This document shows positions 1 through 64,000 of a DNA stretch of 64,000 bases, piece by piece. The first letter of the stretch is position 1; each line of letters starts with the position of its first letter. Location: positions 39,265 to 103,264 of IMG/VR virus record IMGVR_UViG_3300037504_000888; one strand, written 5' to 3'. The stretch comes from a virus. The notes under the pieces are model-generated. The model was not told the DNA's origin and made no database searches. It saw only the letters and a program-made list of their open reading frames with translations. The translations under genes and the position numbers were made by a program.

Positions 1-2
1 TT

Positions 3-818
3 ACGCGTTTGCTCAAGTTGTCGCAGTCCATTGTGGGCGGTGGCGGCTACAACCAGGCTACCTTTGTCAGCGTCAACGGACCCTCTGGTACGGGCCCGTT
101 CAATGGTCTCAACAACGAGCCGGCGACGGTGACATGGATCACCCCCCATTTTTGGATGGGTGGGCAGAATGACTACCCGTTCTTTTATGGGCACGCTCCG
201 TACAACTCAGACGACCTGGATACGGAGTTCTTCAACCCGCCCTTCTTCTTGGCGGGTTCTCGGTATGAGAGTCACGGCCTTCCGTCGCCCAACGGACGAG
301 TCAATCAGGCGTTTTCCTGGGGTGGGTTTGACAAGAGAAGCGGTACCGCTCCGGATCGACGCGGCATCATGTACGGCGACGGTTCCCTCGAGTGCGTTCG
401 TGTAGCCGCCGACCTGCACTCGCTGGCACCAATACAAGACTTCATCAATTCGAGTGGCGACACAGCTACCCTAGACGCCTATCTCCAAGGTACCTACGCG
501 CAGTCGGAAACAGGGTTCAACGTTCACTGCAACGTTAACACCGGTGCAACCGGTACAGGTACTATCAACTTCAACTTCTACGCGGGCGGGCTTGCCACAA
601 TGCCCCTGGGTACTCGTTGTACGGTGACTTTGAACGTCACTGTCGACACCCTGGATGACCTCGTGCTCAACTGGGGTGGGGACATTCCCTTCCTCTTCAG
701 TGGAGGCGAAGACCAGGTGCCCCCGGATGTCGTGGGGGTGTACAAGTGGGAGGGCCTAGTCACCCTCGTTGGCAGTAGCGTCAGAACTTGGCTGATGACT
801 CGTACAGACTACATCTGA
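3..818 (+). CDS. Virion appendage-like protein, 5' end cut off by the window
   Basis: The reading frame is open to the left edge of the window, so the true start is upstream; the first possible internal start is a TTG at base 9. About 270 residues are visible. The sequence is rich in Gly, Asn, Thr and aromatic residues with few charges, typical of beta-rich extracellular or virion surface proteins, and has no membrane segment. It lies seven bases ahead of a second beta-rich protein and upstream of the tail-fibre genes, so I infer a tail or capsid decoration role. I do not recognise a family. An enzyme domain cannot be excluded. Confidence 0.6.
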   Translation, partial: TRLLKLSQSIVGGGGYNQATFVSVNGPSGTGPFNGLNNEPATVTWITPHFWMGGQNDYPFFYGHAPYNSDDLDTEFFNPPFFLAGSRYESHGLPSPNGRVNQAFSWGGFDKRSGTAPDRRGIMYGDGSLECVRVAADLHSLAPIQDFINSSGDTATLDAYLQGTYAQSETGFNVHCNVNTGATGTGTINFNFYAGGLATMPLGTRCTVTLNVTVDTLDDLVLNWGGDIPFLFSGGEDQVPPDVVGVYKWEGLVTLVGSSVRTWLMTRTDYI

Positions 819-825
819 GGATACG

Positions 826-2286
826 ATGAGCTCACACGCAGAGATTCAATCCCGTCGACTGGTACGACCTGAGACGGATCTTGTCAGTATCAGTAGTGGT
901 GGCACTTACGAGTGGGACCCCCGTAAGAGCGGGACGTTGAATGTCGTTACAACGGGAACCAATTACGCCCCGCTGGAGATCAACTTTCATCCGGACTACG
1001 TTCCCGTAAGAGGGGAGACGTTGCGCATCGAAGGCCGGGAAGGAGTTGTCGGTGGCTTCCTCTCTCAAGGCATGATCGACCTGCAGAGCATCGTGGTCTC
1101 GGAGTCTGGCCCACGTCCCCGGCAAAACTTCGGGGGTACGTTGGTGTATGGTCGAGTCAACTCGTCACCTGTTTCGGACCAATGGTTCTTCTACCCTGAC
1201 GTGGAGCCCCCCACCGCGGAAGACGTTGTCCGATCTCTGCACGCGTACTCCGTTATTGCTGATGGCATCTCCGCGGTAGCTCAGACTTTTGTGGGTCCCA
1301 CATTTCCTCTTCCGGACCAGGGGGAAATAGTCAAGTGCAGTATTGCTAACGACGCCACTCTCGACCTCACGTACTTGCAGCCCTTGTGGAGTACCCGCGT
1401 TACTAGTGATACGTGGGCCTACGGAAGTCCGAGCTGGGTCAACAACTGGATGCTGAGTGATGGTCGCACCTATTATGGTTGTCAGGCTGAAGGTTCGACG
1501 GGCACTCAGCTGGGTGGCTGGACGTCAGCAAGCTCCACCGGCTCGCAGTTTGGTGCGCATGCGTCCGCAGAAAGTGTCTGGGTGGTCGACACCGATACGA
1601 CGGACGCCAATGAAGTGGGCATTCTTCTTATTCTCCCTTCGGGTAGTGTGTCTATCAACCGGTCAACCGACGGTGGTTCCAACTGGACAGGTATCGCGGG
1701 ACTGTCGATTGGCACTGAGACAGTGACCGCTGTCATCCCTGACGTTAGAATCGGCGGAGGAAGGTCTGGCACCTTCTTCGTACTCACTGCAGAGGGCTCG
1801 GTCTGGTACTTCACAGGCGCAGGGGGTATCGGGAGCCCTTCGAACCATCAGGTAGTTGGTCCTACTGGAAGCGCCTTCCGGTGCGGAGTGTTCGACTCGT
1901 TCACTGGAGACGCCTACTTCGGAGGGGACGACGGGCAGGTCTACCGAGCCATCGGGGACGACTGGACAAACACAGCCAACTACGAGTCCACGGGCAACAT
2001 CAGCTCCGTTTACACCGTACGAGCGATGGCCTTCGCCGAGTCACGGCTACAACTGTACACGCTGCTCGGAAGAGATCGAGGAGGTTCGATCGGTGAGGAG
2101 GTCTTCGTCGCTCGTAGCGACACCAGAGCCATCTACTGGACGACCGCGCCCCTACACGCCTACTACGATGCCGCCGTTGTATACCCACCCCACTTGGACG
2201 CTTTCGGTGGTTACCTGTACCTTAGTATCCCACTACAGGCAAACGACCAACAACCGGTTCAGTTCTACCGGATGCTAGCGGTTTAG
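826..2286 (+). CDS. Virion protein with an Asp-box (BNR) repeat, probable beta-propeller
   Basis: A 486-residue protein rich in Gly, Ser and Thr. Residues about 280-287 read STDGGSNW, which fits the Asp-box/BNR motif S-x-D-x-G-x-x-W found in sialidase-like beta-propellers and in many phage appendage proteins. Weaker propeller-like stretches follow, such as one around residue 330 ending in VWYF. No sialidase catalytic arginines can be assigned by eye, so the propeller is more likely a structural or sugar-binding domain than an enzyme. The ATG follows the previous stop by seven bases, so the two genes are probably co-transcribed appendage components. Assignment to the virion is inferred from composition and position. 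Confidence 0.6.
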   Translation: MSSHAEIQSRRLVRPETDLVSISSGGTYEWDPRKSGTLNVVTTGTNYAPLEINFHPDYVPVRGETLRIEGREGVVGGFLSQGMIDLQSIVVSESGPRPRQNFGGTLVYGRVNSSPVSDQWFFYPDVEPPTAEDVVRSLHAYSVIADGISAVAQTFVGPTFPLPDQGEIVKCSIANDATLDLTYLQPLWSTRVTSDTWAYGSPSWVNNWMLSDGRTYYGCQAEGSTGTQLGGWTSASSTGSQFGAHASAESVWVVDTDTTDANEVGILLILPSGSVSINRSTDGGSNWTGIAGLSIGTETVTAVIPDVRIGGGRSGTFFVLTAEGSVWYFTGAGGIGSPSNHQVVGPTGSAFRCGVFDSFTGDAYFGGDDGQVYRAIGDDWTNTANYESTGNISSVYTVRAMAFAESRLQLYTLLGRDRGGSIGEEVFVARSDTRAIYWTTAPLHAYYDAAVVYPPHLDAFGGYLYLSIPLQANDQQPVQFYRMLAV

Positions 2287-2295
2287 GAGGAGAAC

Positions 2296-2712
2296 ATGAA
2301 CAATCTGCTTGCTGAGTTCAGCCTGCTGGGGGTGTGCGCCCTGGCCGTTGCTATCGTCGTGCTCAGCGCCTTGGTGCGCAAGACGCTCGAGCTCATCTGG
2401 CCCTGGCTCTCCAAGGTCGAGGTGGTATCGAAGCAGCAGAGAGTGGCGGAGTATCACAACCAGGTGGCGCGCTTCTACAACGAGCTCGGCCTCTACGTGC
2501 TGCCCTACGTCATCGGCTCGCTCATCGCCATTGGCAAGATCACGTTCGTCTTTGGCTCCATCGAGACCTACGCAGGTCGGTGGATCTTCTCCATGCTCGT
2601 GGCGACATTCAGCGCTCTCTTCTACAAGAGCATCAAGAAGGCCATCCCGGGTCTGCTCGGTGTGCAAGTCGAGACCAGTGACAAGATCCTCGAGCTGCCG
2701 AAGAAGGAGTAG
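2296..2712 (+). CDS. Small membrane protein, holin candidate
   Basis: A 138-residue protein with a strong ribosome site (AGGAGG) before the ATG. Three hydrophobic segments are visible: residues about 7-30, 65-87 and 93-110. They are separated by a charged amphipathic stretch, and the C-terminus is Lys/Glu-rich. It is followed four bases later by a gene for a single-span membrane protein with a charged coiled coil, and then by an HExxH protein. Size, several membrane spans and a charged tail fit a holin, and the neighbour would fit a spanin, but no family signature is seen. A virion or membrane-anchoring role is equally possible. It ends in TAG, showing that TAG is a normal stop in this genome. 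Confidence 0.5.
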   Translation: MNNLLAEFSLLGVCALAVAIVVLSALVRKTLELIWPWLSKVEVVSKQQRVAEYHNQVARFYNELGLYVLPYVIGSLIAIGKITFVFGSIETYAGRWIFSMLVATFSALFYKSIKKAIPGLLGVQVETSDKILELPKKE

Positions 2713-2715
2713 CTC

Positions 2716-3099
2716 ATGCCCTTCTGGATGGTCCTAAGCATCTGGTGGGTGGAGAAGGCCGAGCCCTGGTTGAAGCGCAACTGGCATTGGATGGTAGCCG
2801 CCACGGGCGGCCTCGTGCTTTTCATCTTCGCCATCACCAAAAAGAGGCCCAAGGTCGAGATCGTTTCAACCGAGCTCTCGGGGGCCGACCAGGTGAAGCG
2901 GGACCTCGAGGAGCAGAAGCGCGCCGAGGAGGCCGTGCTCAAGGACGAGCGCGACTCCGACCTCAAGAAGGCCGAGGAGCAGCGTAACGACACCATCAGC
3001 GGTCTCCTTGAGGATCAAGAGGACCGTGCTGAGAGCCCGCCTGAAGGGGATTCTCTCACTGACTTCCTCAAGGACGTTGGGAAGGACGTGCGTAGATGA
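2716..3099 (+). CDS. Single-span membrane protein with charged coiled coil, inner-membrane spanin candidate
   Basis: A 127-residue protein. A short N-terminal amphipathic region is followed by one membrane segment at about residues 24-43 and then a long, highly charged Lys/Glu/Arg/Asp region (about 50-105) with heptad character. This layout, an N-terminal membrane anchor plus a periplasmic coiled coil, is that of inner-membrane spanins (Rz-like). It is also that of many unrelated phage membrane proteins. The stop overlaps the next start (ATGA), so translation is probably coupled. No Rz homology is visible by eye; the spanin idea rests on topology and on the holin-like gene just upstream. Confidence 0.5.
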   Translation: MPFWMVLSIWWVEKAEPWLKRNWHWMVAATGGLVLFIFAITKKRPKVEIVSTELSGADQVKRDLEEQKRAEEAVLKDERDSDLKKAEEQRNDTISGLLEDQEDRAESPPEGDSLTDFLKDVGKDVRR

Positions 3100-3629
3100 A
3101 GTATGACGACGAGCTGCTAGCGACGCTGGAAGAGTTCCCCAGGTTCCGCATCAAGTTCAAGCACGAGAGCTGGTTCATGAAGCTCCTGAACGTGCTGCTG
3201 CTGATCGTCACTTTCGGTCAGCAGCGTGGGTTCATGACGCGGTTCATTACCACTATCGGTCGATACATGTGGGTTCCGAGGGATTGGGGGGAGTGGAACG
3301 ACAAGGGGCGTGCCCTCATCCTGCGTCACGAACGCGTTCATATGCGTCAGCAGGAGTCCTTGGGCATGGTTGTCTACGTGCTGACGTACCTCTTGTGGCC
3401 CATCCCCATACTCTGGGCAAATGGGCGCACCGAGCTTGAGATGGATGCGTACGAGGAGACGCTGCGGGGGTTCTATGAGTACTTTGGGGCTGCCGCTCTG
3501 CGTGACCCCGAGCTCCGCAAGAGCATAATCAAGCACTTCACCAGTGGCGACTACGCGTGGATGTGGGTGGGTCGTCGTCGCATCGAACGGTGGTACGACG
3601 ACGCCATTGCGCGGATTCTTGATCGATAG
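3096..3629 (+). CDS. HExxH zinc-metallopeptidase-like protein
   Basis: A 177-residue protein containing HERVH at about residues 78-82, the zinc-binding HExxH signature. A downstream acidic stretch (ELEMDAYEE, about 113-121) could supply the third ligand as in gluzincins. A hydrophobic segment (about 90-110, rich in Leu, Trp and Pro) lies between them, and another lies near residues 29-45, so it may be membrane-associated. The start overlaps the previous stop. The context of small membrane proteins raises the possibility of a lysis or entry role, but classical endolysins do not look like this, and substrate and function are unknown. This is one of three HExxH proteins in the window. Confidence 0.6.
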   Translation: MKYDDELLATLEEFPRFRIKFKHESWFMKLLNVLLLIVTFGQQRGFMTRFITTIGRYMWVPRDWGEWNDKGRALILRHERVHMRQQESLGMVVYVLTYLLWPIPILWANGRTELEMDAYEETLRGFYEYFGAAALRDPELRKSIIKHFTSGDYAWMWVGRRRIERWYDDAIARILDR

Positions 3630-3644
3630 CTGGTAGAATGGGGC

Positions 3645-6521
3645 ATGTCCGAGTGGGACTCCTTTTTCAAACACGCTCGCGTCAAGACGAAGCTGAAGTC
3701 CCATCAGGAGCGCGTCGTCGAGCGTATGAAGAGCGAAGACCAGCCGGGGTTGGTCGTCGCTCATGGGCTTGGTAGCGGCAAGACGCTCACGTCCATTGCT
3801 ACGCAGGACGCCCTGGGCTTGCCCGCTACGGTGGCCGTCCCAGCGGCGCTGCAAGCGAACTACCGCAAGGAGATGGACAAGCACCTCGAAGGCACCAGCC
3901 CTGAGGCGTCCTTGACTACCTTGCAGCGCATCAGCCGCGCCGGCGACATCGGCCACGCCAACCCCATGTTGGTGGTCGACGAAGCCCACAAGGCCCGTGA
4001 GATCAACACGAAGACGTACAAGGCGTTGAAGAAGGGTATTGAGAATACCGACAAGCGGCTGCTACTCACCGCCAGCCCCTTCTACAACCGGCCGAACGAC
4101 ATCGCCCCACTCGTAAACCTGGCCGCCGGCGAGACCGTCCTCGAGGCGCACCCGACGGACTTCAAGAAGAAGTACGTCAAGGAGCGCGTCATCAAGCCAG
4201 GGCTCATCGGCAAGTACGTCAAGGGCGCGCAGCCCGGTGTTGTCGAGGAGCTGAATCCCAAACAGAAGGCGTTCCTCGAGGGCACCTTCCGTAAGTGGGT
4301 CGACTACCACCCGAACTCGACTGAGGGCTTCCCCGAGGTGAAGCGGCAGCAGGTCGAGGTGCCGATGACGCAGCGCCAGCTTCAGGCGTACGACGCCATG
4401 ATGGGTACGGCGCCGCCCTGGCTGGCACACAAGGTGAAGAAGGGCCTGCCACCCAGCAAGCAGGAGTCGAAGGAGCTCAACGCATTCATGAGTGCGGTGC
4501 GGCAGATCTCGAACACCACCCGTGGCTTCTCTCCTGAGGAGAAGCCGCAGGAGCCGAAGATCGAGACCGCCTTCAACCGCATGCAGGACACGCTGAAGAA
4601 GGACGAGGATGCCAAGGGGGTCGTCTACTCGAACTTCCTCGAGTCGGGGCTCAAGCCCTACAAGGAACGGCTGCAGAAAGCCAACATTCCGTTCGGTGAG
4701 TTTACCGGCGATATGAAGAAGAAAGAGCGTGACCAGCTCGTTCGGGACTACAACGAGGGTAAGAAGAAGGTCCTGCTCCTCAGTTCCGCCGGTGGTGAGG
4801 GGCTTGACCTAAAAGGCACACGGCTCATGCAGGTCATGGAGCCGCACTGGAATGCGGAGAAGCTCAAGCAGGTGGAAGGCCGCGGGATTCGCTTCAAGAG
4901 CCATGACCACCTGCCTCCGGAGAAGCGCAACGTCACAGTGGAGAACTACCTGGCGACGCGGCCTCCACGGAAGGGGCTCTCGAAGCTGGTGCTAGGCAAG
5001 GATAGCGGCGGCAGTTCCGACCAGTACCTACGGCAAATGAGCGAGGACAAAGAGAAGCTCATCAAGCAGTTCAGGAGCCTCATGGAAGACGACCAGGAGA
5101 AGACCTCTGCGGCGACCAAGTTGGTGAGCCCAGACCTCTTGGCGCTGCCACATAAATACGACCTGACACCAGGAAGTAGCTCCGCGAAGAAGGTAGATCA
5201 CATTGCTGAGGAGTTTGGAGAGTCCGGCTACGACATGGAACGACCACCGCTGGTGGGGTACGAGGTGGCGCCCGATGACATCCAGCTACTTGATGGAGGG
5301 CACCGCGCTCAAGCAGCTCAACGGGCGGGCATTGACGTGCCCGTGCTGGTGAAGTCTCGAGACGCTATGCTAGCGGCACGTGACACCCCCGAGTGGGAGG
5401 CGTTTGGGCACACCGACACCCCAGCCAAGGATCTGTTGAGCGATGGGAAGACAACTATGAACGCAGCCGACATCGTCAAGGAAGCCAAGACCCTCGGCGG
5501 CTTCTACAAGGGCAAACCGAGTTCTCCCGACACGGTGAAGAAGACCGTGGAGTTTCAGGGCCTGAAGATCAAGGTGGATCGCCCCAAGGGGTTCATCATG
5601 TTCGGTGAGGACTCCAAGGGAGAGGAGTGGAAACGCAAGTACAAGGTCGACTACGGCTTCATTCCCAAGACCGTGGGCGGCGACGGTGATGGACTCGACG
5701 TCTTCATTGGACCGAACAAGAAGAGCAAGAAGGCGTTCTGGGCCGTACAACGGAAAGACGATGGCACCTTTGACGAGTACAAGGTCTTCGTCGGCTTCGA
5801 CAACCGCGACGAGGCGGTGGCTTGCTATCGGGCGCACATCCCGAAGAAGTACTTCGGGAGGATGATCACTATGACGGTGGAGATGATGAAGGCAATGCTG
5901 GGGACCAACCCTGACGAGGTCGTTGAGGGTGTAAAGACAGCGGAGTGGGCTGGCTTTTTCGACGAGGTAAACAAGCTAGCCGCGCTGGTTCTCCCAAACA
6001 AGGCTCGGGGCTTCATGGGGCGTGCTGACGAGCTTTTGCAAGGGGGACGGGTGGGCAAGTTGAAGGACGTAGCAGAAGAGGCCGTGCGTACCGCCAGGCT
6101 GGTTGACCCCTCTACACAGGGAGGGGAGGCTGAGATCATGCGACGGGCGTTCGAAAACGTCGCCAACAAGGCCAAGAAGGAGAGCAGGTCTGAGGCACGC
6201 AAGGTGCTTGGTGCCCGCGCGGGCCTAACTACCGCCGTTGCGGGCACCGGTGTGGGTGCAGGTGTCGGCGGTGGGATGCTTCTCAAGAAGAAGCTGCAAC
6301 CTGGGGAGAAGACGGTGGAGGCTGCTTCCAAGTTGGCCGACTCCAGCGTCTTCATGGACGACCCTCGCATGGCGCAGCAGATGGCTATGATGCGTCGGCA
6401 GCAAGGCCACCCCGGCATGCCCCCGCCCATCACCAACCTCAAGCACCCTGGTAACAAGCACCTGAAGCTGGCGTTGCTCGAAGCCGCTATTCAGGGCACG
6501 GCGGGAGTCGGGAGTGTCTGA
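3645..6521 (+). CDS. Polyvalent protein: SF2/SNF2-type helicase + ParB-like + pyrophosphatase-like domains
   Basis: A 958-residue multidomain protein. Residues 1-450 are a superfamily 2 helicase: Walker A GLGSGKT (41-47), DEAH (112-115), motif III LLTASP near 138, and a C-terminal RecA lobe with SSAGGEGLDL and the arginine-finger motif VEGRGIRF. Around residue 550, DGGHRAQAA matches the ParB/sulfiredoxin-like motif. Around 630-770 is a domain with YGFIP and DGDGLDV (about 680-686), close to the inorganic pyrophosphatase signature D-x-D-P-x-D with Gly for Pro. The C-terminal part has FFDEVNKLA and one glycine-rich hydrophobic segment. Such fusions match the 'polyvalent proteins' described in phages and conjugative elements, thought to enter the cell with the DNA. 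The position among virion genes agrees. Individual activities are inferred. Confidence 0.8.
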   Translation: MSEWDSFFKHARVKTKLKSHQERVVERMKSEDQPGLVVAHGLGSGKTLTSIATQDALGLPATVAVPAALQANYRKEMDKHLEGTSPEASLTTLQRISRAGDIGHANPMLVVDEAHKAREINTKTYKALKKGIENTDKRLLLTASPFYNRPNDIAPLVNLAAGETVLEAHPTDFKKKYVKERVIKPGLIGKYVKGAQPGVVEELNPKQKAFLEGTFRKWVDYHPNSTEGFPEVKRQQVEVPMTQRQLQAYDAMMGTAPPWLAHKVKKGLPPSKQESKELNAFMSAVRQISNTTRGFSPEEKPQEPKIETAFNRMQDTLKKDEDAKGVVYSNFLESGLKPYKERLQKANIPFGEFTGDMKKKERDQLVRDYNEGKKKVLLLSSAGGEGLDLKGTRLMQVMEPHWNAEKLKQVEGRGIRFKSHDHLPPEKRNVTVENYLATRPPRKGLSKLVLGKDSGGSSDQYLRQMSEDKEKLIKQFRSLMEDDQEKTSAATKLVSPDLLALPHKYDLTPGSSSAKKVDHIAEEFGESGYDMERPPLVGYEVAPDDIQLLDGGHRAQAAQRAGIDVPVLVKSRDAMLAARDTPEWEAFGHTDTPAKDLLSDGKTTMNAADIVKEAKTLGGFYKGKPSSPDTVKKTVEFQGLKIKVDRPKGFIMFGEDSKGEEWKRKYKVDYGFIPKTVGGDGDGLDVFIGPNKKSKKAFWAVQRKDDGTFDEYKVFVGFDNRDEAVACYRAHIPKKYFGRMITMTVEMMKAMLGTNPDEVVEGVKTAEWAGFFDEVNKLAALVLPNKARGFMGRADELLQGGRVGKLKDVAEEAVRTARLVDPSTQGGEAEIMRRAFENVANKAKKESRSEARKVLGARAGLTTAVAGTGVGAGVGGGMLLKKKLQPGEKTVEAASKLADSSVFMDDPRMAQQMAMMRRQQGHPGMPPPITNLKHPGNKHLKLALLEAAIQGTAGVGSV

Positions 6522-7054
6522 TGAACCTGAAAGCCCTCATCGCCGTCCTTCTCATCCCCGCCACGACCTATGCCGGCGGGGATGACGTCGTCAAGCGCCC
6601 GGAGATTCCGGTGCCGCAACTCACACTGAAGTACGCCCCTGAGCCACTCATTCCAGTGCCCGACGGGGACGACAAGATCGAATTCGTGCGCCAGGGTGAT
6701 GAGGTCCCGTTCAGCGGCCAGCTCTTCGACCCGGCTACGGCGCTGCGCTGGGCTCACTACCTGCAGCAGGCCAAGCTCCGGCTCAAGGAAGACGTGGTAT
6801 ACGAGCGTCGCGTCTGCAACGCCCACCTCGACTACCTGGGCAGTCGGCTCGAGCTCGAGGTGGCCTACAGCGAGGCCGTGGAGAAGGACCTCCGCGCCCG
6901 CGTGTTGGATCTTGAGCAGCGAAACTCCGACATGCAGGAGGAGCTCCGTAGCCCACCCTGGCACAAGTCCAGAGCATTCGGCATAGCTATCGGAGTAGTG
7001 GGAACGTCGCTCGTCGCAGGCCTTAGTGCCTGGGCGGTCATCGAGTCTAGGTAA
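6521..7054 (+). CDS. Exported protein with signal peptide, coiled coil and C-terminal membrane anchor
   Basis: A 177-residue protein whose start overlaps the upstream stop (TGATG). The N-terminus (MNLKALIAVLLIPATTYA) is a clear signal peptide with a TYA-G type signal-peptidase I site; there is no lipobox cysteine. The middle (about 70-145) is charged and helical, with two cysteine-free coiled-coil-like stretches. Residues about 152-173 form a C-terminal membrane segment ending in ESR. An exported N-terminus plus a C-terminal inner-membrane anchor recalls unimolecular spanins, but those carry a lipidated cysteine. It could instead be an envelope protein used during infection or lysis. Family not recognised. 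Confidence 0.55.
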   Translation: MNLKALIAVLLIPATTYAGGDDVVKRPEIPVPQLTLKYAPEPLIPVPDGDDKIEFVRQGDEVPFSGQLFDPATALRWAHYLQQAKLRLKEDVVYERRVCNAHLDYLGSRLELEVAYSEAVEKDLRARVLDLEQRNSDMQEELRSPPWHKSRAFGIAIGVVGTSLVAGLSAWAVIESR

Positions 7055-7063
7055 GAGGTAACA

Positions 7064-10021
7064 GTGGCAATCAAGATCAAAGTAGATCAATCTGGAAAGC
7101 CAGTTGGTGTAGCGGGGCAAGCGCGCGAGGACCTCGATCTGGCTGCCGCTGTTACGCTTACAGCGGTCGACGGAGTAGCGGTTACGCAATACCAGTGGGA
7201 GGTTGTTTACGCTCCCCCAAACGAAGCGCTTACCGCCCCAAGTGGGTCGACGCTATCTGCCCCAACCGCCTCGAGTACGACGATCACGCCCGACAACAGG
7301 GGAACCTACTTGATTGATCTACAGGTCAATCAAGGCTTCGGACTTGGTGCTCGCGAGGATGACCGCGCGCGGATCACCTTCTACGCTGGCCCAGCTCTCA
7401 ACTCGGACCCGACGAAGCTCCCTAGGCGGCGACTTGCCGCTTTTGAAACGCGGGAACACAACGTTCCCGACGCGGTGGAGCCCGGAGGGAACGAAAACGG
7501 CTGGGCGCGCGAGTGGGAGAGATGGTTTCGTGCAGTCGAAGCGGCTTTGACAGCGCAAACCCCAACGCTGGCTAATTCCGTTCTGGCGTCGATCGATGGG
7601 GTGACCACTCTTTGGTCGAAGATCACGAATGCCATGGTCGATTCCGCCGCTGGGATCGAGTGGACGAAGTTTCTCGGGGTTGGAACCGAGATCTACGAGC
7701 CGTCAGGGTGGCCGCAGGCTGGCGAAGCGAATGACGCAAACGTAACCCTCAACTACGTGGAAGGGACGCGCACTCTCACACTGACCCACGCTTCGGACTA
7801 CTCGTTCTGGGCAGCAGGACAGCGCTTCACGAAGACGGCGAACGAGAGCATCGTCTGGCCCGACTTCAGCGGAACGCACTTCTTCTACTTCGACAACACG
7901 GGCGCGTTGCAAACCACGCAGAGTACGGACACGTGGATCAACGAAGCGATCGGTGGTGATGGTTGTCCGGTCGCAGCGCTGTACTGGAACGCGACCGAGG
8001 GCGAGGTCTTGTGGATGCTCGACGAGCGCCACGGGATGATGCCTGGCGAGACGCACAAGTGGGCGCATGAGGCAATCAGTGCACAATGGATCGAGGGTGG
8101 CGCGCTCAGTGGGTTCACGTTTGGAGACGGCTCTCTAGACGCACACGCTCAGTTCGACGTCGAGAACGTCATCATCCGCGATGAGGACATTCGCGTCAGT
8201 GTTGTCGCAGGTGACCCCCGCACGCAGACAATGAGCCCCGCCACGATGCGTGGTTACTTCAAGCTCGGCAGCGAGTGGAACTACAAGGACCCGGATGGCT
8301 TCGCTTGCTTGCAGGGAGGCGCGAGCTACCAAGGAGGGACTGTTCCGGCGGGTCGCCTGCGGTACAACGAGATCACGGGCGGTGTCGGGACGATTCCAGA
8401 AGTGCCGAACAACAACGCAGTTCTCGCTCACATCGGGGTGACGACAGAAGGCTCTGGCTATTCCGCTGACGGAAGCTCTACCAACTGGCGCCTCTTCTAC
8501 GTGGTGGGACAGGGTGCTTACGGCACCGTTGGCGACGCGAAGAATGCCGCCCTTCTCGAGCTGAACCAATTGCAGCTGGACGGCTTCCCGCTGGAAGAAG
8601 TCGTGTGGCTCGGAACGGTAGCGTTTCAAACGCGGAACACAGACGCCAATGCGGTGTCGGCACACCTGGAGCAGCCGGATGATGCGCTAGGGAATCCGGT
8701 GGACTACATCGACCAGCGCAACCCGAGCGGGCTTGCAGGTGGAGGAGGAGGCAGTGGCGGTGTCACCGACCACGGACTGCTCACGGGGCTATCAGATACC
8801 GCCGACCACACCTGGGCTCTGCTTGTCGATGGCACTCGACAGGCAACGTATCTCGACGCGCTGAACTACCTGACCATCGGTACGAATGCCGCTGCGAGCG
8901 GCGTAGTTCGAGTCGCGAATGCTGCGTACCACAAGGCACGCAACGCGGCGAACAGCGCTGACCTGAGTCTGCTGGGGCTCAACTCATCCGACGAACTAGA
9001 GCTTGGCGAATCTGGAGTCTCCAACATTACAGCTACCGCATCGACGGCGTTTCAGGCGTCTGTCGGTGGCGTCACCAGAATGATCGTTCAGGGCTCATTC
9101 ACGTCGTTCTACAGCAGTCTCTTGCTAGCTGGCGACTACGTGAGCATCGGAGTGAATGCGGCAACGACCGGAGCGCTCCGCCTGGTGAGCCAGGGGTATA
9201 TCAAGGCACGAAACGCTGCGAACAGCACCGACCTTACGCTCATTGGTCTGAACATCACCGACAGCATCGACATCGGCAGCACTAGCGTTTCGAACATCAC
9301 CAACTACTCATCCTCGTCGTGGCAAGCATTCGTAGGCGGAGGCACACGAGCGAACATTGGATCGTCCGAAGCCACGTTCTACACGAACGTCAAGCTCGGA
9401 AGCACCTACATCTCAGTTGGACCTGCGGCAGCAGCGAGTGGACCTGTTCGCATAGAGCAAGCGAGCTACCTTACCTCACGGAACGCTGGGAACACGGCAG
9501 ACATCGAGCTGATCGGCGTTGCAGCGTCCGATGTCGTTACCCTTGGCACTTCAACCGCTGGAGGCTTCAAGGCGTTCGTGGGGGCAGGCGGTAGCTCGGC
9601 GGTGTTCGACATCGGCGGTGCATCAATCCTCACGCTCACCGAGACCACGGCCGAGTTCGCGTTCAGTGGCGGCAACATCAACCTCGGTGTGGGCTTCATT
9701 TCCGTTGGTCCGTCGCCCGCGCAAAGCGGAGGGTTGCGACTACCCAATGCGGTATGGGTCAAAGCTCGCAACGCTGCGAACAGCGCCGACCTCACAATCA
9801 TCCGCCTCAATTCGAGCGATCAAGTTGAAGTCGGGCCAACGGGAGACGCAGCACTGGAGACCATGAGCGATCGAGTGCACATCTACAAGTTTCTCCAGCT
9901 CTCATCCGTCACCCCACCGTCAGGCACGCCGAGCGGTAGTGATTGGTGGTTCTATGCAGCGTCGGACGGCTTGCACGCGGTGAGCCCTAGTGGAACGGAC
10001 ACAATCATCGCGTCCATCTGA
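7064..10021 (+). CDS. Large tail-fibre or tail-spike-like protein with four tandem repeats
   Basis: A 985-residue protein starting at GTG. Residues about 1-105 look like an Ig/PKD-type beta-sandwich, a usual virion attachment domain. The middle is beta-rich with a Gly-rich linker (GGGGGSGG, around 562). Residues 604-925 hold four homologous repeats beginning at about 604, 694, 784 and 880, each with a core like R(N)AANSADL-LIGLNSSD. The C-terminus (SGSDWWFYAASDGLHAVSP) resembles the end domains of fibres. It is followed directly by another modular surface protein, consistent with a tail-fibre locus. Receptor and fold are unknown; an enzymatic depolymerase is possible but no catalytic motif is seen. 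Confidence 0.7.
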   Translation: MAIKIKVDQSGKPVGVAGQAREDLDLAAAVTLTAVDGVAVTQYQWEVVYAPPNEALTAPSGSTLSAPTASSTTITPDNRGTYLIDLQVNQGFGLGAREDDRARITFYAGPALNSDPTKLPRRRLAAFETREHNVPDAVEPGGNENGWAREWERWFRAVEAALTAQTPTLANSVLASIDGVTTLWSKITNAMVDSAAGIEWTKFLGVGTEIYEPSGWPQAGEANDANVTLNYVEGTRTLTLTHASDYSFWAAGQRFTKTANESIVWPDFSGTHFFYFDNTGALQTTQSTDTWINEAIGGDGCPVAALYWNATEGEVLWMLDERHGMMPGETHKWAHEAISAQWIEGGALSGFTFGDGSLDAHAQFDVENVIIRDEDIRVSVVAGDPRTQTMSPATMRGYFKLGSEWNYKDPDGFACLQGGASYQGGTVPAGRLRYNEITGGVGTIPEVPNNNAVLAHIGVTTEGSGYSADGSSTNWRLFYVVGQGAYGTVGDAKNAALLELNQLQLDGFPLEEVVWLGTVAFQTRNTDANAVSAHLEQPDDALGNPVDYIDQRNPSGLAGGGGGSGGVTDHGLLTGLSDTADHTWALLVDGTRQATYLDALNYLTIGTNAAASGVVRVANAAYHKARNAANSADLSLLGLNSSDELELGESGVSNITATASTAFQASVGGVTRMIVQGSFTSFYSSLLLAGDYVSIGVNAATTGALRLVSQGYIKARNAANSTDLTLIGLNITDSIDIGSTSVSNITNYSSSSWQAFVGGGTRANIGSSEATFYTNVKLGSTYISVGPAAAASGPVRIEQASYLTSRNAGNTADIELIGVAASDVVTLGTSTAGGFKAFVGAGGSSAVFDIGGASILTLTETTAEFAFSGGNINLGVGFISVGPSPAQSGGLRLPNAVWVKARNAANSADLTIIRLNSSDQVEVGPTGDAALETMSDRVHIYKFLQLSSVTPPSGTPSGSDWWFYAASDGLHAVSPSGTDTIIASI
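8873..9837 (+). repeat. Four tandem coding repeats of 90-96 codons in the fibre gene
   Basis: Four copies start at 8873, 9143, 9413 and 9701, so the spacing is 270, 270 and 288 bases. Each begins with a [ST]-[IV]-G-x-x-(P/N)A stretch, continues to a conserved [KS][AS]RNA[AG]N[ST] core and ends near a [LDVE]G strand. Between cores the sequence differs, so these are diverged repeats that likely form consecutive segments of a trimeric fibre shaft. Copy number could change by recombination without a frameshift because every spacing is a multiple of three. Confidence 0.8.
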
Positions 10022-10033
10022 GCGAGGCTGATC

Positions 10034-13000
10034 ATGATAGGCGTAGTGATCCATACACTGGTCAAGGTCTTCGCTGGGACCGTATTCGCCGCGGCTGTAC
10101 CTCCCGACACCGTGACGATCACGAGTACACCTACGACTTTATTTGAACAACAGGAGAATACCGGCGACGCAATCGAGGGAACTACTACAGCCGCCGACGG
10201 CAGTACTGCCACTGCTACTATCAACGGTCAAACATTCGGCACTGATACTGTTTCCGGCGGAGCATTTTCGATCACTGGATTCCCTACGGCTGCGATGATT
10301 GGCACCGGCGTAACGGTAGAGGTCACTGTCGGTACTGGGTCCGCCACGAGCACGACGAACGTTCTAGCAGGGACTGCATACTGGGACGCGAAGCGCGGTA
10401 TCACCTTTACACAGTCCGAGGTAGATGCCGATCTAACTGCTTGGACTCAGGATGGGGCAACAACGTATGATAATGGCGACGGCACCTACACCATCGAGGC
10501 GGTCAGTGGCAATCTGAGAATATACGATCTGGTCACCAACCCGTTGGCAGGTGCAAGATATAGCGACGTATTGTTCAAGGCCAAGTTGGGCACTGGTACT
10601 CCTACCTTGGAGGTACGTCCCGCCGCAGACTATACTGATACCGCTACCTATGACTTGTCTGCAGGCACCATCGCTACCGCCGGTGATGTCTACGGATCAT
10701 ACTACACCTACATAACGGGGCCTGATGCAGATGGGTTCTACACTTGCCGAGTCGGCGCGTACATGGCTTCGTCGGGGGGTCCAGCCGTGGTATTCAAGCT
10801 AACTGGCACGGTCAACCCTGGAGACTCTGTCATCATAAAGGATTTGAATCCAGTGGTGCATCGCCGTGTGGCGTCGTGGTCTGATCAGATTCAAGATCTG
10901 GTAGCATCTGCGCCGACCGATGACGCTAAACCAACCTTCACTGACGTTCCGGTAGGAGCGCTTGCCGATCGTTTATGGTACGACCGCAGCACCTCCAAGG
11001 CTTTGCGCACCGGGGACGTTACCCTGACGTCTGAAACTCATTATGTGATCATCGTAGCAGCGTATTTCGATACGGGAAATGTGCGTAAGCTACTGGAGAC
11101 GCAAAGCGGTCGATACGTGAACATAAGAACTGGAAATCCTGGTGATGTAGAGATAAACGGTACCGGTACAGGAGACATATTCTCAGGGCAACATTTGGTA
11201 ACTTGGATTATCGACGGGACCTCCGGGCGCACCAGGGTAGATGGATCTGATGTGGAATCTGGGATCAGTGTATCCGCTACTGATCTAACTGGAGTCATAG
11301 CGCTAGGTAACTCCTGGGGCGGTGATAACGCTAGATGGTTTGCAAACTATTACGGCATCTACATAGCTGCTGGTTCGAGTGTGCCTCTGACCGACGCCGA
11401 AATCGAAGCTTTAGAAAAGCAGATTAGCGGCTACCACGGGCTAGGGGTAGTTTTCGACACCGTGACGATCGATACGATCACGCAGTCGTCCACCACGAAC
11501 AGTCTCTACACGAACACACCATGCCGTGTTGCTGGCACTTCGACCGCAAGCGATGGCACTACTGTCACGGTAACAGTAGACGGTGAAGCCGCTGGAACGG
11601 GTACCGTAAGCAGCGGTGCATGGCACGTAGACTTCATCGTGACGGCCGCTATGGTTCCGGCGGCTGGTTCCGGCAACCCGGCTACGGTAGAGGCGAGCAT
11701 CACGGGCGCGTCTGATACGTCTTCTGTCAACGTCACGACAGAAACCGCTAGCTTGCTCGGATGGTGGGACCCGTCAGATTCATCGACGCTCAGTTTCGAC
11801 GGCTCGGGGAACGTCAACGGCATCACCGACAAGTACAACTCCTTTGACCTGGCTTGGGACGCTGGCGCCTGGGTGAGTACCGGTGTGCCGACTGGCATCG
11901 TCAACGGGCTCACGGTGTTGGACTGGGAGGGACATTCAGATGCTAGAAGGCTACGGAACACGAGCGCATCGTTGGTATGCGAGCATATTGCGACAGCCTG
12001 TAGGTATGACGCTACCTTGCCTTTCAATTCCTATAGAGGGTTAATCACAGCCGACAGTGGGAGTAACTCCGGACTGTTCCTTTTGGGGTTCCAAAACCGG
12101 GCTCACCTATACAATACACAAGGCCATGATCACTATGTCGATGGCGTCGTTAGGAATGATGATCGAATCGACAATTCTTGGCATCTGATAGAGTCGGAGA
12201 GAGTAAACACCGCGGCCGGTATCATTTTCGGAAACGATCGCGATCAAGCATCACGAGGGTGGAGCGGCCCACAGGGTGAGACACTCGCATGGGACTCGGC
12301 ACTCTCGTCTGGCGCAAGAGAGGCGCTACATCACTACTACGGTGTCAAGTGGGCCACGCCTTACGATCTGGTAGTCGAAAACGTTACACAGGACGTACTA
12401 GACGGCACGGTATTCACAAACGGACGATGTCGCATCAATGGTACCTCGACGGAAGCGGACGGCACTACCGTAACGGTAACGGTAGATGGGGAGACTGCTG
12501 GCACGGGTACCGTAAGCAGTGGTGAGTGGTACGTAGACTTCCTCGTAACTAGCGCCATGGTTCCGGCTGGAGGTAGCGGCACTAGCTCCAGCATTGTGGT
12601 TTCGACCGCTACGCATAGCACCGATGCTAGTATCAACGTCACGAGTGAGGCGGTGAACGTGCTCGGGTGGTACGATCCAAGCGAGTCGGCTTACGTGTCG
12701 CTTGACGGTTCGGGGAACATCGACGGCCTGACTGATAGATCGAGCGCGGGGAACGATCTCACGTGGAACTCTGGCAGCGGCGCGTCTACTGGCGTGCCGA
12801 CGACTACGGTCAACGGGTTGACTGCATGTGATTGGGGTAATGCCGATGATAAGCGTTGGTTGGAAAACACGGGGTCGCAGGTGATTCAGTACGTGTCTGC
12901 TGTATCTAGGTATGACGGAGTAATACCGTTCGATCAATACGCTGGGCCGGCTGGAGCTAACACAACCAGCAGTCCACAAGGTGCGTTCTTTTCCTCCGCT

Positions 13001-13276
13001 AGTGTTGGCGCTAGTGCGTGGTACGATGCAGCTGCTGGCCTTAACCATTTCCGCGACGGTGTTGACACAGGATCGGTGGATACATCCTTACATTTTTACG
13101 AAGCTATTAGCTCCGCAAACACTAGTACCGGGCTTATCGTAGGCAACGATCGCGCAGTCAGTAGTCGCTCATGGAACGGCCCTACGGGTGAGATGCTAGC
13201 GCTCGATGCAGTGCCATCGTCAAACTACCAAGAGGCCGAGCTCGACTACATCCAAACCAAGTGGGGTACGCCGTAA
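10034..13276 (+). CDS. Modular adhesin-like tail protein: three Ig-like plus lectin-like modules
   Basis: A 1080-residue protein with three successive modules. Each pairs an Ig-like domain (DGTTVTVTVDGE-type strands starting near residues 22, 475 and 779) with a larger jelly-roll-like domain resembling concanavalin/LamG folds. Modules two and three are clearly paralogous, sharing starts such as LGW(W/Y)DPS(D/E)S and ends such as GNDR...SRGW(S/N)GP. It follows the fibre gene by 13 bases with a GAGG ribosome site. Codon and base use is visibly more AT-rich than in neighbouring genes, suggesting a separately acquired or fast-exchanging receptor-binding region. A cell-surface glycan-binding role is inferred from domain type. 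Confidence 0.7.
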   Translation: MIGVVIHTLVKVFAGTVFAAAVPPDTVTITSTPTTLFEQQENTGDAIEGTTTAADGSTATATINGQTFGTDTVSGGAFSITGFPTAAMIGTGVTVEVTVGTGSATSTTNVLAGTAYWDAKRGITFTQSEVDADLTAWTQDGATTYDNGDGTYTIEAVSGNLRIYDLVTNPLAGARYSDVLFKAKLGTGTPTLEVRPAADYTDTATYDLSAGTIATAGDVYGSYYTYITGPDADGFYTCRVGAYMASSGGPAVVFKLTGTVNPGDSVIIKDLNPVVHRRVASWSDQIQDLVASAPTDDAKPTFTDVPVGALADRLWYDRSTSKALRTGDVTLTSETHYVIIVAAYFDTGNVRKLLETQSGRYVNIRTGNPGDVEINGTGTGDIFSGQHLVTWIIDGTSGRTRVDGSDVESGISVSATDLTGVIALGNSWGGDNARWFANYYGIYIAAGSSVPLTDAEIEALEKQISGYHGLGVVFDTVTIDTITQSSTTNSLYTNTPCRVAGTSTASDGTTVTVTVDGEAAGTGTVSSGAWHVDFIVTAAMVPAAGSGNPATVEASITGASDTSSVNVTTETASLLGWWDPSDSSTLSFDGSGNVNGITDKYNSFDLAWDAGAWVSTGVPTGIVNGLTVLDWEGHSDARRLRNTSASLVCEHIATACRYDATLPFNSYRGLITADSGSNSGLFLLGFQNRAHLYNTQGHDHYVDGVVRNDDRIDNSWHLIESERVNTAAGIIFGNDRDQASRGWSGPQGETLAWDSALSSGAREALHHYYGVKWATPYDLVVENVTQDVLDGTVFTNGRCRINGTSTEADGTTVTVTVDGETAGTGTVSSGEWYVDFLVTSAMVPAGGSGTSSSIVVSTATHSTDASINVTSEAVNVLGWYDPSESAYVSLDGSGNIDGLTDRSSAGNDLTWNSGSGASTGVPTTTVNGLTACDWGNADDKRWLENTGSQVIQYVSAVSRYDGVIPFDQYAGPAGANTTSSPQGAFFSSASVGASAWYDAAAGLNHFRDGVDTGSVDTSLHFYEAISSANTSTGLIVGNDRAVSSRSWNGPTGEMLALDAVPSSNYQEAELDYIQTKWGTP

Positions 13277-13291
13277 CCTCAGGAGACGACA

Positions 13292-13765
13292 ATGGACATA
13301 GCAACACTGAAAAGCAAGGCCGTCGAGAAGTTCGGCGCCGACGCAACGATCATCTACACACCCGACCTGGCGTCGGATAGTCCTGGTGAGCAGCACGCAA
13401 AACTTCCCGGTGTGGAGACCTACACGGCCTTCGTGAAGGAGCCCCTGGGAGCAACCGGATTTCGCACGTCTACCTACTCGATCCATGTGACTGAGAGAGG
13501 CACTGTAGATGAAGAGGCTCGTTTCGAGCGAGTGGATATCGATCCTACAGAATCGAACGACGCGAAGTTCATTCGGCTCCTCAACGAGGAGGTGGAATCG
13601 CTGCGTTCAGCAGGGACGATTCGGCGCGCGTGGATCGATCCATCATCGCCTCAATACCTCACCCCGAGCCGGCTCATCCGGGCGGTGCTCGATTCGAACG
13701 GGACTGAGATAGCGCGCGAGTACTATCTCGCCGCCGATGGAACGCTGCAATTCGATGCAGTGTAA
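13292..13765 (+). CDS. Unknown protein downstream of the adhesin gene
   Basis: A 157-residue protein with a GGAG ribosome site before the ATG. It is acidic, soluble-looking, without membrane segments or cysteines, with alternating short strands and helices. It lies in an apparent operon with the tail-fibre genes and the next small beta-rich protein, so a virion accessory role or fibre-assembly chaperone is plausible. I do not recognise a family. Confidence 0.6.
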   Translation: MDIATLKSKAVEKFGADATIIYTPDLASDSPGEQHAKLPGVETYTAFVKEPLGATGFRTSTYSIHVTERGTVDEEARFERVDIDPTESNDAKFIRLLNEEVESLRSAGTIRRAWIDPSSPQYLTPSRLIRAVLDSNGTEIAREYYLAADGTLQFDAV

Positions 13766-13777
13766 GGAGCTTGAACC

Positions 13778-14173
13778 GTGGCACAGAATACGTGGCTGAA
13801 GAAAACGGTCTTTCGGGGCTCTGGCGGTAGCAGCGTTACCGTGAACATCACGATGGATGTAAGCGAGATCACGGCAACGGACGCCACGATCGCCGTGACG
13901 CTCCGGCTCTGTGCCATGGTGACGGGCACAAGCTCGAATACGCAGATGAAGGAGATTCGAGCGATGTTCGTGAAGGACTCAAACTCGGGCTCATTACGTG
14001 CAGCCGCAGGCCCGACAGAGATACTCGACATCGGTCAAACGAGTGGCTTCATTGGCACGATGACCGCAGACGCTCCCGACTCGAACACCATTCGCATCCA
14101 AGTACCTACGGGCCCCACAGCTGGAATCCTTTTGCGCGGCGTGATGACCGCGCATGTTGACCACGTGACCTAA
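13778..14173 (+). CDS. Small beta-rich protein of unknown function
   Basis: A 131-residue protein starting with GTG after an AAGGAG ribosome site. It is rich in Thr, Ile and Val in alternating patterns, with a Ser/Gly-rich N-terminal region, and has no cysteines or membrane segment. This suggests a compact beta-sandwich such as a fibre-associated or decoration protein. Its stop overlaps the start of the glycosyltransferase gene (TAATG), so the two are translationally coupled, hinting that they act together. No family is recognised. Confidence 0.55.
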   Translation: MAQNTWLKKTVFRGSGGSSVTVNITMDVSEITATDATIAVTLRLCAMVTGTSSNTQMKEIRAMFVKDSNSGSLRAAAGPTEILDIGQTSGFIGTMTADAPDSNTIRIQVPTGPTAGILLRGVMTAHVDHVT

Positions 14174-14937
14174 TGATCTGGCTCATTGTTCCTTTCAGCC
14201 GTCCTGCGTTCGCCGCCAATGTGGTGGCAAACTATCGGCGACAGAGCATCTACGCGCGGCTCGTATGGGTGCACAACGGACCAGCGAGAGGTGAAGCGCT
14301 GGAGACCCCAGGCGAGCACCTAGAGAGCGAAAGCGGGCTCGCAGAGCCTATGAATGCGGGTCTGGCTTACGTACGAAAGAAGGGCGCGCCGACAGACTGG
14401 TTTTGCAAGTGGGACGATGATGACTACTACGGACCCGACTACGTACGAACGGTGATCGATGGCATCGAGCGCGGGGCTGATATTGTAGGACGGTCTGCTG
14501 CGTGGGTACGGACTGAAACCGAGAGGTTGTGGTTCATCGAAGGCTTGCAGAACCAATGGAGCAACGATCTGGGGTTTCACGGGCCGACGCTTGCGAGCGC
14601 GATCGACTGCCCGAACTTTCCGCTCGTAGATGAGTGGGGCGAAGACTTCGCATGGCTCAACGAGATGGCAGCTGCGGGTCGGTCTAAGCGCTGGCACTCC
14701 AGCGCACATGACTTCTGCTGGATGCGACGAGGACCGGAACATGGGCACGCCTTTCCCTTCAGCGCGCCTACACTCGCGGGCATGCAAGCGTTCAACGTGT
14801 ATGACTGCGGACCGTTCCTATTGGAGACCACGCGCACAACATCGCCGCGTTTCAAACACATTGTGCGAAAGCCAGAGGACGGCGAGCAAGTCGAACGCAT
14901 GTTCGACGAGATGCACCTAGCGAGGAGCCAGCGATGA
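14173..14937 (+). CDS. GT-A fold glycosyltransferase, family 2-like
   Basis: A 254-residue protein. KWDDDDYYGPDY at about residues 76-87 is the metal- and nucleotide-sugar-binding DxD region of GT-A glycosyltransferases, followed by the usual helix and G-A-D-I-V-G strand. Downstream WGEDFAWL fits the acidic acceptor-side motif, and an H-D-F-C-W-M-R stretch follows near residue 178. There is no signal peptide, so it acts in the cytoplasm. It is coupled to the upstream beta-rich gene and overlaps the radical SAM gene downstream (ATGA). Candidate acceptors are the adjacent tail proteins, phage DNA bases or a host surface precursor; none is shown by the sequence. Confidence 0.75.
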   Translation: MIWLIVPFSRPAFAANVVANYRRQSIYARLVWVHNGPARGEALETPGEHLESESGLAEPMNAGLAYVRKKGAPTDWFCKWDDDDYYGPDYVRTVIDGIERGADIVGRSAAWVRTETERLWFIEGLQNQWSNDLGFHGPTLASAIDCPNFPLVDEWGEDFAWLNEMAAAGRSKRWHSSAHDFCWMRRGPEHGHAFPFSAPTLAGMQAFNVYDCGPFLLETTRTTSPRFKHIVRKPEDGEQVERMFDEMHLARSQR

Positions 14938-15743
14938 GGCGTCACGTTTCAATAGGGCCGGCTGTGCCCATGCGATGGCTCAGCGTGAAGGTTACGAACC
15001 ATTGTCCGCATGAATGTTCTTACTGCGTCAGCGGCTCGAACGCAGAGCACCCTCGATGGGGTGTCGAGTTCGTTGAAGAAGAAGTGCTCACACAAGCCGC
15101 ACAGGTCGATGCGGTAGAGATCACGGGAGGCGAGCCGCTGCGCGAAGCGTTGCTGGCTGAGTTGCTGTACAAGCTACACCGGGACCACGCTGTGCGAATC
15201 AACCTGCTCACCGCTGGGAGCCGCAACCGGCACGATCGTCGCGCCCTCCAGGAATTGCGGGTTGGAGACCACGTGCACTTCACGCACCACATTAGCGAGC
15301 GTGATAACGAGCAAGAGATTCGTGCATGCCTTTACGACCTTCCTTCTGGCGTAGACGCCACGGTGAAGGTTTTGGGGCTCGATGAAGAGTCAGTGCGTGG
15401 CGCCATGCAACGATGGACTGACGTCCGCGTGATGCCAGCGCTGGTCGGGCAGTACCCACGTCCGCTCAACCTTCCGTGGCCTGACGACTATCCGCGGTGG
15501 CTCAGCCTACGAGTTCGCTTCGATGATGGTAGCGAAGAGGTCGTGCCCCCAGCTCGTGCCATCCACGACGGCTTTACGCGTGTGAACGGTTGGAAGTGCT
15601 CGGCTGGTACAGTCATCAATGAGTGGGGGATGCGGATGAGCACGTGGTGCAACTCTCGACAACTTGGCCGCTGTCAGGCTCGCTTTTGCGACTGCGGCTC
15701 CGACCTTCTCTTGGGGGTAAAGGTTTCGGGTTTGGCAAGCTAG
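14934..15743 (+). CDS. Radical SAM enzyme of unknown substrate
   Basis: A 269-residue protein with the radical SAM [4Fe-4S] motif C-x3-C-x2-C at C24, C28 and C31 (CPHECSYC) and the SAM-binding ITGGEPL at about 63-69. Further strands of a partial TIM barrel follow (NLLTAGS near 93; HFTHHISERD near 118). The C-terminal 50 residues contain five more cysteines, which could bind an auxiliary cluster or zinc. It is not QueE, which uses a longer first spacing, and no anaerobic ribonucleotide reductase lies nearby for an NrdG role. It ends the plus-strand block and overlaps the GT2 gene, so the two probably form one modification pathway. Substrate unknown. Confidence 0.85.
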   Translation: MRRHVSIGPAVPMRWLSVKVTNHCPHECSYCVSGSNAEHPRWGVEFVEEEVLTQAAQVDAVEITGGEPLREALLAELLYKLHRDHAVRINLLTAGSRNRHDRRALQELRVGDHVHFTHHISERDNEQEIRACLYDLPSGVDATVKVLGLDEESVRGAMQRWTDVRVMPALVGQYPRPLNLPWPDDYPRWLSLRVRFDDGSEEVVPPARAIHDGFTRVNGWKCSAGTVINEWGMRMSTWCNSRQLGRCQARFCDCGSDLLLGVKVSGLAS

Positions 15744-15767
15744 TAGTTCGACCTACATACTTGGAGC

Positions 15768-15799
15768 TAAGAAAAAAGAGGGGCGGGCCCTAGAGGCCC
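15768..15799 (-). terminator. Rho-independent terminator of the minus-strand replication operon
   Basis: A GC-rich inverted repeat (GGGCGGGCC / GGCCCGCCC arms with a short CTAGA-type loop) is followed, in minus-strand sense, by CTCTTTTTTCTT. The T-run lies only on the minus-strand side, so it mainly ends leftward transcription. It also stands between convergent genes. The stop codon of the last minus-strand reading frame lies inside the stem. Confidence 0.8.
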
Positions 15800-15966
15800 G
15801 CCCATTCGTGCGTCTCGAGTTGCCGTCGCGGGGTTGTACGGCCGAAGACGTCGAGGCCGAGGCGTCGAACGAGGTCTTGCAGCTCCCCGTCCGACGCGCT
15901 CAAGTCTACCTCGGCGACGTCGTCAGCCCGGGGCAGGACGCACCCGGGCCAGACGGTCGTCTTCAG
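15790..15966 (-). CDS. Small SAP-like reading frame, separate gene or frameshift extension
   Basis: An open frame of about 58 codons fills the otherwise empty stretch before the terminator. Its C-terminal half (ELQDLVRRLGLDV, then TTPRRQLETHEWAGL) has the helix-loop-helix pattern of a SAP-type domain and resembles part of the gene at 16745-17155. No ATG or GTG lies at its 5' end: options are a CTG overlapping the upstream TGA, or an internal TTG preceded by GAGGT. The frame also continues upstream in the +1 register relative to the upstream gene, which has six Gs (15976-15981) just before its stop, so a +1 or -2 ribosomal frameshift could append it. Real coding is likely; the mechanism is open. 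Confidence 0.45.
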   Translation of the reverse strand: MKTTVWPGCVLPRADDVAEVDLSASDGELQDLVRRLGLDVFGRTTPRRQLETHEWAGL

Positions 15967-16748
15967 CCCTGTTGTCCCCCCAAGGACTGCAGGAACTGCT
16001 CGAGCTCGCCCCCGTTGAGAGCCGACGCGAGCTCGGTGGTGAGGTCTCCGCGTTGACGGTGCATCGCAGCTTCGACGAACGTCACGAGTAGGAGCAGCGT
16101 GGTGCCGGTAATCTGATTGCTGACAGCAGCCTGGTTCTTGAGTTCGGTGAGTGCTGCTACGAGCTGGCCCTGCGACTGCGTGAGGGCCTGGATGCTCTGA
16201 GAGATCTTCTGCTGGTTGCTGATGATGGTGGCCAGCGGGTCAGGGTCGTTGGAGAACGTCGGCTGCCGGACGTCAGCTGCCGGGGCAGGAGGAGTGGCAG
16301 CCGGGGCGGCAGGAGCAGCAGGAGGGGCGGCAGGGGCGGCAGGAGCGGCCGGGGCGGCCTGTTGGGGAATCCCGACTGCTCCGGGCATGGAGATGGCAGG
16401 AGCGGCCGCCGGGGCGGCAGGAGCTGATGGACCCGGCATGGACATCTGCTGTGAGGGCATCTGTGGGGCTCCGCTTGGCATGGCCGGCTGCTGTGGGGCC
16501 GGCTGCTGTGGGGCTGATGCTGCCTGGGCCGGAGCAACACCCTGACCGGCATCCTTGGCCTGGAGCACGGCGAGCAGGCGCTCTGCTTGCTGATCGGGAG
16601 GAGCGCTCGAATAGGCGATCTTGTCGTTATGATCGGCGAAGGCGTTCTCCTGGTTCATGATCCTGAAGCGGAGGCTCGGGCGGAGCTGTTCTTGGATGTA
16701 GTTGAGGTCCCGGGGGATGGTGTCGGCGTTGATGGTTCCTACGCTCAT
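15963..16748 (-). CDS. Ala/Pro/Gln-rich protein of the replication operon
   Basis: The chosen ATG (MSVGTINADT) has a GAGGAAAAG ribosome site and overlaps the upstream stop as ATGA; a longer frame runs further upstream but lacks these signals. The product is 261 residues. The N-terminal 70 residues are charged and probably folded. Residues about 85-165 are a low-complexity Ala/Pro/Gln/Met linker. The C-terminal 95 residues are helical with a hydrophobic stretch (TGTTLLLLVTF) and end in LGGQQG. It is the last or next-to-last gene of the operon. Function is unknown; a flexible scaffold or DNA-metabolism accessory protein is possible. Confidence 0.65.
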   Translation of the reverse strand: MSVGTINADTIPRDLNYIQEQLRPSLRFRIMNQENAFADHNDKIAYSSAPPDQQAERLLAVLQAKDAGQGVAPAQAASAPQQPAPQQPAMPSGAPQMPSQQMSMPGPSAPAAPAAAPAISMPGAVGIPQQAAPAAPAAPAAPPAAPAAPAATPPAPAADVRQPTFSNDPDPLATIISNQQKISQSIQALTQSQGQLVAALTELKNQAAVSNQITGTTLLLLVTFVEAAMHRQRGDLTTELASALNGGELEQFLQSLGGQQG

Positions 16749-17155
16749 GATCTTTTCCTCAGTTGCTTGATGAGTTGGGTATTTTGGGGGGCCTGGTTCG
16801 ACACGCAGGCAATCACCTGCATGTCGGTGCAACCAAAGCACGGCCTCGGGTTCGCCTTGGTTGGGTCTGGGTGCTTCATATCCTTGGCGGGACACTTCAA
16901 CTGTGGGCGGAGGGTCCGCCAGTACTGCTCGATGAAGGCGATGAGTCCCTCGCGCAGCTCGTCGATGGGGTGCTCGACGTCACTGAAGTCTTCTGGCAAC
17001 CAGTCTCTTAGCGCGTCGATGAGACGGGTTCGCTCCCAGGCGGGATGAACGTTGAGCCCAGCGTGACGGCAGAGCTGATAGAGCTCGGTGTGATTCAGTC
17101 GGTCGAAGAGGTCATAGTCGATGCTGGTTGTAGATGAAGACGTCAACGGGTCCAT
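16745..17155 (-). CDS. SAP-like domain plus cysteine cluster protein
   Basis: A 136-residue protein. Residues about 22-52 (HTELYQLCRHAGL, later TRLIDALRDWL) fit a SAP or Rho-N-like helix-extended-loop-helix fold that often binds nucleic acid. The C-terminal part carries cysteines in a C-x(n)-C-x2-C-x(n)-C arrangement (CPAK, CFGC, IAC) that could bind zinc. It overlaps the RusA-like gene at its 5' end and is coupled to the next gene by ATGA. The setting among recombination genes suggests a DNA-binding accessory role. Start choice is uncertain because the AGGAGG site abuts the ATG. Confidence 0.6.
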   Translation of the reverse strand: MDPLTSSSTTSIDYDLFDRLNHTELYQLCRHAGLNVHPAWERTRLIDALRDWLPEDFSDVEHPIDELREGLIAFIEQYWRTLRPQLKCPAKDMKHPDPTKANPRPCFGCTDMQVIACVSNQAPQNTQLIKQLRKRS

Positions 17156-17606
17156 CCTCCTGTTCCGCGTTCCAGGCCCAAAGCTCGAAGTACGCCTCCC
17201 CGCCTGGGGGTGCCTGTACCTTCATCGAAGTGACACAGACGTGTTGTGAATCGTCATGCCCGCAAGCGTCGACCAACGCATCTTCTAGAACCTTGAGGTA
17301 GTTGGATGCGTCAAGTTTCTTATGCCGTGTCTTTGCCTTTTTTGGCCACCCGCGGTTGTAGAGCTCTTGGAAGTAGAGCACAACGATAATCGAGTATTCT
17401 CCGGACGGGCTGGAGAAGAACTTCAGCACCTCCGGGTGGTTTCGCGCGAGCCATGTCTTGAACTCGCGTTTGTACTTCTTGCCGGTGTTGTTGAGCACCC
17501 GCAGAATCACGGGCTTGCCCTTGGGGTTGTTCTTCGGCCTTGCCAGCTTGCTGAAGTAGGCGTTGTTCATCGACGGTGGGAAGAACGGGCACTTGATGTG
17601 GATCAC
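17112..17606 (-). CDS. RusA-like Holliday junction resolvase
   Basis: A 164-residue protein starting at GTG that overlaps the upstream stop (GTGA). The region KLDASNYLKVLEDALVDA (about 98-115), followed by DDSQH, matches the RusA family pattern, in which conserved Asp and Lys residues bind metal and cleave four-way junctions. The N-terminal PPSMNN motif also fits RusA (P-x-x-x-N-x). Family members are usually 120-170 residues, so it is full length. It would resolve recombination and replication intermediates before packaging, working with the RecA-like recombinase encoded upstream. Confidence 0.8.
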   Translation of the reverse strand: MIHIKCPFFPPSMNNAYFSKLARPKNNPKGKPVILRVLNNTGKKYKREFKTWLARNHPEVLKFFSSPSGEYSIIVVLYFQELYNRGWPKKAKTRHKKLDASNYLKVLEDALVDACGHDDSQHVCVTSMKVQAPPGGEAYFELWAWNAEQEDGPVDVFIYNQHRL

Positions 17607-18235
17607 TGACTGAATCTCCGGGGCCCAGAACGGTGCTGTCGCCCATGGATGTCCACATCCTGTCCCCGTATGGTGACGCGTCGACTCAGTAGGGCGCTGG
17701 TGCGCTCGATGCTGGATAGGAAGCCTTCTAGAACCTTCTTCTGCGAGGTGATCTCTGCGATGCGTTGTTCGATCTGCCGGGGGTACGGCTGGCGTTCAGC
17801 GGCCTCTTTGAGCTCGGTCTCGCTAGGTACGTCGGATTTCTTGGAGGCGTGAAGCTTTGCGTCATCGCGCAGTGCGGTTTTGAACTCCCGAACGATGTCC
17901 TTGTACTCCCGGTGGCGAACCTCTAGCTCGGCTTCGACAAAGCCAAGAAGCCTCTTGCAGAGGTCGAACCAGTGGTTGACCTCAGCCATCAGACGCTCGA
18001 ATTCCTCCCCTTCTAGATCCACGAACTGGTCGGGGGTGAGCGTCGGATAGGGGCAGACCGGAGGGGAGATATTCTCGTTGAACCCCTTCAGAGCCAGCTC
18101 TTGTATGGCTTTGGAGTAGGTATCTTCCCACTCCGCGGTGATTGCGTCTTGCTGGTCATCGGGGACGTAGCCGTTGACGTTGACGTTGAGGGTCACTTGG
18201 TCAGCCTCCTTGGTGGTGACGTCTTCTTTCTCCAC
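17603..18235 (-). CDS. Coiled-coil protein, possible recombination mediator
   Basis: A 210-residue protein. The N-terminal 60 residues are acidic. Residues about 65-180 are long charged helices with heptad character (for example ELEVRHREYKDIVREFKTAL), and the last 35 residues are basic. It sits between a RusA-like nuclease and a Cas4/RecB-like nuclease, downstream of the recombinase gene. T4-type phages encode small helical mediators (UvsY) at comparable places, and the helix pattern with a basic C-terminus would be compatible, but I see no diagnostic motif. Stop and start overlaps on both sides show tight coupling. Function unproven. Confidence 0.55.
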   Translation of the reverse strand: MEKEDVTTKEADQVTLNVNVNGYVPDDQQDAITAEWEDTYSKAIQELALKGFNENISPPVCPYPTLTPDQFVDLEGEEFERLMAEVNHWFDLCKRLLGFVEAELEVRHREYKDIVREFKTALRDDAKLHASKKSDVPSETELKEAAERQPYPRQIEQRIAEITSQKKVLEGFLSSIERTSALLSRRVTIRGQDVDIHGRQHRSGPRRFSQ

Positions 18236-19050
18236 GTCGTGTGCAGCTTGAGGATGGTGGGGCGGCAGGTTTCACTGAAGGCACACCACTTGCAGGGCAT
18301 CCCCTCCTCGCGGTCGGGGAGTGTGCCAGCTTGGAGGTGCTGATGGGCGAGCTGGCTGCGACCCTCAAGCGTGTTCCACTCGTTGCGGTTGAACGGCACG
18401 ACCCACGGTGCCGTGGGGGGTGTCCAGTTGCTGTTCGACTTGTTGTAGTAGAGAAACCACATCAGCGGTACGTCGAGGGCTTTCTGATACAGGGTGGCCT
18501 GCTGTAGGTGGTGGTCCTTGGGTCCTGTCAGCTTCTCGAACTCATCGGCGGACGTCGTCTTGATCTCCCAGCCGAGGCGTAGGTAGGGCTGACCCACTGT
18601 GTCGCAAAAGGTGAACACACCGTCGCAAGATGAGGAGTAGTCGTACTGGGCGGATACGCCGCCCAGGTTTTTGTCGATCCTCACCTCGTCCTCGAGCGAC
18701 ACCTGGCCGAGTGTTGTTGCGCAGACCTCCTCGAACTCAGTCTGCAGAAGCGCGTGCAGCATGGTGCCGACGTCGAAGCGGTTCTGCATGTTCACGTCGG
18801 GGTTGGCTGCCTGGCGCGGCTCACCTCGCAGCGCATAGACGGCCTGCCTCACGCAGGTGTTCAACTCGGAGGCATGAAGCCCAGGCGAGCGATTACTGTT
18901 GTCTCCGAAGTGCACCGCAACAGTGCGTCCGCCGACGTCCCGTTTCTTCCAGTCTTCGTAGGCTGGGCCGAGCCAAGCAACCTGCTCGAGCAAGCTCTTC
19001 CAGTTGTTGTGTGGGTCGTACAGGTCGTCAATCGTCAGTAGCCTTGGCAT
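18193..19050 (-). CDS. Cas4/RecB-like PD-(D/E)XK nuclease with Fe-S cysteines
   Basis: A 285-residue protein. Catalytic residues of the RecB-type nuclease fold are visible: Asp in SSCDGVF (about 143), then WEIKTTS with the E-x-K pair (about 160-165), and the Q motif HHLQQATLYQKAL. A cysteine near residue 63 (NTCVRQ) and three at the C-terminus (CKWCAFSETC) match the four ligands of the Cas4/AddB [4Fe-4S] cluster. The predicted activity is single-strand-dependent DNA exonuclease for end processing in recombination. It overlaps both flanking genes. No cas genes are nearby, so a CRISPR role is not indicated. Confidence 0.8.
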   Translation of the reverse strand: MPRLLTIDDLYDPHNNWKSLLEQVAWLGPAYEDWKKRDVGGRTVAVHFGDNSNRSPGLHASELNTCVRQAVYALRGEPRQAANPDVNMQNRFDVGTMLHALLQTEFEEVCATTLGQVSLEDEVRIDKNLGGVSAQYDYSSSCDGVFTFCDTVGQPYLRLGWEIKTTSADEFEKLTGPKDHHLQQATLYQKALDVPLMWFLYYNKSNSNWTPPTAPWVVPFNRNEWNTLEGRSQLAHQHLQAGTLPDREEGMPCKWCAFSETCRPTILKLHTTWRKKTSPPRRLTK

Positions 19051-19546
19051 GCTTCTCCCATTCGCTGCGCGGCACGAGCACCCACGAGTCCTCGGTCCGT
19101 AGGGTCTGTGGGTCTTTGAAGTCGACTACGAAGACAGGGATTTCACCCAGTGCGCACTCCGACCGAATCTTGTCGAGCTCGGTGCGCCGCACTGAGTAGC
19201 TTTTCTTCATCGTGTACTTCGCCTCAATACGGTACTTGCCGGCGACACGAACGTCGCCCTCGTAACCGGTTTGGTTCCCACTTCCGTAATGCCGCCGGCC
19301 GCCTGTGGTTTGCGCCAGCTTCTCTTCCTGCTTCACAGAGGCCCTCTTCATCTTCTTCTTCGAGTGCTTGGGCCGGCTCTCCTTGGGTGGGTGGAGGATG
19401 ACGGGTATGTGATGCGTCGCGTGCTCACAAGGTAGGAGCGCCTGGTCGACGAGGAAGTCACCGCGGTAGCCGTCATCAGTCGTGAGTTCGACGATGATGG
19501 CCCCTGCGGTGGTGCGGGTGAGAAGGGCGCCTATCGATACAAACAC
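19028..19546 (-). CDS. PD-(D/E)XK nuclease, Holliday-junction-resolvase-like
   Basis: About 172 residues from a GTG that overlaps the recombinase gene by 16 bases; a longer frame exists but lies inside the recombinase gene. The catalytic signature GDVRVAGKYRIEAKYT gives D-(x)n-E-x-K, followed by basic residues (MKKSYSVRR), as in archaeal Hjc-like and phage resolvase-like nucleases. A Lys-rich stretch (KHSKKKMKR) precedes it. With RusA and the Cas4-like enzyme it makes three nuclease genes within 2.5 kb. The exact substrate (junction, flap or nick) cannot be told from sequence. Start site uncertain. Confidence 0.65.
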   Translation of the reverse strand: MFVSIGALLTRTTAGAIIVELTTDDGYRGDFLVDQALLPCEHATHHIPVILHPPKESRPKHSKKKMKRASVKQEEKLAQTTGGRRHYGSGNQTGYEGDVRVAGKYRIEAKYTMKKSYSVRRTELDKIRSECALGEIPVFVVDFKDPQTLRTEDSWVLVPRSEWEKHAKATDD

Positions 19547-20820
19547 TTGATTCCCGCCGCCGCCATGATGTGGCGACGGAAGTCTAGCTCGAAGTCGAAG
19601 TCCACCTGGAGGCATTCTTTGAAAGCCTCCTCGGTAGGTGCGTACATCCCGTCTAGGGGCTCGCGGGTGACGCCGTTCAGCAACTGCATGCCCTTGTTCG
19701 TATGCAGGAGCAGCCCCTGGCGCTTGGCGAAGAGGATGAGGTCGCCGTGGACGTCGACGTTGCCGGGGAAGAACTCCGAGTAGTAGAAGTTGAACTCGCC
19801 CTTGATGTGGTCGTGGGTGCCAGCCTTGCCCTTAATGGTCTCAAAGCCGGTCTTCTTGCCCACGGTGTAGTCGCGCCCTTGAATCTGGCGCTTGATCTGC
19901 GCCCCCGGCCACATGGCGAGGTCGATGAGCTTGAAGTGCTCAGTGGCCTTGCCGCCGGTGACCTTCCACTCCTTGCCGTACTGGCTGTCATTGGCCCGCA
20001 CCTGTTGGGTGAAGAGCAGGCTGGTGGTATTCCTGCCCTTGTTCACGTAGGGGACGTACTTGGGCCAGAACTTCGTCATCATCAGAGCTCGAGCGGCCCG
20101 AGCAGCATCCTCGTCCATCTCCTTGTCAGCGTCGCGCTGAGGCTCAAGGGATGAGATGGAGTCCACGCCGATGATGTTGAAGACGTTGGACTTCACACAC
20201 TCCAGCACGGTCTGCAGAACCTGCTCGCCGGTGCCACCCTCGATGACATGCAGCGTGCCGATTTGATGCTTGAGGCCCGCGATGCGCTCGTTGTCCCACA
20301 TGGGCAGCCCGAGCTCCATGTCTCGCTGAATCCACTGGCGGATGACGTTGTCAGGCACCTCTACGCGCATACCGGCCTGCAGCATCTGATCGTAGGGCAT
20401 CTGCGTCTCCGAGATGTGCAGCGCACCCATGAACGAGTTGCCGTAGATTTGCTGCTGCATCGCCATGGTACGGAAGAGCAGCCAGGTCTTCCCAGCATTG
20501 TAGACGCCGGAGATCATGCAGGCTCCGCCAGCGGGGAAGCCCCCACCGAGAGCGACGTCGAGCTCCACGATGCCGGTGGGGCGTCGAAGGGTGTAGACGG
20601 TCTCCATCTGACGGGCGGGGATGAGCTTGCCTTCGAGCTTGTTCATCACCGTGTTGAGGGCTCGGGTGCGCTCAGCGTCAGTATTGGAGGGGAGCGCCGG
20701 GTCTTTGGTGACCGCCAGGGCCGGACCCGCAGCAGCCCTGGATACGGGGGCGGGTCCGGCTTTCTTCTCGGTCTTTTTGGCGGGCGCCTTCTTCTTTACG
20801 GCTTTCTTCCTCGTGGCCAT
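19531..20820 (-). CDS. RecA/UvsX-family recombinase
   Basis: The ATG used (MATRKKAVKKK) has an AAGGAG ribosome site and gives 429 residues. The Walker A motif is GVYNAGKT (about 105), Walker B is IIGVDSISS (about 215), and the DNA-binding loop region FTQQVRAND...TGGKA aligns with RecA L2 (N-Q-x-R...TGGNA). These show an ATP-dependent strand-exchange protein. The first 35 residues are an unusual Lys/Ala/Pro-rich basic tail like histone H1 C-termini, absent from E. coli RecA. The product would coat ssDNA for recombination-dependent replication, with the SSB-like protein and UvsW-like helicase encoded in the same operon. Confidence 0.9.
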   Translation of the reverse strand: MATRKKAVKKKAPAKKTEKKAGPAPVSRAAAGPALAVTKDPALPSNTDAERTRALNTVMNKLEGKLIPARQMETVYTLRRPTGIVELDVALGGGFPAGGACMISGVYNAGKTWLLFRTMAMQQQIYGNSFMGALHISETQMPYDQMLQAGMRVEVPDNVIRQWIQRDMELGLPMWDNERIAGLKHQIGTLHVIEGGTGEQVLQTVLECVKSNVFNIIGVDSISSLEPQRDADKEMDEDAARAARALMMTKFWPKYVPYVNKGRNTTSLLFTQQVRANDSQYGKEWKVTGGKATEHFKLIDLAMWPGAQIKRQIQGRDYTVGKKTGFETIKGKAGTHDHIKGEFNFYYSEFFPGNVDVHGDLILFAKRQGLLLHTNKGMQLLNGVTREPLDGMYAPTEEAFKECLQVDFDFELDFRRHIMAAAGIKCLYR

Positions 20821-20978
20821 GGGTCTCCTTGATGTTCGAACGGCTCCGTCCCGTGAACGGGGCACTTCACGACGCTGCCTAGCTTCTCCAGCTCACGGCC
20901 GCATTGCGGGCAGCCTTGGGCAGCCTTCTTCTCGAGGGCGGACTGATCAACGCTTTCATCGACTCCTAGCTTTTCCAT
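20796..20978 (-). CDS. Small zinc-ribbon protein
   Basis: A 60-residue protein from the ATG of MEKLGVDESV. CPQCGRELEKLGSVVKCPVHG supplies C-x2-C and C-x2-H ligands for a single zinc ribbon. It overlaps the HU-like gene upstream and the recombinase gene downstream, by about 25 bases each. It probably has a nucleic-acid or protein-binding accessory role in the replication operon. A frame exists further upstream but starts inside the HU-like gene. Confidence 0.6.
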   Translation of the reverse strand: MEKLGVDESVDQSALEKKAAQGCPQCGRELEKLGSVVKCPVHGTEPFEHQGDPWPRGRKP

Positions 20979-21294
20979 TCTTCTTGAGCTCCTTCTTGAG
21001 TAGGGGGGACATGGAGAAGGATACCGCAAAGTAGGCGTCGACGTAGCGTTTGTACTTCACGTCGGGGTTGTGTTTGCTCGCCAGCTCGAACATCTTCTTG
21101 CGCTTGACCTTGGTGACAGTGACTTGTCCCAGCCGAGGAAGAGCGACGGTGCCCTCCTCGACCAAGGTTTCGCGAGCAGCCTCGATGAACAACTTGGTGA
21201 TGAGCGATACGCTCTTTCGGTCCATGCCAAGCTGTGCGGCGACGCGACTGTCTAGAACGAGCTTGGTTCTTTGGCTGTGGTTCTGGTCTCTCAC
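20956..21294 (-). CDS. HU/IHF-like DNA-bending protein
   Basis: A 112-residue protein. The pattern DRKSVSLITKLFIEAARETLVEEG...LPRLGQVTV fits the helical body and first strands of the DNABII (HU/IHF) family, and the basic segment KVKRKKMFELASKHN could be the start of the DNA-binding arm. A final helix (SPLLKKELKKNGK) closes the domain. HU proteins are about 90 residues, so this one is slightly longer. It overlaps the DNA polymerase stop as ATGA. It may organise phage DNA or assist the recombinase; sequence identity to cellular HU looks low. Confidence 0.65.
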   Translation of the reverse strand: MRDQNHSQRTKLVLDSRVAAQLGMDRKSVSLITKLFIEAARETLVEEGTVALPRLGQVTVTKVKRKKMFELASKHNPDVKYKRYVDAYFAVSFSMSPLLKKELKKNGKARSR

Positions 21295-21794
21295 TTGGCC
21301 TCACCCCAGGAATCTCCGACGCCCGCTTCGGCCTCCATGGGACAGGCAAGCTCGATGGGGAACGGGTAGGTCATGATCTCCTCGATGTCCTGCTTTGCGT
21401 CCTCAACGTGTTCTGCTGGCACCTCGAAGACCAGCTCGTCGTGGACCTGCAGCACGATGTGGCAGTCGTACCGTTTATCTAGTCCGTAGGCGGCGAGGTT
21501 GAGCTGAGCCATGCGACAGACATCCGCGGCCGAACCTTGGATCTGGGTATTTACCGCCAAGCGCTCACCCAGGGCCTGCTGGTCCTTGCGGTTGCTGTCG
21601 ATCATGGGAATGTTGCGGCGGCGGCCCATCACGGTGAAGGCGTATCCGTACTTCTTGCCCTCCTCGATGGCCTCCTTCATGAACCGCTCAACGGCAGGGT
21701 AAGTCTTCTTGTACTGTTCGATCTTGGCAATGGCGACGTCCTTGTCGACGCCGAGGTCTCTCGCCAACTTGCCAGGACCCATACCGTAGTTCAA
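21291..21794 (-). CDS. DNA polymerase I (family A), exon 2
   Basis: The C-terminal 167 residues of the polymerase, starting at LNYGMGPGKLA. It holds the second half of the motif B helix, the GRRRNIP stretch, the N-T-Q-I-Q-G-S-A region and motif C VLQVHDELVF, whose Asp and Glu bind the catalytic metals. It has no start codon of its own; the frame upstream of 21794 is intron sequence. Joined to exon 1 it restores a perfect motif B (R-x3-K-x3-FG-x2-YG) and a 664-residue polymerase. Confidence 0.9.
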   Translation of the reverse strand: MNYGMGPGKLARDLGVDKDVAIAKIEQYKKTYPAVERFMKEAIEEGKKYGYAFTVMGRRRNIPMIDSNRKDQQALGERLAVNTQIQGSAADVCRMAQLNLAAYGLDKRYDCHIVLQVHDELVFEVPAEHVEDAKQDIEEIMTYPFPIELACPMEAEAGVGDSWGEAK

Positions 21795-22530
21795 CGTGTT
21801 GTTCCCGAGTTTCCCCGGGCACTGACTATACCTTCGCTCTTGATTCCTTACAGGTGGAGCAATGAACTCCACGAGGCCCAGTGGGCTGGAAACTCGAACT
21901 GCAACTGGCACACTGCCGCGGTTTGAACCGAATCCTTTTCGGCAGGTTGTTCGCACAACCATGCTCGACCTGGTGGCACCGTTTGCACAGTACTTCCAGG
22001 TTGTTCGGGTCAGAGTTCCTCCGGTTTCCGTCCTTGTGATGGACGAGTACCGCGAAACGTCCGCAGCGAAGGCAGCGATCACCGTGAGCGGTAAACGCAA
22101 CCTTCTTGTAGTAGTCCGGCGAGGGGCCACCCTTCCAGGCGTTGTTGTTCGCGCCCTTCTGATTGTAGCCCTTGCGTTCGTACGTGGCGTGCCAGCGTTG
22201 CTTGCAAGATTCGAGATGATGTGCACGTCGGCATGGGGGACACCGTTTACAGTTCGCACCCGTCGGGATGAACTGTTCACCGCATCGGCTACATGTTTTT
22301 TCTTTCCGTTGAACATGTCCCATTCCTATGCGCATACTCAAGAGTGCCTGCCGTGTCAACGAGGGAGCGGGAGTGACTACCCTGCGCTGAAGCGCCCCAC
22401 GTTGAGGGGGCCGTCGCCCCCAAGTCGATACACTACCCAGAACGGTGGGCAGCACGGGATTGTCTTAGGCAGCGAGCCCGTAGAGTTCCCCGTTTTGAGC
22501 AGGTTTTACTTCGGCCTGACTGGTAGGTTG
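21795..22530 (-). ncRNA. Group I self-splicing intron in the DNA polymerase gene
   Basis: The 736-base insert splits motif B of the polymerase. Group I hallmarks: exon 1 ends in T and the intron ends in G. Exon 1 CTTCGGT can pair with intron GCCGAAG (22509-22515), forming P1 with a U-G pair exactly at the 5' splice site. AAGGTATAGTC (21823-21833), close to the 3' end, resembles the conserved P7/J8-7 strand of phage group I introns. The HNH endonuclease gene lies wholly inside. P3, P4 and P6 pairings were not modelled. Confidence 0.85.
21826..22335 (-). CDS. HNH homing endonuclease encoded in the intron
   Basis: About 169 residues from MRIGMGHVQR; an ATG twelve bases downstream is an alternative. 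The central HNH domain reads C-L-R-C-G, then LVHHKDGNRRN, NNLEVLC and KRCHQVEH, giving the catalytic His, Asn and His with two zinc CxxC pairs. Zinc ribbons flank it: an N-terminal CSRCGEQF...CKRCPPC and a C-terminal CASCSSSF...CSTC, similar to each other. It should cut intron-less alleles of the polymerase gene and spread the intron. Its stop codon lies inside the conserved intron 3' core, a usual arrangement for intron-encoded endonucleases. Confidence 0.9.
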   Translation of the reverse strand: MRIGMGHVQRKEKTCSRCGEQFIPTGANCKRCPPCRRAHHLESCKQRWHATYERKGYNQKGANNNAWKGGPSPDYYKKVAFTAHGDRCLRCGRFAVLVHHKDGNRRNSDPNNLEVLCKRCHQVEHGCANNLPKRIRFKPRQCASCSSSFQPTGPRGVHCSTCKESRAKV

Positions 22531-24021
22531 ACCGAAGCCGATGTTCTTGGCGTCAGAACGGTAGGCCGCGTGGTCCACCAGGTACTCCAACAGGTTGGCT
22601 CCGGCACGTTGGGTGATGCCGGGGCTCAACTCTTCCGCCTTCATGGCGAGATCGGCGGGGTCCATCGACGCAGCGTCCTTGCTGAGTTTCTTGCCGGCAG
22701 CGACGTCCTCGTAGATGGTGTCGTACATCAGCGCGGCGTTGCCGGAGTGGATATCCCAGCTCCGTAGGAAGATGTCGATCATCGGTTTCTCCATGGCGGC
22801 AGCTGCCAGGAGTCGCATCTCCAGCTGCGAGTAGTCTGCTGCGATTACCTTCCAACCAGGCTCGGTGATGAATGCACTGCGCAAGTTCCAGTGGTCATTC
22901 TCCGGGCGCGGGATGTTCTGGAGGTTCGGGTCGCTCGAGCTCAATCTTCCCGTCCTGGCGACGTCCTGATTGAAGTTCGAGTGGATACGGTCGTAGGGGT
23001 CGAGTAGCTCATGCAGGCCGTCTATGTATGTGCCAAGCAGCTTCGTGTACTCGCGGTGCTCCAGGATGAGCGCTGCTACCGGATCGTGGTTCTTGTAGTA
23101 CTCGAGGAAGGGCTCATTGCACTGAGGTTTTCGGACGCCGCTCTTACCGCCGCTCGTCATCGATAGTGGAGTGAGGTTCGCGATCTCGAAGAAGTACCTC
23201 TGCAGCTGCGGAGTACTTTTGGGGTTGAGCATGAAGCCTGCCTCACGAACGATGTCGCGCTCGATCTGTCGAATCTTGGCGTGCGCTTCGGGACGGGCTG
23301 CCTCGAACTGCGCGCGGTTGACTTTGATGCCACGCCGCTCCATTGCCCACAGCGCCTTGGTGTAAGGCACCTCGACGCGCTCGAAGAAGTCCCAGAGTGT
23401 TGAGATGTAGGGTGGGACGTTCGTGAACAGCGAGTAGGTGTACTCACCCTGCAGCGTTTGTTTGAGCGACTCCCAGCACTTCAGAGTGCCCCAGGCGTCG
23501 TTGGCGGCGTACTCTACCAGCAGGTCGAAGTTTTCCCGCTCGGCGCGCATGATGACCTCTTCTGCGCTTTGCTTCTTGCCGATCCTCCCGAACGTGTCCT
23601 CGAAGTCGGCCCAGGTCCATCCGAGGATGTGGTTGGCGATGAACTTGAGCTTGTGAGGCTTGTCCTCGTACAACAGCGCATGCATCACCTGTACGTCGTG
23701 CCAGTCGCCGGTGATGTTGAGGCCGTAGTTCGCCAGCATGTGCATGTCGAATTTGGCGTTAGCAAGAATCCAGGTCTTCGATGGGTCGGCGAACGCCCTC
23801 TGGCAATGAACGAGCACATCCGCTCGTAACGTCGCTCGGCTGTTGCCCCAAGCAACTGACCAGTAGAGAGGTACGTCGCCCCACTTACTGAGGCCCGTTG
23901 TCTCGGTGTCGATGGCGATGTGCTTCTCGCCCTCGATGGCGTTGACTAGGTACTGGATCTGGTCGTGAGTAGAGTCCCTCGACACGTACAGCGTGTCGGG
24001 CATATCGATGTTCCAGCTCAT
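22531..24021 (-). CDS. DNA polymerase I (family A), exon 1
   Basis: The N-terminal 497 residues from the ATG of MSWNIDMPD, chosen for its AGGAGGT ribosome site; an in-frame GTG lies further upstream. The 3'-5' proofreading domain is complete: Exo I IAIDTETTGL, Exo II ILANAKFDMH and Exo III YAANDAW. Polymerase motif A is IAADYSQLEMRLL. The exon ends in RSDAKNIGFG, the first half of motif B. There is no 5'-3' nuclease domain, as in most phage enzymes. It is the replicative polymerase, co-encoded with primase, helicase and SSB-like protein. The upstream gene is in the same frame, separated by seven TAG codons. Confidence 0.9.
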
Positions 24022-24072
24022 TCCACCTCCTATCGGGGAGGCCCGCCCCGGGTTCACCGGGGCGGACCACTG

Positions 24073-24090
24073 CTACTACTACTACTACTA

Positions 24091-24093
<3 letters not shown>
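24073..24093 (-). repeat. Seven consecutive in-frame TAG stop codons
   Basis: After the final two CAG codons of the SSB-like gene come seven TAG triplets in a row, then another CAG. The frame then stays open through the ribosome site and into the DNA polymerase ATG. The array is a TAG microsatellite, plausibly derived from a CAG tract by a C-to-T change followed by slippage. Slippage in units of three would change the number of stops but never the frame. Confidence 0.9.
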
Positions 24094-25452
<1,359 letters not shown>

Positions 25453-25468
25453 GATTGGCCTTTTTCTT

Positions 25469-26497
25469 TCATAGGGGTTCGTCGACCCGTTCTTGCCGCT
25501 CGAGGAAGCGATGGAGCCAGTTGTAGTAGGGCATCGCTTCCGCGAATTGTTCCCAGACCTCGTCAGATGTGAGGTCGTCTGGTTGTGCCTTCTCGTCTTC
25601 GATGAGACGGTCTGGGTACTCGATGATCCGTACCCTGGGTGAGCTCTTGAGTAGCTCTTGCGCCGCGGTTATCGTTCCGGTTCGCCCCGCGAAGTTGTTG
25701 TCGAGGAACAGGTACACCGTTCCCGACAGCCACTCAAGAATCCATCGTTGCTCCCAGGACAGATAAGATCCCATCAGAGCAACGACGTTCTTCAACCCCG
25801 CCTGCCACACCCACATAGCGGCCTTGTAGCCCTCAACGACGATGATGTTCGTCTGGTCGGGTGTATATTGGACAAGGGGTGGGACCACTTGATGCGCGTT
25901 GTATAGCACGAAACGGCGGTCCCAGCCGTAGCGCGCGGGGAGCTCCCAGGCGGTGTACTCCTTGTCGTAGATCTTATATCGGGGCTTTACCCCGTCGTGG
26001 ACCGTTCTGCCGGAGATGCCGACGAGCTCCCCCTTGATGTCTCGGATGGGGTACGTGATGCGTTCATGCCATCGGTCCCACCCAACCTCGAAGTGGCGCA
26101 GCGTTTCTTCGTGGAATCCTGCCGACACCATGTCCTGGTGCGTGTAGTCGAGAAGGCCCAGGAAGGCGTCGGGTATGGGCGTAATGTCGAAGACGCCTGG
26201 CCGCGTCGGGTCGGGTGGGGCCGGAGAGGCTTTCCGTGCCTCGTCGAGGAGGACTTTGTACTTTTGGTCAACGATGGACCGGGGTACGCCGAGTTCTCGT
26301 AGGAACGTCTTGAGATTGCCTTTGGCGTGGCAGGCATGGCAGAAGTACACGCCGTTGACGAGCGACATGGCGAAGGATGCCGAGGTATCGTCGTGGAACG
26401 GGCACAACGCCATGATGTTTTCGGACCCGGAGGGTCGCACCTTGTTCAAGTACTTGTGCGCCAGGTCCAGAACTTCGCCCGTGATGTCGATGAACAT
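25469..26497 (-). CDS. DnaG-type DNA primase
   Basis: A 342-residue protein. The N-terminal zinc finger has CPFH (about 32) and CHAC (about 54), as in DnaG/gp41-type primases, with DTSASF between. The TOPRIM domain shows VVEGYKAA (about 224) and the metal-binding aspartate of FLDNN. DnaG enzymes are often longer, with a C-terminal helicase-binding domain; here only about 60 residues follow the TOPRIM. It lies between the helicase and SSB-like genes, so it supplies primers at the phage replication fork. Confidence 0.88.
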   Translation of the reverse strand: MFIDITGEVLDLAHKYLNKVRPSGSENIMALCPFHDDTSASFAMSLVNGVYFCHACHAKGNLKTFLRELGVPRSIVDQKYKVLLDEARKASPAPPDPTRPGVFDITPIPDAFLGLLDYTHQDMVSAGFHEETLRHFEVGWDRWHERITYPIRDIKGELVGISGRTVHDGVKPRYKIYDKEYTAWELPARYGWDRRFVLYNAHQVVPPLVQYTPDQTNIIVVEGYKAAMWVWQAGLKNVVALMGSYLSWEQRWILEWLSGTVYLFLDNNFAGRTGTITAAQELLKSSPRVRIIEYPDRLIEDEKAQPDDLTSDEVWEQFAEAMPYYNWLHRFLERQERVDEPL

Positions 26498-26499
26498 TA

Positions 26500-27891
26500 C
26501 TACATCACTTCCTGAGCCTCTATCACACCTCGAGCGGAGTCCAGATTTTCACGGCGCTCATCCATCTTTCTTGGCTCCCTCTTCTTCCTGTTGTCGGGGA
26601 CCTCGTCGTCGCCGCGAACCGCACGTTCGGCATCCTTCGAGGACAACTCTCCGTAGTAGCCGAAGTTATGAGCTGGGTAGCCGTAGATGCGGAACCCGTC
26701 CAGCTTGTATCTCCGGGTTGCGCCGCCCATGACTAGGGCGAGGGTTTCCTTTCCTTTCTTCCATTCGTTCACGACGCGAATGAGCATCGTGCAGTCCTGC
26801 CCAAGCGAGTCGCTGAAGGCAACCTCCTCGGTATTGGCCTCTTCGTTCTTCGCGGCGTCGCGGTTGGCTTGAACGGTGGCAACGACCGGAATCTTGTTGC
26901 GTAGGATGAGCTGACGCATGGCGCGGCTGATGGCGGCTACCCGTTCATTCATCTTCCGCGCCCCAGTCGCGTCGCTCATCAGATACATACCATCGACGAA
27001 GCACGCGTGGGGCTTGTAGTGGTCGACCTTCGATTGCAACCACTGAACTGTGTCTTGACCTGGGGCTACGTCTTGCGCCGACAAGCAGACCACCATCATG
27101 GTCTCACGCATGACGGTGAGCCACTCGACGACGTTATGCATCTCGGCGCGCTCCTCGGGCGTCAGCGCACCCTGAGTGAAGCGCTCGTAGTCGGCCTTGG
27201 CGAGCACGCAGGCGATTCGCTCGAACATCTCGTCGGCATCCATCTCTTTCGTGTAGATGAGGATGCGCATGCCGCACTCGAGCGATATAAACCAGGCAAT
27301 CAGGTAGCACAGAACCCACGTCTTCATCGACTTGGGTCTGCCATAGAGGATCATGTAGTCGGTCGGTCGAAGCCCTAGCGTTGAAGTTTGCATGGGCTCC
27401 CACGGCCAGGGGGCGAGACTGACTCGCTCGCCGCGTTCTATGGCGCAGTACTGCTGCCAAACGCGCGACACACCGTCTGCTAGATGGACATCCACCTTCT
27501 TCGGTGAGCAGTCGTTCTGCATGTCGATGGCCTGCTGCGCGAGCAGGTTCACTGCTGCCGTAGGGTCGGCGTCTACAATATTGTCGACCTGCAGAAGCAG
27601 CTGCCGCGTCTGTGTCTTGATACGGTCGGCCCTCACCTCCTTGCAGAGGGCTTCTGTAGTCATGCCGGGGTCGTCGCAGAGTACGAAGTTCGGGAACCTT
27701 TGCGCCAGGGCGTTTGGTCCCCAGACGCTGCCGGCGGTTTCAGGGGTTGCGTTGTACGCGGCGACCATCTGGAACATGCCCAGTGTCTCGCTCTGCGTGA
27801 AGTCGCCTTGCGTGATGCCCCACTCTAGGACTTCGTTGAGATTTCCCGATCGGACGATGCGGGACAGTAGTTGATGCTGCCAGGATGCCAT
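26500..27891 (-). CDS. DnaB-type replicative helicase
   Basis: A 463-residue RecA-fold hexameric helicase. Walker A is GRPKSMKTW (about 185), a variant with Met-Lys-Thr seen in phage DnaB-like proteins. Walker B lies around ACFVDGMYL (about 297), and a motif with VVATVQANRDAA fits the DnaB H3/H4 region. The N-terminal 150 residues are helical, as in DnaB. The ATG has only a weak purine stretch (GAAGAAGA) before it. It unwinds DNA ahead of the family A polymerase with the primase encoded next. A 138-base structured leader precedes it. Confidence 0.85.
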   Translation of the reverse strand: MASWQHQLLSRIVRSGNLNEVLEWGITQGDFTQSETLGMFQMVAAYNATPETAGSVWGPNALAQRFPNFVLCDDPGMTTEALCKEVRADRIKTQTRQLLLQVDNIVDADPTAAVNLLAQQAIDMQNDCSPKKVDVHLADGVSRVWQQYCAIERGERVSLAPWPWEPMQTSTLGLRPTDYMILYGRPKSMKTWVLCYLIAWFISLECGMRILIYTKEMDADEMFERIACVLAKADYERFTQGALTPEERAEMHNVVEWLTVMRETMMVVCLSAQDVAPGQDTVQWLQSKVDHYKPHACFVDGMYLMSDATGARKMNERVAAISRAMRQLILRNKIPVVATVQANRDAAKNEEANTEEVAFSDSLGQDCTMLIRVVNEWKKGKETLALVMGGATRRYKLDGFRIYGYPAHNFGYYGELSSKDAERAVRGDDEVPDNRKKREPRKMDERRENLDSARGVIEAQEVM

Positions 27892-28029
27892 GTGTATCTT
27901 CTTCCCCAGCGCCGTTATGCCCAGGGCGCTGGAGACCTTTCAGGACCCTCCACGGTAGGCGCGTGCGCTGCCTTGGGCAACGCCGCAAAGCCTATGGCTA
28001 GATGTTGGGGTGAATGGGGAGACGAACCA
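27892..28029 (-). other. Structured non-coding leader upstream of the helicase gene
   Basis: No coding frame with a start signal is seen here. Two inverted repeats occur: CCAGCGCC/GGCGCTGG around an 11-base loop (about 27906-27932), and GCGTTGCC/GGCAGCGC around a 3-base loop (27965-27983). Neither has a T-run, so they are not simple terminators. The first contains GTTATGCC on the plus strand, an octamer also found at the two divergent promoter regions. RNA processing or translational control is possible. Confidence 0.4.
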
Positions 28030-28347
28030 CTACATCTGGGGTACGCCGTCCCCGCCTACGTGCTCTCCGAGCCCGGCGGCCTGGACCGCGCGTCGGGGCT
28101 CAGCGGGCTTTGTGCCATCCAGGACCGTGGCGTCTGCCATTACGGCGCGGGCCAAGTCTTCCTCCATGGCCTGCATCAGCTCAGTGAGCTTCTTCTGCGT
28201 CTCTTTGCTCCAGACGTTCCCCTCGCCCTTATGCCAGCAGCTGACGCCGGTGGCGGGGTCGACGATGGCGGCCGTGGCCTTCACTTCCATCGATCCCTTC
28301 GTCATGTCGACGGAGAGCTGCGCCAAACGCAGCTCCGTCATCTTCAT
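28030..28347 (-). CDS. Unknown small protein of the replication operon
   Basis: About 105 residues from the ATG of MKMTELRLAQ, preceded by GAGGAAC. An N-terminal beta-rich half (SMEVKATAAIVDPATG) is followed by a helical stretch (KKLTELMQAMEEDLARAV). It has one cysteine, no membrane segment and no recognised motif. It is followed by the 138-base leader of the helicase gene, making it the last gene before the only sizeable gap in the operon. Confidence 0.55.
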   Translation of the reverse strand: MKMTELRLAQLSVDMTKGSMEVKATAAIVDPATGVSCWHKGEGNVWSKETQKKLTELMQAMEEDLARAVMADATVLDGTKPAEPRRAVQAAGLGEHVGGDGVPQM

Positions 28348-28369
28348 CGTTCCTCGTACCGGCATTCAT

Positions 28370-28705
28370 CTACTCTAGCGGAGGGAGGCCAAGCGCCCCA
28401 CTCTGAAGTGATGTCATGTGGTGGGCCATGGTGTACGCGGCCTCTCCGGCGAGCGCGATGTCGCTCTCCATGGAGGCACAGGGGCAGGAGATCGTCACGG
28501 CGACGCTCATACGATTGTAGTCCGGGTGGGCGTTTTTGAGGGTAACTGTGACGCGCGAGCTCGGTGTACCCGACGCTTCCTGTTGTGCTGCGCGGTTCGC
28601 CAGGATGGCGAAGGGGTCGGTGTTCGCCAACCCCTGCGATACTTCCTGGAACCCGTTGCGCGTGATGACCTGCTGCCACGTGGCGGGGTCCACGCGGTTG
28701 CTCAC
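28370..28705 (-). CDS. Unknown small protein of the replication operon
   Basis: A 111-residue protein overlapping the upstream stop as ATGA. A helical N-terminal part is followed by beta-strands (RVTVTLKNAHPDYNR, then VAVTIS) with two close cysteines (CPC), and a helical C-terminus. It resembles the preceding downstream gene in layout (short strands plus a helix), so the two could be distant relatives. No function can be assigned. Confidence 0.55.
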   Translation of the reverse strand: MSNRVDPATWQQVITRNGFQEVSQGLANTDPFAILANRAAQQEASGTPSSRVTVTLKNAHPDYNRMSVAVTISCPCASMESDIALAGEAAYTMAHHMTSLQSGALGLPPLE

Positions 28706-29133
28706 GGCAGCGCTCCGGCGTTGGGGACATGGTAGCGGTTCTCGACCTTGACGACCTCTTCGTAGAGCTCCTGGTCGATCTCACCACGGGCGAGCATGGT
28801 CTTGAGCTGCCTGATGCCCATCTTGGCCTCGTTCTTGGTCTTGATGCTACCACCGCCGGCGATGAACTTCTCGCGGCCCACGGCGTTCAGCACCTTATCC
28901 CCGTCGACCCTCTCCACCTGCTGGTAGAGGTCGAAGTCGCTGCACTTGACGCCGGCAGCGCGAACGGCCTTTTCGGCCGCTTCGCGTGTCTGGTTGAGAT
29001 GTTCGAGGTACTGCCCCAGCTGCTCGAAGAACTGCGGGTTGAGCTGCTTGAATTGCTCGTACATCCCTTTGGCTTGTTCATAGTTCATGACCTCGGGAAT
29101 GTCCTGAGGGTCCTTAGTCGTAATCTGAGCCAA
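28702..29133 (-). CDS. Helical protein of unknown function
   Basis: A 143-residue, mostly helical, charged protein. Residues about 20-65 have coiled-coil character (MYEQFKQLNPQFFEQLGQYL, then NQTREAAEKAV). There is one cysteine and no membrane segment. It overlaps both neighbours and sits directly downstream of the uracil-DNA glycosylase gene. It may be a protein-protein adaptor in the replication or repair complex, but nothing specific is visible. Confidence 0.55.
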   Translation of the reverse strand: MAQITTKDPQDIPEVMNYEQAKGMYEQFKQLNPQFFEQLGQYLEHLNQTREAAEKAVRAAGVKCSDFDLYQQVERVDGDKVLNAVGREKFIAGGGSIKTKNEAKMGIRQLKTMLARGEIDQELYEEVVKVENRYHVPNAGALP

Positions 29134-29989
29134 TGTAGACTTCCTCGTCCAACGACGCGTCGACGGCGTCGTCGGACAGTTCGTATTTCACTACGGACTC
29201 GCCGTAGACCTCCTGCATGTAAGCGGCGTAGATGTTGCGAGCCTTCTGCAACCCGCTCACGAAGTGGTGCATTGGGGAGCCTAGGCGACGGTCCTTTCGA
29301 TTCGCCGCGGCGAAGGCCGGGTGTATGATGGGTATGACCGGGTAGGTCACGAGGTTCTGCTTGTAGGGTGCGATGAGCTGTCCCCGCACCTTGCGTGCCC
29401 AGGCGCCCTTCGGCGTCAGCTGTGGGATGAAGCCGGCTCCGGGTATCGAGACCTTTTGCAGGGTGCCGTTCTCGGCTTGTATCTTCACTGAACGACCCAA
29501 CACCGACTCAGCGGCAGAGCCCCCAAGTGTGACGATGAGCACGGGGTCGACCGCGTACACTTGATGCCAGAGCCGCGGGCGGCAAGCGAGCATCTGCGAC
29601 GGCTTCGGGGTATCGTCCTTGACGACGTACTCCTCCTTCTTCGTCTTCCAGTTCTTTCGCGTCAGTTTGTTGCCCTGGTTATCGTAGGCGTAGTCCCATG
29701 ACCGGCAGCAAACCGCGTTGGTGATGTAGTAGCGCTTGAACTCCAGCTCCTTGAGCATGTCGCGCAGGAACTGACCGCTCCTACCGATGAAGGGTCGGCC
29801 GTGGGCTTCTTCGTCTTTGCCCGGCCCTTCTCCGATGAACATGACGCCTCTGTCGTCGCCCTCTCCAAAAACGAAGGAGCCTCCCACCTGTATGCGGGAG
29901 ACTCCTAAGTCACACTCCTGGCACTCGGACCAGTTCTCTTCGATGGCGGGCAGCGTCACGCGAAAGCTGGGTCGAACCTCAGCTTTCAC
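29114..29989 (-). CDS. Family 4-like uracil-DNA glycosylase with Fe-S cysteines
   Basis: A 291-residue protein. The active-site motif GEGPGKDEEAHGRPFIGRSG (about 50-70) matches the family 4/5 UDG pattern G-E-x-P-G-x-x-E-x-x-x-G-x-P-F-x-G-x-x-G. The C-terminal motif is VIPIIHPA. Cysteines in CQEC and in the middle region (AVCC, LAC) fit the [4Fe-4S] ligands. An insertion of about 30 Lys-rich residues follows AVCC. It would remove uracil from DNA, so the phage presumably has ordinary thymine-containing DNA that it repairs. T4-like phages generally do without such an enzyme. Confidence 0.8.
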   Translation of the reverse strand: MKAEVRPSFRVTLPAIEENWSECQECDLGVSRIQVGGSFVFGEGDDRGVMFIGEGPGKDEEAHGRPFIGRSGQFLRDMLKELEFKRYYITNAVCCRSWDYAYDNQGNKLTRKNWKTKKEEYVVKDDTPKPSQMLACRPRLWHQVYAVDPVLIVTLGGSAAESVLGRSVKIQAENGTLQKVSIPGAGFIPQLTPKGAWARKVRGQLIAPYKQNLVTYPVIPIIHPAFAAANRKDRRLGSPMHHFVSGLQKARNIYAAYMQEVYGESVVKYELSDDAVDASLDEEVYIGSDYD

Positions 29990-30470
29990 GCTGGCCGCCT
30001 CCGAAGCCGTTTGGTCTCATGAAGCCAGGAGGCATCCCCGGAGGTATCTGCGGATTGCCCGGCTGCGGATTGCCCTGCTGCGGAAGACTGTTCGCCATCG
30101 ACAGCCCAGCGCGGCGGGCACGAGCCTGGACCATCTGGTCCATCAGCTGTCCGTACATCTCTTCGTAGCGCCGGCCTCGGTCATTCATGTCGGCGTAGTA
30201 GCGAACGTTGCTGATGACCACGTCGATGTAGGTGGGGCCTTCCTCGAGGTCGATAGGCACCATCGACGGGGAGTAGAGCGTGGCGACCTGGCCCTGAGGG
30301 CCTGCCGGTAGTCGTGTGCAACCGACATCTAGCTCGACGGCCTCTTCGACATGTGCCTTGTCCCCAGGGGCGAGCCCTGGGGGAATCCTGCCGACCAGGC
30401 GTCGCGAGCCGCTGTCGATTACGGCCCAAGCAAGGTCTGGATGTTCGTTGTTCTGCTGTTTTTCGTCCAT
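29979..30470 (-). CDS. Unknown protein with Pro/Gly/Gln-rich tail
   Basis: About 163 residues from the ATG of MDEKQQNNEH; the longer upstream frame lies within the helicase gene and lacks a ribosome site. The N-terminal 90 residues look like a compact beta-rich domain (LAWAVIDSGSRRLVGRIP, then PTYIDVVISNVRYY). A helix follows, and then a disordered tail rich in Pro, Gly, Asn and Gln. Similar low-complexity tails occur on three other products of this operon. Function unknown. Confidence 0.55.
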   Translation of the reverse strand: MDEKQQNNEHPDLAWAVIDSGSRRLVGRIPPGLAPGDKAHVEEAVELDVGCTRLPAGPQGQVATLYSPSMVPIDLEEGPTYIDVVISNVRYYADMNDRGRRYEEMYGQLMDQMVQARARRAGLSMANSLPQQGNPQPGNPQIPPGMPPGFMRPNGFGGGQRES

Positions 30471-32194
30471 GTCTGTGGGTATCCGATGTAGAGGGGTTGG
30501 AACGGGCCGCCCTCGTCGTTGGGCCAGTCCCGCAGGTGCTGCGCGAGCTTCTTGCTCATGCCAATGCACTGACCGACGTTGTCCACTACCGCTACCAGAG
30601 TCGGCGTCTTCTTGCCAGGCAATGGACGGGTGGGTCTGCCGAGCAACTGTTGTAGGCCGTTTCGGCTCGAGAAAAGCGAACTGAGGATGACCGTGTCGAG
30701 CCGGGGGCAATCCATGCCTTCTTTGCCGTACTTCGTGACGGCGAAGATGATGTTTTTGCTGCCCAGCATCTCCTGGCGGGTTTTGGCGGGCACATCGTAG
30801 GTGAGCAACCCAGTCTGTTGTGCCCGCGCGACGAGGTTCTTTACGTACTGCCTCTGCCTCTTCTTCAGCTCGTTTTGAATCTTCTTATGAATCTCGAACT
30901 GCTTGAACGCTTGATCGACCTGGGTGAGCTCGGCGTCGAATTGCACCAAGTCAGCCGGTGTGGCTTTGGGGTTCCGCTTTTGCCTCTCGAGCTTCTCCTT
31001 CTTCTTCGCTAGCTTGGCCTGCTCTTTCTTGGTCAGATCGATAGGCGTCAGCGTCTCCCCGAATTCCGCTGGGGTGGGGATGGGGATGTCGGTGTAGAGC
31101 TGTCCGGCGGTGGCGCCGAGCTCGTACATCGCCATCAGGTTGACGACCTCGTCCACCGAGTTCGATAGAACCAGGATGCAACGCCCGTTGTTGCCCGCTT
31201 CGTTGACCAGGTCGATGATCAGCTGCAACCGCTGCGTCCACTGTCCGAAGAACGTCTGGACCTTGCTGAGATGTACTTCCTGGTTGATATCGAGGCACAT
31301 GGTCCTAACAATGGGGTCGCTCAGATTGAGTTCTAGTCCTGACCAGTAGAACGCGAATCGAGGTGTCAGCGTGGGGCTCAGGTCCTTGAACAGTACTTTG
31401 CCTACGTGGACGTCGGCGATGACATGCAAGCCGTCGTCGCGCTCCGGGGTGGCCGTGAGTGAATAGCGGGACCCGTAGAACATCGCCGCCGTGGTAGCGA
31501 AGGTGGGCGCGCTGATGTGATGTCCCTCATCCCAGAAGATTTGTCCGAACCACCTCCGGGCTTCTTCGGGAATGGTGTCAGCCCAGTTGGCGATCGAGTG
31601 GTAAGTAGCAAGGACGAGACCCTTCTTCCATTCCCTCTTACCGTCGCCGAAGAAGCCAATCCCCCCGGGCACGTACAACATCTTTTCCGCCTCTTTCCTC
31701 CACTGATAAAGCAGATTGATGTTGTCGCACATCACTAGCGCTGGCACCTCGCCCGTGGCAATCTTGTAGAGCGCGATGACGGTCTTGCCCCTGCCACAGG
31801 CGAGCTGCAACACGCCTCCGGGTGCGTCGTAGAGCGCCTTTACGCTTCGCCGCTGTACATCGAGCCCCGTGCTTATGAGCGTCACCTGCCCGTCCACCAG
31901 CTCGGGGCGGTGGTCGAGCAGGATGCTGTGTTGGAAGGGGATGTGCGGGTAGTTCTGGGGGCGGCAGTCGACTACTGGGAATGGCAGCCGCATCGGGTCC
32001 CAGAAGGCTCGGGGGACTAGCAAATGGTCATGGGACTCACGCCACAAGTACAAGAACCGTTCTTGTCCTGTGTAGCTGTCGCTCAGTACGTGGGTGAGCG
32101 CGGACTTCGTAGCGTCTACGCTGATGTACTGCTTGGGCACCCAGAGCCACCGGTCGAGGTAGCCCTGAGTGCCCTTACGGAGGATGACCTTCAT
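30419..32194 (-). CDS. SF2 helicase, UvsW/XPB-like
   Basis: About 591 residues from MKVILRKGTQ, whose ATG overlaps the upstream stop (ATGA). Motifs: Walker A CGRGKT (about 132), DEGH (about 221), motif III SLTATPERDDG (about 246) and C-terminal QLLGRPTR (about 518). The TATPERDDG form is typical of UvsW, XPB and RadD-type helicases. A charged coiled-coil insertion rich in Lys (about 385-450) separates the two RecA lobes and is unusually long. T4 UvsW drives branch migration and fork regression, and a similar role fits the RecA-like and resolvase genes downstream. Confidence 0.85.
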   Translation of the reverse strand: MKVILRKGTQGYLDRWLWVPKQYISVDATKSALTHVLSDSYTGQERFLYLWRESHDHLLVPRAFWDPMRLPFPVVDCRPQNYPHIPFQHSILLDHRPELVDGQVTLISTGLDVQRRSVKALYDAPGGVLQLACGRGKTVIALYKIATGEVPALVMCDNINLLYQWRKEAEKMLYVPGGIGFFGDGKREWKKGLVLATYHSIANWADTIPEEARRWFGQIFWDEGHHISAPTFATTAAMFYGSRYSLTATPERDDGLHVIADVHVGKVLFKDLSPTLTPRFAFYWSGLELNLSDPIVRTMCLDINQEVHLSKVQTFFGQWTQRLQLIIDLVNEAGNNGRCILVLSNSVDEVVNLMAMYELGATAGQLYTDIPIPTPAEFGETLTPIDLTKKEQAKLAKKKEKLERQKRNPKATPADLVQFDAELTQVDQAFKQFEIHKKIQNELKKRQRQYVKNLVARAQQTGLLTYDVPAKTRQEMLGSKNIIFAVTKYGKEGMDCPRLDTVILSSLFSSRNGLQQLLGRPTRPLPGKKTPTLVAVVDNVGQCIGMSKKLAQHLRDWPNDEGGPFQPLYIGYPQTWTKNSRTTNIQTLLGP

Positions 32195-33009
32195 TGTCCG
32201 TTGGTGTTCTGCGGCGGAGCTGGGGACTGAGGGACAGGGTATGTACTCCACGGAACGAAGTCGAGGGCGTTTGCCATGCCGACCAGCATGAATTTCAGCC
32301 CGGTACGCAGCCCAGCGTAGGCCACCATCTTCATCACGTTGCCGTCGTAGGGTTCAGGCACCGACAGCGGGGACGGCACCTGCATCCCTGGTGATGGGTA
32401 GTTCTGCGGCACATAGCTGGGATGTGGCGCCATCTCTGGAGGCACGTAGGCCATCGGAACTGGAGCCTGTGGGTGCTGGTAGTGGACTTGTCCCGCTTGC
32501 GGGTGCTGCGCTTGGGGTCTGGGTTGTACTACTTGCTGCTGGGCCACTCGACCGGGCTGCTGCATCTGTCGAGGCTGCTGCACGACGGTGGTCTGGATAT
32601 TGCCCACTACAGGGCGATGGGGGGTCATCGTCGTAGGTGACTGGACTGGAGTAGACATCGGGGTGGGCAGCGCCTGCGGGGATGACGCCTGCTTGACCTC
32701 GACGCTGTGGTACGGCTTCTTGGTGAGGGTATTCATCACGGGGACGAGATGCTCCTTGTTCCTCTTGTCCTGTGCTGCTGAGCAGCGAGACTCGAAACTA
32801 CACTTGGGGCGGATGTGACTTCCGCCCTCCCAATGGGTGGGGTCCGCGCCGCCCCGGCATTTGGGGTTGTTCGGGTCCCACATCTGGGCGTAACAACGGG
32901 GAGCTTTCTGGCCGCAGGTGCTGCACACCATCTTCTCGCCACCGTCAGCCGTGCTGATGATCTCGGCCGTCATGCGCTTGCAAGACGGACACTCGAAGTG
33001 CTCTGTCAT
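32191..33009 (-). CDS. Zinc-finger protein with Gln/Pro-rich linker, first gene of the minus operon
   Basis: A 272-residue protein with a strong GGAGG ribosome site. The N-terminal 90 residues hold CPSC, CSTC, then further cysteines (RCYA, PKCRGG, KCSFESRC), enough for two zinc sites. Residues about 110-215 are a Gln/Pro/Val-rich low-complexity linker. The C-terminal 50 residues contain a hydrophobic segment (TGLKFMLVGMANALDFV). Being first in the operon it is expected early. A nucleic-acid-binding or transcriptional role is possible; no family is recognised. Confidence 0.65.
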   Translation of the reverse strand: MTEHFECPSCKRMTAEIISTADGGEKMVCSTCGQKAPRCYAQMWDPNNPKCRGGADPTHWEGGSHIRPKCSFESRCSAAQDKRNKEHLVPVMNTLTKKPYHSVEVKQASSPQALPTPMSTPVQSPTTMTPHRPVVGNIQTTVVQQPRQMQQPGRVAQQQVVQPRPQAQHPQAGQVHYQHPQAPVPMAYVPPEMAPHPSYVPQNYPSPGMQVPSPLSVPEPYDGNVMKMVAYAGLRTGLKFMLVGMANALDFVPWSTYPVPQSPAPPQNTNGQ

Positions 33010-33135
33010 CTTCCTCCTGGGGGTTATGGGCCTGTCGCGTCACAGCGGTTATGCCAGCTTCCCTACGCTTTTTGATGCTGCTAGGTGTAGTCTTGCAGTT
33101 GTAGTTCTGCGCCACTAGGCTGTGCCGAGGTACCC
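33010..33135. promoter_or_regulatory. Divergent promoter region between replication and virion operons
   Basis: This 126-base gap separates genes read in opposite directions, so it must contain promoters for both. It holds GGTTATGGGC (from about 33022) and GGTTATGCCA (from 33047), a near-direct repeat 25 bases apart. GTTATGCC recurs at 43230 upstream of the RNA polymerase gene. A plausible sigma-70 box is not obvious, so a phage-specific promoter is possible. Assignment rests on position and the repeated octamer. Confidence 0.5.
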
Positions 33136-34566
33136 ATGGAGAAGATCAGCGGACTCGTTCTCGACGCCCACGACGACGTCACCGGCTACATCGCAAAGGG
33201 CATTTGGCCCGAGCTCAGCGACGTGCCCGACTTGGTGAAGACCGCCGCGGCCATCACGCCCGAGCAACGCGAGGCACTGCCCGATGACGTCTTCGCTCTC
33301 GTTCTTCGCCACGGCGACGTCACGATGCGTAAGTACGCTTGTGTCGACGCTGGGAACGTGGCGCTCAACATCGCCTACTTCCTGTCCTCGTACAACAAGC
33401 TGCCGGTCGAGGCCATCAAGACGGCCGCGGCGAACCTCGAGACCGCGTGTCACTGGTACGACATCGAGCCGCCAGAGGAGCTGAAGAAGCTCAGTACCGG
33501 CAACATCCCCGTCATTGGCAAGCAGCAGGTCTGGAAGGACATGGACGGGACGACCTACTCCAAGAACGACCAGAGTTGGGACTTGGAGAAGAACGCTGAG
33601 GTGAGTGGTAGCTACGATCAGCCGAAGCAAGTAACCAAGGAGAAGGTCGACCCCACCCGTGGTCGCAAGAGCGCGGTGAAGACGGCGGAGGAGCAGTTCG
33701 AGGAGAGCCTCGCTGGTGAAACACTCGAGCGCGGTCAGGACATGCCCACTGAGGACCAGCCCAAATCGTTGCCGCAGGTGAAGAAGACTCTGACGCCGCA
33801 CGTCGACGTGTCGAGCCACGAACCCCCGAAGCTCATCACGAAGAAGGAGGCTAGTCGTTTTGCGATGCCTAGTATCCAACGCTACCCCCTCGATGGTTTC
33901 GATCAGGTGAAGATGGCCAGCGCCTACTTCGATGAGCAGTGCCGCTTCATGGACCCACCCGACCGTCGGGAGTTCGCCCACAACCTGGTGAAGCGGGCCT
34001 CGGAGCTCGAGCTCCCCGTCAGCGAAATCGCCCGCAACTACGGAGAGAACGAGGGTTACGCAAAAGAAGCTCAGCTCATCATGGCCATTGACCAGCGAGC
34101 TACGCTGCTCAAGGCCCATGCCGACCAAGACTTCGAGGAGGGTGTGAAGACCGCGAGTGCCTACGTGCTCGGGCTCTACGACCAGCTCTTCAATCAGCGA
34201 CAGCAGATGCCGGCTGAGGTGTGGGCAGGAGCGATGCACGAGATCGACAAACTGGCCGGGCTCGACGAGTTCTATGGCACCGAGCTCGATGACCCCTGGC
34301 TCGCCACCTTTTCCAAGCTGGCCGAGGAGGCGAACCCCAAAGACACCGTGGTCATCGGCAACGAATACATGACGGTCGAAGACCTCGAGAACTACGCCCA
34401 GCGGGGCGGCGAGCCCCTTGAGGGGCGTTTCGGTGAGGACTTCGTCAAGGAGTTCCAGGCCGACCCGAAGGGCATCTTCGACTCATTGCCAGTCGACCAG
34501 AAGAAGGTCATCATGCGGATGGTCAACAACGGGCACTCTGTCATTCAGGGCGCTTCCGCATCGTGA
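33136..34566 (+). CDS. Virion protein rich in K-[TL]-A motifs
   Basis: A 476-residue, mostly helical, acidic protein, first of a five-gene block ending in the portal. It contains at least six h-K-[TL]-A sites: LVKTAAA, AIKTAAA, VKTAEEQ, VKTASAY, DKLAGL and SKLAEE. Nearby HEIDKLA fits the D/H-E-h-x-K-h-A motif seen in other virion proteins here. It has no membrane segment; the middle (about 165-250) is charged and probably disordered. Because of its position I infer a head or internal virion protein, possibly processed during maturation. Family not recognised. Confidence 0.65.
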   Translation: MEKISGLVLDAHDDVTGYIAKGIWPELSDVPDLVKTAAAITPEQREALPDDVFALVLRHGDVTMRKYACVDAGNVALNIAYFLSSYNKLPVEAIKTAAANLETACHWYDIEPPEELKKLSTGNIPVIGKQQVWKDMDGTTYSKNDQSWDLEKNAEVSGSYDQPKQVTKEKVDPTRGRKSAVKTAEEQFEESLAGETLERGQDMPTEDQPKSLPQVKKTLTPHVDVSSHEPPKLITKKEASRFAMPSIQRYPLDGFDQVKMASAYFDEQCRFMDPPDRREFAHNLVKRASELELPVSEIARNYGENEGYAKEAQLIMAIDQRATLLKAHADQDFEEGVKTASAYVLGLYDQLFNQRQQMPAEVWAGAMHEIDKLAGLDEFYGTELDDPWLATFSKLAEEANPKDTVVIGNEYMTVEDLENYAQRGGEPLEGRFGEDFVKEFQADPKGIFDSLPVDQKKVIMRMVNNGHSVIQGASAS

Positions 34567-34572
34567 TGACCC

Positions 34573-35406
34573 ATGGCTCGAGACGACGAGGACTTCTTCC
34601 GGCCTGAGCCGGACCCACCCATTCAGCAGCGCATTCAGCGGCTGATTCGTGGCCCGTTCAAGAAGGTCCTCGAGGACGATGAAGCACAGGAGGACGAGTC
34701 GGACGCCGTCATAGAGACGGTGGAGTACGAGGATGACCGGGTGCGCACAGACGTGTCGCCGGCCGTCCCAATGCCGACGACCATCAACCTCTTCCAACAC
34801 CCGGATGCCCACCCCTTCGTGTTGGACCTGGCGCTGCTCCGCAAGTACGGTCCTGAGTGGATGCAGTGGGAGCCCGAGACCCTCGAGGGACGAATCCGCA
34901 TCGACTTTCGCAGCACGTTGAGCCAGCTCAACCTAGACAAGCTGCATGCGGTCGCCAACCTGCATTTGGTGGACACATTCTGGGACCACTGGACCGTTTT
35001 CAGTCCATGTGCGCAGGCACTCACTATGGTGCCGCCCGACTTCCGGGTGATGCAGGCCTTGACCGTTCCTCAGCTGCTCATCGCTGTCGACACGGCTGAG
35101 AAGATCAGGTCCGGTATGGAGTACTCCCTCGAAGTTCGGACCTACATGGAGCTCTGCTACTTGTACGACGGTATGGCCTGTCCCATTGCGCCGCTCGACG
35201 ACCTCCTCGACATCGACGCGTCGGAGTATGAGATTGACTGCGAGAGCATCAACGAGCGCTGGGACGACGTTCGGTCGAGCGGAAAAGCCCCGAAGGGTGG
35301 TACGGTAGAAGATGAGCAGCTTCGTCGCATGCTCGAGGCCCACCAACTCCTCGAGGAGAACCGTCAACTCCTGCAGGACCAGCTTCCGCTTCTGTACAAT
35401 GCCTGA
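34573..35406 (+). CDS. Unknown virion-block protein
   Basis: A 277-residue protein. The first 65 residues are very acidic (DDEAQEDESDAVIETVEYED) and probably disordered. The rest is a folded, mainly helical domain with several aromatic residues and four cysteines, ending in a coiled-coil-like tail (LRRMLEAHQLLEENRQLLQ). It overlaps the next gene by eight bases and sits upstream of the portal. A head-completion, adaptor or scaffold role is possible; none is shown. Confidence 0.6.
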   Translation: MARDDEDFFRPEPDPPIQQRIQRLIRGPFKKVLEDDEAQEDESDAVIETVEYEDDRVRTDVSPAVPMPTTINLFQHPDAHPFVLDLALLRKYGPEWMQWEPETLEGRIRIDFRSTLSQLNLDKLHAVANLHLVDTFWDHWTVFSPCAQALTMVPPDFRVMQALTVPQLLIAVDTAEKIRSGMEYSLEVRTYMELCYLYDGMACPIAPLDDLLDIDASEYEIDCESINERWDDVRSSGKAPKGGTVEDEQLRRMLEAHQLLEENRQLLQDQLPLLYNA

Positions 35407-36676
35407 CATCGACCCCTTCATCCTTCGCTGCATGCACGACGAGGTCGTGAAGGTGGCCTTTCTCGGGTCGTTGGCGCGGCAGGGCGTGCAGGCCGTCGGT
35501 AAGGCGGGTGGCAAGCTGTTGGCCAACAAGGGTGTCCAGTCCGCGGGCCGGCATGTTGCGCAGTCTGTCGGTGACGTAGGGGCCGGGATGGGTGTCGGCG
35601 CTGCCTCTGGTGGTCTGATTGGTGCCGGTACGGAAGGTTACAAGGGGTACCAGGAAGAGGGCGCCTCGGGCGCCGTGTCCCGAGGACTGCAGGGCGGTAT
35701 GAGGGGGGCGGGCCTTGGTGCGGCTATGGGCGGTGTTGCGGGCCTGGCGTCGGGAGGTCGAGCCACCGTCTCGGAGCTAGGCAAGACGCTCACGAAGGGC
35801 AAGTACAACCCCCTGGGTACCGCCGTGCGAACTGGACAGCGTAACCTTCACAGCGTCACGGGGCTCGCCCCCGGGGGTGCCAAGCGGGGCACCAAGGAGT
35901 ACGCGAATGCGCTGCGGGGCATGAAGATGGAGGGCTGGAAAGCCAAGGGAACCGCACAGGCGGCAGCGAAGACTAGGCGGCAGGCCGAGCAGGCCGTTGC
36001 CAAGTCCAAGCGCAAGGTGCACCGCGGGGAGAAGAACCTCGAGAGGGCGATCAAGAGCGGGGACCCCGCTGCCATCCGCAAGGCCGAGAGGTCTCTGGCT
36101 CGTGATTCACGGGCTATCCACAAGGGTGAAAAGGCTGTGGGGAAAGCCACGGATGCGCTCGACCGGGCAAGCGAGGAGGCCAAGTCGGTCGAGGACGCCT
36201 GGCAGGCGGGCATGACAAGCCTCCCGGGCGTGGCTGGGGCCGTGAAGGAGAAGGGTGTCGGTTCGTTGTGGGAGCACGGCATCAAACCACAGACGAAGAC
36301 CCTCTCCGGTAAGGCCATGTTGGCAGCGCCGGTGGCCCTGGCCGCGCCCACGCTGGCCACGGAGGAGGACGAAGAGGGTCGAGGGCGCGCCGAGCGCTTC
36401 AGCAAGTCCCTGGTCGAGAACGCGGCCTACACGACCACGCCGATGATTCCCTTGGTCGGCAGCGACATTATGGGGCGCTCTATCGGTGCAGCGGCGGGGC
36501 TTGGGGGGCGCAACATCGACAAGCTCATCGGCGCCGTGAAGCGCAAGCCCACGAGCGAACTTGGGGAGTCCCCCGGTGTGCCCGCCACCGATGGTGACAG
36601 TGAGGGCGGAATTCCCGTGGAGCGTGTGGTGAGCAACGCAGCACAGGGCAAGCCTCCGGAGGACATGCTGGTATGA
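35399..36676 (+). CDS. Gly/Ala-rich, glycine-zipper-like virion protein
   Basis: From the ATG of MPDIDPFILR (425 residues); a longer frame starts inside the upstream gene. The N-terminus carries MHDEVVKVAF, matching the D-E-h-x-K-h-A motif of other virion proteins. Residues about 50-125 are Gly/Ala-rich with GxxxG-like spacing (GVGAASGGLIGAG), as in glycine zippers that insert into membranes. A Lys/Arg-rich helical stretch (about 180-260) follows. This pattern suits an ejected internal protein that crosses the host membrane during DNA entry. It overlaps the portal gene by four bases. Function inferred. Confidence 0.6.
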   Translation: MPDIDPFILRCMHDEVVKVAFLGSLARQGVQAVGKAGGKLLANKGVQSAGRHVAQSVGDVGAGMGVGAASGGLIGAGTEGYKGYQEEGASGAVSRGLQGGMRGAGLGAAMGGVAGLASGGRATVSELGKTLTKGKYNPLGTAVRTGQRNLHSVTGLAPGGAKRGTKEYANALRGMKMEGWKAKGTAQAAAKTRRQAEQAVAKSKRKVHRGEKNLERAIKSGDPAAIRKAERSLARDSRAIHKGEKAVGKATDALDRASEEAKSVEDAWQAGMTSLPGVAGAVKEKGVGSLWEHGIKPQTKTLSGKAMLAAPVALAAPTLATEEDEEGRGRAERFSKSLVENAAYTTTPMIPLVGSDIMGRSIGAAAGLGGRNIDKLIGAVKRKPTSELGESPGVPATDGDSEGGIPVERVVSNAAQGKPPEDMLV

Positions 36677-38757
36677 GCTTTTCGTTCGGTAACTTCGCTC
36701 TCGGTGGCCCCTCTAGCCCGATGCGCTTTGCGCAGGGGCAGACCCGCGGGCGCATTCAGGGCGGCGGTCAGATTCAGGGGATCAACTACCCGAGCCCGTT
36801 CTTCGACATTGCTCACACGTACCTGCCGACGACGGTCAAGCAGCTCTTCAAGTTCTGCCGCTACTACTTCCTCACCAACCCGCTCATCAACGCCGTCGTG
36901 ATGAAGATGAGCGAGTACCCGGTCACCGACATCGTAGTCGACCACGAGGACCCACAAGTGGTGACGAAGTGGACGGACTACCTTCACGATACTGTGCGCG
37001 TCCGCTCCTTCCAGGTCGAGTGTGGGCTTGACTACCACTGTTACGGCACCTGCCCGGTGTCGATGAGCTTTCCGTTCCAGAAGTACCTGACTTGTCGCAA
37101 CTGCGGGTTCAGTGAGCAGGCGAAGAAGACCCGCAACCGCTGGATCTACACTAGTCACGAGTTCCGCTTGACTTGCCCGAAGTGCGGGCACGTCGGCGCC
37201 GCCACACCAAAGGACTGGTACTACCGAGATGCCTCCAGCATCCGCCCGGTGCGCTGGAACGTCGAGGACATCGAAGTCAACTACAACGACATCACTGGCG
37301 AGAGCACGTACTTCTACAACATCCCCGCTCCGCTGAGAGCCGATATCACGCTCGGCAAGAAGGACGTTGTGGAGGGGATGCCGCAGATCTTCTTGCAGGC
37401 CATCCGTCAGCAGAAGGGCGTGGTTTTCTCGAAGAACAACTTTTTTGCCCTCAAACGCGCCACCCTCGCCTGGCAGGACCGTGGCTGGGGTATTCCGATG
37501 ATTCTGCCCGTCCTCAAGGACGCGTTCTACCTGCAGATCATGAAGAAGGCGCAGGAAGCCATTTTGCTTGAGCACATCGTGCCTCTACGTGTCATCTTTC
37601 CGCAGGCGGCGAGCGGCACGTCAGACCCATATACGACAATCAATCTACAGGATTGGCGTGACCAGATGGCGGCCGAGATTGCCCGCTGGCGCCACGACAA
37701 CAACTACATCCCCATCATGCCGCTGCCCATTGGTAACCAGAGCATCGGCGGCGACGGCAAGGCCTTGCTGCTCAGCGGCGAGATGATGCAGCTAGGCGAG
37801 CAGATCATCATGGGCTTGGGTGTTCCACGGGAGTTCCTGCAGGGTGGTCTGAGCTACGCGGGCACCAACGTCTCGATGCGCATGTTGGAGAATGCGTTCC
37901 TCAGCTACATCGGCCGACAGCGCCAGATGGTGAACTGGATGGTGGAGATGGCCGCTCACTTCATGGGGTGGCCGAAGGTCAACGTCCGTTTCAAGCCGTT
38001 CAAGATGGCGGACGACCTGCAGCGCAAGTCGTATCTGTTCCAGTTGAACCAAGCGCAGAAGATCTCCGACACCACACTGCTCGCCGACGCCGACCTCGAC
38101 ATCGAGGAGGAGAACGACATCATGGTGCGCGAGGCCGCGCGTCGTATCGAGGCTACGAAGAAGAGTCAGCTCGCCATGGCCGAGATTCAGGGCGAGAGCC
38201 AGATTATCATGCAGAAGATGCAGGCCAAGGCGCAACGGGCCATGCAGCAAGCTATGCAGCAGCCACCCGCGCCTGGCGAGCCCGGTGGTCCTCCCCCTCC
38301 GGATCACCCTGCTGCGGAGGTCGTGGGCCAAGGCGGGGGAGCCCCTGTGGTTGGCGGGCATGCCGACCCGCCCGCGCTGCCCGGGTCGGGTGGTGGAGGG
38401 GCGGCCAGGTCCGTACCTCAGGGGGCTGAAAGCCAGCTCAGCGCCGAGCAGGACTTGGGGGTAGAAGAGGGGCAGCCCGAGCAGATGCCTGGCGATGTCA
38501 TTCAGCTCGCCGAGGGCTACGCTGCCCAGATCCTGCAGCTTCCTGCGGAGCAGCAGGAGTTGGCGCTTCAGGCCATCGAGGCTCAGAGCCCCGACCTCTT
38601 CCAGCTAGTCAGCGAGTTCATGTCGCTGATGCAGAAGGGTACGGCGGGTCAGGCCATGATGCCGGGGGACGCCCAGGGTGGCCCGGAGACCGGTGGTGTC
38701 GACCAGCGTCCGTTACCCGAAGTGCTGCCGCCACGGCGTGAAGCGGCTCTAGTCTGA
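36673..38757 (+). CDS. Portal protein with inserted zinc ribbon
   Basis: A 694-residue protein. Portal-like features: an N-terminal region with NPLINAVVMKMSEYP, a wing and stem region rich in helices, and GVPREFLQGGLSYAG followed by a long helix with NAFLSYIGRQ (about 380-415), as in large phage portals. CRNC (about 141) and CPKC (about 168) form a zinc ribbon inserted in the wing, which is not a standard portal feature. The C-terminal 160 residues are Gln/Pro/Gly-rich. The dodecameric ring would sit at the capsid vertex and feed DNA from the terminase encoded at 56338-58134. Identification is by pattern only. Confidence 0.75.
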   Translation: MSFSFGNFALGGPSSPMRFAQGQTRGRIQGGGQIQGINYPSPFFDIAHTYLPTTVKQLFKFCRYYFLTNPLINAVVMKMSEYPVTDIVVDHEDPQVVTKWTDYLHDTVRVRSFQVECGLDYHCYGTCPVSMSFPFQKYLTCRNCGFSEQAKKTRNRWIYTSHEFRLTCPKCGHVGAATPKDWYYRDASSIRPVRWNVEDIEVNYNDITGESTYFYNIPAPLRADITLGKKDVVEGMPQIFLQAIRQQKGVVFSKNNFFALKRATLAWQDRGWGIPMILPVLKDAFYLQIMKKAQEAILLEHIVPLRVIFPQAASGTSDPYTTINLQDWRDQMAAEIARWRHDNNYIPIMPLPIGNQSIGGDGKALLLSGEMMQLGEQIIMGLGVPREFLQGGLSYAGTNVSMRMLENAFLSYIGRQRQMVNWMVEMAAHFMGWPKVNVRFKPFKMADDLQRKSYLFQLNQAQKISDTTLLADADLDIEEENDIMVREAARRIEATKKSQLAMAEIQGESQIIMQKMQAKAQRAMQQAMQQPPAPGEPGGPPPPDHPAAEVVGQGGGAPVVGGHADPPALPGSGGGGAARSVPQGAESQLSAEQDLGVEEGQPEQMPGDVIQLAEGYAAQILQLPAEQQELALQAIEAQSPDLFQLVSEFMSLMQKGTAGQAMMPGDAQGGPETGGVDQRPLPEVLPPRREAALV

Positions 38758-38771
38758 TCGAGGGCTAGTTA

Positions 38772-38806
38772 CATTGGGCGGTGCCCCTGAGAGGGGCCGC
38801 CCAATG
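38772..38806. terminator. Inverted repeat between convergent operons
   Basis: Arms CATTGGGCGG (38772-38781) and CCGCCCAATG (38797-38806) pair perfectly. An inner CCCCT/AGGGG stem is offset by a two-base bulge. It lies between the portal stop and the end of the minus-strand VWA gene. There is no T-run on either side, so it may act as a bidirectional stabiliser or weak terminator. Confidence 0.6.
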
Positions 38807-38825
38807 CGTGGTCATAGGGTTTTGG

Positions 38826-40235
38826 TCAAGTGCGGTAGTTGCCGCTGAAGGGGTCTTGTACTTCTTGTCGCTTGTCGCAGACGACCATCTTGCCCCACGG
38901 TGCCGGACGGCACGAGTAAGGCGTGCGGACAATGCACCACACCACTTCGAGGCCTCGAGGCTGGTGCTCCGGGGCAGGACCGGCTCCATCGGTGAAGAAC
39001 ACCAGCAAGTTCGGTCGTGGTCGAAGTTGCATTACCTTCTGGAAGACGGGGATGAAGTTCGTGCCACCACGGCCCTTGTAGCTGATGGATGGCATCTTTC
39101 GCAGACTGATGCGCTCGCAGCGCTCTACCTGCGTGTCCGCCTGGATGAGCCACGCCTCCTGTAGTCCCATCTTCTTCAGCAGGTGGTAGCCCTCACTACG
39201 CGCCTCAATGAGCTGGTCGGTGCCCATGGAGAGCGAGGTGTCCTCAGCGATGGCAACGAGCACGCGCTGACTGACGACGCCCGAGGACGTCACGCCGACG
39301 AGCGCTCCACCTATGCTGGGGTTGCGCATGGAGAAGTCGCTGCATCCAGCCACAATCTCCTTGCTGCGGCGCAGGACTCGTTTGAGTTCACGGCGCCAGT
39401 CGACCTCCGGCGCCTTGATCTTGGTCTGAATGAGCTGCTCGAATCGACCGGGGACGGAGCCCCGGCCGAATTGCTGCATGTGCTCTTCGATGCGGTCGAG
39501 CGTGGTGCGGCGGATGGCATCGACTTCGGCCTCGCTCTTGCCGTATTGCGCGTCGAGTTCCTGCTCGATGTGGTCGAAGAGCGTCGAGCCGGCGCCGGAA
39601 CCGCAGGTACCAGCGCCTATCTTCTTCTGCCAGCCCTGACCGCTTCCGGTGCCGCTCTCTGGCTGCTGTTCGCCTTTGCCTTTCTTGCCCTTGTCACTGT
39701 CGGTGTCGGGGTTAGGTGGAGGATTGCCACCCATGGCGCAGTTCATGAACTGCTGAAGCTGCTGCTGTTGCTGTTGCATCTGACGAGAGAGCAGCTCGTA
39801 GTACTGTTCCATGGTCAACCCCGGCGGGTGGTTAAACTTCTCCGGGTAGACGACCCACGTAGGAAGCTTCCATCCCTCCTCTCGTAGGTTGTAGTTGATG
39901 GCTTCGTCGCCGGCGATGTTGGCCAGGTCCCCGTTCGGTAAAGCCTCGATGCGGTCGAAGCCGCGCAGTGGGTGCTCCACCTCGTGGTAGAGGCAGGCAC
40001 CCAGGACCTCGTCAGGGTTGGAGCCCGGCTCCGTAGGGTTGAGTTCCGGGTCGTTGAGCAGCCACTCGCCGTTTACGTAAAGCACCAGACCTTTGGTGAT
40101 GCCCATCGTTACCCCCTTGTACGGAACGATGATGGGCGTCATCTCGAGCAGGGTGCTGGCTACATACTCTGCATAGTACAGTATGTAGCCACGACCTTGG
40201 GCTAGCTTGTTGAGGGCATCGGATTCTATGCTCAT
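38826..40235 (-). CDS. VWA-like protein with N-terminal HExxH metallopeptidase-like domain
   Basis: A 469-residue protein fitting the DUF2201-type layout. HEVEH (84-88) in LYHEVEHPLR, followed by NIAGDEAIN, gives a zincin-like N-terminal domain. A Gln/Gly/Lys-rich linker (about 155-200) is followed by a von Willebrand A fold with the metal-ion site DTSLSMG (D-x-S-x-S), GGTNFIP and FFTDG. VWA proteins of this kind work with MoxR AAA+ ATPases, and the next gene upstream encodes one, with the stop and start codons overlapping. The canonical MIDAS residues are present. Target unknown; a chaperone-like or metal-insertion complex is inferred from the MoxR-VWA literature. Confidence 0.82.
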   Translation of the reverse strand: MSIESDALNKLAQGRGYILYYAEYVASTLLEMTPIIVPYKGVTMGITKGLVLYVNGEWLLNDPELNPTEPGSNPDEVLGACLYHEVEHPLRGFDRIEALPNGDLANIAGDEAINYNLREEGWKLPTWVVYPEKFNHPPGLTMEQYYELLSRQMQQQQQQLQQFMNCAMGGNPPPNPDTDSDKGKKGKGEQQPESGTGSGQGWQKKIGAGTCGSGAGSTLFDHIEQELDAQYGKSEAEVDAIRRTTLDRIEEHMQQFGRGSVPGRFEQLIQTKIKAPEVDWRRELKRVLRRSKEIVAGCSDFSMRNPSIGGALVGVTSSGVVSQRVLVAIAEDTSLSMGTDQLIEARSEGYHLLKKMGLQEAWLIQADTQVERCERISLRKMPSISYKGRGGTNFIPVFQKVMQLRPRPNLLVFFTDGAGPAPEHQPRGLEVVWCIVRTPYSCRPAPWGKMVVCDKRQEVQDPFSGNYRT

Positions 40236-41464
40236 GATGGGCCCTTGTAGTACTTCAACAACTTCGAGTCGTACAACGTCGAGCAGACCTCTTCAGCGAC
40301 GTCGGCGACGTCCGGATCGTCGTGAGTGGTGTCGAGGTTGGCAGAGACGAGTTGCTGGGTGGGTTGGACCGTGATGTCGGCGAAGCCCGAGTTCACAATG
40401 GCGTCGTTCAGCAGGTTCCAGCAGGCCACGGCCTTGGCTGCTTGTTCCTTCTTGTCCTTGATGTCGGCGACGTGAGCTGCGCAGGAATTGAAAACTACTC
40501 GGGCAATATCGATGCGTTTGGGGATTGTCCAACCCTTCGTCAGTACATCGTGCGGTTTGGGCAGGTCGAACTTGCGGGCGTAGTTCGCCCATTCAACGGC
40601 CAAGCCCTTGCCGACTAACGCCTCGACGATGTCCGTCTCGAGACTGGGGTCGAAGCCCAGGCAACGAACGGCGCAAACGCCGTGGATGGCCCATTCCCAG
40701 GTGCGGTGTGATGGCCAAGCACCCGCAGCACGGGGGTCATCCGAGTCGGGTTGGTCGAACAGCTTGCTGCGCCTGTGCTCCTTGCCATCGGCATCTTTGA
40801 CGATGAACTGGCTGTTGTTCGCCATCATGAAGTCTTCAGCGAGTGCGGCGACGTTGGGCCATTCGAACGGCCAGTTCTGCTTGACGCGGTCCTCGCCGAC
40901 ACGGATGCCTTCGACGTTCGGCTGGTTGCGCTTCATGATGTAGTCGCACCACTCTCGCGGCGTCGGGGGGTCGTACTGGAAGTGGGCGACGCGGTTGGCC
41001 ATGGGGACCTCGAGGTCGTGGCCGTTGGCGGCTATGTCCGCTGGGTTCATCGCCATGACGATGCGGACGCCGACGGGCAGGACGTACTCACCAACAGTGC
41101 GCTCGTTGACGAACGAGAGCAGGGCGGCCTGTACGGCGGGGGGCGCTGTGGAAATCTCGTCGAGGTAGATGACCGCCACCTGGTCGTCCACCGCATGGAG
41201 AACCTGTGGCAGCGCGCAGCGGAGCATGAACCCCTCACTGGTGTTGGCAGGGAAACCACCGATATGCTCGGGGGTTTTCGTCGCTGCATAGATGGGGTAG
41301 CAGTTCATACCGGTCCAACTGACTACCGTTCTGATGCGCTTGCTCTTACCGGTGCCTGGGGCACCGATGTAGTTCGGGACGATTCCCCAGGGACACAACG
41401 GGTCGTTGGGGTCCTCAAGCGGCGTCAGAAGGCACGCCAGCAGACTCTGTTCGAACTTGCCCAT
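40232..41464 (-). CDS. MoxR-family AAA+ ATPase
   Basis: A 410-residue protein with a strong AGGAGGAGG ribosome site. Walker A is GAPGTGKSK (about 34-42), Walker B is VIYLDEIS, sensor 1 lies in VMAMNPADI, and a PMANRVAHF stretch fits the arginine-finger region. These identify the MoxR branch of AAA+ proteins, which remodel partner proteins and metal cofactor sites together with VWA proteins. The C-terminal 180 residues are longer than the usual lid. Its stop overlaps the start of the VWA gene, so the two are made together and probably form one complex. Confidence 0.85.
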   Translation of the reverse strand: MGKFEQSLLACLLTPLEDPNDPLCPWGIVPNYIGAPGTGKSKRIRTVVSWTGMNCYPIYAATKTPEHIGGFPANTSEGFMLRCALPQVLHAVDDQVAVIYLDEISTAPPAVQAALLSFVNERTVGEYVLPVGVRIVMAMNPADIAANGHDLEVPMANRVAHFQYDPPTPREWCDYIMKRNQPNVEGIRVGEDRVKQNWPFEWPNVAALAEDFMMANNSQFIVKDADGKEHRRSKLFDQPDSDDPRAAGAWPSHRTWEWAIHGVCAVRCLGFDPSLETDIVEALVGKGLAVEWANYARKFDLPKPHDVLTKGWTIPKRIDIARVVFNSCAAHVADIKDKKEQAAKAVACWNLLNDAIVNSGFADITVQPTQQLVSANLDTTHDDPDVADVAEEVCSTLYDSKLLKYYKGPS

Positions 41465-41750
41465 TCCTCCTCCTTTCCAGAACGAGATTGACTTCGGGGC
41501 ACCATTGCGCCCCGATTGCCGTGATCACGGTCTTCTTCTTCAAGACCAAATAGCCCTTTTCTTTTCCGTAGCTAAAGGGAACGTAGGTACCGCCAGGCAC
41601 TTTGATGAGTTCGTCGTGTTCCGTGGCGCGCTCAATGGCTTTCGCGACCTTATCCAGGATTCTGGTCTGAGGGGCGGTGGAAGCGGCCTTCCACCGCTCC
41701 CGTATCCTCCTCAGCGCATGGGCGGTCACGTAGTTCAGACCGACACCCAA
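41415..41750 (-). CDS. Unknown small basic protein upstream of MoxR
   Basis: A 111-residue protein overlapping the MoxR gene by 50 bases. Pattern: HALRRIRERW helix, a second helix (KVAKAIERA), then strands (GTYVPFSYG, GYLVLKKKTVITAIG). This is loosely like small RelE/DUF4258-type nuclease folds (helix-helix-sheet with a histidine near the start), but no catalytic set can be confirmed. No antitoxin-like partner is evident. It is probably real given composition and gene packing. Confidence 0.45.
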   Translation of the reverse strand: MGVGLNYVTAHALRRIRERWKAASTAPQTRILDKVAKAIERATEHDELIKVPGGTYVPFSYGKEKGYLVLKKKTVITAIGAQWCPEVNLVLERRRNGQVRTESAGVPSDAA

Positions 41751-42310
41751 GGTTGCTTTCTCCTTTCACGCTCGCGTTCGATGGCATCTTCTTTGATGCC
41801 GCTTTCTTCGTCCCACAACTCGATGAGCGAGACGTTCAACTCGTTCAAGCACGTTGTGCAGAGGTAGTCGGGGTAGGAGTGAAAAGCGACGTCGAGGACG
41901 TCGCTAAGGTTTGGTTGGTACGCAGAGAGCTCGAATTGTCCGTCGTGGATAACGCCGAGCTCCTCGCCCTCGGCTACCTCGGAGGAGCAGCACGAGCAGA
42001 TACAAGCCACGTTGTGCTTGTTCTTGTCGACCTTAATAGGGTCGAGGTCCTCCATGTACTCGAGCAGTGAGCGCTCCGTCTCTTCCCAGCACTTCTTATG
42101 GAAGAAGTAAGGAGCGTGGGTGAAGTCCCCGTCCTCGTCCAGAATCTTCTCGAAGTGCAGCACCCACTGCTGTGAGGTTTGGTCGAAGATGCGGTAGGGA
42201 CGCACTACTTGTATGAGCCCGACCTGATCGCTCGGGTCGAACTCTTCCCCGCAGCCTCCACAGCTGTGAGCCATCTGCATCAGCACCCGGCGTACCCGGG
42301 ATGGGCTCAT
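41735..42310 (-). CDS. Multi-cysteine zinc-binding protein
   Basis: About 191 residues from MSPSRVRRVL, whose ATG overlaps the upstream stop (ATGA); the longer frame lacks support. Cysteine pairs CGGC, CICSCC and CTTC with HKKC suggest two zinc ribbons joined by beta-strands. The acidic C-terminus becomes Arg-rich. Its place in the MoxR/VWA operon suggests it could be a substrate, adaptor or metal-dependent partner of that complex. No family recognised. Confidence 0.6.
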   Translation of the reverse strand: MSPSRVRRVLMQMAHSCGGCGEEFDPSDQVGLIQVVRPYRIFDQTSQQWVLHFEKILDEDGDFTHAPYFFHKKCWEETERSLLEYMEDLDPIKVDKNKHNVACICSCCSSEVAEGEELGVIHDGQFELSAYQPNLSDVLDVAFHSYPDYLCTTCLNELNVSLIELWDEESGIKEDAIERERERRKQPWVSV

Positions 42311-42918
42311 AGGTCTCTCCACGTTAGGTCCTCCTGCTCGACTTTCTTCCACCGGCGGTGGAGTGTGTCGAGCGCGATATCAGGACCAAGCCCCGTCTCC
42401 GGGTCGTAGTCCATGACCAAGATGTCGAGTCGCTGCACGTCTCGGTTCTTGCTGGTATGTAAGCGCCGACGGAGTTCGATCTCCGGCAGCGGGTAGTAGC
42501 CGCCCGCCTCTTGCGCGAAGTCCCGACGGATGTCGAGCTCGCAGAAGTGCAGGTCGTCGGCTACGTCTTCTTCGTCCATCCACAGCCCATACCAACCCTC
42601 GAGCTCATCCCCGATCTCGGGGTACTTCTCCTGCGTCCAGGGGCATAGCTCGCCGGGCTTAACTTGGCCCAGGAGCAAGTCGAGGTCTTGCTGGCTGACG
42701 AACGAAACGATGTTGTGACCGTCCACGACGCGAATCCTCGCTCCATGGTTGGGTCGGTTCATGAGCGGCTTGAAGCCGCCTGTTACGGTCCACACGCGAC
42801 CCGTGTCGTACGGGTCGCGGAATCTACATCCAATCTGAGTCGGGGTCTCGATCAGCATACGCGTCCCAGGCACGCATTCGAGCGACCTCTCGTACGCGTT
42901 CAGGATCGGCATTGTCAT
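42307..42918 (-). CDS. Unknown protein of the MoxR/VWA operon
   Basis: A 203-residue protein starting MTMPILNAY; the second Met is an alternative start with the AGGAG site better placed. The N-terminal half is beta-rich (GTRMLIETP, GRVWTVTGG, ARIRVVDGHNIVSFV), possibly a small barrel. The C-terminal half is acidic and aromatic-rich. It has three scattered cysteines and no membrane segment, and is coupled to the downstream zinc-binding gene by ATGA. Function unknown. Confidence 0.6.
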   Translation of the reverse strand: MTMPILNAYERSLECVPGTRMLIETPTQIGCRFRDPYDTGRVWTVTGGFKPLMNRPNHGARIRVVDGHNIVSFVSQQDLDLLLGQVKPGELCPWTQEKYPEIGDELEGWYGLWMDEEDVADDLHFCELDIRRDFAQEAGGYYPLPEIELRRRLHTSKNRDVQRLDILVMDYDPETGLGPDIALDTLHRRWKKVEQEDLTWRDL

Positions 42919-43039
42919 TCTCCTGCTGTAGTTTCTCTGCGGCTAGAAAAGGCCAACGGTCGGCGCACCAGAGTGCGAGGCCCTGAAGTACGCCGACCGT
43001 TAGTCCCAGCAGGAACACTTCGTCCTGCCACACCCTCAC
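42824..43039 (-). CDS. Small single-span membrane protein
   Basis: About 71 residues from a GTG preceded by GGAGGACTCC. The N-terminal segment VFLLGLTVGVLQGLALWCA is hydrophobic, followed by a charged tail ending in SDWM. It overlaps the next gene by about 95 bases, which is long for this genome, so it may be spurious. A longer frame reaches 43150 but runs through the hairpin at 43132-43154. If real, it would be the first gene of this minus-strand operon. Confidence 0.4.
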   Translation of the reverse strand: MRVWQDEVFLLGLTVGVLQGLALWCADRWPFLAAEKLQQENDNADPERVREVARMRAWDAYADRDPDSDWM

Positions 43040-43131
43040 TACCTGGAGTCCTCCTTCCTCCCCCTGTTGTTTTGCCGATTGGAGTCCTCCTTTTTCTTCG
43101 ACTCGTCGTCGCTGGAGGTCTTCTCGTTGTC

Positions 43132-43170
43132 GTCTGTGGGTGGCTCCCACAGACTTGCTTTTTCTTCTTT
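43132..43170 (+). terminator. Rho-independent terminator upstream of the RNA polymerase gene
   Basis: A perfect 9-bp stem (GTCTGTGGG / CCCACAGAC) with a 5-base loop is followed on the plus strand by TTGCTTTTTCTTCTTT. It would stop plus-strand transcripts coming from the left, antisense to the MoxR/VWA operon, before they reach the RNA polymerase gene. It implies that the polymerase gene has its own promoter just downstream. Confidence 0.75.
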
Positions 43171-43291
43171 CAATTGGCTCGTCAATGGTTCTCCTTGCGA
43201 GCGAGGGTATACGCGCCCGTCGAAGCTGTTATGCCGGTGAATAGCGCGTTGTTGCCGGCCAGAAGCTGGCTGATGTACGCTATGGAGGCGT
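43171..43291 (+). promoter_or_regulatory. Probable promoter region of the RNA polymerase gene
   Basis: This is the non-coding 121 bases between the terminator and the RNA polymerase ATG. It contains GTTATGCC at 43230-43237, about 55 bases before the ATG, the same octamer found at 33048 about 80 bases before the other virion operon. The ATG is preceded by TATGGAGGCGT, a good ribosome site. No convincing -35/-10 pair was found by eye. Confidence 0.45.
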
Positions 43292-46200
43292 ATGGCCTAC
43301 ACTGATCCAAAAGAGGCGTTTGAGGACCTGAAGGCAGCTACCCTAGAGGGGCTGACTGCGAACTTTCCCATCACCGGGAAGAAGCAGACCATTGAGCTCG
43401 ACGGGCTCGAGGTGAAAGAGGATCACCTTGACCCTGACGATATCGAGACGCAGCACGAGGCCAAGGTGAAGGGAAAGAGCTGGGCTGCGCCGATCTACGG
43501 CAACCTGGTCATGCGCAATACCGCCACGGGTGATGTCGTCGACAGGAAGCGGGTGAAGCTCGGTGACGTCCCACATATGACGAAGCGCCACGCCTACATC
43601 GTCAACGGTGGAGAGTTCCAGGTCGACAACCAGTGGCGGCTCAAGCCTGGTGTATACGTCCGACGTACAAAGGGTGGTGTGGGTAGGGTCGAGTCGCAGT
43701 TCAACGTCCCCAATCGTTCTAACTTCGCTGTCACCTACGACCAGGACAAGCGCACGTTCAAGATGAAGCGGGGCAAGTCTGAGGCCATTCCGGTCTACCC
43801 GTTGATGAAAGAGCTTGGGGTCGACGACGACGAGCTCGAGAAGACGTGGGGTAAGGAGATCCTGGAGGCCAACAAGAGTGCTCGCGCCAAGACCAATGCG
43901 CTCGAGGCATTCTTCAAGGCCGACAAGAAGCGAGCGCCCAAAGACAAGGATGAAGCGCGACAGTACTTCCATCAGGTGATGCGGGAGTCCGAGCTGCGAA
44001 AGGACTCCACCGAGCTCACGATGGGCAAGTCGTTCGACCACATCAACGGCGACCTATTTAAGCGCGCCACCACCAAGATGATCAAGGTGATGAACGGTGA
44101 CGAGCAGGAAGATGAGCGAGACAGTCTGGTCTTCAAGGACCTCCGCACCGCCGCCGATCATGTGAAGGAGAGACTCACCTCCCCGAACGTACAGAAGGCC
44201 ATCAAGGCGCGCACTGACCGCAAGATAGACCAGTCTGACAGCATCCGGCAGGTCATCAAGGGCGAGCTCTTCAGCGCGCCGCTCAAGCAGACCTTCACCA
44301 GCAACGCGCTCTCCCGGGACGCCGACCAGGTCAACCCCGTGGAGATGCTGGCCTCGAGCTTCCAGACTACTGTCATGGGCGCCGGCGGCATCCAGAGTGA
44401 CCATACTCTTAGCGAGGAGGTGAAGCTCATCAGCCCCAGCCACCTGGGCTTCCTCGACCCGGTCAAGACCCCTGAGGGTGGACGAACAGGCGTGACGCTG
44501 CGGCTGCCGATGGGAGTGGAGAAGAGCAAGGATGGCCGCCCCGTCATTCCCGTGTACAACGTGAAGACCGGGAAAATGGAGCAGATCGATCCGCTTCAGT
44601 TCCACAAGTCTCGCGTCGTGCTCCCCGATCAGGTGAAGTGGGAGAAGGGTAAGCCAAAACCCATCGGTGAATCGGTGGTGATGAGCCAGAAAGGAAACGA
44701 GATCGAGGACGGCAGCTTCAACGACGCACAGTACGTGCTGACGAAGCCGAGCCAGATGTTCTCGATGACGACGAACCTCATCCCCTTTCTGGGGAACAAC
44801 TCCGGCAACCGCGCCACCTACGCGGCCACGCAGATGGAGCAGGCCATCAGTCTACAGGGGCGAGAAAAACCGCTGGTGCAGTCAGGCACAGGTAGTCGTG
44901 ACATCAAGACCTTCGAAGACTTCGTAGGCCGCAACAGCGCTCAGGTCTCGGACACTGATGGTGAGGTCATCGCCGTCAACAAGAAGCATGTCTCCATCAA
45001 GCGCCCCGATGGAACGGTGAAGAAGGTTGGGCTCTATAACAACTTCCCGCTCAACGACCAGAAGTCCGTGCTTACCAGCGAACCCAAGGTCAAAGTCGGT
45101 CAGAAGGTGAAGAAGGGAGACTTGGTCGCTGACAACAACTTCACCGAGGACGGGAGTCTGGCGCTCGGCACCAATCTCGTCTCGGGCTACGTGCCTTTCA
45201 AGGGGCTGAACTTCGAGGACGGTGTCGTCATTAGCGAGAGTGCTGCCAAGAAGATGAGTTCAGTCCATATGCACAAGCCGTCCATCACGGTAGGCAAGGA
45301 TCTCGTCACCGACGTCAAAAACTTCTACGTCAATCACCCTACGACGTTTACCAAGGACCAGAAGAACTTGCTTGGAGACGACGGCGTGGTGAAGGTGGGA
45401 CAGAAGGTCATGCCTGGTGACCCGTTGGTGCTTGCCAGTAAGCCCTACGAATCGAAGGGGTCGCTCAGTCTTCATAAGCTGCGCAAGAGCATGTCCAACC
45501 AGCACATGGACCAAAGCCTCACATGGAAGAGCGATTACCCAGGTGAGGTGGTGGGTGTACACAGGAACAAGAAGGGAGAGCTCAGCGTCCATGTGAAGAC
45601 CATCGAGCCGATGCAGATCGGCGATAAGATGACTGGACGCGCTGGCAACAAAGGCATCGTCACAGCAGTTCTGCCCGACTCTGAGATGCCACAGCTCAAG
45701 AAGGGCTTGCAGACGAATGTGGGTGCCAAGGACCTAGTCGGTAAGGAGCTGCAGAAGGATGCGGTCATCGGCGGCAAGAAGTACCAGGCCGGTACCAAGA
45801 TCGACAACAGCTTGGCGCAGGAGATGCGGCAGAAGGACCCGAACGCCGCGGTGGTCGTCAAACAGAACCTCGAGGTCGCCCTCAACCCCAGCGGCGTGCC
45901 TGGACGCATGAACATGGGCCAGGTGCTAGAGACGGCTGCGGCGAAGATCGCCAAGAAGACCGGCAAGCCCTACGTCGTCGAGAACTTCCGCAGCCACGAC
46001 GACGCCATCACCAAGGTTCAGAAGGAGTTGAAAGACCACGGTCTCGAGGATCAGGAGGATCTAGTCGACCCGGTGACGGGGCAGAGCCTCGGCAAGGCCC
46101 TGGTTGGACCGCAGCATCTCTTCAAGTTGAACTTCCAGATCGACAAGAAGGTCAGCGTTCGCTCCGGTATGCACCTTGAAGGTGCCGAGCCCGAGGGCTA

Positions 46201-49200
46201 CGACCCGTCTACGCTCATTCCGCAGGGCGGTGGCAAGACCGGCGGTCAGTCGATGGGTAACCTCGGGATGTACTCGTTGTTGGCCCACGGCGCCAAGTCG
46301 AACATCCGAGAGATGCAGACTTGGAAAAGCGAGGGCCCCGACCCGCGGGAGAAGTGGGACTCGCAGCACATTGATGTATGGAAGGCGATGATGACGGGCG
46401 AGGAACCCCCTCCACCCAAGAAGACCTTCGCGTTCCAGAAGTTCGAGGACATGATGCGCGCCAGCGGTATCAACATCGAGCGCAAGGGCAACAAGATGCA
46501 GCTCGTGCCCCTCACCGATGCGCAGGTACTAGAGATGTCTTCGGGCGAGGTAAAGAACTCGAACGCTGCAGTGGGTTGGGCAAAGGACAAGCAGGGAGAG
46601 CCCAAGCCCATCAAAGACGGCATCTTCGATCCACGCCTGACGGGTGGTCACGGTGGCAAGAAGTGGAGCCACATGACGCTGCCCGAGCCGATGCCGAATC
46701 CGGTTTTCGAAGGCGCCATTCAGAAGGTGCTGGGGTTGACTGAGAAGCAGTATGAGGCTGTCGTCACTGGCGAAAAGGGCATCAAGGACGGCAAGGTCGT
46801 CTCCGCCAATGAACGAGGGGCGAAGTTTGGGGGTGGTGCCATCGCCGGCATGCTCGAGAAGGTCGATCTCGACTCCGAGTTGAAGAGGGCCGAGAAGGAA
46901 CTGAAAGAGATGAAGTTGCCTGCGGACTTGGCACACCGTGATGGTACTCAGGCGGTTGACAAGACGGCGAAGAAGGTACGCATGCTACGGGCGCTGAAGT
47001 CCGCCGATATGAGTCCCAAGGACGCCTACACCATCAAGAACCTGCCGGTCATGCCCCCGATGATGCGCCCAGTGAGCTTCCTGCCCAGCGGCGACATGAG
47101 CGAGGCGGATATCAACGCGCTCTACACCCGTTTCGGCGGCATCGCTAAGAACATGAAGGACCCAGACTGGCGTGGTCTGCCGACGTCCAAGAAGAAAGAA
47201 GACTACTCCAAGCTTTACGACGGCATGCGAACGTTGATGGGGGTCGGTCCCAACTGGGATAATCGAGGTAAGCAGCCCAAGGGATTGCTTCTACAGATGG
47301 CCGGCAAGAATCCCAAGTCAGGCTATTTCCAGGATACACTGCTCAGTCGTAGGCAGGACATGACGATGCGGGGCACCATTACCCCCGAGCCGCACATGAG
47401 CATTGACGAGGTCGGCTTGCCCACGGCCAAAGCAATGGACTTGTTTCGCCCCTTCGTCGTCGAGAAGCTGCAGACCATGGGTCATGCAAGCTCGCCGCGT
47501 GAGGCGCTCGATATACTATCGAAGGAGCGCAAGAAGAAGCTTCCGAACAAGGCCGTGACCAAGGCGCTCGACTTGGTCATGGATGAGAGACCCGTCATGC
47601 TCAAGCGCGACCCGTCGCTACACAAACACAGCGTACAAGCATTTCGAGCGCGCCGTGCACCAGGCAAGGCCATCCAGATCCACCCATTGGTGACCGGCGG
47701 CTTCAACGCGGACTTCGATGGGGACACGATGGCGGCGTACGTGCCGGTGGGCAAGGACGCCGTCAAGGAAGCGTTCGACATGATGCCGTCGAAGAACATC
47801 TACAACGAGGCAAGCGGCAAGGTGATGTACACGCCGAGCCTCGATTCCAGTCTGGGTCTCTACAAACTAAGCCGGGTGACGGGAGACTCGAAGAAGGAGT
47901 TCAAGACCCACGCCGACCTACTGAAAGCGGCGCAGAAGGGTCAGGTCTCGATGACCGATACGGCTACAGTCGGCGGCAAGAAGACCACGGCTGGTCGCGT
48001 CATGCTCGCCAGCTCTGTGCCGGAGAAGATGTCCAATACCATGCTGCACGACCTCAACTTGAAGCTTGACAAGGGCGGCGTGAATCGCGTCTACACGCAG
48101 CTCGCCAAAGAGCACAAGGATGAGTTCGGAGACGCCGCTGGCAAGCTGATGAACTTGGGGTACGAGGCCAGCTTCGGTGCAGTGAAGGTTCAGAATCCCT
48201 CCACCAAGGGCACGGCCTTTGCTGTCGAGAAGGAGGGTGAGGACCCGAAGAAGCATGTGCAGTTCCTTCCCATGGGTGGTACGCACTCATTCGGGCTCAA
48301 GGACTTTTCCCCCGACAAGTCGGTGCGTGACCCGATCATCAAGACAACGCAAAAGAAGGTTGAAGACATTCAGAAGAAGACAGGTCTCTCCAAGAAGGAG
48401 AAGGATCGGCAGATTACCGAGCTCTGGTTCGATGCCACCGAGAAGATAGAGAAGAAACACGAGGAGAAGAGCAAGAGGAGTCCTAACAACCTGCAGCTGA
48501 TGAAGGAGGCTGGCGTCAAGCCGAGCCCTGACCAGTACCGCCAGCTCACACTGGCTCCGATGCTGCTCACCGACAGCGCCAACCGGGTACTGCCCAAGCC
48601 GGTGACGAAGAGCTACTCCGAGGGACTCGACGTGGGCTCATACTGGAATCAGATGAGCGGTGCTCGCCGCGGTAGCGTGTTGAAGGTGCAGGAGGTGCAG
48701 GACCCGGGCTACTTCACCAAGCGTCTGATGAACGTCAACATGGGTTCGCAGGTGTCTGCGGATGACTGCCAAACGGGGCGTGGCGTAGCGATGAACGTCG
48801 GCGACCAGAACATCTACGACCGTGAGTTGGCACAGGACATGAAGGTCAAAGGGGCGGTGCTCCCCAGGGGCACAACGTTGACTCCTGACGTTGTGCAGAC
48901 CATCAAAGCTGCAGACAAGAACGCGAACATCTTGGTGCGCAGCCCACTCAAGTGCCAGCACGATAGCGGTATCTGTCAGCATTGTGCGGGACGGTCCCCC
49001 GACGGTGACTACTACAAAAAGGGCACTAACGTTGGCGTGCTAGCGACGCAGGCGCTGGGTGAGCGGTCGACGCAGCTCACGCTAAAGGCGTTTCACTCCG
49101 GTGGGATCGCCAAACGCGACCAGGGCCTGGTCAACGACTTCAAACGCGTTCTCGAATTGACGGAGATGCCAAAAGACATCCCGAACCAGGCGACTGTAGC

Positions 49201-49915
49201 CATGAAAGGTGGGACTATCACGAAGGTCGAGAAGGACCCCACGGGCCTTCTCGTTCATGTCGGGGGGCGCAAGCACCTCATTCCCAAGGATCAGTTCGGC
49301 AACCCGTTGTGGGAGCCCCTGAAGGGCAAGGAGACGGCTGGGTGGAAGCCACCCAAGGTCGGTGACAAGGTGGCCCCAGGCCAAGTGTTGAGTGACCCCA
49401 GCCGTACCAACGTCAACGTGCGCGACCTCTACAAGGCCACCAACAGCATTGAGAAAGTGCAGAACCACATGGTGAATGAGCTGCACGGTATCTACGGCAA
49501 AGAAGGCGTGCGGCGCCAGCACGTCGAGCTCGCGGTGAAGAACATGTCGAATATCACACGGGTGGAAGACCCCGGAGACGACAGCGACGTGATCAAGGGC
49601 GACTTCGTGGCCACATCCAGCCTGCAGGGGAAAAACCGCGAGTTGGTGAAGAAGGGCAAGAAGCCCGTCATGCATAAGCCGGTGTTGAGAGGCATCGACG
49701 TGATGCCGCGCGAGGTGCAAGAAGACTGGATGGCGAAGATGAACCACAACCGCATCCGACAGACCGTCGCCGACGCAGCGACCTACGGACAGGCATCTGA
49801 GCTACATGGGACCAACCCCATCCCTGGTATGGCCTACGGTGCTGAGTTCGGCATGACTGAGAAGGACAAGCGCCTCAAGCCGCATCTCAAAGACGTGCCG
49901 GAGTGGGCTTACTGA
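43292..49915 (+). CDS. Single-chain fused beta/beta-prime DNA-dependent RNA polymerase
   Basis: A 2207-residue chain. Beta motifs in order: SPSHLGFLDPVKTPEG (about 380-396), LNFEDGVVISESA (about 640), GNKGIV (about 783) and GVPGRMNMGQ (about 868), then the beta C-terminal clamp ending at GINIERK. Beta-prime begins at once: EMSSGEVKNSN, DGIFDPR (about 1109), LPVMPPMMRP (about 1251), the catalytic NADFDGD (1472-1478), the bridge-helix region SGARRGSV (about 1786), zinc site 2 (DDC, then CQHDSGICQHC) and trigger-loop region STQLTLKAFHSGG (about 1926-1938). The first beta-prime zinc ribbon is missing. No alpha, omega or sigma gene is in the window. It is inferred to transcribe phage genes; its place among virion genes allows a packaged enzyme. 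Confidence 0.95.
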   Translation: MAYTDPKEAFEDLKAATLEGLTANFPITGKKQTIELDGLEVKEDHLDPDDIETQHEAKVKGKSWAAPIYGNLVMRNTATGDVVDRKRVKLGDVPHMTKRHAYIVNGGEFQVDNQWRLKPGVYVRRTKGGVGRVESQFNVPNRSNFAVTYDQDKRTFKMKRGKSEAIPVYPLMKELGVDDDELEKTWGKEILEANKSARAKTNALEAFFKADKKRAPKDKDEARQYFHQVMRESELRKDSTELTMGKSFDHINGDLFKRATTKMIKVMNGDEQEDERDSLVFKDLRTAADHVKERLTSPNVQKAIKARTDRKIDQSDSIRQVIKGELFSAPLKQTFTSNALSRDADQVNPVEMLASSFQTTVMGAGGIQSDHTLSEEVKLISPSHLGFLDPVKTPEGGRTGVTLRLPMGVEKSKDGRPVIPVYNVKTGKMEQIDPLQFHKSRVVLPDQVKWEKGKPKPIGESVVMSQKGNEIEDGSFNDAQYVLTKPSQMFSMTTNLIPFLGNNSGNRATYAATQMEQAISLQGREKPLVQSGTGSRDIKTFEDFVGRNSAQVSDTDGEVIAVNKKHVSIKRPDGTVKKVGLYNNFPLNDQKSVLTSEPKVKVGQKVKKGDLVADNNFTEDGSLALGTNLVSGYVPFKGLNFEDGVVISESAAKKMSSVHMHKPSITVGKDLVTDVKNFYVNHPTTFTKDQKNLLGDDGVVKVGQKVMPGDPLVLASKPYESKGSLSLHKLRKSMSNQHMDQSLTWKSDYPGEVVGVHRNKKGELSVHVKTIEPMQIGDKMTGRAGNKGIVTAVLPDSEMPQLKKGLQTNVGAKDLVGKELQKDAVIGGKKYQAGTKIDNSLAQEMRQKDPNAAVVVKQNLEVALNPSGVPGRMNMGQVLETAAAKIAKKTGKPYVVENFRSHDDAITKVQKELKDHGLEDQEDLVDPVTGQSLGKALVGPQHLFKLNFQIDKKVSVRSGMHLEGAEPEGYDPSTLIPQGGGKTGGQSMGNLGMYSLLAHGAKSNIREMQTWKSEGPDPREKWDSQHIDVWKAMMTGEEPPPPKKTFAFQKFEDMMRASGINIERKGNKMQLVPLTDAQVLEMSSGEVKNSNAAVGWAKDKQGEPKPIKDGIFDPRLTGGHGGKKWSHMTLPEPMPNPVFEGAIQKVLGLTEKQYEAVVTGEKGIKDGKVVSANERGAKFGGGAIAGMLEKVDLDSELKRAEKELKEMKLPADLAHRDGTQAVDKTAKKVRMLRALKSADMSPKDAYTIKNLPVMPPMMRPVSFLPSGDMSEADINALYTRFGGIAKNMKDPDWRGLPTSKKKEDYSKLYDGMRTLMGVGPNWDNRGKQPKGLLLQMAGKNPKSGYFQDTLLSRRQDMTMRGTITPEPHMSIDEVGLPTAKAMDLFRPFVVEKLQTMGHASSPREALDILSKERKKKLPNKAVTKALDLVMDERPVMLKRDPSLHKHSVQAFRARRAPGKAIQIHPLVTGGFNADFDGDTMAAYVPVGKDAVKEAFDMMPSKNIYNEASGKVMYTPSLDSSLGLYKLSRVTGDSKKEFKTHADLLKAAQKGQVSMTDTATVGGKKTTAGRVMLASSVPEKMSNTMLHDLNLKLDKGGVNRVYTQLAKEHKDEFGDAAGKLMNLGYEASFGAVKVQNPSTKGTAFAVEKEGEDPKKHVQFLPMGGTHSFGLKDFSPDKSVRDPIIKTTQKKVEDIQKKTGLSKKEKDRQITELWFDATEKIEKKHEEKSKRSPNNLQLMKEAGVKPSPDQYRQLTLAPMLLTDSANRVLPKPVTKSYSEGLDVGSYWNQMSGARRGSVLKVQEVQDPGYFTKRLMNVNMGSQVSADDCQTGRGVAMNVGDQNIYDRELAQDMKVKGAVLPRGTTLTPDVVQTIKAADKNANILVRSPLKCQHDSGICQHCAGRSPDGDYYKKGTNVGVLATQALGERSTQLTLKAFHSGGIAKRDQGLVNDFKRVLELTEMPKDIPNQATVAMKGGTITKVEKDPTGLLVHVGGRKHLIPKDQFGNPLWEPLKGKETAGWKPPKVGDKVAPGQVLSDPSRTNVNVRDLYKATNSIEKVQNHMVNELHGIYGKEGVRRQHVELAVKNMSNITRVEDPGDDSDVIKGDFVATSSLQGKNRELVKKGKKPVMHKPVLRGIDVMPREVQEDWMAKMNHNRIRQTVADAATYGQASELHGTNPIPGMAYGAEFGMTEKDKRLKPHLKDVPEWAY

Positions 49916-49916
49916 T

Positions 49917-51170
49917 ATGGCACTGAAGGACGTCGACGACCAAGCCAAGAATCCGCTCGCGCGGACTGGCATGCGCACCTCGTGGACTCAACCCGAGGGC
50001 GGGATGCCAGCTTACATCCACGAGGCACGGGTCATCGACTTCAACCTGTCCAACTGGACCGTCGACGTGCGCACCCAGTTCGACCAGAAGTTCTTCCCCA
50101 ACGTGCAGGTGGCGAGCCCCTACCTTCATCCCAATCGGGGCGAGGGGCTCTACGTCATGCCCGAGGTCAACTCCAAGTGCCTCATCGCCATCCCCAGTGA
50201 TGGGCCGCCTCCGTTCGTGCTGGCGTTCATCATGCCCACCGAGAAGACGGACGACATTGACACCGAGGAGGTGCAGGGAAAGAGCGGGATGGGCAACTCC
50301 ACCTTCGCGGGGGGCCGCCCTCGAGCGAAACCAGGAGACATCTACTTGAAGGGGCGTGACGGGCAGTTCATCGTTCTGCACCGTGGGGGTGTGCTGCAAG
50401 TGGGGTCGACCGAGCTGGCGCAGCGCCTCTACATCCCGCTAGGAAACATCGTCACGGACATCAGCCAGAACTACGAGCACCACAACACGGGCGGCACCAT
50501 CAACTGGGGCATCAGCTCGAGCTCGACGGATGAGCAGCCGGAGACGGAGTACTTCCAGACCTTCAGGCTCTACGCCAACGATGAGTTCTCCGATGTGAAG
50601 GTCGCCATCGGCAGGGTGAATCAGCCGCAGCCTGAGCCTTCGGGGGACGACTACGAGCTCAGCCGCAATACCCAGTTCGGACTCGGTGAGAGCGGCCCCA
50701 TCTGCGTCGAGCTCGCCGTCACCCCGCAGGGCTACGAGACGGCCAGTGGCGCGCCGAAGACCAATGGCGCGGCCACGAACCTGAAGTTCCAGTTCGACAC
50801 CCTCGGAAATGGCTTCATGCGGGCCGAAGGGAACATGAACATTCGCATCAAGAAGAAACTACATCTGAAAGCGGATGACGATCTGACCGTCACCAGCGAC
50901 GGCATCCTCACACTCTCAGCACCGAAGTCGAAGATGCGCTTAGAGGCCAAAGACGGCATCGAGATCTTGTCGAAGGGTGGGTCCATTGCCTTGAACGGTG
51001 GCGGTACTCCGGTCGCTGCTGTAGGGTCAGCGGTGGATGTTCTCGTCACGCTGCCCATCCCCATCGCGACGCCGGCGGGTCCCGGTACCATCGTTCCTGG
51101 TCCCAATGCACGCCTTACCGGCATCATCGCCAATGGTTCATCGACCGTACAAGTGCCGAAGCCGGGGTGA
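49917..51170 (+). CDS. Baseplate central spike-like protein (gp5/gpV-type OB fold)
   Basis: A 417-residue protein. Residues about 35-105 (ARVIDFNLSNWTVDVRT, PNVQVASPY, GEGLYVMPEV, KCLIAIPSDG) have the strand pattern of the OB fold found in gpV/gp5/VgrG spike proteins. The C-terminal part (about 300-417) has repeated short strands (LHLKADDDLTVTSDGILTLS) typical of a triple beta-helix spike shaft, ending in a Gly/Pro-rich tip. No lysozyme domain is seen. It follows the RNA polymerase stop by one base. It implies a tail with a membrane-piercing spike, most likely contractile. Confidence 0.7.
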   Translation: MALKDVDDQAKNPLARTGMRTSWTQPEGGMPAYIHEARVIDFNLSNWTVDVRTQFDQKFFPNVQVASPYLHPNRGEGLYVMPEVNSKCLIAIPSDGPPPFVLAFIMPTEKTDDIDTEEVQGKSGMGNSTFAGGRPRAKPGDIYLKGRDGQFIVLHRGGVLQVGSTELAQRLYIPLGNIVTDISQNYEHHNTGGTINWGISSSSTDEQPETEYFQTFRLYANDEFSDVKVAIGRVNQPQPEPSGDDYELSRNTQFGLGESGPICVELAVTPQGYETASGAPKTNGAATNLKFQFDTLGNGFMRAEGNMNIRIKKKLHLKADDDLTVTSDGILTLSAPKSKMRLEAKDGIEILSKGGSIALNGGGTPVAAVGSAVDVLVTLPIPIATPAGPGTIVPGPNARLTGIIANGSSTVQVPKPG

Positions 51171-51173
51171 CGT

Positions 51174-51818
51174 GTGGCGCTGACCATCATAGAGTCTGGT
51201 GGGCTCGGTGAGTTCAATGTGGGACTGAACGCAGCCGTCGGGTTCTTGAACCCGCTGGGTGCGCAGATCGACGCGCTCATCTCCGCAGGGCTCGGCCCCT
51301 TCCAGGCGGACCTCAGTGCCCGCCTCAATGCGGCCTTGGCCGCGCAGGCTGGGCTGGCATTACAAGTGAGCGTCAACCCCATAGCCAGTCTTCAGGTCCT
51401 GCTCAGTGCCGTGGCGGGGCTGCAGGCGGCGCTACAAGCTGCGTTGTCCCTGAGCCTCGGCCTTGGGGTCAACACGCAGCTCAGCGCCCAGCTGAGCGTC
51501 GTGTCTGCTCTCAGCGGTACGTTGGCCGTTCAGCTGGGTGCGCTGAAGCTGGCGGTACAACTGGCGCTGCAGGTCAAAATCCCAGCTTTGCGACTGGCAG
51601 CCGAGCTCAATGCCTCACTCACGGCCAACCCGGTGTTCTTCATCGTCTACGAAGGAAACCTCGGTACCGTGGGGAGCGAGTTGCAGGCGGCTTACAATGC
51701 CGGTCTGGTAGACGGCAGCAACCAGATTCTTCCCACCAGCGACGTCTACGGAATCACACTGCTCAGTGACGTGAACATCGTCAAGGACGCGCTGAAAACC
51801 ATCTTCAAGAGCCCCTAG
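51174..51818 (+). CDS. Ala/Leu-rich tail-associated protein
   Basis: A 214-residue protein from GTG. Residues about 45-165 are almost entirely Ala, Leu, Gln, Ser and Val in alternating hydrophobic helices (AALQAALSLSLGLG-type), without charged clusters. The C-terminal 50 residues are mixed. It could form an amphipathic helical bundle or insert into a membrane during infection. It follows the spike gene by three bases, suggesting a tail tip, hub or pore role. Family not recognised. Confidence 0.55.
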   Translation: MALTIIESGGLGEFNVGLNAAVGFLNPLGAQIDALISAGLGPFQADLSARLNAALAAQAGLALQVSVNPIASLQVLLSAVAGLQAALQAALSLSLGLGVNTQLSAQLSVVSALSGTLAVQLGALKLAVQLALQVKIPALRLAAELNASLTANPVFFIVYEGNLGTVGSELQAAYNAGLVDGSNQILPTSDVYGITLLSDVNIVKDALKTIFKSP

Positions 51819-51858
51819 CTTTGGTTCTGAACGCCCTGGAGAGGATAATCAAACCGAC

Positions 51859-53955
51859 ATGACTCAGCCGCTGTTTCATACCCTGGACGAGTTCATCGAA
51901 AAGACGGCCGGCGAGGTCAACCTCCCGGACGACCCGAACCAGTGGGCACAGAGCATCCTGCAGGAGCTCTACAAGCAGGTTCCGTACATCACGGATTACC
52001 AGCCGCACGTCCAGATGCAACGGGTCGATGCCGAGCGAGGTTACGGCCTAGGTCACGTCGAGATTCAGAACCAGACCGAGGCGCCGATGAATACGGACCC
52101 GGAGATGCTCGAAGCGACGGGTGTCCGCACGGTCCGCATTCCGTTCGTCATCAAGGAGAAGAAGCTCTCCCCGTTCGACCTGCTGGTGAACGACATGGGC
52201 AAGATGCTGCCACTCACCGAGAACCGGTTGAGGCAGGCGCTCTTCCGGCCTCAGGCGTTCGACGTTACTTCGAGGACCCCAGGCGACCAGAGCATGATCG
52301 GACAGCTCTACCCGCCCTACCGCCAGAACTACGGCTTCGGTGGGGGCGGCATTTCCATGAACGCTAGTGGCGGTATGGGGATGGGCAAGGTGGGTTCCGC
52401 CCTCGAGAACTTCCTCGACCCCGACGCGAAGACCGCGTCCAAGGCTCCTCCACAGCCCTTGCCGAAGAAACGGGGCTTCACCAAGTCCGCTGGCAGCTTG
52501 TTGAGCAACATTCTTCCGACCATCACGAGCGCTGACCACCAGCGCTTCACCGACGAGCTGCAGAAGAGCGCCAGTTACCTGTATGCGAACGCCAGCCTGT
52601 CGTGCGACTCGTTCAACGACATCCTCGGCGCCATCGTGAATACCGAGCCCAGCATGGAGAAGGCTGGCAGTTGGAAAGCATGGCTGCCCACCAGTGTGGC
52701 ACAGGTGCGTAGAACCAGCGACGGCTACGCCGTGAAGACGGCCAGTCATCACATCTGGGACCCCGACGAGGAGATCGTAGACCGGGGCGAGGTGGTGCGC
52801 CGCTTCGGCGTGAAGGTAGCCATGGACGCCGACACCAGCGGGGCCGTGACGGTCTCTGACCAGGAGGGTGTGACCGGCGAGGAGAGCCTCAACGAGATCG
52901 CCCCCGTCACCAAGCCAGGGTTCTACAAAGTCAAAGAGACCACCGGCAAGGAGCACATCGGCTACGTCGTTCCGTCACTCATCGACCTTAGTGGTGAGCT
53001 CGTGCCCATCGCCTTGTTCACCAACGGCAGCGTCGTTGCCGTACAGGGAGAGATCTGGGGGGAGGACGTGGGTGAGGGTACTGAGCTGCCGAGCGGCCCT
53101 GTAGGCAACGACGGCGCGTTCTACCAGATGGGTGAGGATGGCATCGAGATGACGGTGCCCTTCAATTTTCAGGACTCCTACACTTTTGGTACGCAGCCCA
53201 AGGTATTCCGAGGCACGACCTTCGACGGACGACCGAGCGAGGTCAGCGTGCAGCCGAACCTGGCAGGGGTCACTCCGGTCGACAACGGTCGCGTTCTGGT
53301 GCCGGAGGACTGGAACTGGTTACCTCTCGACGGTGTTGACACGGTGGTTCTGGTGGGTGGCGAGGAGGCCGACAGCCTCGACCCGATGGACAAGGCATCG
53401 TGCGTGCACGTGCGCAGCGACGGAGACAGCTTCAGCTTCGAGGGCGTACCCTTGGCCAAACTCGGCGCTGCTCAGACCCAGTGGCTAGCGCTCGACGACG
53501 CTATGTTCCTGCTTGCCGGGCTCGGCGTGAACCAAGAGCACGGTGTGAAGAAGCTGGCTGAGGCCGCGGCCTTCAAGGCTCCGCAGAGCATCCGCATCGG
53601 GCGCGTCATCGAAGACGGCGCTACACACATCAAGGAGTCGATGGCCCGCGCTGCCGAGCTCGTGGAGGGCATGTCCGCGTTCAAGCAGCCCATTTTGCTC
53701 AAAGAGGCCACCACCTTCCCCGACCCCACCACAGTGGACACGGTCCTCAGCCTCGGGTTCATCAACCCAGAGAACGTCCTGAGCTTCGTCGGCTACTTGC
53801 CGGACCTCGAGGACGTCCAGACCAAGCTCTGTGAGCTGCTCTTCAGCGTCCGTATCGGTCTGAAGAACATCCCTCAATCGGCGCTCGAGCGTGCCATCCG
53901 TTCTCTCGAGGAGACCATCGAGGGCTTGAAGGTTCTTGGCTTCCAAGGCTCCTGA
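51859..53955 (+). CDS. Large virion protein with K-T-A motifs
   Basis: A 698-residue protein beginning MTQPLFHTLDEFIEKTAGE, close to the D-E-h-x-K-h-A motif shared by virion proteins here. Further sites are DAKTASK, VKTASHH and KKLAEAA, plus KSASY. The fold looks mixed, with a Gly-rich stretch (GFGGGGISMNASGGMGMG) near residue 165 and beta-rich middle domains. No enzyme motif is seen. It overlaps the next gene by one base. I infer a structural or internal virion protein; the gene order after the spike suggests tail or neck. Confidence 0.65.
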   Translation: MTQPLFHTLDEFIEKTAGEVNLPDDPNQWAQSILQELYKQVPYITDYQPHVQMQRVDAERGYGLGHVEIQNQTEAPMNTDPEMLEATGVRTVRIPFVIKEKKLSPFDLLVNDMGKMLPLTENRLRQALFRPQAFDVTSRTPGDQSMIGQLYPPYRQNYGFGGGGISMNASGGMGMGKVGSALENFLDPDAKTASKAPPQPLPKKRGFTKSAGSLLSNILPTITSADHQRFTDELQKSASYLYANASLSCDSFNDILGAIVNTEPSMEKAGSWKAWLPTSVAQVRRTSDGYAVKTASHHIWDPDEEIVDRGEVVRRFGVKVAMDADTSGAVTVSDQEGVTGEESLNEIAPVTKPGFYKVKETTGKEHIGYVVPSLIDLSGELVPIALFTNGSVVAVQGEIWGEDVGEGTELPSGPVGNDGAFYQMGEDGIEMTVPFNFQDSYTFGTQPKVFRGTTFDGRPSEVSVQPNLAGVTPVDNGRVLVPEDWNWLPLDGVDTVVLVGGEEADSLDPMDKASCVHVRSDGDSFSFEGVPLAKLGAAQTQWLALDDAMFLLAGLGVNQEHGVKKLAEAAAFKAPQSIRIGRVIEDGATHIKESMARAAELVEGMSAFKQPILLKEATTFPDPTTVDTVLSLGFINPENVLSFVGYLPDLEDVQTKLCELLFSVRIGLKNIPQSALERAIRSLEETIEGLKVLGFQGS

Positions 53956-54638
53956 TGTACCCCTCGTTTTTCGACGAGATGCACAAGATTGCGGACGCGG
54001 CTCAAGCTGCACCTGCGCCCAACCCGGTGTTGGACAAGATGAAGGCCAGGGCTGGCGAGATGGGTGTGCCCATTCGGACCTTCATGGACATGTTCACTGA
54101 CTTCGAGGACAACCTCACCGAAGAGGGTAAGAACCTCGATGAGAAAGGCCGACAGGAAGCAGCCACACAGATGGAGCGGGATCTTACGGCCTTCTACCAC
54201 CCCGACAAGCATTCGGTGTACCTGGGAGAGAACATAGACCCGGCCATCCTGGCCCATGAACTCGGCCATGCGGATCAGAAGGGGAGCCTCATCCAGAACA
54301 GGGTGGCTCGAGAACTTCATAATTCTAGCGCACCTGTTGGGGCTTTGACCGGAGTGGGGCTGGCGGCGCTCCGGGGTTCTGATATGTCGCACCCAGCGGT
54401 GAACGTGGCTGGTGCGGCGCTCCCTGTGGTGATGGGGGCACCCACGATGGCGAACGAAGCCATAGCGTCTTTCAAGGGCTACAAGATGCTTCAGGATGCG
54501 GGGGCTAGCGCGGATGAGCTCAAAGGTGCTCGAAAGCGGTTGCGCAAGGCTTTCGGCACCTACACAGTGGAGCCGCTTGCTGGAACGGTGCTGTCTACCG
54601 CCGGCGCGGTTGTCCCGAAGAGCCTCTTGCAGTCGTAG
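53955..54638 (+). CDS. Virion-associated HExxH metallopeptidase-like protein
   Basis: A 227-residue protein with N-terminal SFFDEMHKIADAA, an example of the shared D-E-h-x-K-h-A motif. HELGH (101-105) in AILAHELGHADQK is a canonical zinc-protease motif. Two hydrophobic, Gly/Ala-rich segments follow (about 128-165, and a C-terminal stretch near 200-220). It may be carried in the particle and act on the host envelope, or it may process virion proteins. No third ligand can be fixed by eye, and the substrate is unknown. Confidence 0.65.
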   Translation: MYPSFFDEMHKIADAAQAAPAPNPVLDKMKARAGEMGVPIRTFMDMFTDFEDNLTEEGKNLDEKGRQEAATQMERDLTAFYHPDKHSVYLGENIDPAILAHELGHADQKGSLIQNRVARELHNSSAPVGALTGVGLAALRGSDMSHPAVNVAGAALPVVMGAPTMANEAIASFKGYKMLQDAGASADELKGARKRLRKAFGTYTVEPLAGTVLSTAGAVVPKSLLQS

Positions 54639-54687
54639 ATTCTGCAGTTCTTGACGTCGTGGCTGTAATCCGCCACCTTCTTCGGTG

Positions 54688-55623
54688 ATGATTCGTCGCA
54701 GCCCTGCCGAGTACTACATCAAGTACTTGTTGCTTCATCCAGATGACTACGGGGACGGGGACATCGAGCGCACTCTGCGCGAGCACCACCTCGACTATCC
54801 CAGCGGGGATTATCTGGCTCGCCTACGAAGTCGGATGCGCCCCCCAAAGCCCTTCTACCCGATGAACGACCGGCATCAGCCGTCGTTCAAGTACTTGGTC
54901 ATCGAGAAGGTCCACACGCTCTTTCACCCCGACCGGCGGACCCATGCGGCTCTCGACATATTGAACACGCCGCGGGTCAAGGAGGTGGTCGAAGTAATGG
55001 CCATCGTCGGTGACCCACCAGCGCTGACCGTGACGCGGCTGCGTAAGATGGGGCTGGGAGAGTACAAGACGGCTGACATTCTGCGCTACCAGCACTTCTT
55101 CTGGAACGTGAGTCTCGTCGACGCTACGGAGCTTCGGGCGCTGATGACCAAGCGTGTCGACGACATGGCACTCGACGACCCGAACAATCCTGGGAGCGTC
55201 GTGGCCTACAAGGCGATGAAGCGAGCGCAGTACAATGACTCACGGTTTGATGCAGTCAACTCCCCGTGTAGTGCGCTCAGCGCCATGCGGTTGCAGATCC
55301 GCTTTGGCTACATGCCAGACCGCATCGACACCACGCGGTTGGCAGGGCTAGGTGCGCACGTGTGTGGGCTGGCCGCCGGCGAGGCGCCATTGGTGGGTGG
55401 ACCCAAAGCGGCGCAGAACGCCCGGGATTACGCCATCGCGGCGAAGAACCTGGCTGAGCTGCGCCAGATGCTGGGCGCACCTGACGAGTCCATACGCAAG
55501 GACCTTTATGCACTGGGCGTGCAGACTGCGAGTGCTGAGGACGTGCCTCACATCGACTCTTTGACTGAGGGTGACTACACTGATGGCTTCATCCTGACGG
55601 AGGGCGAGAATGTCGAGAAGTGA
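54688..55623 (+). CDS. Unknown protein in the tail/terminase block
   Basis: About 311 residues; ATG at 54688 is preferred, with a GTG one codon upstream as alternative. The protein is mainly helical and basic at its start (MIRRSPAEYYIKYLLLHPD). It has a central region with VEVMAIVGDPPALTVTRLR, possibly a helix-turn-helix-like segment, and an acidic C-terminus. Two cysteines are present and there is no membrane segment. It overlaps the next gene by 14 bases. Its position two genes before the large terminase would suit a small-terminase-like role, but the evidence is weak. Confidence 0.55.
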   Translation: MIRRSPAEYYIKYLLLHPDDYGDGDIERTLREHHLDYPSGDYLARLRSRMRPPKPFYPMNDRHQPSFKYLVIEKVHTLFHPDRRTHAALDILNTPRVKEVVEVMAIVGDPPALTVTRLRKMGLGEYKTADILRYQHFFWNVSLVDATELRALMTKRVDDMALDDPNNPGSVVAYKAMKRAQYNDSRFDAVNSPCSALSAMRLQIRFGYMPDRIDTTRLAGLGAHVCGLAAGEAPLVGGPKAAQNARDYAIAAKNLAELRQMLGAPDESIRKDLYALGVQTASAEDVPHIDSLTEGDYTDGFILTEGENVEK

Positions 55624-56083
55624 AGTGGGTGTGAGGGTGTCCGAGGTGGAGAGCGACAAATCGGCGGAGTTCGGAAGAGGTTTGGACAACGGTCTCGTCG
55701 AGTGGAGGCCGATGGAGTTCCAGCAGCAGACCTACAACAACTTCCACGTAGAGTACGCTTTCCTCGACGGCAACTTCGTAGTTCACTTCTACGTTCACCC
55801 AAACGCTCCGCAGGTCTTCCCAGAGGCGCTGCTCGAGAGTTGGTGGCAGGGCACATTCGCTCATGCGTTGAGTTCTGTAGCGCAGGAGTACTTCCGAGCT
55901 ACGTTGCCGCGCATCGTGGCGAAGTACACCCTGGAGACGGCAAGCTGGTGGTTCAAGGCGCAGGGGTACGGGGAGTTGCTCGATCCAATCGCTTTTCTTC
56001 ACGGTTTCTTCGAGCTTCTTGACGAAACTCTTCCGACCGTAGACGGGCGGCCTCCTGCTTGTGAAGCGGCCACGGCTTCATAG
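55610..56083 (+). CDS. Unknown aromatic-rich protein
   Basis: A 157-residue protein unusually rich in Phe, Tyr and Trp (for example NNFHVEYAFLDGNFVVHFYV), with a mixed strand-then-helix layout. The last 130 bases overlap a convergent minus-strand gene. It has no motif I recognise. The upstream overlap suggests coupling to the preceding gene. Confidence 0.5.
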   Translation: MSRSEVGVRVSEVESDKSAEFGRGLDNGLVEWRPMEFQQQTYNNFHVEYAFLDGNFVVHFYVHPNAPQVFPEALLESWWQGTFAHALSSVAQEYFRATLPRIVAKYTLETASWWFKAQGYGELLDPIAFLHGFFELLDETLPTVDGRPPACEAATAS

Positions 56084-56339
56084 TGAAGACCAACTGCTTC
56101 TTCTTGTAGTGAAAGTCCACGGCTTTCCACCCACATCGTTTCAGGAACTGCCGAATGAACCCGTTGACGTACTTCGGTGTCCCCTTGGGCAGAGGCGCTC
56201 GCATCGACAGAAGGACCTGCACCTGATGCTCCGTGGGGTTGACGCCGTAACCCCCGGTGAAGTGGTCGCCGCCGGCGGACAACCAAGGCCACACCTGAGC
56301 CAGAGCCTCGCTGGGGTCTGCCGTTTCTTGGGGGTCCAT
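55953..56339 (-). CDS. Probable minus-strand gene inside the late plus-strand block
   Basis: A 128-residue frame with protein-like composition: a folded stretch (GFIRQFLKRCGWKAVDFHY, KKKQLVFTMKP) and a basic Arg/Glu-rich tail. It fills what would otherwise be a 250-base gap between plus-strand genes. Its ATG overlaps the terminase ATG on the other strand within CATG (56337-56340), and no ribosome site precedes it. An internal GTG near 56294 with GAGG upstream is an alternative. It could be a small regulator or inhibitor. Moderate doubt remains about reality. Confidence 0.5.
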   Translation of the reverse strand: MDPQETADPSEALAQVWPWLSAGGDHFTGGYGVNPTEHQVQVLLSMRAPLPKGTPKYVNGFIRQFLKRCGWKAVDFHYKKKQLVFTMKPWPLHKQEAARLRSEEFRQEARRNREEKRLDRATPRTPAP

Positions 56340-58134
56340 GGGTGAAGCTGCGTTGAAGATGACTCCCGAGGATCTCGAGGAGGACTACGACGATTCTTGG
56401 TACGAGGATGAGGTCTGGCGGCCTGAGTCCGAGGTCGAAGAGGAGCCCATCGTACTCGAGCGGGCTCGGGACAAGCTACCAGAGATCCCCAAAATTCTAC
56501 CAAGCCAGTTCACATCTGGGGTCTTCCAGATGCCCAAGCCGGACGGCACCGGCTACGCGCCCTTCTCCTTTGAGGGGCGCCGGCACCTGCAACGCATCTA
56601 CGACACACCGGCGCGCAAGGTGCTCATGTGCTGCGGGCGGCAGGTCGAGAAGTCCACACTGCTCGGGAACCTCAGCCTCGCCTACATGACGCTTGTCGTC
56701 GGTCTGCGCATCCTATTCGTCTCGCCCTCCAGCACGCAGACGAAGACGTTCAGCAACGACCGCATCAAGGAGCCCATCGAGACAAGCCCACTGTTGACGC
56801 GGTTCACAACGAGCATGCTGACGAAGAACATCTTCGAGAAGCAGTTCGTGAACCGGTCGATGATTACCATGCGGTACGCGTACCTCAACGCGGATCGAAC
56901 TCGTGGCATCCCAGCGTGGCAGCTCTTCCTCGATGAGATTCAGGACATCCTGCGGGACAACATCCCGGTCATCGAGCACTGTCTTAGCCACGCCCCAGAG
57001 ATGTGGCGACGACAAGTGTACTCCGGCACACCGAAGAGCCTCGACAACATCATTGAGGACTATCGCGCCAATCAAAGCACGCAGGGAGAGTGGGTCGTTC
57101 CTTGTGAGGGTTGTAGACACTGGAACGTGTTGGGCGAAAAGAACATCGGCAAAAAGGGTGTCATCTGCGCCAAGTGCGGCAAGCCCATCGACCCGCAGGG
57201 ACCACGAGCACAGTGGGCCTGGATGGTCAAACCCGACCCTACGGACCCGAACAAGGTGCCCTGGGAGAGCTACCGCATACCTCAGCTCATGGTGCCGTGG
57301 AAGCTCAGCGAGGAGGGCTGGGCTGAGGTCCTTTACGGTTACGAGAACTACCCACGCGCCAAGTTCATGAACGAGACTCTCGGCATCTCGTTCGAGTCTG
57401 GGATGCGCCCCATCACCACAGCGCAGATGCGGGACGCTTGTGGTGAGCACTCGATGAACGACCTAGAGACGGTGCGCACCCTTAGCTTGTCGCAGCCTTT
57501 TTTCATGGGGGTCGACTGGGGTACAGGCGACAACGCTTATACCGTCTGCGTGATTGCTACCTACGTCGAGAACCGCTTCCGCGTTCTGTTCGCTCACCGC
57601 TTCGTAGGGGAAGAATCCGACCCTAACGTTCAGTTGAAGAAGCTCGTCGACCTCGGCAGACACTTCAACATTGCCATATTCGGCTGTGACTACGGCTTCG
57701 GCTTTGGGATGAACCACCACCTGGTGCGCGCCTTCGGTGCGCCTCGCGTGATGAAGTACCAGTACATGGGACAACTCGCGAAGAAGGTGTTGTGGGACGA
57801 GAAAATGCAGCGCTGGAAGGCGCACCGCACCGAGGTGATGAGCGCCATCTTCGAGGCGATTAAGAAGAAGAAGTGCGAGTTTCCCAAGTGGGAGGAGTTC
57901 AAGGCGCCCTACGCCAAGGACTTCACCAACATCTACTCCGAGTACAACGAACGGCTGCGCATCGTGCAGTACGACCACAAGCCAGGCAATCCTGACGACA
58001 CGTTCCACGCGTTCACTTACGCTTGGCTCGCCTCGATGATTGTGATACCCCGCCCAGACATCATCTCTCCCTCGAAGGAGGATGAGGACGGGAGACCGAT
58101 CAGCCCTTACTCGGGCCCCGTCGACCAGGGTTAG
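56338..58134 (+). CDS. Terminase large subunit
   Basis: A 598-residue DNA-packaging motor protein. The Walker A-like CCGRQVEKST (about 97-106) is the GRQ-type P-loop found in some terminases, and Walker B is LFLDEIQD (about 197). The RNase H-like nuclease shows its acidic residues in GVDWGTGD (about 392), GCDYGFG (about 449) and DDTFHAFTYAW (about 553). A zinc ribbon (CEGC, CAKCG; about 256-281) is inserted between the domains, as in lambda gpA-type enzymes. It cuts and pumps DNA through the portal. The start is uncertain: ATG at 56338 overlaps the divergent start of the minus-strand gene, and an ATG at 56359 is possible. Confidence 0.9.
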   Translation: MGEAALKMTPEDLEEDYDDSWYEDEVWRPESEVEEEPIVLERARDKLPEIPKILPSQFTSGVFQMPKPDGTGYAPFSFEGRRHLQRIYDTPARKVLMCCGRQVEKSTLLGNLSLAYMTLVVGLRILFVSPSSTQTKTFSNDRIKEPIETSPLLTRFTTSMLTKNIFEKQFVNRSMITMRYAYLNADRTRGIPAWQLFLDEIQDILRDNIPVIEHCLSHAPEMWRRQVYSGTPKSLDNIIEDYRANQSTQGEWVVPCEGCRHWNVLGEKNIGKKGVICAKCGKPIDPQGPRAQWAWMVKPDPTDPNKVPWESYRIPQLMVPWKLSEEGWAEVLYGYENYPRAKFMNETLGISFESGMRPITTAQMRDACGEHSMNDLETVRTLSLSQPFFMGVDWGTGDNAYTVCVIATYVENRFRVLFAHRFVGEESDPNVQLKKLVDLGRHFNIAIFGCDYGFGFGMNHHLVRAFGAPRVMKYQYMGQLAKKVLWDEKMQRWKAHRTEVMSAIFEAIKKKKCEFPKWEEFKAPYAKDFTNIYSEYNERLRIVQYDHKPGNPDDTFHAFTYAWLASMIVIPRPDIISPSKEDEDGRPISPYSGPVDQG

Positions 58135-58846
58135 GAAAGTAGATGTGGTCGTGAAGAACGTGCGTGACGGGATCGGCGTCTGTCTCGGGGAACTCGGTTC
58201 GTGCGAAGGACACCCCTCGTCGCTTCGTAACGTAGACCCACGCAGCCTGCCTGAGGTTCCGACGCGCTACTGCGAGCTCCACGTTGGCGGCTACGACCTT
58301 GTGGTCGTAGAGCTCTCCAATGGCCGGGCAGTCCTCGTACAACTTTTGGGCCATATCGAGGAACGGTCTCCATGGTTCGGCATGGTCGGCGTAGCATTCG
58401 ACGAGGTGAAAGAACTCCTCGTGAATGCCGAAGAGGAGCTTGCACCACTCACGAACGTCAGCGAGGCTCAGCTTTGGCTCCAACACGTCCTTCTGAGCCT
58501 TCCAGAGCAACCCAAGAACCTCGTTTTCATCGCTACCGACACGGGCTGCAGTGACCCCCTGCATCCGTTCGAGCATCTCTACGCGACGCTCGAGCGCGCT
58601 GTTCCGAGCTGAGAGTTGTACGATGACCTCCTGCATCTCGAGGAGCGTAGGTACCCGCCGTTCTTCCCGGGCTTGGGCCAGTGCCGCCACCTCTTCGCGG
58701 TCGAACCTCAGGTTTTGTCTCAGCTGCCCGACGCCCCGCAGTGCCCCGGTGCGGTGCATCGTGTAGACTGTTTGGGTGTCAACGCCGAGGATCTCGGCGG
58801 CCTCTTTCGCTGGAATGCCTTCTGTTCCCATGCTCGTTCGCGACAT
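58100..58846 (-). CDS. Helix-turn-helix regulator on the minus strand
   Basis: A 248-residue protein with a good CAGGAG ribosome site. Residues about 10-55 (IPAKEAAEILGVDTQTVYTM, then NLRFDREEVAALAQ) form a MerR/excisionase-type winged helix-turn-helix. A coiled-coil stretch follows (SARNSALERRVEMLERM), then a helical C-terminal domain that may sense or dimerise. The C-terminal coding end overlaps the terminase gene by 35 bases. Its start faces the plus-strand gene at 58867 across 20 bases containing a palindrome. A role in timing late genes is inferred; it could also be a small-terminase-like DNA-recognition protein, given its position beside the large terminase. Confidence 0.75.
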   Translation of the reverse strand: MSRTSMGTEGIPAKEAAEILGVDTQTVYTMHRTGALRGVGQLRQNLRFDREEVAALAQAREERRVPTLLEMQEVIVQLSARNSALERRVEMLERMQGVTAARVGSDENEVLGLLWKAQKDVLEPKLSLADVREWCKLLFGIHEEFFHLVECYADHAEPWRPFLDMAQKLYEDCPAIGELYDHKVVAANVELAVARRNLRQAAWVYVTKRRGVSFARTEFPETDADPVTHVLHDHIYFPNPGRRGPSKG

Positions 58847-58858
58847 GATACTCCTGGT

Positions 58859-58868
58859 ATAGGCCTAT
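58859..58868. promoter_or_regulatory. Operator-like palindrome between divergent genes
   Basis: ATAGGCCTAT is a perfect 10-bp palindrome in the 20-base gap between the HTH regulator ATG and the plus-strand ATG at 58867, overlapping the latter. Its place fits a binding site for the HTH protein acting on both genes. This is inferred from position and symmetry only. Confidence 0.35.
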
Positions 58869-59856
58869 GACCCAGTACGATCTACCTCCTCAGGCTGCTC
58901 TTCAGCAATCTTCAGCACGTCCGCTGTCCGGTGAAGAGCTCGAGACGTATGGCAAACACGCCGCCGCGAAGTACGCATGTGGCGAGTGCTGCAGCCTCAA
59001 TGCGGCCGTTGTCGAGACGGTCAAACAAGCGGGTCTGAGTCCCGAGCAGGTGAAGCGGGTCTGCGAGTTCGCCAACACCGATGCGTTCCTCAAGGAGTTC
59101 AAGAAGGAAGCGGCTTCTTCGAAGTACGTCATGTTCGAGAGCGGCCCCGCCGACTTCAGCGAGGTCCTCAAGGACCTGAACGATGGCGGCGGTGGTAGTG
59201 TCTTCGACCGCGGTAATGCGGACTACGCCCACGCCCCAGCCGTGGTGAAGATTGGCGCTGCTAGGCAGCAGTCGATGGAGAAGACTGCTAGCGCCGACCA
59301 GAAGTCTTCTCGTGCCGATGAGGTTCTCGCCGACGCCTTTGCCATCGACAAGACAGCAGAGCCACTCCCCTACGCCAACTCCCTACAAGATGTCCACGAG
59401 CTCCAAGACAAGCTCTCGACGGCGCGCGACAGCGCAACCGCGGAGTTGTCCGCCTTGGAGACCATCATGCTGGACGCCACCGAGGACTTGTACCAACGCG
59501 TCAAGCAGGCCGCCCTCGAAGGGATGCCGCTCGGTCACGTGGTTCAGGCGTGGGACCAGGCGCTGGCGCCAAATCCGGCGTTGGTGAAGGCGGCCTTTGC
59601 CCAGATCGGCCCCCGGCTGCAGGAAGAGGGGGTCTTCAATAGCCTCGACGCCCTAGGTCAGAGCCTCACCAAGACGGCGGGCCTCCGGGCGATCGTCGAT
59701 GAGACTCATCCCATCGTGTCGGCCTTTGGGGCCTACTGCGAGGGAACCGAAAAGCTGGCGATGCTCCGTGCCGCCAGGCAGGAGTTCATCGACGGGATTA
59801 ACCAACTGACTCTGTTCGGAAAGTCCGTCAACGAACACTACCCGGAGCAAGTGTGA
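58867..59856 (+). CDS. Virion protein with K-T-A motifs
   Basis: A 329-residue, mostly helical protein. A cysteine pair (ACGECC, about 38) lies near the N-terminus. Sites MEKTASA, DKTAEPL, TKTAGL and EKLAML fit the h-K-[TL]-A pattern abundant in this block. No membrane segment or enzyme motif is seen. It overlaps the next gene (ATGATGA), which in turn touches the prohead-protease-like gene, so a head protein such as a scaffold, internal or decoration component is likely. Family not recognised. Confidence 0.6.
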   Translation: MTQYDLPPQAALQQSSARPLSGEELETYGKHAAAKYACGECCSLNAAVVETVKQAGLSPEQVKRVCEFANTDAFLKEFKKEAASSKYVMFESGPADFSEVLKDLNDGGGGSVFDRGNADYAHAPAVVKIGAARQQSMEKTASADQKSSRADEVLADAFAIDKTAEPLPYANSLQDVHELQDKLSTARDSATAELSALETIMLDATEDLYQRVKQAALEGMPLGHVVQAWDQALAPNPALVKAAFAQIGPRLQEEGVFNSLDALGQSLTKTAGLRAIVDETHPIVSAFGAYCEGTEKLAMLRAARQEFIDGINQLTLFGKSVNEHYPEQV

Positions 59857-60692
59857 TGAACCCCATCGACGAGTACATCATGGCCAAGGAGGCCGCCGGG
59901 TTCGGGAAGAAGGTCGGCGACTTCTTCAAGAGCGACCCTGGTCGGATCGCCGCAGGCGCCATCGGTACTACAATGGCAACAGCAGGACTCATGGCGGCTC
60001 CTACAGCGGCCAACAAGGTCTATCAGGCGGCTACGAAGCGACAACGCTTCAACGAGATGTTGGACATGAACACGGACCTTGCTGCCTTCAAGAACGAGTC
60101 GCCGGAGGCTGAGAAGCAGTTCAACGCCATGTACAACTCGTTGCACCGGCTCAGCCCCAAGTTTGCTCGTGACCCTCTCGTTGCCGGCAGCTACATGCGG
60201 CAGATGACGATGAATCCCGACAATGCGGGAAAGGTACTCGTCGAATCGATCAAGGGCCACCCCGCCTCCAGCATGCCCAGCATGGGCGACGCGTGGCGCG
60301 CCGGCGCTGGAGCTGGTGGGCGCGTGGTTGGTATGGGCATCGAGCGCGGCATGGACCCGAACTACGGAGCACAGCAGAGGCTCAAGGGCATGGAGCTCCA
60401 GAGAGGGCTTCGAGATGTCGGTCGCGACCTTGCAGTGCCCGACTCTCGTTACCAGATGGAGCAGGAAAAGCGGGACCTCGAGCTGCAACGAGATGTCGGG
60501 AAGGTTCAACAAGATCTGGCTGGGCCCACCCCGCTCGAGACGCTTCGCGAAGAGGCCGAGGAAGCGAAGCTCATCTCTGAACTTGGCAGTCGACCATCTC
60601 CGAGCTACGACCAGATCCGTAAGAACGTTGCTGAGATGGAGCTGGAAGCAAAGCAGGAACGGCTGGCGAAGGATATGCACGGCGGACAGTAA
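59853..60692 (+). CDS. Virion protein with one membrane-like segment and coiled coils
   Basis: A 279-residue protein. After a helical start (NPIDEYIMAKEAAG) comes a Gly/Ala-rich hydrophobic segment (AAGAIGTTMATAGLMAAPT, about 34-52). A second Gly-rich stretch lies near residue 148. The C-terminal 120 residues are charged coiled coil (LREEAEEAKLISELG-like). Its stop shares a base with the start of the protease-like gene. An internal or injected head protein is plausible. Confidence 0.55.
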   Translation: MMNPIDEYIMAKEAAGFGKKVGDFFKSDPGRIAAGAIGTTMATAGLMAAPTAANKVYQAATKRQRFNEMLDMNTDLAAFKNESPEAEKQFNAMYNSLHRLSPKFARDPLVAGSYMRQMTMNPDNAGKVLVESIKGHPASSMPSMGDAWRAGAGAGGRVVGMGIERGMDPNYGAQQRLKGMELQRGLRDVGRDLAVPDSRYQMEQEKRDLELQRDVGKVQQDLAGPTPLETLREEAEEAKLISELGSRPSPSYDQIRKNVAEMELEAKQERLAKDMHGGQ

Positions 60693-63688
60693 TGCTCAAG
60701 GTCAGCACGTTCGCGTCCGAGAACGAGCTGGGCTACACGGCGGTTCCGCTTTTTGGCCCAGCAGACGGGGAGTTCGAGAAGAACGCTAGCGCTTCTCTTT
60801 TACCTCCAGTTCTCCAGTACATCGAGACTCTGCGGCCCAAGAAGGACTCGCAGTACGTCTTGGTGAACGCTTTGGCCGCGGGTGAGTACTTCGGATGCTT
60901 CCCGGCAGGCACGCTCGTCGAGACCGACACGGGGGAGCAGCCCATCGAGGAGGTCGAGCCGGGAGCGTTGGTTCGGACGCACCTCAACCGGCACCAGAAG
61001 GTGCTGGCGCGCATCCCGAAGCAGGCTGATGAGCTGTGCGACCTCTACGTTCAAGGGTTTCCCAGCAACCTTCCATCGTTGACGGCAACCCCCAATCACG
61101 AGCTCTGGGTTGTCACCCGTCAGGACTTCGTTCAGACGAAGCGTCGGGTGGTCTGGAAGGGCGACACCAGCACTTCTGTGGAGCAACGGCGTGAGCAGGC
61201 GTTAAAGGAGATGGAGTTCTCCTGGGTGCCCATCGGCAGTCTTCAGCCGGGAGACTACATCGCTGAGCCTTTCCCGCTGGATGAAGACCCCGCGGCGCTG
61301 GGGGATGAGAAGTGGAACTGTCCCGAGGTGGCGTTCCTCATGGGGCTGTATGCTGCCGAGGGGTGTACTGTTACCCGCGCAGAGCGTCCGGGGGAGAACC
61401 ACTACGTCGTCTACGTCACCTCTTCTGAGGAAGAGCAGGTCATCCAGCGTGCTGCACAGCATGCTGAGAAGTTCGGGTACTCATTGTACACGGACCGCTC
61501 CAAAGTTACGTCCATCAGAGCCGAGCTACATTGGCAAGACTTTGCACGCTTGTGCTACGAGCACGTGGGCAAGCTGGGTCCACATAAGAAACTAAGCGCA
61601 GCGCTGACCCGCATGCCGCGTGGGTGGCAGCGTGTGTTCCTTGCCGCCTATGCCGCCGGGGATGGCTGCGTTCGTCAGGGTGGGAAAGAAGACGGGTCGC
61701 AGCGGATGGTATCTGCATCGGCAGCGCTCCTTCGCGGCATGCGTCTCATTCTTGCGCGTTGCGGCCTTGTTGGTTCCATTAGTGGACGCCACAACAAGAA
61801 GGCGACGTGGTACAACGGCAGCCCCATCTACGAGCTCAGCGTTAGCGGGGGGCAACTCAAGGGGCGTGGAACGCCGAAGAGTTACTTGCACCCGGATGGC
61901 TACATCCTTTCTGCGGTGAAGAGGGTTGAGCAGTACGCTTGGCAGGGGGAGGTCTACGACCTGACGGTTGAAGAAGACTCTTCATTCGTCGCATCGGGCA
62001 TCTGTGTCCACAACAGTAATATCAATGGCGATTTCTTTCCTGAGGCGGCGCTCATCCACGCTCCCAGTGGTTGGACGAACAACCCGGTTGTAGATAAGGC
62101 GCTGGCGAAGGACTGGCCCTACGGGTTTCCGACGTTCTACAACGCTCATCCGTACGCTCACCACCGCAACAAGGACCCCAGTCGCGCCTACGGTGAAGTC
62201 GAGCTCGCGTTGTGGAACGACCAGATGAAGCGCGTCGAGCTCGTAGTCCGTGTCGACTACGACAAGTGTGTGCAGTTCGGCGGCGTGCCCGTCTGGGACA
62301 AGCTGGTCAAGGGGCAGTTTCCAGACGTCAGCATGGGGAGCAAAGTCCCCTATGACACCAGCTCCATCACACTGGACTGGGAGTTGTACCGCAAGGCGCA
62401 GGAGACCTTCGACCCGAAGAAGCACAAGCATCCGGGCATCGCCGTCCTCGAGTTTCACAAGAAGCTCAAGAAGAAGGATGGCAAGGGAATCCCCGGCGTC
62501 TCCATCACGCGGGACGACTACGACGAGTACTGTACCAAGCACATGAACCGCATCCTGCCCGATGGCAGGAAGGTGTTCGTCTACAACGACTACCCCCGCT
62601 TCTTCGACATCAGCTTCGTGTTCATCGGCGCCGACCGCACGGCGAAGACCCTGGTCTACATTCACCAGACCAAGGACAAGCCCAGTGTGAAGATCGCTGA
62701 GGCAGGCGAGAAGGTTGCCAGCGTGCAGCAGAAGTGCCTGAATGCCGTCATGGACCTAGCCGAGGCCAACCCGGGCCTTACCGTGATGACTGGTCCTGCC
62801 GACAAGAAGTACGACACGCGCCACTTCTGGGCCGTGGACAAGAAGGGGAAGGTTCACGACCCCACCCGCAGCGACTACAAGCACTACTCCCAAGGCAAGC
62901 CCCTCGACATGGCGGCCAATGCGGAGGCGCTCGGCGAGATTCGGAAGACAGCGGCCATTCCTGAGGAGAACTTCGTCAGCGCCCTCATCAAGGGTGCGGA
63001 ACAACGCAAGCGTGCGGAGATCGAGAAGGAGGTCGTGCCGAGTCAGTTGGCGAGCAAGGCCATCCCCGTGCTGACGAAGACTGAGTCGGACTTGCCAGAC
63101 GAGCTTATCAACGCCATGGCAGCCAAGCCGCTCGACGAGGCGCTTTCTACCTCAAGCGGGCTCTGTATGGTGATCAAGCCGCGTGAGTTTCAACGCATTG
63201 TACTCATCCGCGCCGGTAAGAAGCCGCTAGCGGATGCGCTGGACGACCGGGGCATCCTCTTCCCCAAGACGGAGGAGAGGGACGAAAGCCTGCAACTTTC
63301 TGAGGAAAAAGTGCTTCCGGCGCTCGCCAAAGCGTTGATGCCGATGTTCGACATGAGGTCGGCGATGGCACCTGCGATTGAACGCCGTGTTGTAATTGCG
63401 TTCAACCCGTCGATGGGTGATGTAACGCCTACTTCCCTTCCTTCAGAAGACCTCCGTAAGATTGGAGCTGCATACAGCGCGTACCGCAATCAGCTGATCG
63501 ACATGGCACCCCACGCTCAAGACCTCATCACTAAGACTGCTTCGTCGAAGGACGTCGAGCTCATGAAGGTGGCAAGTGCCGATGCTGATGATATTTTCAC
63601 CCATCTATCCTTCCTCTACATGCGGGATGCCTACTTGGATGAACTCCCGCTTGGTGATGAAACGGAGTCGATGGTACAACTTTCGTAA
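60692..63688 (+). CDS. Prohead-protease-like protein interrupted by an intein
   Basis: A 998-residue precursor; removal of the 373-residue intein leaves about 625 residues. The extein core after splicing reads GEYFG-SNINGDFFPEAAL, followed by NAHPYAHHRNKDP, GEVELALWND and FPDVSMGSKVPYD. This is the pattern of phage capsid-maturation serine proteases (His in AHHR, Ser in VSMGS). The C-terminal half adds a segment with Cys, RHFWAVD and HDPT that could be a second peptidase-like fold, then helices with RKTAAI, TKTASS and MKVASA. It probably processes head proteins; the abundant K-[TLIV]-A motifs in neighbouring proteins are candidate sites. Catalytic residues are inferred from pattern. Confidence 0.8.
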   Translation: MLKVSTFASENELGYTAVPLFGPADGEFEKNASASLLPPVLQYIETLRPKKDSQYVLVNALAAGEYFGCFPAGTLVETDTGEQPIEEVEPGALVRTHLNRHQKVLARIPKQADELCDLYVQGFPSNLPSLTATPNHELWVVTRQDFVQTKRRVVWKGDTSTSVEQRREQALKEMEFSWVPIGSLQPGDYIAEPFPLDEDPAALGDEKWNCPEVAFLMGLYAAEGCTVTRAERPGENHYVVYVTSSEEEQVIQRAAQHAEKFGYSLYTDRSKVTSIRAELHWQDFARLCYEHVGKLGPHKKLSAALTRMPRGWQRVFLAAYAAGDGCVRQGGKEDGSQRMVSASAALLRGMRLILARCGLVGSISGRHNKKATWYNGSPIYELSVSGGQLKGRGTPKSYLHPDGYILSAVKRVEQYAWQGEVYDLTVEEDSSFVASGICVHNSNINGDFFPEAALIHAPSGWTNNPVVDKALAKDWPYGFPTFYNAHPYAHHRNKDPSRAYGEVELALWNDQMKRVELVVRVDYDKCVQFGGVPVWDKLVKGQFPDVSMGSKVPYDTSSITLDWELYRKAQETFDPKKHKHPGIAVLEFHKKLKKKDGKGIPGVSITRDDYDEYCTKHMNRILPDGRKVFVYNDYPRFFDISFVFIGADRTAKTLVYIHQTKDKPSVKIAEAGEKVASVQQKCLNAVMDLAEANPGLTVMTGPADKKYDTRHFWAVDKKGKVHDPTRSDYKHYSQGKPLDMAANAEALGEIRKTAAIPEENFVSALIKGAEQRKRAEIEKEVVPSQLASKAIPVLTKTESDLPDELINAMAAKPLDEALSTSSGLCMVIKPREFQRIVLIRAGKKPLADALDDRGILFPKTEERDESLQLSEEKVLPALAKALMPMFDMRSAMAPAIERRVVIAFNPSMGDVTPTSLPSEDLRKIGAAYSAYRNQLIDMAPHAQDLITKTASSKDVELMKVASADADDIFTHLSFLYMRDAYLDELPLGDETESMVQLS
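60896..62014 (+). mobile_element. Intein with LAGLIDADG endonuclease domain
   Basis: A 373-residue in-frame insertion beginning at Cys69 (CFPAGTLVETDTG, block A) and ending in VHN before Ser (block G: GICVHN-S). TATPNHELWV is block B with the expected T-x-x-H-like arrangement, and VYDLTVEEDSSFVASG is block F. Between them, VAFLMGLYAAEGC and VFLAAYAAGDGC are the two LAGLIDADG helices with acidic catalytic residues. All splicing residues (Cys1, His, Asn, +1 Ser) are present, so it should self-splice, and the endonuclease looks intact. The insertion lies at the conserved N-x-N-G-D stretch of the protease-like core. Confidence 0.93.
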
Positions 63689-63785
63689 CAGGCGCAAGCC
63701 AGCGTGGAGAGGGGCCTCCCCTCGAGGAAGCGTGGACGGAATCTGAGCGAACCAGAGCGAACCAGACCACACCCGGAGATGAACC
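63689..63785 (+). other. Short non-coding spacer before the last gene
   Basis: A 97-base gap with a small GAGGGGCCTCCCCTC-type inverted repeat (about 63711-63726) and no T-run. The ribosome site GGAG lies just before the ATG at 63786. The spacer is longer than most in this block, so an internal promoter or RNA-processing site for the following, presumably highly expressed, gene is possible. Confidence 0.35.
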
Positions 63786-64000
63786 ATGGGAATGAACCCC
63801 ACTCTCGCTGCCATGTACAACACCCACGGAGCCGGACAGGCACTGCAGGAAGAGCAGGTCAAGGTTGCGCACCTCGACCTCTTCGCCAAGGCCGCCATGG
63901 CCAACGGTATCGACCTCAGTCAGCTCGACGATGAGACGAAGAACGAGCTTTTCGCCGAATTCACCACCAAACTCGCCGAGGAAGACGGCGGCGAGGAGGG
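63786..64000 (+). CDS. Virion protein, 3' end cut off by the window
   Basis: The ATG of MGMNPTLAAMYN has a GGAG ribosome site, and 71 codons are visible before the window ends. The sequence is helical and acidic with QVKVAHLDLF, FAKAAMANGIDL and TTKLAEEDGG, again showing the h-K-[LV]-A pattern. Its place after the prohead-protease-like gene is where scaffold or major capsid genes usually lie, and the acidic helical start would suit a scaffold or capsid-associated protein. Too little is visible for a firm call. Confidence 0.6.
   Translation, partial: MGMNPTLAAMYNTHGAGQALQEEQVKVAHLDLFAKAAMANGIDLSQLDDETKNELFAEFTTKLAEEDGGEE

Follow-up and report, generated by a model that had tools for sequence, protein, structure and literature searches.

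In phage T4, the leaders of IPI, IPII, IPIII and Alt are short N-terminal sequences on different small basic proteins, and they end in the motif of the head protease. The maturation protease of herpesviruses cuts between Ala and Ser. In published accounts of SPN3US and phiKZ, head proteins carry many sites (A-X-E and S/A-X-E, respectively) in their N-terminal propeptides, and so does the protease itself. For T4 IPIII, passages of PMC9026906 report that the first 10 residues are enough and that targeting and processing residues are separable. For the SPN3US protease gp245, passages of PMC10052503 report that Ser is preferred at P1' of the A-X-E site. The mReC phages (Weinheimer and Aylward 2020) and Arash are large tailed phages with a multi-subunit RNA polymerase of their own. 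A term search of the main text of PMC7481178 did not return the word protease, and literature searches turned up no code comparable to the T4 leader for these RNA-polymerase-encoding phages.

The locus analysed here is a window of 64,000 nucleotides, the whole stretch under study, within a 103-kb viral record. A near-identity search in phages gave no match. The locus resembles the mReC phages and Arash, and a beta plus beta' RNA polymerase is encoded by 43292-49915; Arash differs in that the FFDE leader is missing there. As in T4, an N-terminal leader of about 10-20 residues is common to unrelated proteins, and the cargo is small and basic. In contrast to the T4 capsid-targeting sequences, FFDE-h-x-K-h-A is unlike in sequence, and up to 15 leaders occur per genome. 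Homology to the T4 leaders, with Glu before the cut, was not found: the predicted P1 residue is Ala. The FFDE leader was classed as working like the T4 leaders and not as a member of them. Compared with SPN3US and phiKZ, K-h-A replaces the Glu-ending motif, and many internal copies lie in structured regions too.

From sequence, modelling and analogy, we consider it fairly probable that the FFDE-type leader targets proteins to the prohead core, and that K-[TLIV]-A-[S/A] is the recognition site, and probably the cut site, of the virus's own prohead protease.

The five strings and their genes

The original prediction held that five virion proteins, all encoded within 33136-64000, share the motif D-E-h-x-K-h-A, several of them at the N-terminus. 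All five strings are present:

5955-5981 (+), FFDEVNKLA, internal tag copy, aa 771-779 of gene 3645-6521, context score 3.2
34237-34257 (+), HEIDKLA, K-h-A core lacking the leading D-E, aa 368-374 of gene 33136-34566, context score 3.1
35432-35458 (+), MHDEVVKVA tag, gene 35312-36676, context score 3.5
51883-51909 (+), LDEFIEKTA, differently spaced K-T-A site at the N-terminus, aa 9-17 of gene 51859-53955, score 5.7
53967-53993 (+), FFDEMHKIA, N-terminal tag, aa 5-13 of gene 53955-54638

The sharing is real, but its extent was misjudged. With single spacing, only FFDEVNKLA, MHDEVVKVA and FFDEMHKIA among the five fit the strict motif; HEIDKLA is a looser match that lacks D-E, and LDEFIEKTA has one extra residue between E and K. 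FFDEVNKLA also falls outside the interval in which all copies had been placed. The N-terminal position holds for the 53955 and 51859 genes as annotated and for a third, 35312, only with ATG 35399 as start; the other two copies are internal. This start, a likely one by our inferred start choice, turns MHDEVVKVA into an N-terminal leader with K at residue 18. Gene calls came from an in-house ORF chooser, and starts are uncertain.

The whole 103-kb record was scanned by regular expression with shuffled controls. DEh.KhA gave three matches in 101 ORFs (31,687 aa) with about 0.04 expected. All three were in late genes, and none was found in the other 91 ORFs, replication genes included. Shuffling gave a mean of 0.011 matches for the 10 late genes and of 0.032 for the remaining 91 ORFs; three matches in late genes were reached by 0 of 1000 shuffles. 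The late-gene group, used here and for the K-[TILVM]-A counts below, was drawn up after the motif had been seen. Equal frequency in replication proteins or shuffled sequences, the outcome that the original prediction had named as evidence against itself, was not seen. The genes concerned are the following:

3645..6521 (+), fusion of SNF2-type helicase, inorganic pyrophosphatase (InPase) and Gly-rich tail (Pfam Helicase_C 1.9e-16, SNF2 1e-12, InPase 1.5e-30 at aa 632-751)
33136..34566 (+), K-x-A-rich late protein, function not assigned, 6 of its sites scoring >=3 for context
35312..36676 (+), late protein rich in Gly, probably starting at ATG 35399
36673..38757 (+), portal protein without motif enrichment; matches the Arash portal gp204 at 31% (E 1e-91)
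43292..49915 (+), fused beta-beta' RNA polymerase without strong sites (Pfam Rpb2_6 3.3e-46, Rpb1_2 7.7e-27)
51859..53955 (+), K-x-A-rich late protein with N-terminal LDEFIEKTA; 43 non-redundant family members, KhA 270 vs 45 expected, AhK 29
53955..54638 (+), HExxH protein resembling Zn-metallopeptidases and tagged at the N-terminus (Pfam Zn_peptidase_2 1.1e-5, a score short of the curated cut-off)
56338..58134 (+), terminase large subunit (Pfam GpA_ATPase 3.8e-10), non-enriched control family; 70 members, KhA 24 vs 34 expected
58867..59856 (+), helical K-x-A-rich head-block protein with 9 K-x-A sites; 72-member family, KhA 342 vs 52 expected; model pLDDT 84.8
59853..60692 (+), late protein that carries MNPIDEYIMAKEA at its N-terminus; 41 of 60 relatives have an N-terminal K-x-A
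60692..63688 (+), predicted prohead maturation protease with intein, from alignment, the model of a relative (L005) and its structural match; intein by Pfam
63786..63998 (+), beginning of a scaffold-like protein rich in K-x-A, truncated by the record end; relatives' family, KhA 370 vs 67 expected

In gene 3645-6521, FFDEVNKLA follows the InPase domain and precedes the C-terminal segment, and two stretches had no match in Pfam. The helicase part is 37% identical to Arash gp217, a protein with 38 unique peptides in purified Arash particles (PMC10585845). The RNA polymerase is probably a virion RNA polymerase; it shows 30% identity to Arash gp206 and 25% to gp216, both among the proteins richest in spectra in Arash particles (PMC10585845).

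The K-h-A core in head proteins

Relatives were found through the terminase, the protease and the capsid protein. A relative search using the 53955 protein gave no match; one locus (L209) encodes a tag-bearing relative of this HExxH protein. Across some 150 related loci, the core [FML]-[EV]-K-[TLIV]-A-[S/A] was strongly enriched in a dozen head-protein families, including scaffold-like proteins, the protease and the N-terminus of the major capsid protein (MCP). Terminase and replication proteins, and most proteins of the tail, showed no such enrichment. In 10 head-block proteins, K-[TILVM]-A occurred 26 times vs 7.3 after shuffling (maximum 15 in 500 shuffles), and the reversed A-h-K 11 times. 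There was no excess in 22 replication-block proteins (9 vs 8.1 shuffled), 20 other window proteins (11 vs 12.0) or 44 proteins from the left 39 kb (10 vs 10.9). Over 38 families, KhA was counted 2687 times vs 722 expected (AhK 654), with about a dozen families enriched, up to tenfold. Families with fewer than four non-redundant members are omitted from these counts, as are proteins with X and loci L001, L005, L008 and L167-L169.

Helical proteins rich in Lys and Ala might yield K-x-A by composition: the enriched proteins do have many A and K residues, and 58867, the one of them with a model, is helical. We give this explanation next to no probability. Neither composition-preserving shuffles nor the reversed tripeptide reproduced the enrichment, which rules out composition as its cause, and the context logo carries over to distant isolates.

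The logo, built from 4246 sites in nine families, is hydrophobic at -2, has E or V at -1 and T, L, I or V in the middle. Directly after Ala, Ser and Ala are favoured, as Ser is after the SPN3US site, and L, I, V and W avoided. The share of sites in conserved columns is 52-93%, depending on the family. Of 39 MCP rows, 97% have K-x-A at the N-terminus. A second K-V-A lies in the C-terminal half of the MCP in 95% of rows; cutting there is unlikely.

The head block is homologous to that of Salmonella phage Arash. As a held-out test, the logo was applied to Arash gp218-226, where K-x-A sites scored 2.41 vs -1.40 elsewhere in Arash (p 6e-15), and to the head block of Vibrio phage D69 (1.49, p 2e-9). 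Eight of the nine proteins gp218-226 are in the published mature-particle proteome, which reports whole proteins and not protein ends (PMC10585845). K-x-A-rich Arash proteins persist in particles, at odds with their complete destruction. In gp226, the Arash capsid protein, the cut is predicted to follow K-E-A near residue 29. Outside the Arash head block, proteins with good sites were not commoner in particles (3/7 vs 103/235), and 49 well-detected virion proteins had no general K-x-A excess (71 vs 64). Coverage values from Arash Table 2 were left unused because proteins with 2 unique peptides are given as 100%. For phage G we do not claim the site, since K-x-A density was only slightly raised and the extended context was missing.

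The predicted prohead protease and the proposed reading of its site

An intein (about aa 69-441) interrupts the window protease. Between K-V-A and K-T-A (aa 674-752) the protease also has a C-H-D-like insert of 78 aa, for which Pfam gave no match. Near its N-terminus lies a conserved site:

60773..60790 (+), FEKNAS, K-x-A-S at the protease N-terminus, conserved in relatives; K29 and A31 nearly invariant in 37 sequences, site in 87% of 70 rows

Apart from the intein, the protease sequence had no match in Pfam, and none among solved structures. The best 18 structural matches of the L005 protease model were all T4 gp21 or herpesvirus proteases. Against gp21, Z was 8.5 over 131 residues at 2.7 A, to be read with a Foldseek E of only 0.35 and the fact that Z near 8 can be unspecific. 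This model thus predicts a fold of the T4 gp21/herpesvirus protease type for the head-block protease. The likeness to herpesvirus assemblin would lie in this fold; the differences are that Lys two residues before Ala defines the site here, and the missing sequence-level match just given. S173 (in V-S-M-G) and H116/H117, candidate active-site residues, are invariant across 37 protease sequences. The model is of low confidence at aa 1-27 and 296-357, where the N-terminal and linker K-x-A sites fall.

Because K-h-A stands at fixed places in the protease and at the MCP N-terminus and is repeated in scaffold-like proteins, it looks more like a protease recognition or cleavage site than like a docking tag. 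Alternatively, K-h-A in an amphipathic helix might bind a common partner (scaffold or inner capsid) without being cut, the leader being one form of it. This is unlikely, though it deserves weight. In the 58867 model, six of the nine K-x-A sites lie within or end confident helices; a fold search of this model against viral structures gave none at E <= 0.001. Docking also fits the hydrophobic periodicity of the logo at -9, -2 and +1, the multiple copies in each protein and the persistence in Arash particles. However, the sharp residue preferences after Ala resemble a protease subsite pattern, as does the occurrence of a site at the N-terminus of the protease itself, next to the low-confidence aa 1-27, and propeptides of phiKZ and SPN3US likewise hold many sites each. 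Docking alone could also be replaced by a division of labour, quite unlikely in our judgement, in which only N-terminal and linker sites are cut and the conserved copies in helices would be structural or docking remnants. The sites of the protease model in low-confidence segments, the helical sites of 58867 and the conserved columns noted above would fit; one logo for all sites is simplest with one reader. For the favoured reading as a protease site, the many internal copies in predicted helices mean that cleavage of all of them is not required.

The N-terminal leader and its proposed role

The leader has the form 'M..x..FFDELxKIA', its K falling at residues 8-20; an example is MNHFEFGFFDELEKIA. 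The proteins that bear it are small, for the most part basic and unrelated to one another. FFDE-h-x-K-h-A was found in 117 stretches, compared with 12 for the FFED control. N-terminal copies occur in 55 distinct ORFs of 47 mutually unrelated clusters; 44 of the 55 are basic, and the median length is 124 aa. Tagged candidate cargo includes an InPase and a metallopeptidase-like protein, and InPase domains of such kind are proposed as virion-packaged in passages of PMC5512222. One 155-kb genome (G014) has 15 leader ORFs vs 1.1 expected and 0 reversed, counted with a looser expression composed after its leaders had been seen. Fourteen of these 15 are basic, compared with 37 of the 97 small ORFs that lack the leader (p 2e-5).

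Eighty of the 117 stretches were taken as loci; the 75 records from which these come were searched for the protease. Among 29 strict-leader records, 19 had the protease and 7 more had RNA polymerase or MCP, these two markers being sought only in the 10 without protease. For control records the count was 0 of 12. The FFDE leader was absent from Arash, D69 and phage G (0/3), and phage G also lacks the extended context; the leader thus belongs to part of the relatives. A looser leader pattern was discarded for these three phages, since its matches equalled or nearly equalled the backward control.

The leader might instead address the virion RNA polymerase, the portal or an intracellular compartment. 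The clade does have a virion-type RNA polymerase, but the K-h-A half of the leader is common to capsid, protease and scaffold-like proteins, and we regard such an address as improbable. The original prediction of T4-like capsid targeting or scaffold docking gains from the T4 comparison, the spread over unrelated clusters and the link to the clade; it erred in taking as one unit what are two features, the K-h-A half being protease-site-like.

For prohead-core targeting, the following steps are proposed. FFDE-h-x-K-h-A would be an N-terminal capsid-targeting leader ending in a protease site. FFDE, its hydrophobic and acidic part, would carry the small and mainly basic cargo into the prohead core. 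K-[TLIV]-A-[S/A], usually after [FML]-[EV], would be recognised and probably cut after Ala by the prohead protease. Cleavage at K-h-A, with this putative scissile bond, would release the cargo inside the head and also remodel the proteins of scaffold, core and capsid. The cargo would then leave with the DNA at ejection. It seems reasonably likely that such a clade-wide address-and-cut code loads up to about fifteen unrelated small basic proteins, plus enzymes like a pyrophosphatase and a metallopeptidase, into the capsid for injection.

Proteins injected by phages often disarm defences and are hard to recognise from sequence. T4 provides the precedent that a short leader can label injected proteins. 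As Arash and D69 are available as isolates, the protease half is testable now. If the reading is true, the specificity of the head protease is predicted as K-h-A and not x-x-E, the leader would be a ready tool to pack foreign proteins into the capsid, and a regular expression would list candidate injected proteins over hundreds of uncultured genomes.

Distribution of the K-h-A core

All five strings that the original prediction had grouped under one motif, D-E-h-x-K-h-A (h, hydrophobic), are present in the sequence. The common spacing held for FFDEVNKLA, MHDEVVKVA and FFDEMHKIA, but not for HEIDKLA and LDEFIEKTA. The position of FFDEVNKLA, 5955-5981, is not within the interval 33136-64000 assigned to it. 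The exact motif was matched 3 times in the whole source record (103,264 bases, the window being bases 39265-103264; 101 ORFs, 31,687 aa). Shuffled means were 0.011 in 10 late genes and 0.032 in the 91 other ORFs.

The shorter core K-[TILVM]-A was found 26 times in late head-block proteins, versus 7.3 after shuffling and 11 for the reversed tripeptide. No excess was observed in replication genes (9 versus 8.1), other window genes (11 versus 12.0) or left-arm genes (10 versus 10.9). The shuffled control and the comparison with replication genes had both been proposed beforehand. A context score was trained without the Salmonella phage Arash and the Vibrio phage D69. In the window's record 22 sites scored at least 3, and 20 of them are located in six late genes, named by start coordinate:
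3645 (3645-6521): helicase and InPase fusion, 958 aa
33136: late gene
35312: late gene
51859: late gene
58867: late gene
60692 (60692-63688): predicted prohead protease

Relatives were collected via the terminase (5 loci), the protease (80 loci) and the capsid protein (80 loci). Across 38 families, each with 4 or more non-redundant members (447,065 aa in total), K-h-A occurred 2687 times versus 722 expected from composition; the reversal A-h-K occurred 654 times. The excess was concentrated in about a dozen families and was absent from the terminase family (24 versus 34 expected).

Table. K-h-A counts in enriched families (observed; expected)
120-aa protein: 197; 19
58867: 342; 52
51859: 270; 45
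Scaffold-like: 370; 67
477-aa protein: 458; 94
Protease: 361; 82
Capsid protein: 79; 20

Alignment of 4246 K-x-A windows from nine enriched families gave the consensus [FML] at -2, [EV] at -1, K, [TLIV], A. The alanine is followed by S, A, E or H, with L, I, V and W strongly avoided, and then by [A,V]. K-x-A occupies a fixed column at the N-terminus of the capsid protein (97% of 39 rows) and of the protease (87% of 70 rows), where K29 and A31 are nearly invariant (37 sequences). In most other families, a quarter to half of the sites lie outside conserved columns.

N-terminal leaders and their cargo

As a DNA pattern, FFDE-h-x-K-h-A was detected in 117 stretches of the viral collection, versus 12 for an equally degenerate FFED control. 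Among the 95 hits examined (80 loci of the 117 stretches), it formed an N-terminal leader on 55 different ORFs, each 55 aa or longer, a few being chance matches from unrelated phages. The lysine falls at residues 8-20, most commonly 11-15. The cargo forms 47 clusters without similarity between clusters. One locus carries five leader genes inside 3 kb. In another (L209) two leader proteins, one metallopeptidase-like and one an InPase, match proteins of the window. In gene 3645, FFDEVNKLA directly follows the InPase domain, an arrangement that may reflect fusion of a tagged protein to the end of that domain. The same gene product starts MSEWDSFFKHA (aa 1-11), in which K-H-A at residues 9-11 resembles a weak leader.

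A 155-kb record of a relative, G014, has 15 leader proteins among 158 ORFs. Their usual leader is MN[SHAP]F[EQ][FLY]GFF[DTS]EL.K[IVL]A, which puts the lysine at residue 14; 1.1 would be expected at the internal rate, and none fit the reversed expression. The cargo proteins measure 55-256 aa and, apart from one pair, show no clear relationship to each other. Basic proteins make up 14 of the 15; among small ORFs without the tag the share is 37 of 97 (p 2e-5). At 34.1-55.5 kb of this record, 12 small, mostly unrelated leader genes form two clusters. They are a candidate set of injected proteins.

The 80 leader loci derive from 75 records, 29 of which carry the protease (20/39 and 9/36). It was found in 19 of 29 strict-leader records versus 10 of 46 others (p 2e-4), and in 0 of 12 control-pattern records. 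Among the 10 strict-leader records lacking it, the clade's RNA polymerase is present in five and its capsid protein in two. Judged by the presence of one or more of these three markers, 26 of the 29 strict-leader records, several of which are fragments, belong to the clade.

The predicted prohead protease and the RNA polymerase

In the AlphaFold model of a related protease (L005, 583 aa; mean pLDDT 76, pTM 0.49), a mixed alpha/beta domain spans ~37-293 and a helical domain forms the C-terminal part. The linker between them (296-357) is of low confidence, and conserved K-x-A columns fall in it. The N-terminal K-V-A comes after a low-confidence stretch (aa 1-27). The top three Foldseek rows were T4 gp21, with E 0.35. 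A second structural comparison gave gp21 at Z 8.5 (131 residues, 2.7 A), although the tool's own note states that Z near 8 can be unspecific, followed by herpesvirus proteases alone up to row 18. The predicted gp21/herpesvirus-like fold is persuasive because of this uniform match list rather than the Z value.

The window protease contains an intein (aa ~69-441, LAGLIDADG and Hint domains) at the G-[S/C]-N-x-N-G/A-D position; a related locus likewise has an intein. A 78-aa insert (aa ~675-752) with a C...H...D pattern lies between K-V-A and K-T-A. It is missing in four relatives, has no Pfam match and is possibly a cargo enzyme borne within the protease polypeptide. The RNA polymerase gene, 43292-49915, encodes fused beta and beta' (2207 aa), unlike Arash, which has two genes (gp206, gp216). 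Separately, the product of 14934-15743 is Cys-rich, has a CxxxCxxC-like motif close to its N-terminus and looks radical-SAM-like by eye.

Independent phages and the probable role of the tag

Protein searches reached Arash and the Vibrio phages D69, D148 and D181; Bacillus phage G was a distant match. The Arash head block gp218-226 contains 44 K-x-A sites versus 12.9 shuffled (reversed, 14). In the published particle proteome, 8 of these 9 proteins were found, gp219 being absent, and RNA polymerase subunits and helicase gp217 were abundant (PMC10585845); the subunits are relatives of 43292 and the helicase of 3645. K-x-A counts were 71 versus 64 in the other well-detected particle proteins (n=49) and 39 versus 45 in undetected proteins (n=137). 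The context score separated the head-block sites of Arash (2.41, p 6e-15) and D69 (1.49, p 2e-9) from other Arash sites (-1.40), but did not separate those of phage G (-0.55).

T4 internal proteins have a 10-residue leader that directs them to the prohead core and is removed by the protease, with separable residues for targeting and processing (PMC9026906). SPN3US and phiKZ propeptides carry several sites each for their own protease (SPN3US, PMC10052503). The layout in the window is alike; the sequence code is different. We consider it moderately probable that the tag serves targeting plus cutting. Confidence is held there because 6 of 9 K-x-A sites in the 58867 model fall within confidently predicted helices or at their ends, and K-x-A-rich proteins are still in Arash particles (PMC10585845). 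Two less probable rivals are kept in play, namely that K-h-A serves docking with no cutting, or that cutting is limited to some sites.

Neither K-h-A nor FFDE leaders were described in the literature searched, mostly open-access papers with preprints from PMC. As a kind of system, targeting plus cutting is already known from T4; judged by these searches, the novelty lies in the sequence code, in the clade and in how many proteins are tagged.

Follow-up and report, generated by a model that had tools for sequence, protein, structure and literature searches.

Introduction

Two-barrel RNA polymerases encoded by phages come in several forms. Those of phiKZ, AR9 and PBS1 lack alpha and omega, as does the enzyme described here, and one set is packaged in the virion, but their core is in four or five pieces and each phage has two enzymes (PMC7598289, PMC13282480). 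In the enzymes of crAss-like phage phi14:2 (gp66), YonO and P23-45 (gp64/gp96), some of which are virion enzymes, both barrels lie in one polypeptide; these proteins are highly diverged, and PMC10770324 places them apart from the clade of cellular polymerases. Complete cellular-type beta and beta-prime encoded by a phage are already known since 2020 from the mReC phages (Weinheimer and Aylward 2020), which form a clade apart from cells and whose enzyme is described as beta and beta-prime subunits, a join being unmentioned (PMC7481178). Cobetia phage Carin-5, Yersinia phage YerA41, Rhizobium phage RHph_TM30 and Vibrio phage Va2 also have cellular-type beta and/or beta-prime, in their case as separate subunit genes that keep the zinc ribbon; the beta-prime gene precedes beta in Carin-5 and YerA41, and in Carin-5 a sigma gene adjoins the polymerase genes.

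Closest to the locus reported here are Salmonella phage Arash (gp206 + gp216, OQ632216) and Vibrio phages D69, D148 and D181, in which the beta::beta-prime join has the same position, the zinc ribbon is lost and a portal gene lies upstream. They are about 30% identical to the present enzyme and differ in that beta-prime breaks off past the catalytic barrel, so that the polymerase consists of two chains, or of three in related contigs; D181 and D148 additionally have an endonuclease gene inserted within beta. The earlier note on this DNA had allowed that well-described phages with the same fusion might already exist; cultured phages with the join had indeed been sequenced, but their proteins are annotated “subunit beta” or “hypothetical protein” and the join is unremarked. 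We found no description of a covalent beta::beta-prime join in a phage in the literature, although an earlier mention is possible, given that PMC10770324 speaks of unnamed cellular-clade “derivatives with fused DPBB domains”.

In bacteria, natural rpoB-rpoC fusions occur in Helicobacter and Wolbachia. Order and joining site are as in the phage chain; unlike it, the bacterial enzymes retain alpha, omega and the zinc ribbon.

Results

The window, meaning the whole stretch of DNA analysed (64,000 nucleotides), is the final 64 kb of a 103,264-bp virus contig, which ends 14 kb past the polymerase gene. Its features are reported in Table 1. As had been proposed from the letters alone, complete beta and beta-prime occupy a single open frame, beginning with ATG and containing no internal stop. 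Along the chain, Pfam domains Rpb2_3, Rpb2_6 and Rpb1_1 to Rpb1_5 follow one another in bacterial order, the matches to Rpb1_1, Rpb1_3 and Rpb1_4 being under their Pfam cut-offs. Direct matches to bacterial beta and beta-prime, in Pfam and in the PDB, set the enzyme apart from the crAss/YonO type. It is likewise distinct from the phiKZ/AR9 type, the chain being unsplit and a single beta-prime place being present in each of 21 relatives; one beta gene was found in the window's own, incomplete, record.

Table 1. Positions of features in the window
Feature	Position	Strand	Basis
SNF2-type helicase (homologue of Arash virion helicase gp217) fused to an inorganic pyrophosphatase domain	3645..6521	+	
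Promoter-like element TTGC-N19-TAGGCT, 14 nt before first gene of portal gene run	33093..33121	+	
Portal protein homologue (Arash gp204, D69 VPHD69_0259), upstream neighbour of polymerase	36673..38757	+	homology
Promoter-like element TTGC-N20-TACGCT, 10 nt before polymerase start codon	43252..43281	+	
Single-chain RNA polymerase, beta joined to beta-prime, 2,207 aa	43292..49915	+	frame, domains, structure model
Beta part, residues 1-1075 (cut at 1075 conventional)	43292..46516	+	domains, trees, alignment
Beta catalytic barrel motif GDKMTGRAGNKG, K779 and K787, intact	45620..45655	+	
Join, GINIERK (beta end) to SSGEVKNSN (beta-prime start)	46466..46564	+	motif positions, alignment
Beta-prime part, residues 1076-2207, stop included; without N-terminal zinc ribbon	46517..49915	+	domains, alignment
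Clamp-helices region, residues about 1270-1320	47099..47251	+	alignment
Active-site motif NADFDGD, residues 1472-1478 (D1474, D1476, D1478)	47705..47725	+	motif position, alignment
Second zinc site, C1826, C1888, C1895, C1898	48767..48985	+	motif position, alignment
Trigger loop start, LKAFHSGG (H1935)	49082..49105	+	motif position, alignment
Conserved neighbour, no assigned function, starting 2 nt past polymerase stop; in 13 of 14 IMG/VR loci	49917..51170	+	
Large terminase subunit (Pfam PF05876), homologous to Arash gp1	56338..58134	+	
Homologue of Arash virion protein gp220	58867..59856	+	

Almost no linker had been claimed between the two halves, and this was borne out: GINIERK (residues 1059-1065) and SSGEVKNSN (residues 1083-1091) are separated by 17 residues, part of which already aligns to the bacterial beta-prime N-terminus. 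Structure prediction across the join was confident (pLDDT 87, pTM 0.80), and the model matches bacterial RNA polymerase. The catalytic motifs are present, all residues tested being intact; K779, K787, D1474, D1476, D1478, R1439 and H1935 do not vary across 68 relatives. The whole protein holds four cysteines, all in the second zinc site, and by this count and by alignment the N-terminal beta-prime zinc ribbon is absent. The clamp helices, which in bacteria are the sigma-binding element, are diverged in the phage chain yet recognisable by alignment. On these sequence features, the large tailed phage encodes, in one polypeptide, a complete DNA-dependent RNA polymerase of cellular (bacterial-like) type.

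Of the 80 nearest IMG/VR contigs, 70 encode the complete enzyme as a single frame; in the other 10 it is truncated by a contig end and by nothing else. A scan of GTDB genomes returned solely bacterial rpoB/rpoC, at 24-30% identity, and no close copy. That the gene might come from the host, or from an assembly join of two genes, had been named beforehand as what could undo the finding. The recurrence of the same single frame in 70 contigs, the viral neighbours and the GTDB matches, bacterial genes at 24-30% only, rule out both, and what probability we leave to either is negligible. The one-frame beta/beta-prime fusion in a phage is confirmed as real.

Polymerase trees (fast IQ-TREE with SH-aLRT, 32 taxa; FastTree, 50 taxa) placed the window protein within a joined phage clade, separate from all bacteria sampled, and in this the enzyme differs from the bacterial rpoB-rpoC fusions; the separate-gene enzymes of Carin-5, YerA41, RHph_TM30 and Va2 also fall outside it. 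The clade comprises two groups that are monophyletic together: the single-chain enzymes, and their sisters from Arash, D69 and others, which keep the join and have beta-prime broken further on, the enzyme then being in two or three chains. Loss of the N-terminal beta-prime zinc ribbon is common to both. No cultured phage of the single-chain clade was found. Profile search, structure prediction and phylogeny thus upheld the cellular-type fusion but not the idea of an isolated oddity: the fused enzyme is not unique, because many relatives have the same one, and to judge by these it is one member of a widespread lineage.

The earlier note had seen no alpha, omega or sigma. For alpha no match above cut-off was obtained, and omega was not found. 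For sigma the statement holds in the window's own contig, where neither of two Pfam models nor a profile of the family detected one, but not in its relatives, since 19 of the 21 encode a divergent sigma-70-family protein; the two without a match may both be incomplete. The family matches SigA at 1e-13, Sigma70_r3 was detected in 5 of 5 proteins, and Arash and D69 encode a sigma of the same gp10 family. Seven records of the clade to which the window belongs have the sigma gene 71-79 kb downstream of the polymerase. Absence of sigma from the window is expected, since the contig stops 14 kb past the polymerase gene, and the “missing” sigma of this phage probably lies past that end.

The polymerase gene is flanked by portal and terminase genes, within a structural gene cluster. 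Searching the contig for promoters with general k-mers yielded codon-like repeats only, and the window gave no hit in Rfam or tRNA scans.

Discussion

We propose, with a probability of about 0.72, that this is a virion-packaged, sigma-dependent, one-chain polymerase without alpha or omega that starts phage transcription on DNA entry. What we infer for the window phage is an active enzyme, which would be packaged in the virion together with a phage sigma-70-family factor; both would be ejected with the DNA at infection, and phage genes would be transcribed in a sigma-dependent manner, independently of the host polymerase. Newly made core would probably serve later promoters too, in some relatives together with a second sigma, since each relative has one such core only, so that one core may act both early and late. 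In bacteria alpha nucleates the assembly of beta and beta-prime, and it may be unnecessary here because the two are covalently joined.

Packaging is suggested by Arash, whose polymerase is a two-chain enzyme only about 30% identical to that of the window: both polymerase chains (gp206, gp216) and the sigma gp10 were detected in particles by mass spectrometry (PMC10585845). Arash itself probably uses the packaged enzyme to switch on its genes at infection. It could instead be that the polymerase is not a virion protein, being made during infection for late genes only while host polymerase reads the early genes, and that the Arash signal is carry-over. The gene does sit in a structural, presumably late, gene run, the element upstream of it keeps a sigma-70-like TAnnnT core that the host holoenzyme might read, and the Arash authors themselves raise carry-over of abundant infection proteins (PMC10585845). 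However, gp206 outnumbered the major capsid protein in spectra (3516 vs 1333, PMC10585845) and the sigma was detected as well, so that we hold late-only expression to be unlikely, though worth keeping in mind. The very high abundance in Arash particles would also suit a protein that is no longer an active polymerase and serves chiefly as a structural or injected component of the virion, but this is very improbable given that none of the catalytic residues tested varies in 68 divergent relatives.

About as unlikely as late-only expression is a polymerase that does not use the phage sigma, recognising promoters alone or via another phage protein, the sigma redirecting host polymerase. The phiKZ and AR9 polymerases, with their own specificity subunits, provide the model, many phages encode sigmas acting on host polymerase (PMC13282480), and divergence of the clamp-helices region points the same way. 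Against it, that region is still recognisable, the sigma is kept in 19 of 21 polymerase-encoding relatives, and Arash particles contain it together with the polymerase. Sigma dependence stays part of our preferred reading. A broader model, which we put forward tentatively and at less than even odds, is that one joined core with exchangeable phage sigmas runs the whole programme (a small packaged sigma immediate-early, a second sigma late), replacing the two phiKZ-like polymerases, and that stepwise break-up into one, two and three chains from a single joined ancestor is a model for the split polymerases of jumbo phages.

Like mReC, the window, from a tailed-phage contig, encodes complete beta and beta-prime (tested by Pfam) with the NADxDGD motif, and it is possible that the two belong to the same lineage. 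All 17 mReC terminases with Pfam hits are PF03237, and the mReC capsid family is PF07068 (PMC7481178). The sole match of the window terminase at E <= 0.01 is PF05876, not the PF03237 of mReC. PF07068 had no match in the 21 relatives, the controls being likewise without one, and the expected place of the capsid gene lies past the end of the window contig; the Arash capsid protein gave a weak PF05065 match.

If working as inferred, the enzyme would be among the simplest cellular-type polymerases known, one chain plus sigma, without alpha or omega, and the roles of alpha, omega and the N-terminal zinc ribbon become directly testable with it. Its expression and study should be easy, as it is a single polypeptide with a candidate sigma. 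Since the sister clade has two- and three-chain versions with the join kept, polymerase break-up is traceable step by step. In the rifampicin pocket, positions 526, 529 and 531 (E. coli numbering) are mostly altered, from which rifampicin-tolerant transcription is predicted.

A complete RNA polymerase in one reading frame

The source record is a virus contig of 103,264 bp, of which the window covers 39,265-103,264. The earlier note had described beta and beta-prime as fused in a single polypeptide, in bacterial domain order and with almost no linker, and each of these points was borne out. The frame is open throughout, the motifs named lie where they were claimed, and the Pfam beta and beta-prime domains keep the bacterial order, with Rpb1_1, Rpb1_3 and Rpb1_4 scoring below cut-off. 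At the join, GINIERK aligns with the C-terminal end of beta (...SLGINIELEDE in Salmonella) and DAQVLEMSSGEV with the start of beta-prime (...DMIRSWSFGEV in bacteria); the join adds no more than about a dozen residues to the bacterial ends.

Features of the window discussed in the text
Feature	Position	Strand	Remark
SNF2-type helicase joined to inorganic pyrophosphatase domain	3645-6521		helicase part homologous to Arash gp217
Two neighbouring frames, each matching family A DNA polymerase	21291-24057	-
DUF2201 metallopeptidase/VWA-like protein and AAA ATPase pair	38826-41464	-	between portal and polymerase genes
Promoter-like TTGC-N20-TACGCT	43252-43281		10 nt upstream of polymerase start codon
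Single-chain RNA polymerase	43292-49915	+	open from ATG to stop, 2,207 residues
Homologue of Arash virion protein gp222	60692-63688		split in frame by intein with LAGLIDADG endonuclease

Across 68 relatives the beta-barrel lysines K779 and K787, the NADFDGD aspartates D1474, D1476 and D1478, R1439 and the trigger-loop histidine H1935 never vary. The only four cysteines of the protein (C1826, C1888, C1895, C1898) all belong to the second zinc site, and each is conserved in 65 to 67 of the 68; a clamp-helices region is discernible. Bacterial beta-prime chains were the top solved structures in a sequence search (E 6e-95). Structure prediction, proposed as a check, was run on residues 560-1700, spanning both barrels and the join (AlphaFold, pLDDT 87, pTM 0.80). 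The best PDB match of this model was again bacterial beta-prime, and the top matches in a viral model library cover about half of it.

Assembly artefact and host contamination

Scanning IMG/VR with the window protein returned 14 relatives, and a profile scan at least 536, the best 80 of which were examined. The whole enzyme lies in one frame in 70 of these 80 (67 of 2,023-2,244 aa, and three of 2,437-2,517 aa with in-frame inserts); the other 10 are single frames ended by contig edges, and none of the 80 is broken at the beta/beta-prime boundary. An assembly join of two genes, which the earlier note named as a possible refutation together with host DNA, was rejected on these grounds. Host contamination was rejected as well: the best 80 GTDB matches were bacterial rpoB/rpoC only, at 24-30% identity, and the gene is flanked by portal, terminase and head-region homologues, most of them also conserved in relatives.

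Split relatives and phylogeny

The nearest deposited phages, at about 30% identity, are Salmonella phage Arash and Vibrio phages D69, D148 and D181. Arash gp206 (1,525 aa) joins beta to beta-prime as the window protein does, but ends just beyond the catalytic barrel, the rest of beta-prime being a separate chain, gp216 (606 aa); D69 has the same layout. Beta is interrupted by a homing-endonuclease gene in D181 (record L019), where the pieces may either be spliced or act as separate chains, and, by its annotation, in D148. Forty Arash-like IMG/VR relatives, some cut by contig ends, showed two-chain (∼1,525 + ∼610 aa) or three-chain (∼1,130 + ∼385 + ∼615 aa) layouts. The join is kept even in the three-chain form, since chain one extends ∼100 residues into beta-prime.

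Trees of the beta and beta-prime parts, also suggested earlier, compared the joined enzymes with bacteria (20 in FastTree, 9 in IQ-TREE) and separate-subunit phages only. The single-chain clade (S, with the window enzyme) and the Arash-like clade (A) were each monophyletic, and together formed one clade (SH-aLRT 100 in IQ-TREE; FastTree 0.996 for beta-prime, 1.000 for beta). The beta-prime N-terminal zinc ribbon is absent from the window protein and from clade A, whereas phages Carin-5, YerA41, RHph_TM30 and Va2 and bacteria keep it. Given the monophyly of S and A, a single ancestor is the most likely source of both the join and the ribbon loss; this ancestor may have been fully single-chain or may already have had a separate beta-prime C-terminus. 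At rifampicin positions 526, 529 and 531 both clades mostly carry changed residues, which predicts rifampicin-tolerant transcription.

Natural rpoB-rpoC fusions are known in bacteria, and the bacterial MAG record L139 (JAOAAW010000156.1, isolate SKW160), with rpoB and rpoC motifs in one 2,610-aa frame, is a further candidate. OR844998.1 (L263), an unannotated "Staphylococcus phage", was placed with bacteria and is probably host DNA, and the same may hold for further OR84xxxx phage records among the matches that lack annotation.

Possible sigma partners and a promoter-like element

In line with the earlier note, searches of the window's record gave neither sigma nor alpha nor omega. The proposed search for sigma-like partners succeeded in relatives: 19 of 21 encode a protein (∼230-260 aa) of the Arash gp10 family. 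A PDB profile search matched this family to bacterial SigA (1e-13), and each of the five members tested matched Sigma70_r3. In seven S-type records, one counted as circular, the gene follows the polymerase at a distance of 71-79 kb downstream, whereas the window contig ends 14 kb past it, which suggests why no sigma is seen there. A second sigma-like gene is present in some relatives: gp196 in Arash, and one each in D69 and relative G005. Searches of the 21 relatives gave no omega, and no alpha hit reached the cut-off; beta-prime is encoded at a single place in every one of them.

The promoter-like element recurs upstream of the polymerase in near relatives, in 21 of 29 regions in a loose form of constant 30 nt (random rate 0.7%) and in 13 of 29 in a strict form (0.3%), rates that are descriptive because the motif was derived by inspection of the same sequences. 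The sole further site in the contig lies 14 nt upstream of the gene at 33136, the first of the portal gene run; two sites are not above chance, yet both stand at gene-run starts.

Probable virion packaging and proposed mechanism

In the Arash proteome gp206 was the top-detected protein (3,516 spectra, 128 unique peptides, against 1,333 spectra for the major capsid protein), and gp216, sigma gp10 and helicase gp217 were likewise present; the authors considered early transcription or carry-over (PMC10585845). Their main text does not mention gp196. The gp217 gene adjoins that of gp216, the polymerase C-terminal chain.

By homology with Arash only, the window polymerase is most likely packaged, and the enzyme as a whole most likely a virion-packaged, sigma-dependent single chain. 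It would travel in the virion and transcribe with sigma, the covalent join making alpha-driven assembly unnecessary. Whereas phiKZ-like phages have two polymerases, the window's relatives have one core per genome, which, combined with several sigmas, may do the work of both.

Complete beta and beta-prime are already known in phages of the mReC group (PMC7481178); the window phage may belong to that group. It shows the polymerase features used to define mReC, its terminase does not match the mReC terminase family, and the mReC capsid model hit neither the 21 relatives nor the controls. Highly diverged single-chain phage polymerases are also known. For the cellular-type joined enzyme as a widespread phage lineage, no description was found in the literature searched, though the unnamed "derivatives with fused DPBB domains" mentioned in PMC10770324 may be an earlier reference to it.

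Inserts and other loci

In one relative (L015:10001-19747, IMGVR_UViG_3300037483_000453) the polymerase frame is 3,249 aa long and holds three intein-like inserts, all in frame and at conserved positions: DPVRTPE in beta, the NADFDGD active site and the trigger loop. Two of these inserts have homing-endonuclease domains. Other relatives carry in-frame inserts at NADFDGD (L076, weak intein match), close to it (L058) or within beta GNKG (L086, LAGLIDADG domain). The DUF2201/VWA-like and AAA ATPase pair occupies the portal-polymerase interval in 9 of the 14 IMG/VR relatives, and was not found in Arash or in the D69 stretch searched. Beside the two window frames that match family A DNA polymerase, the DNA polymerase of Arash is likewise in two genes (gp152 and gp154).
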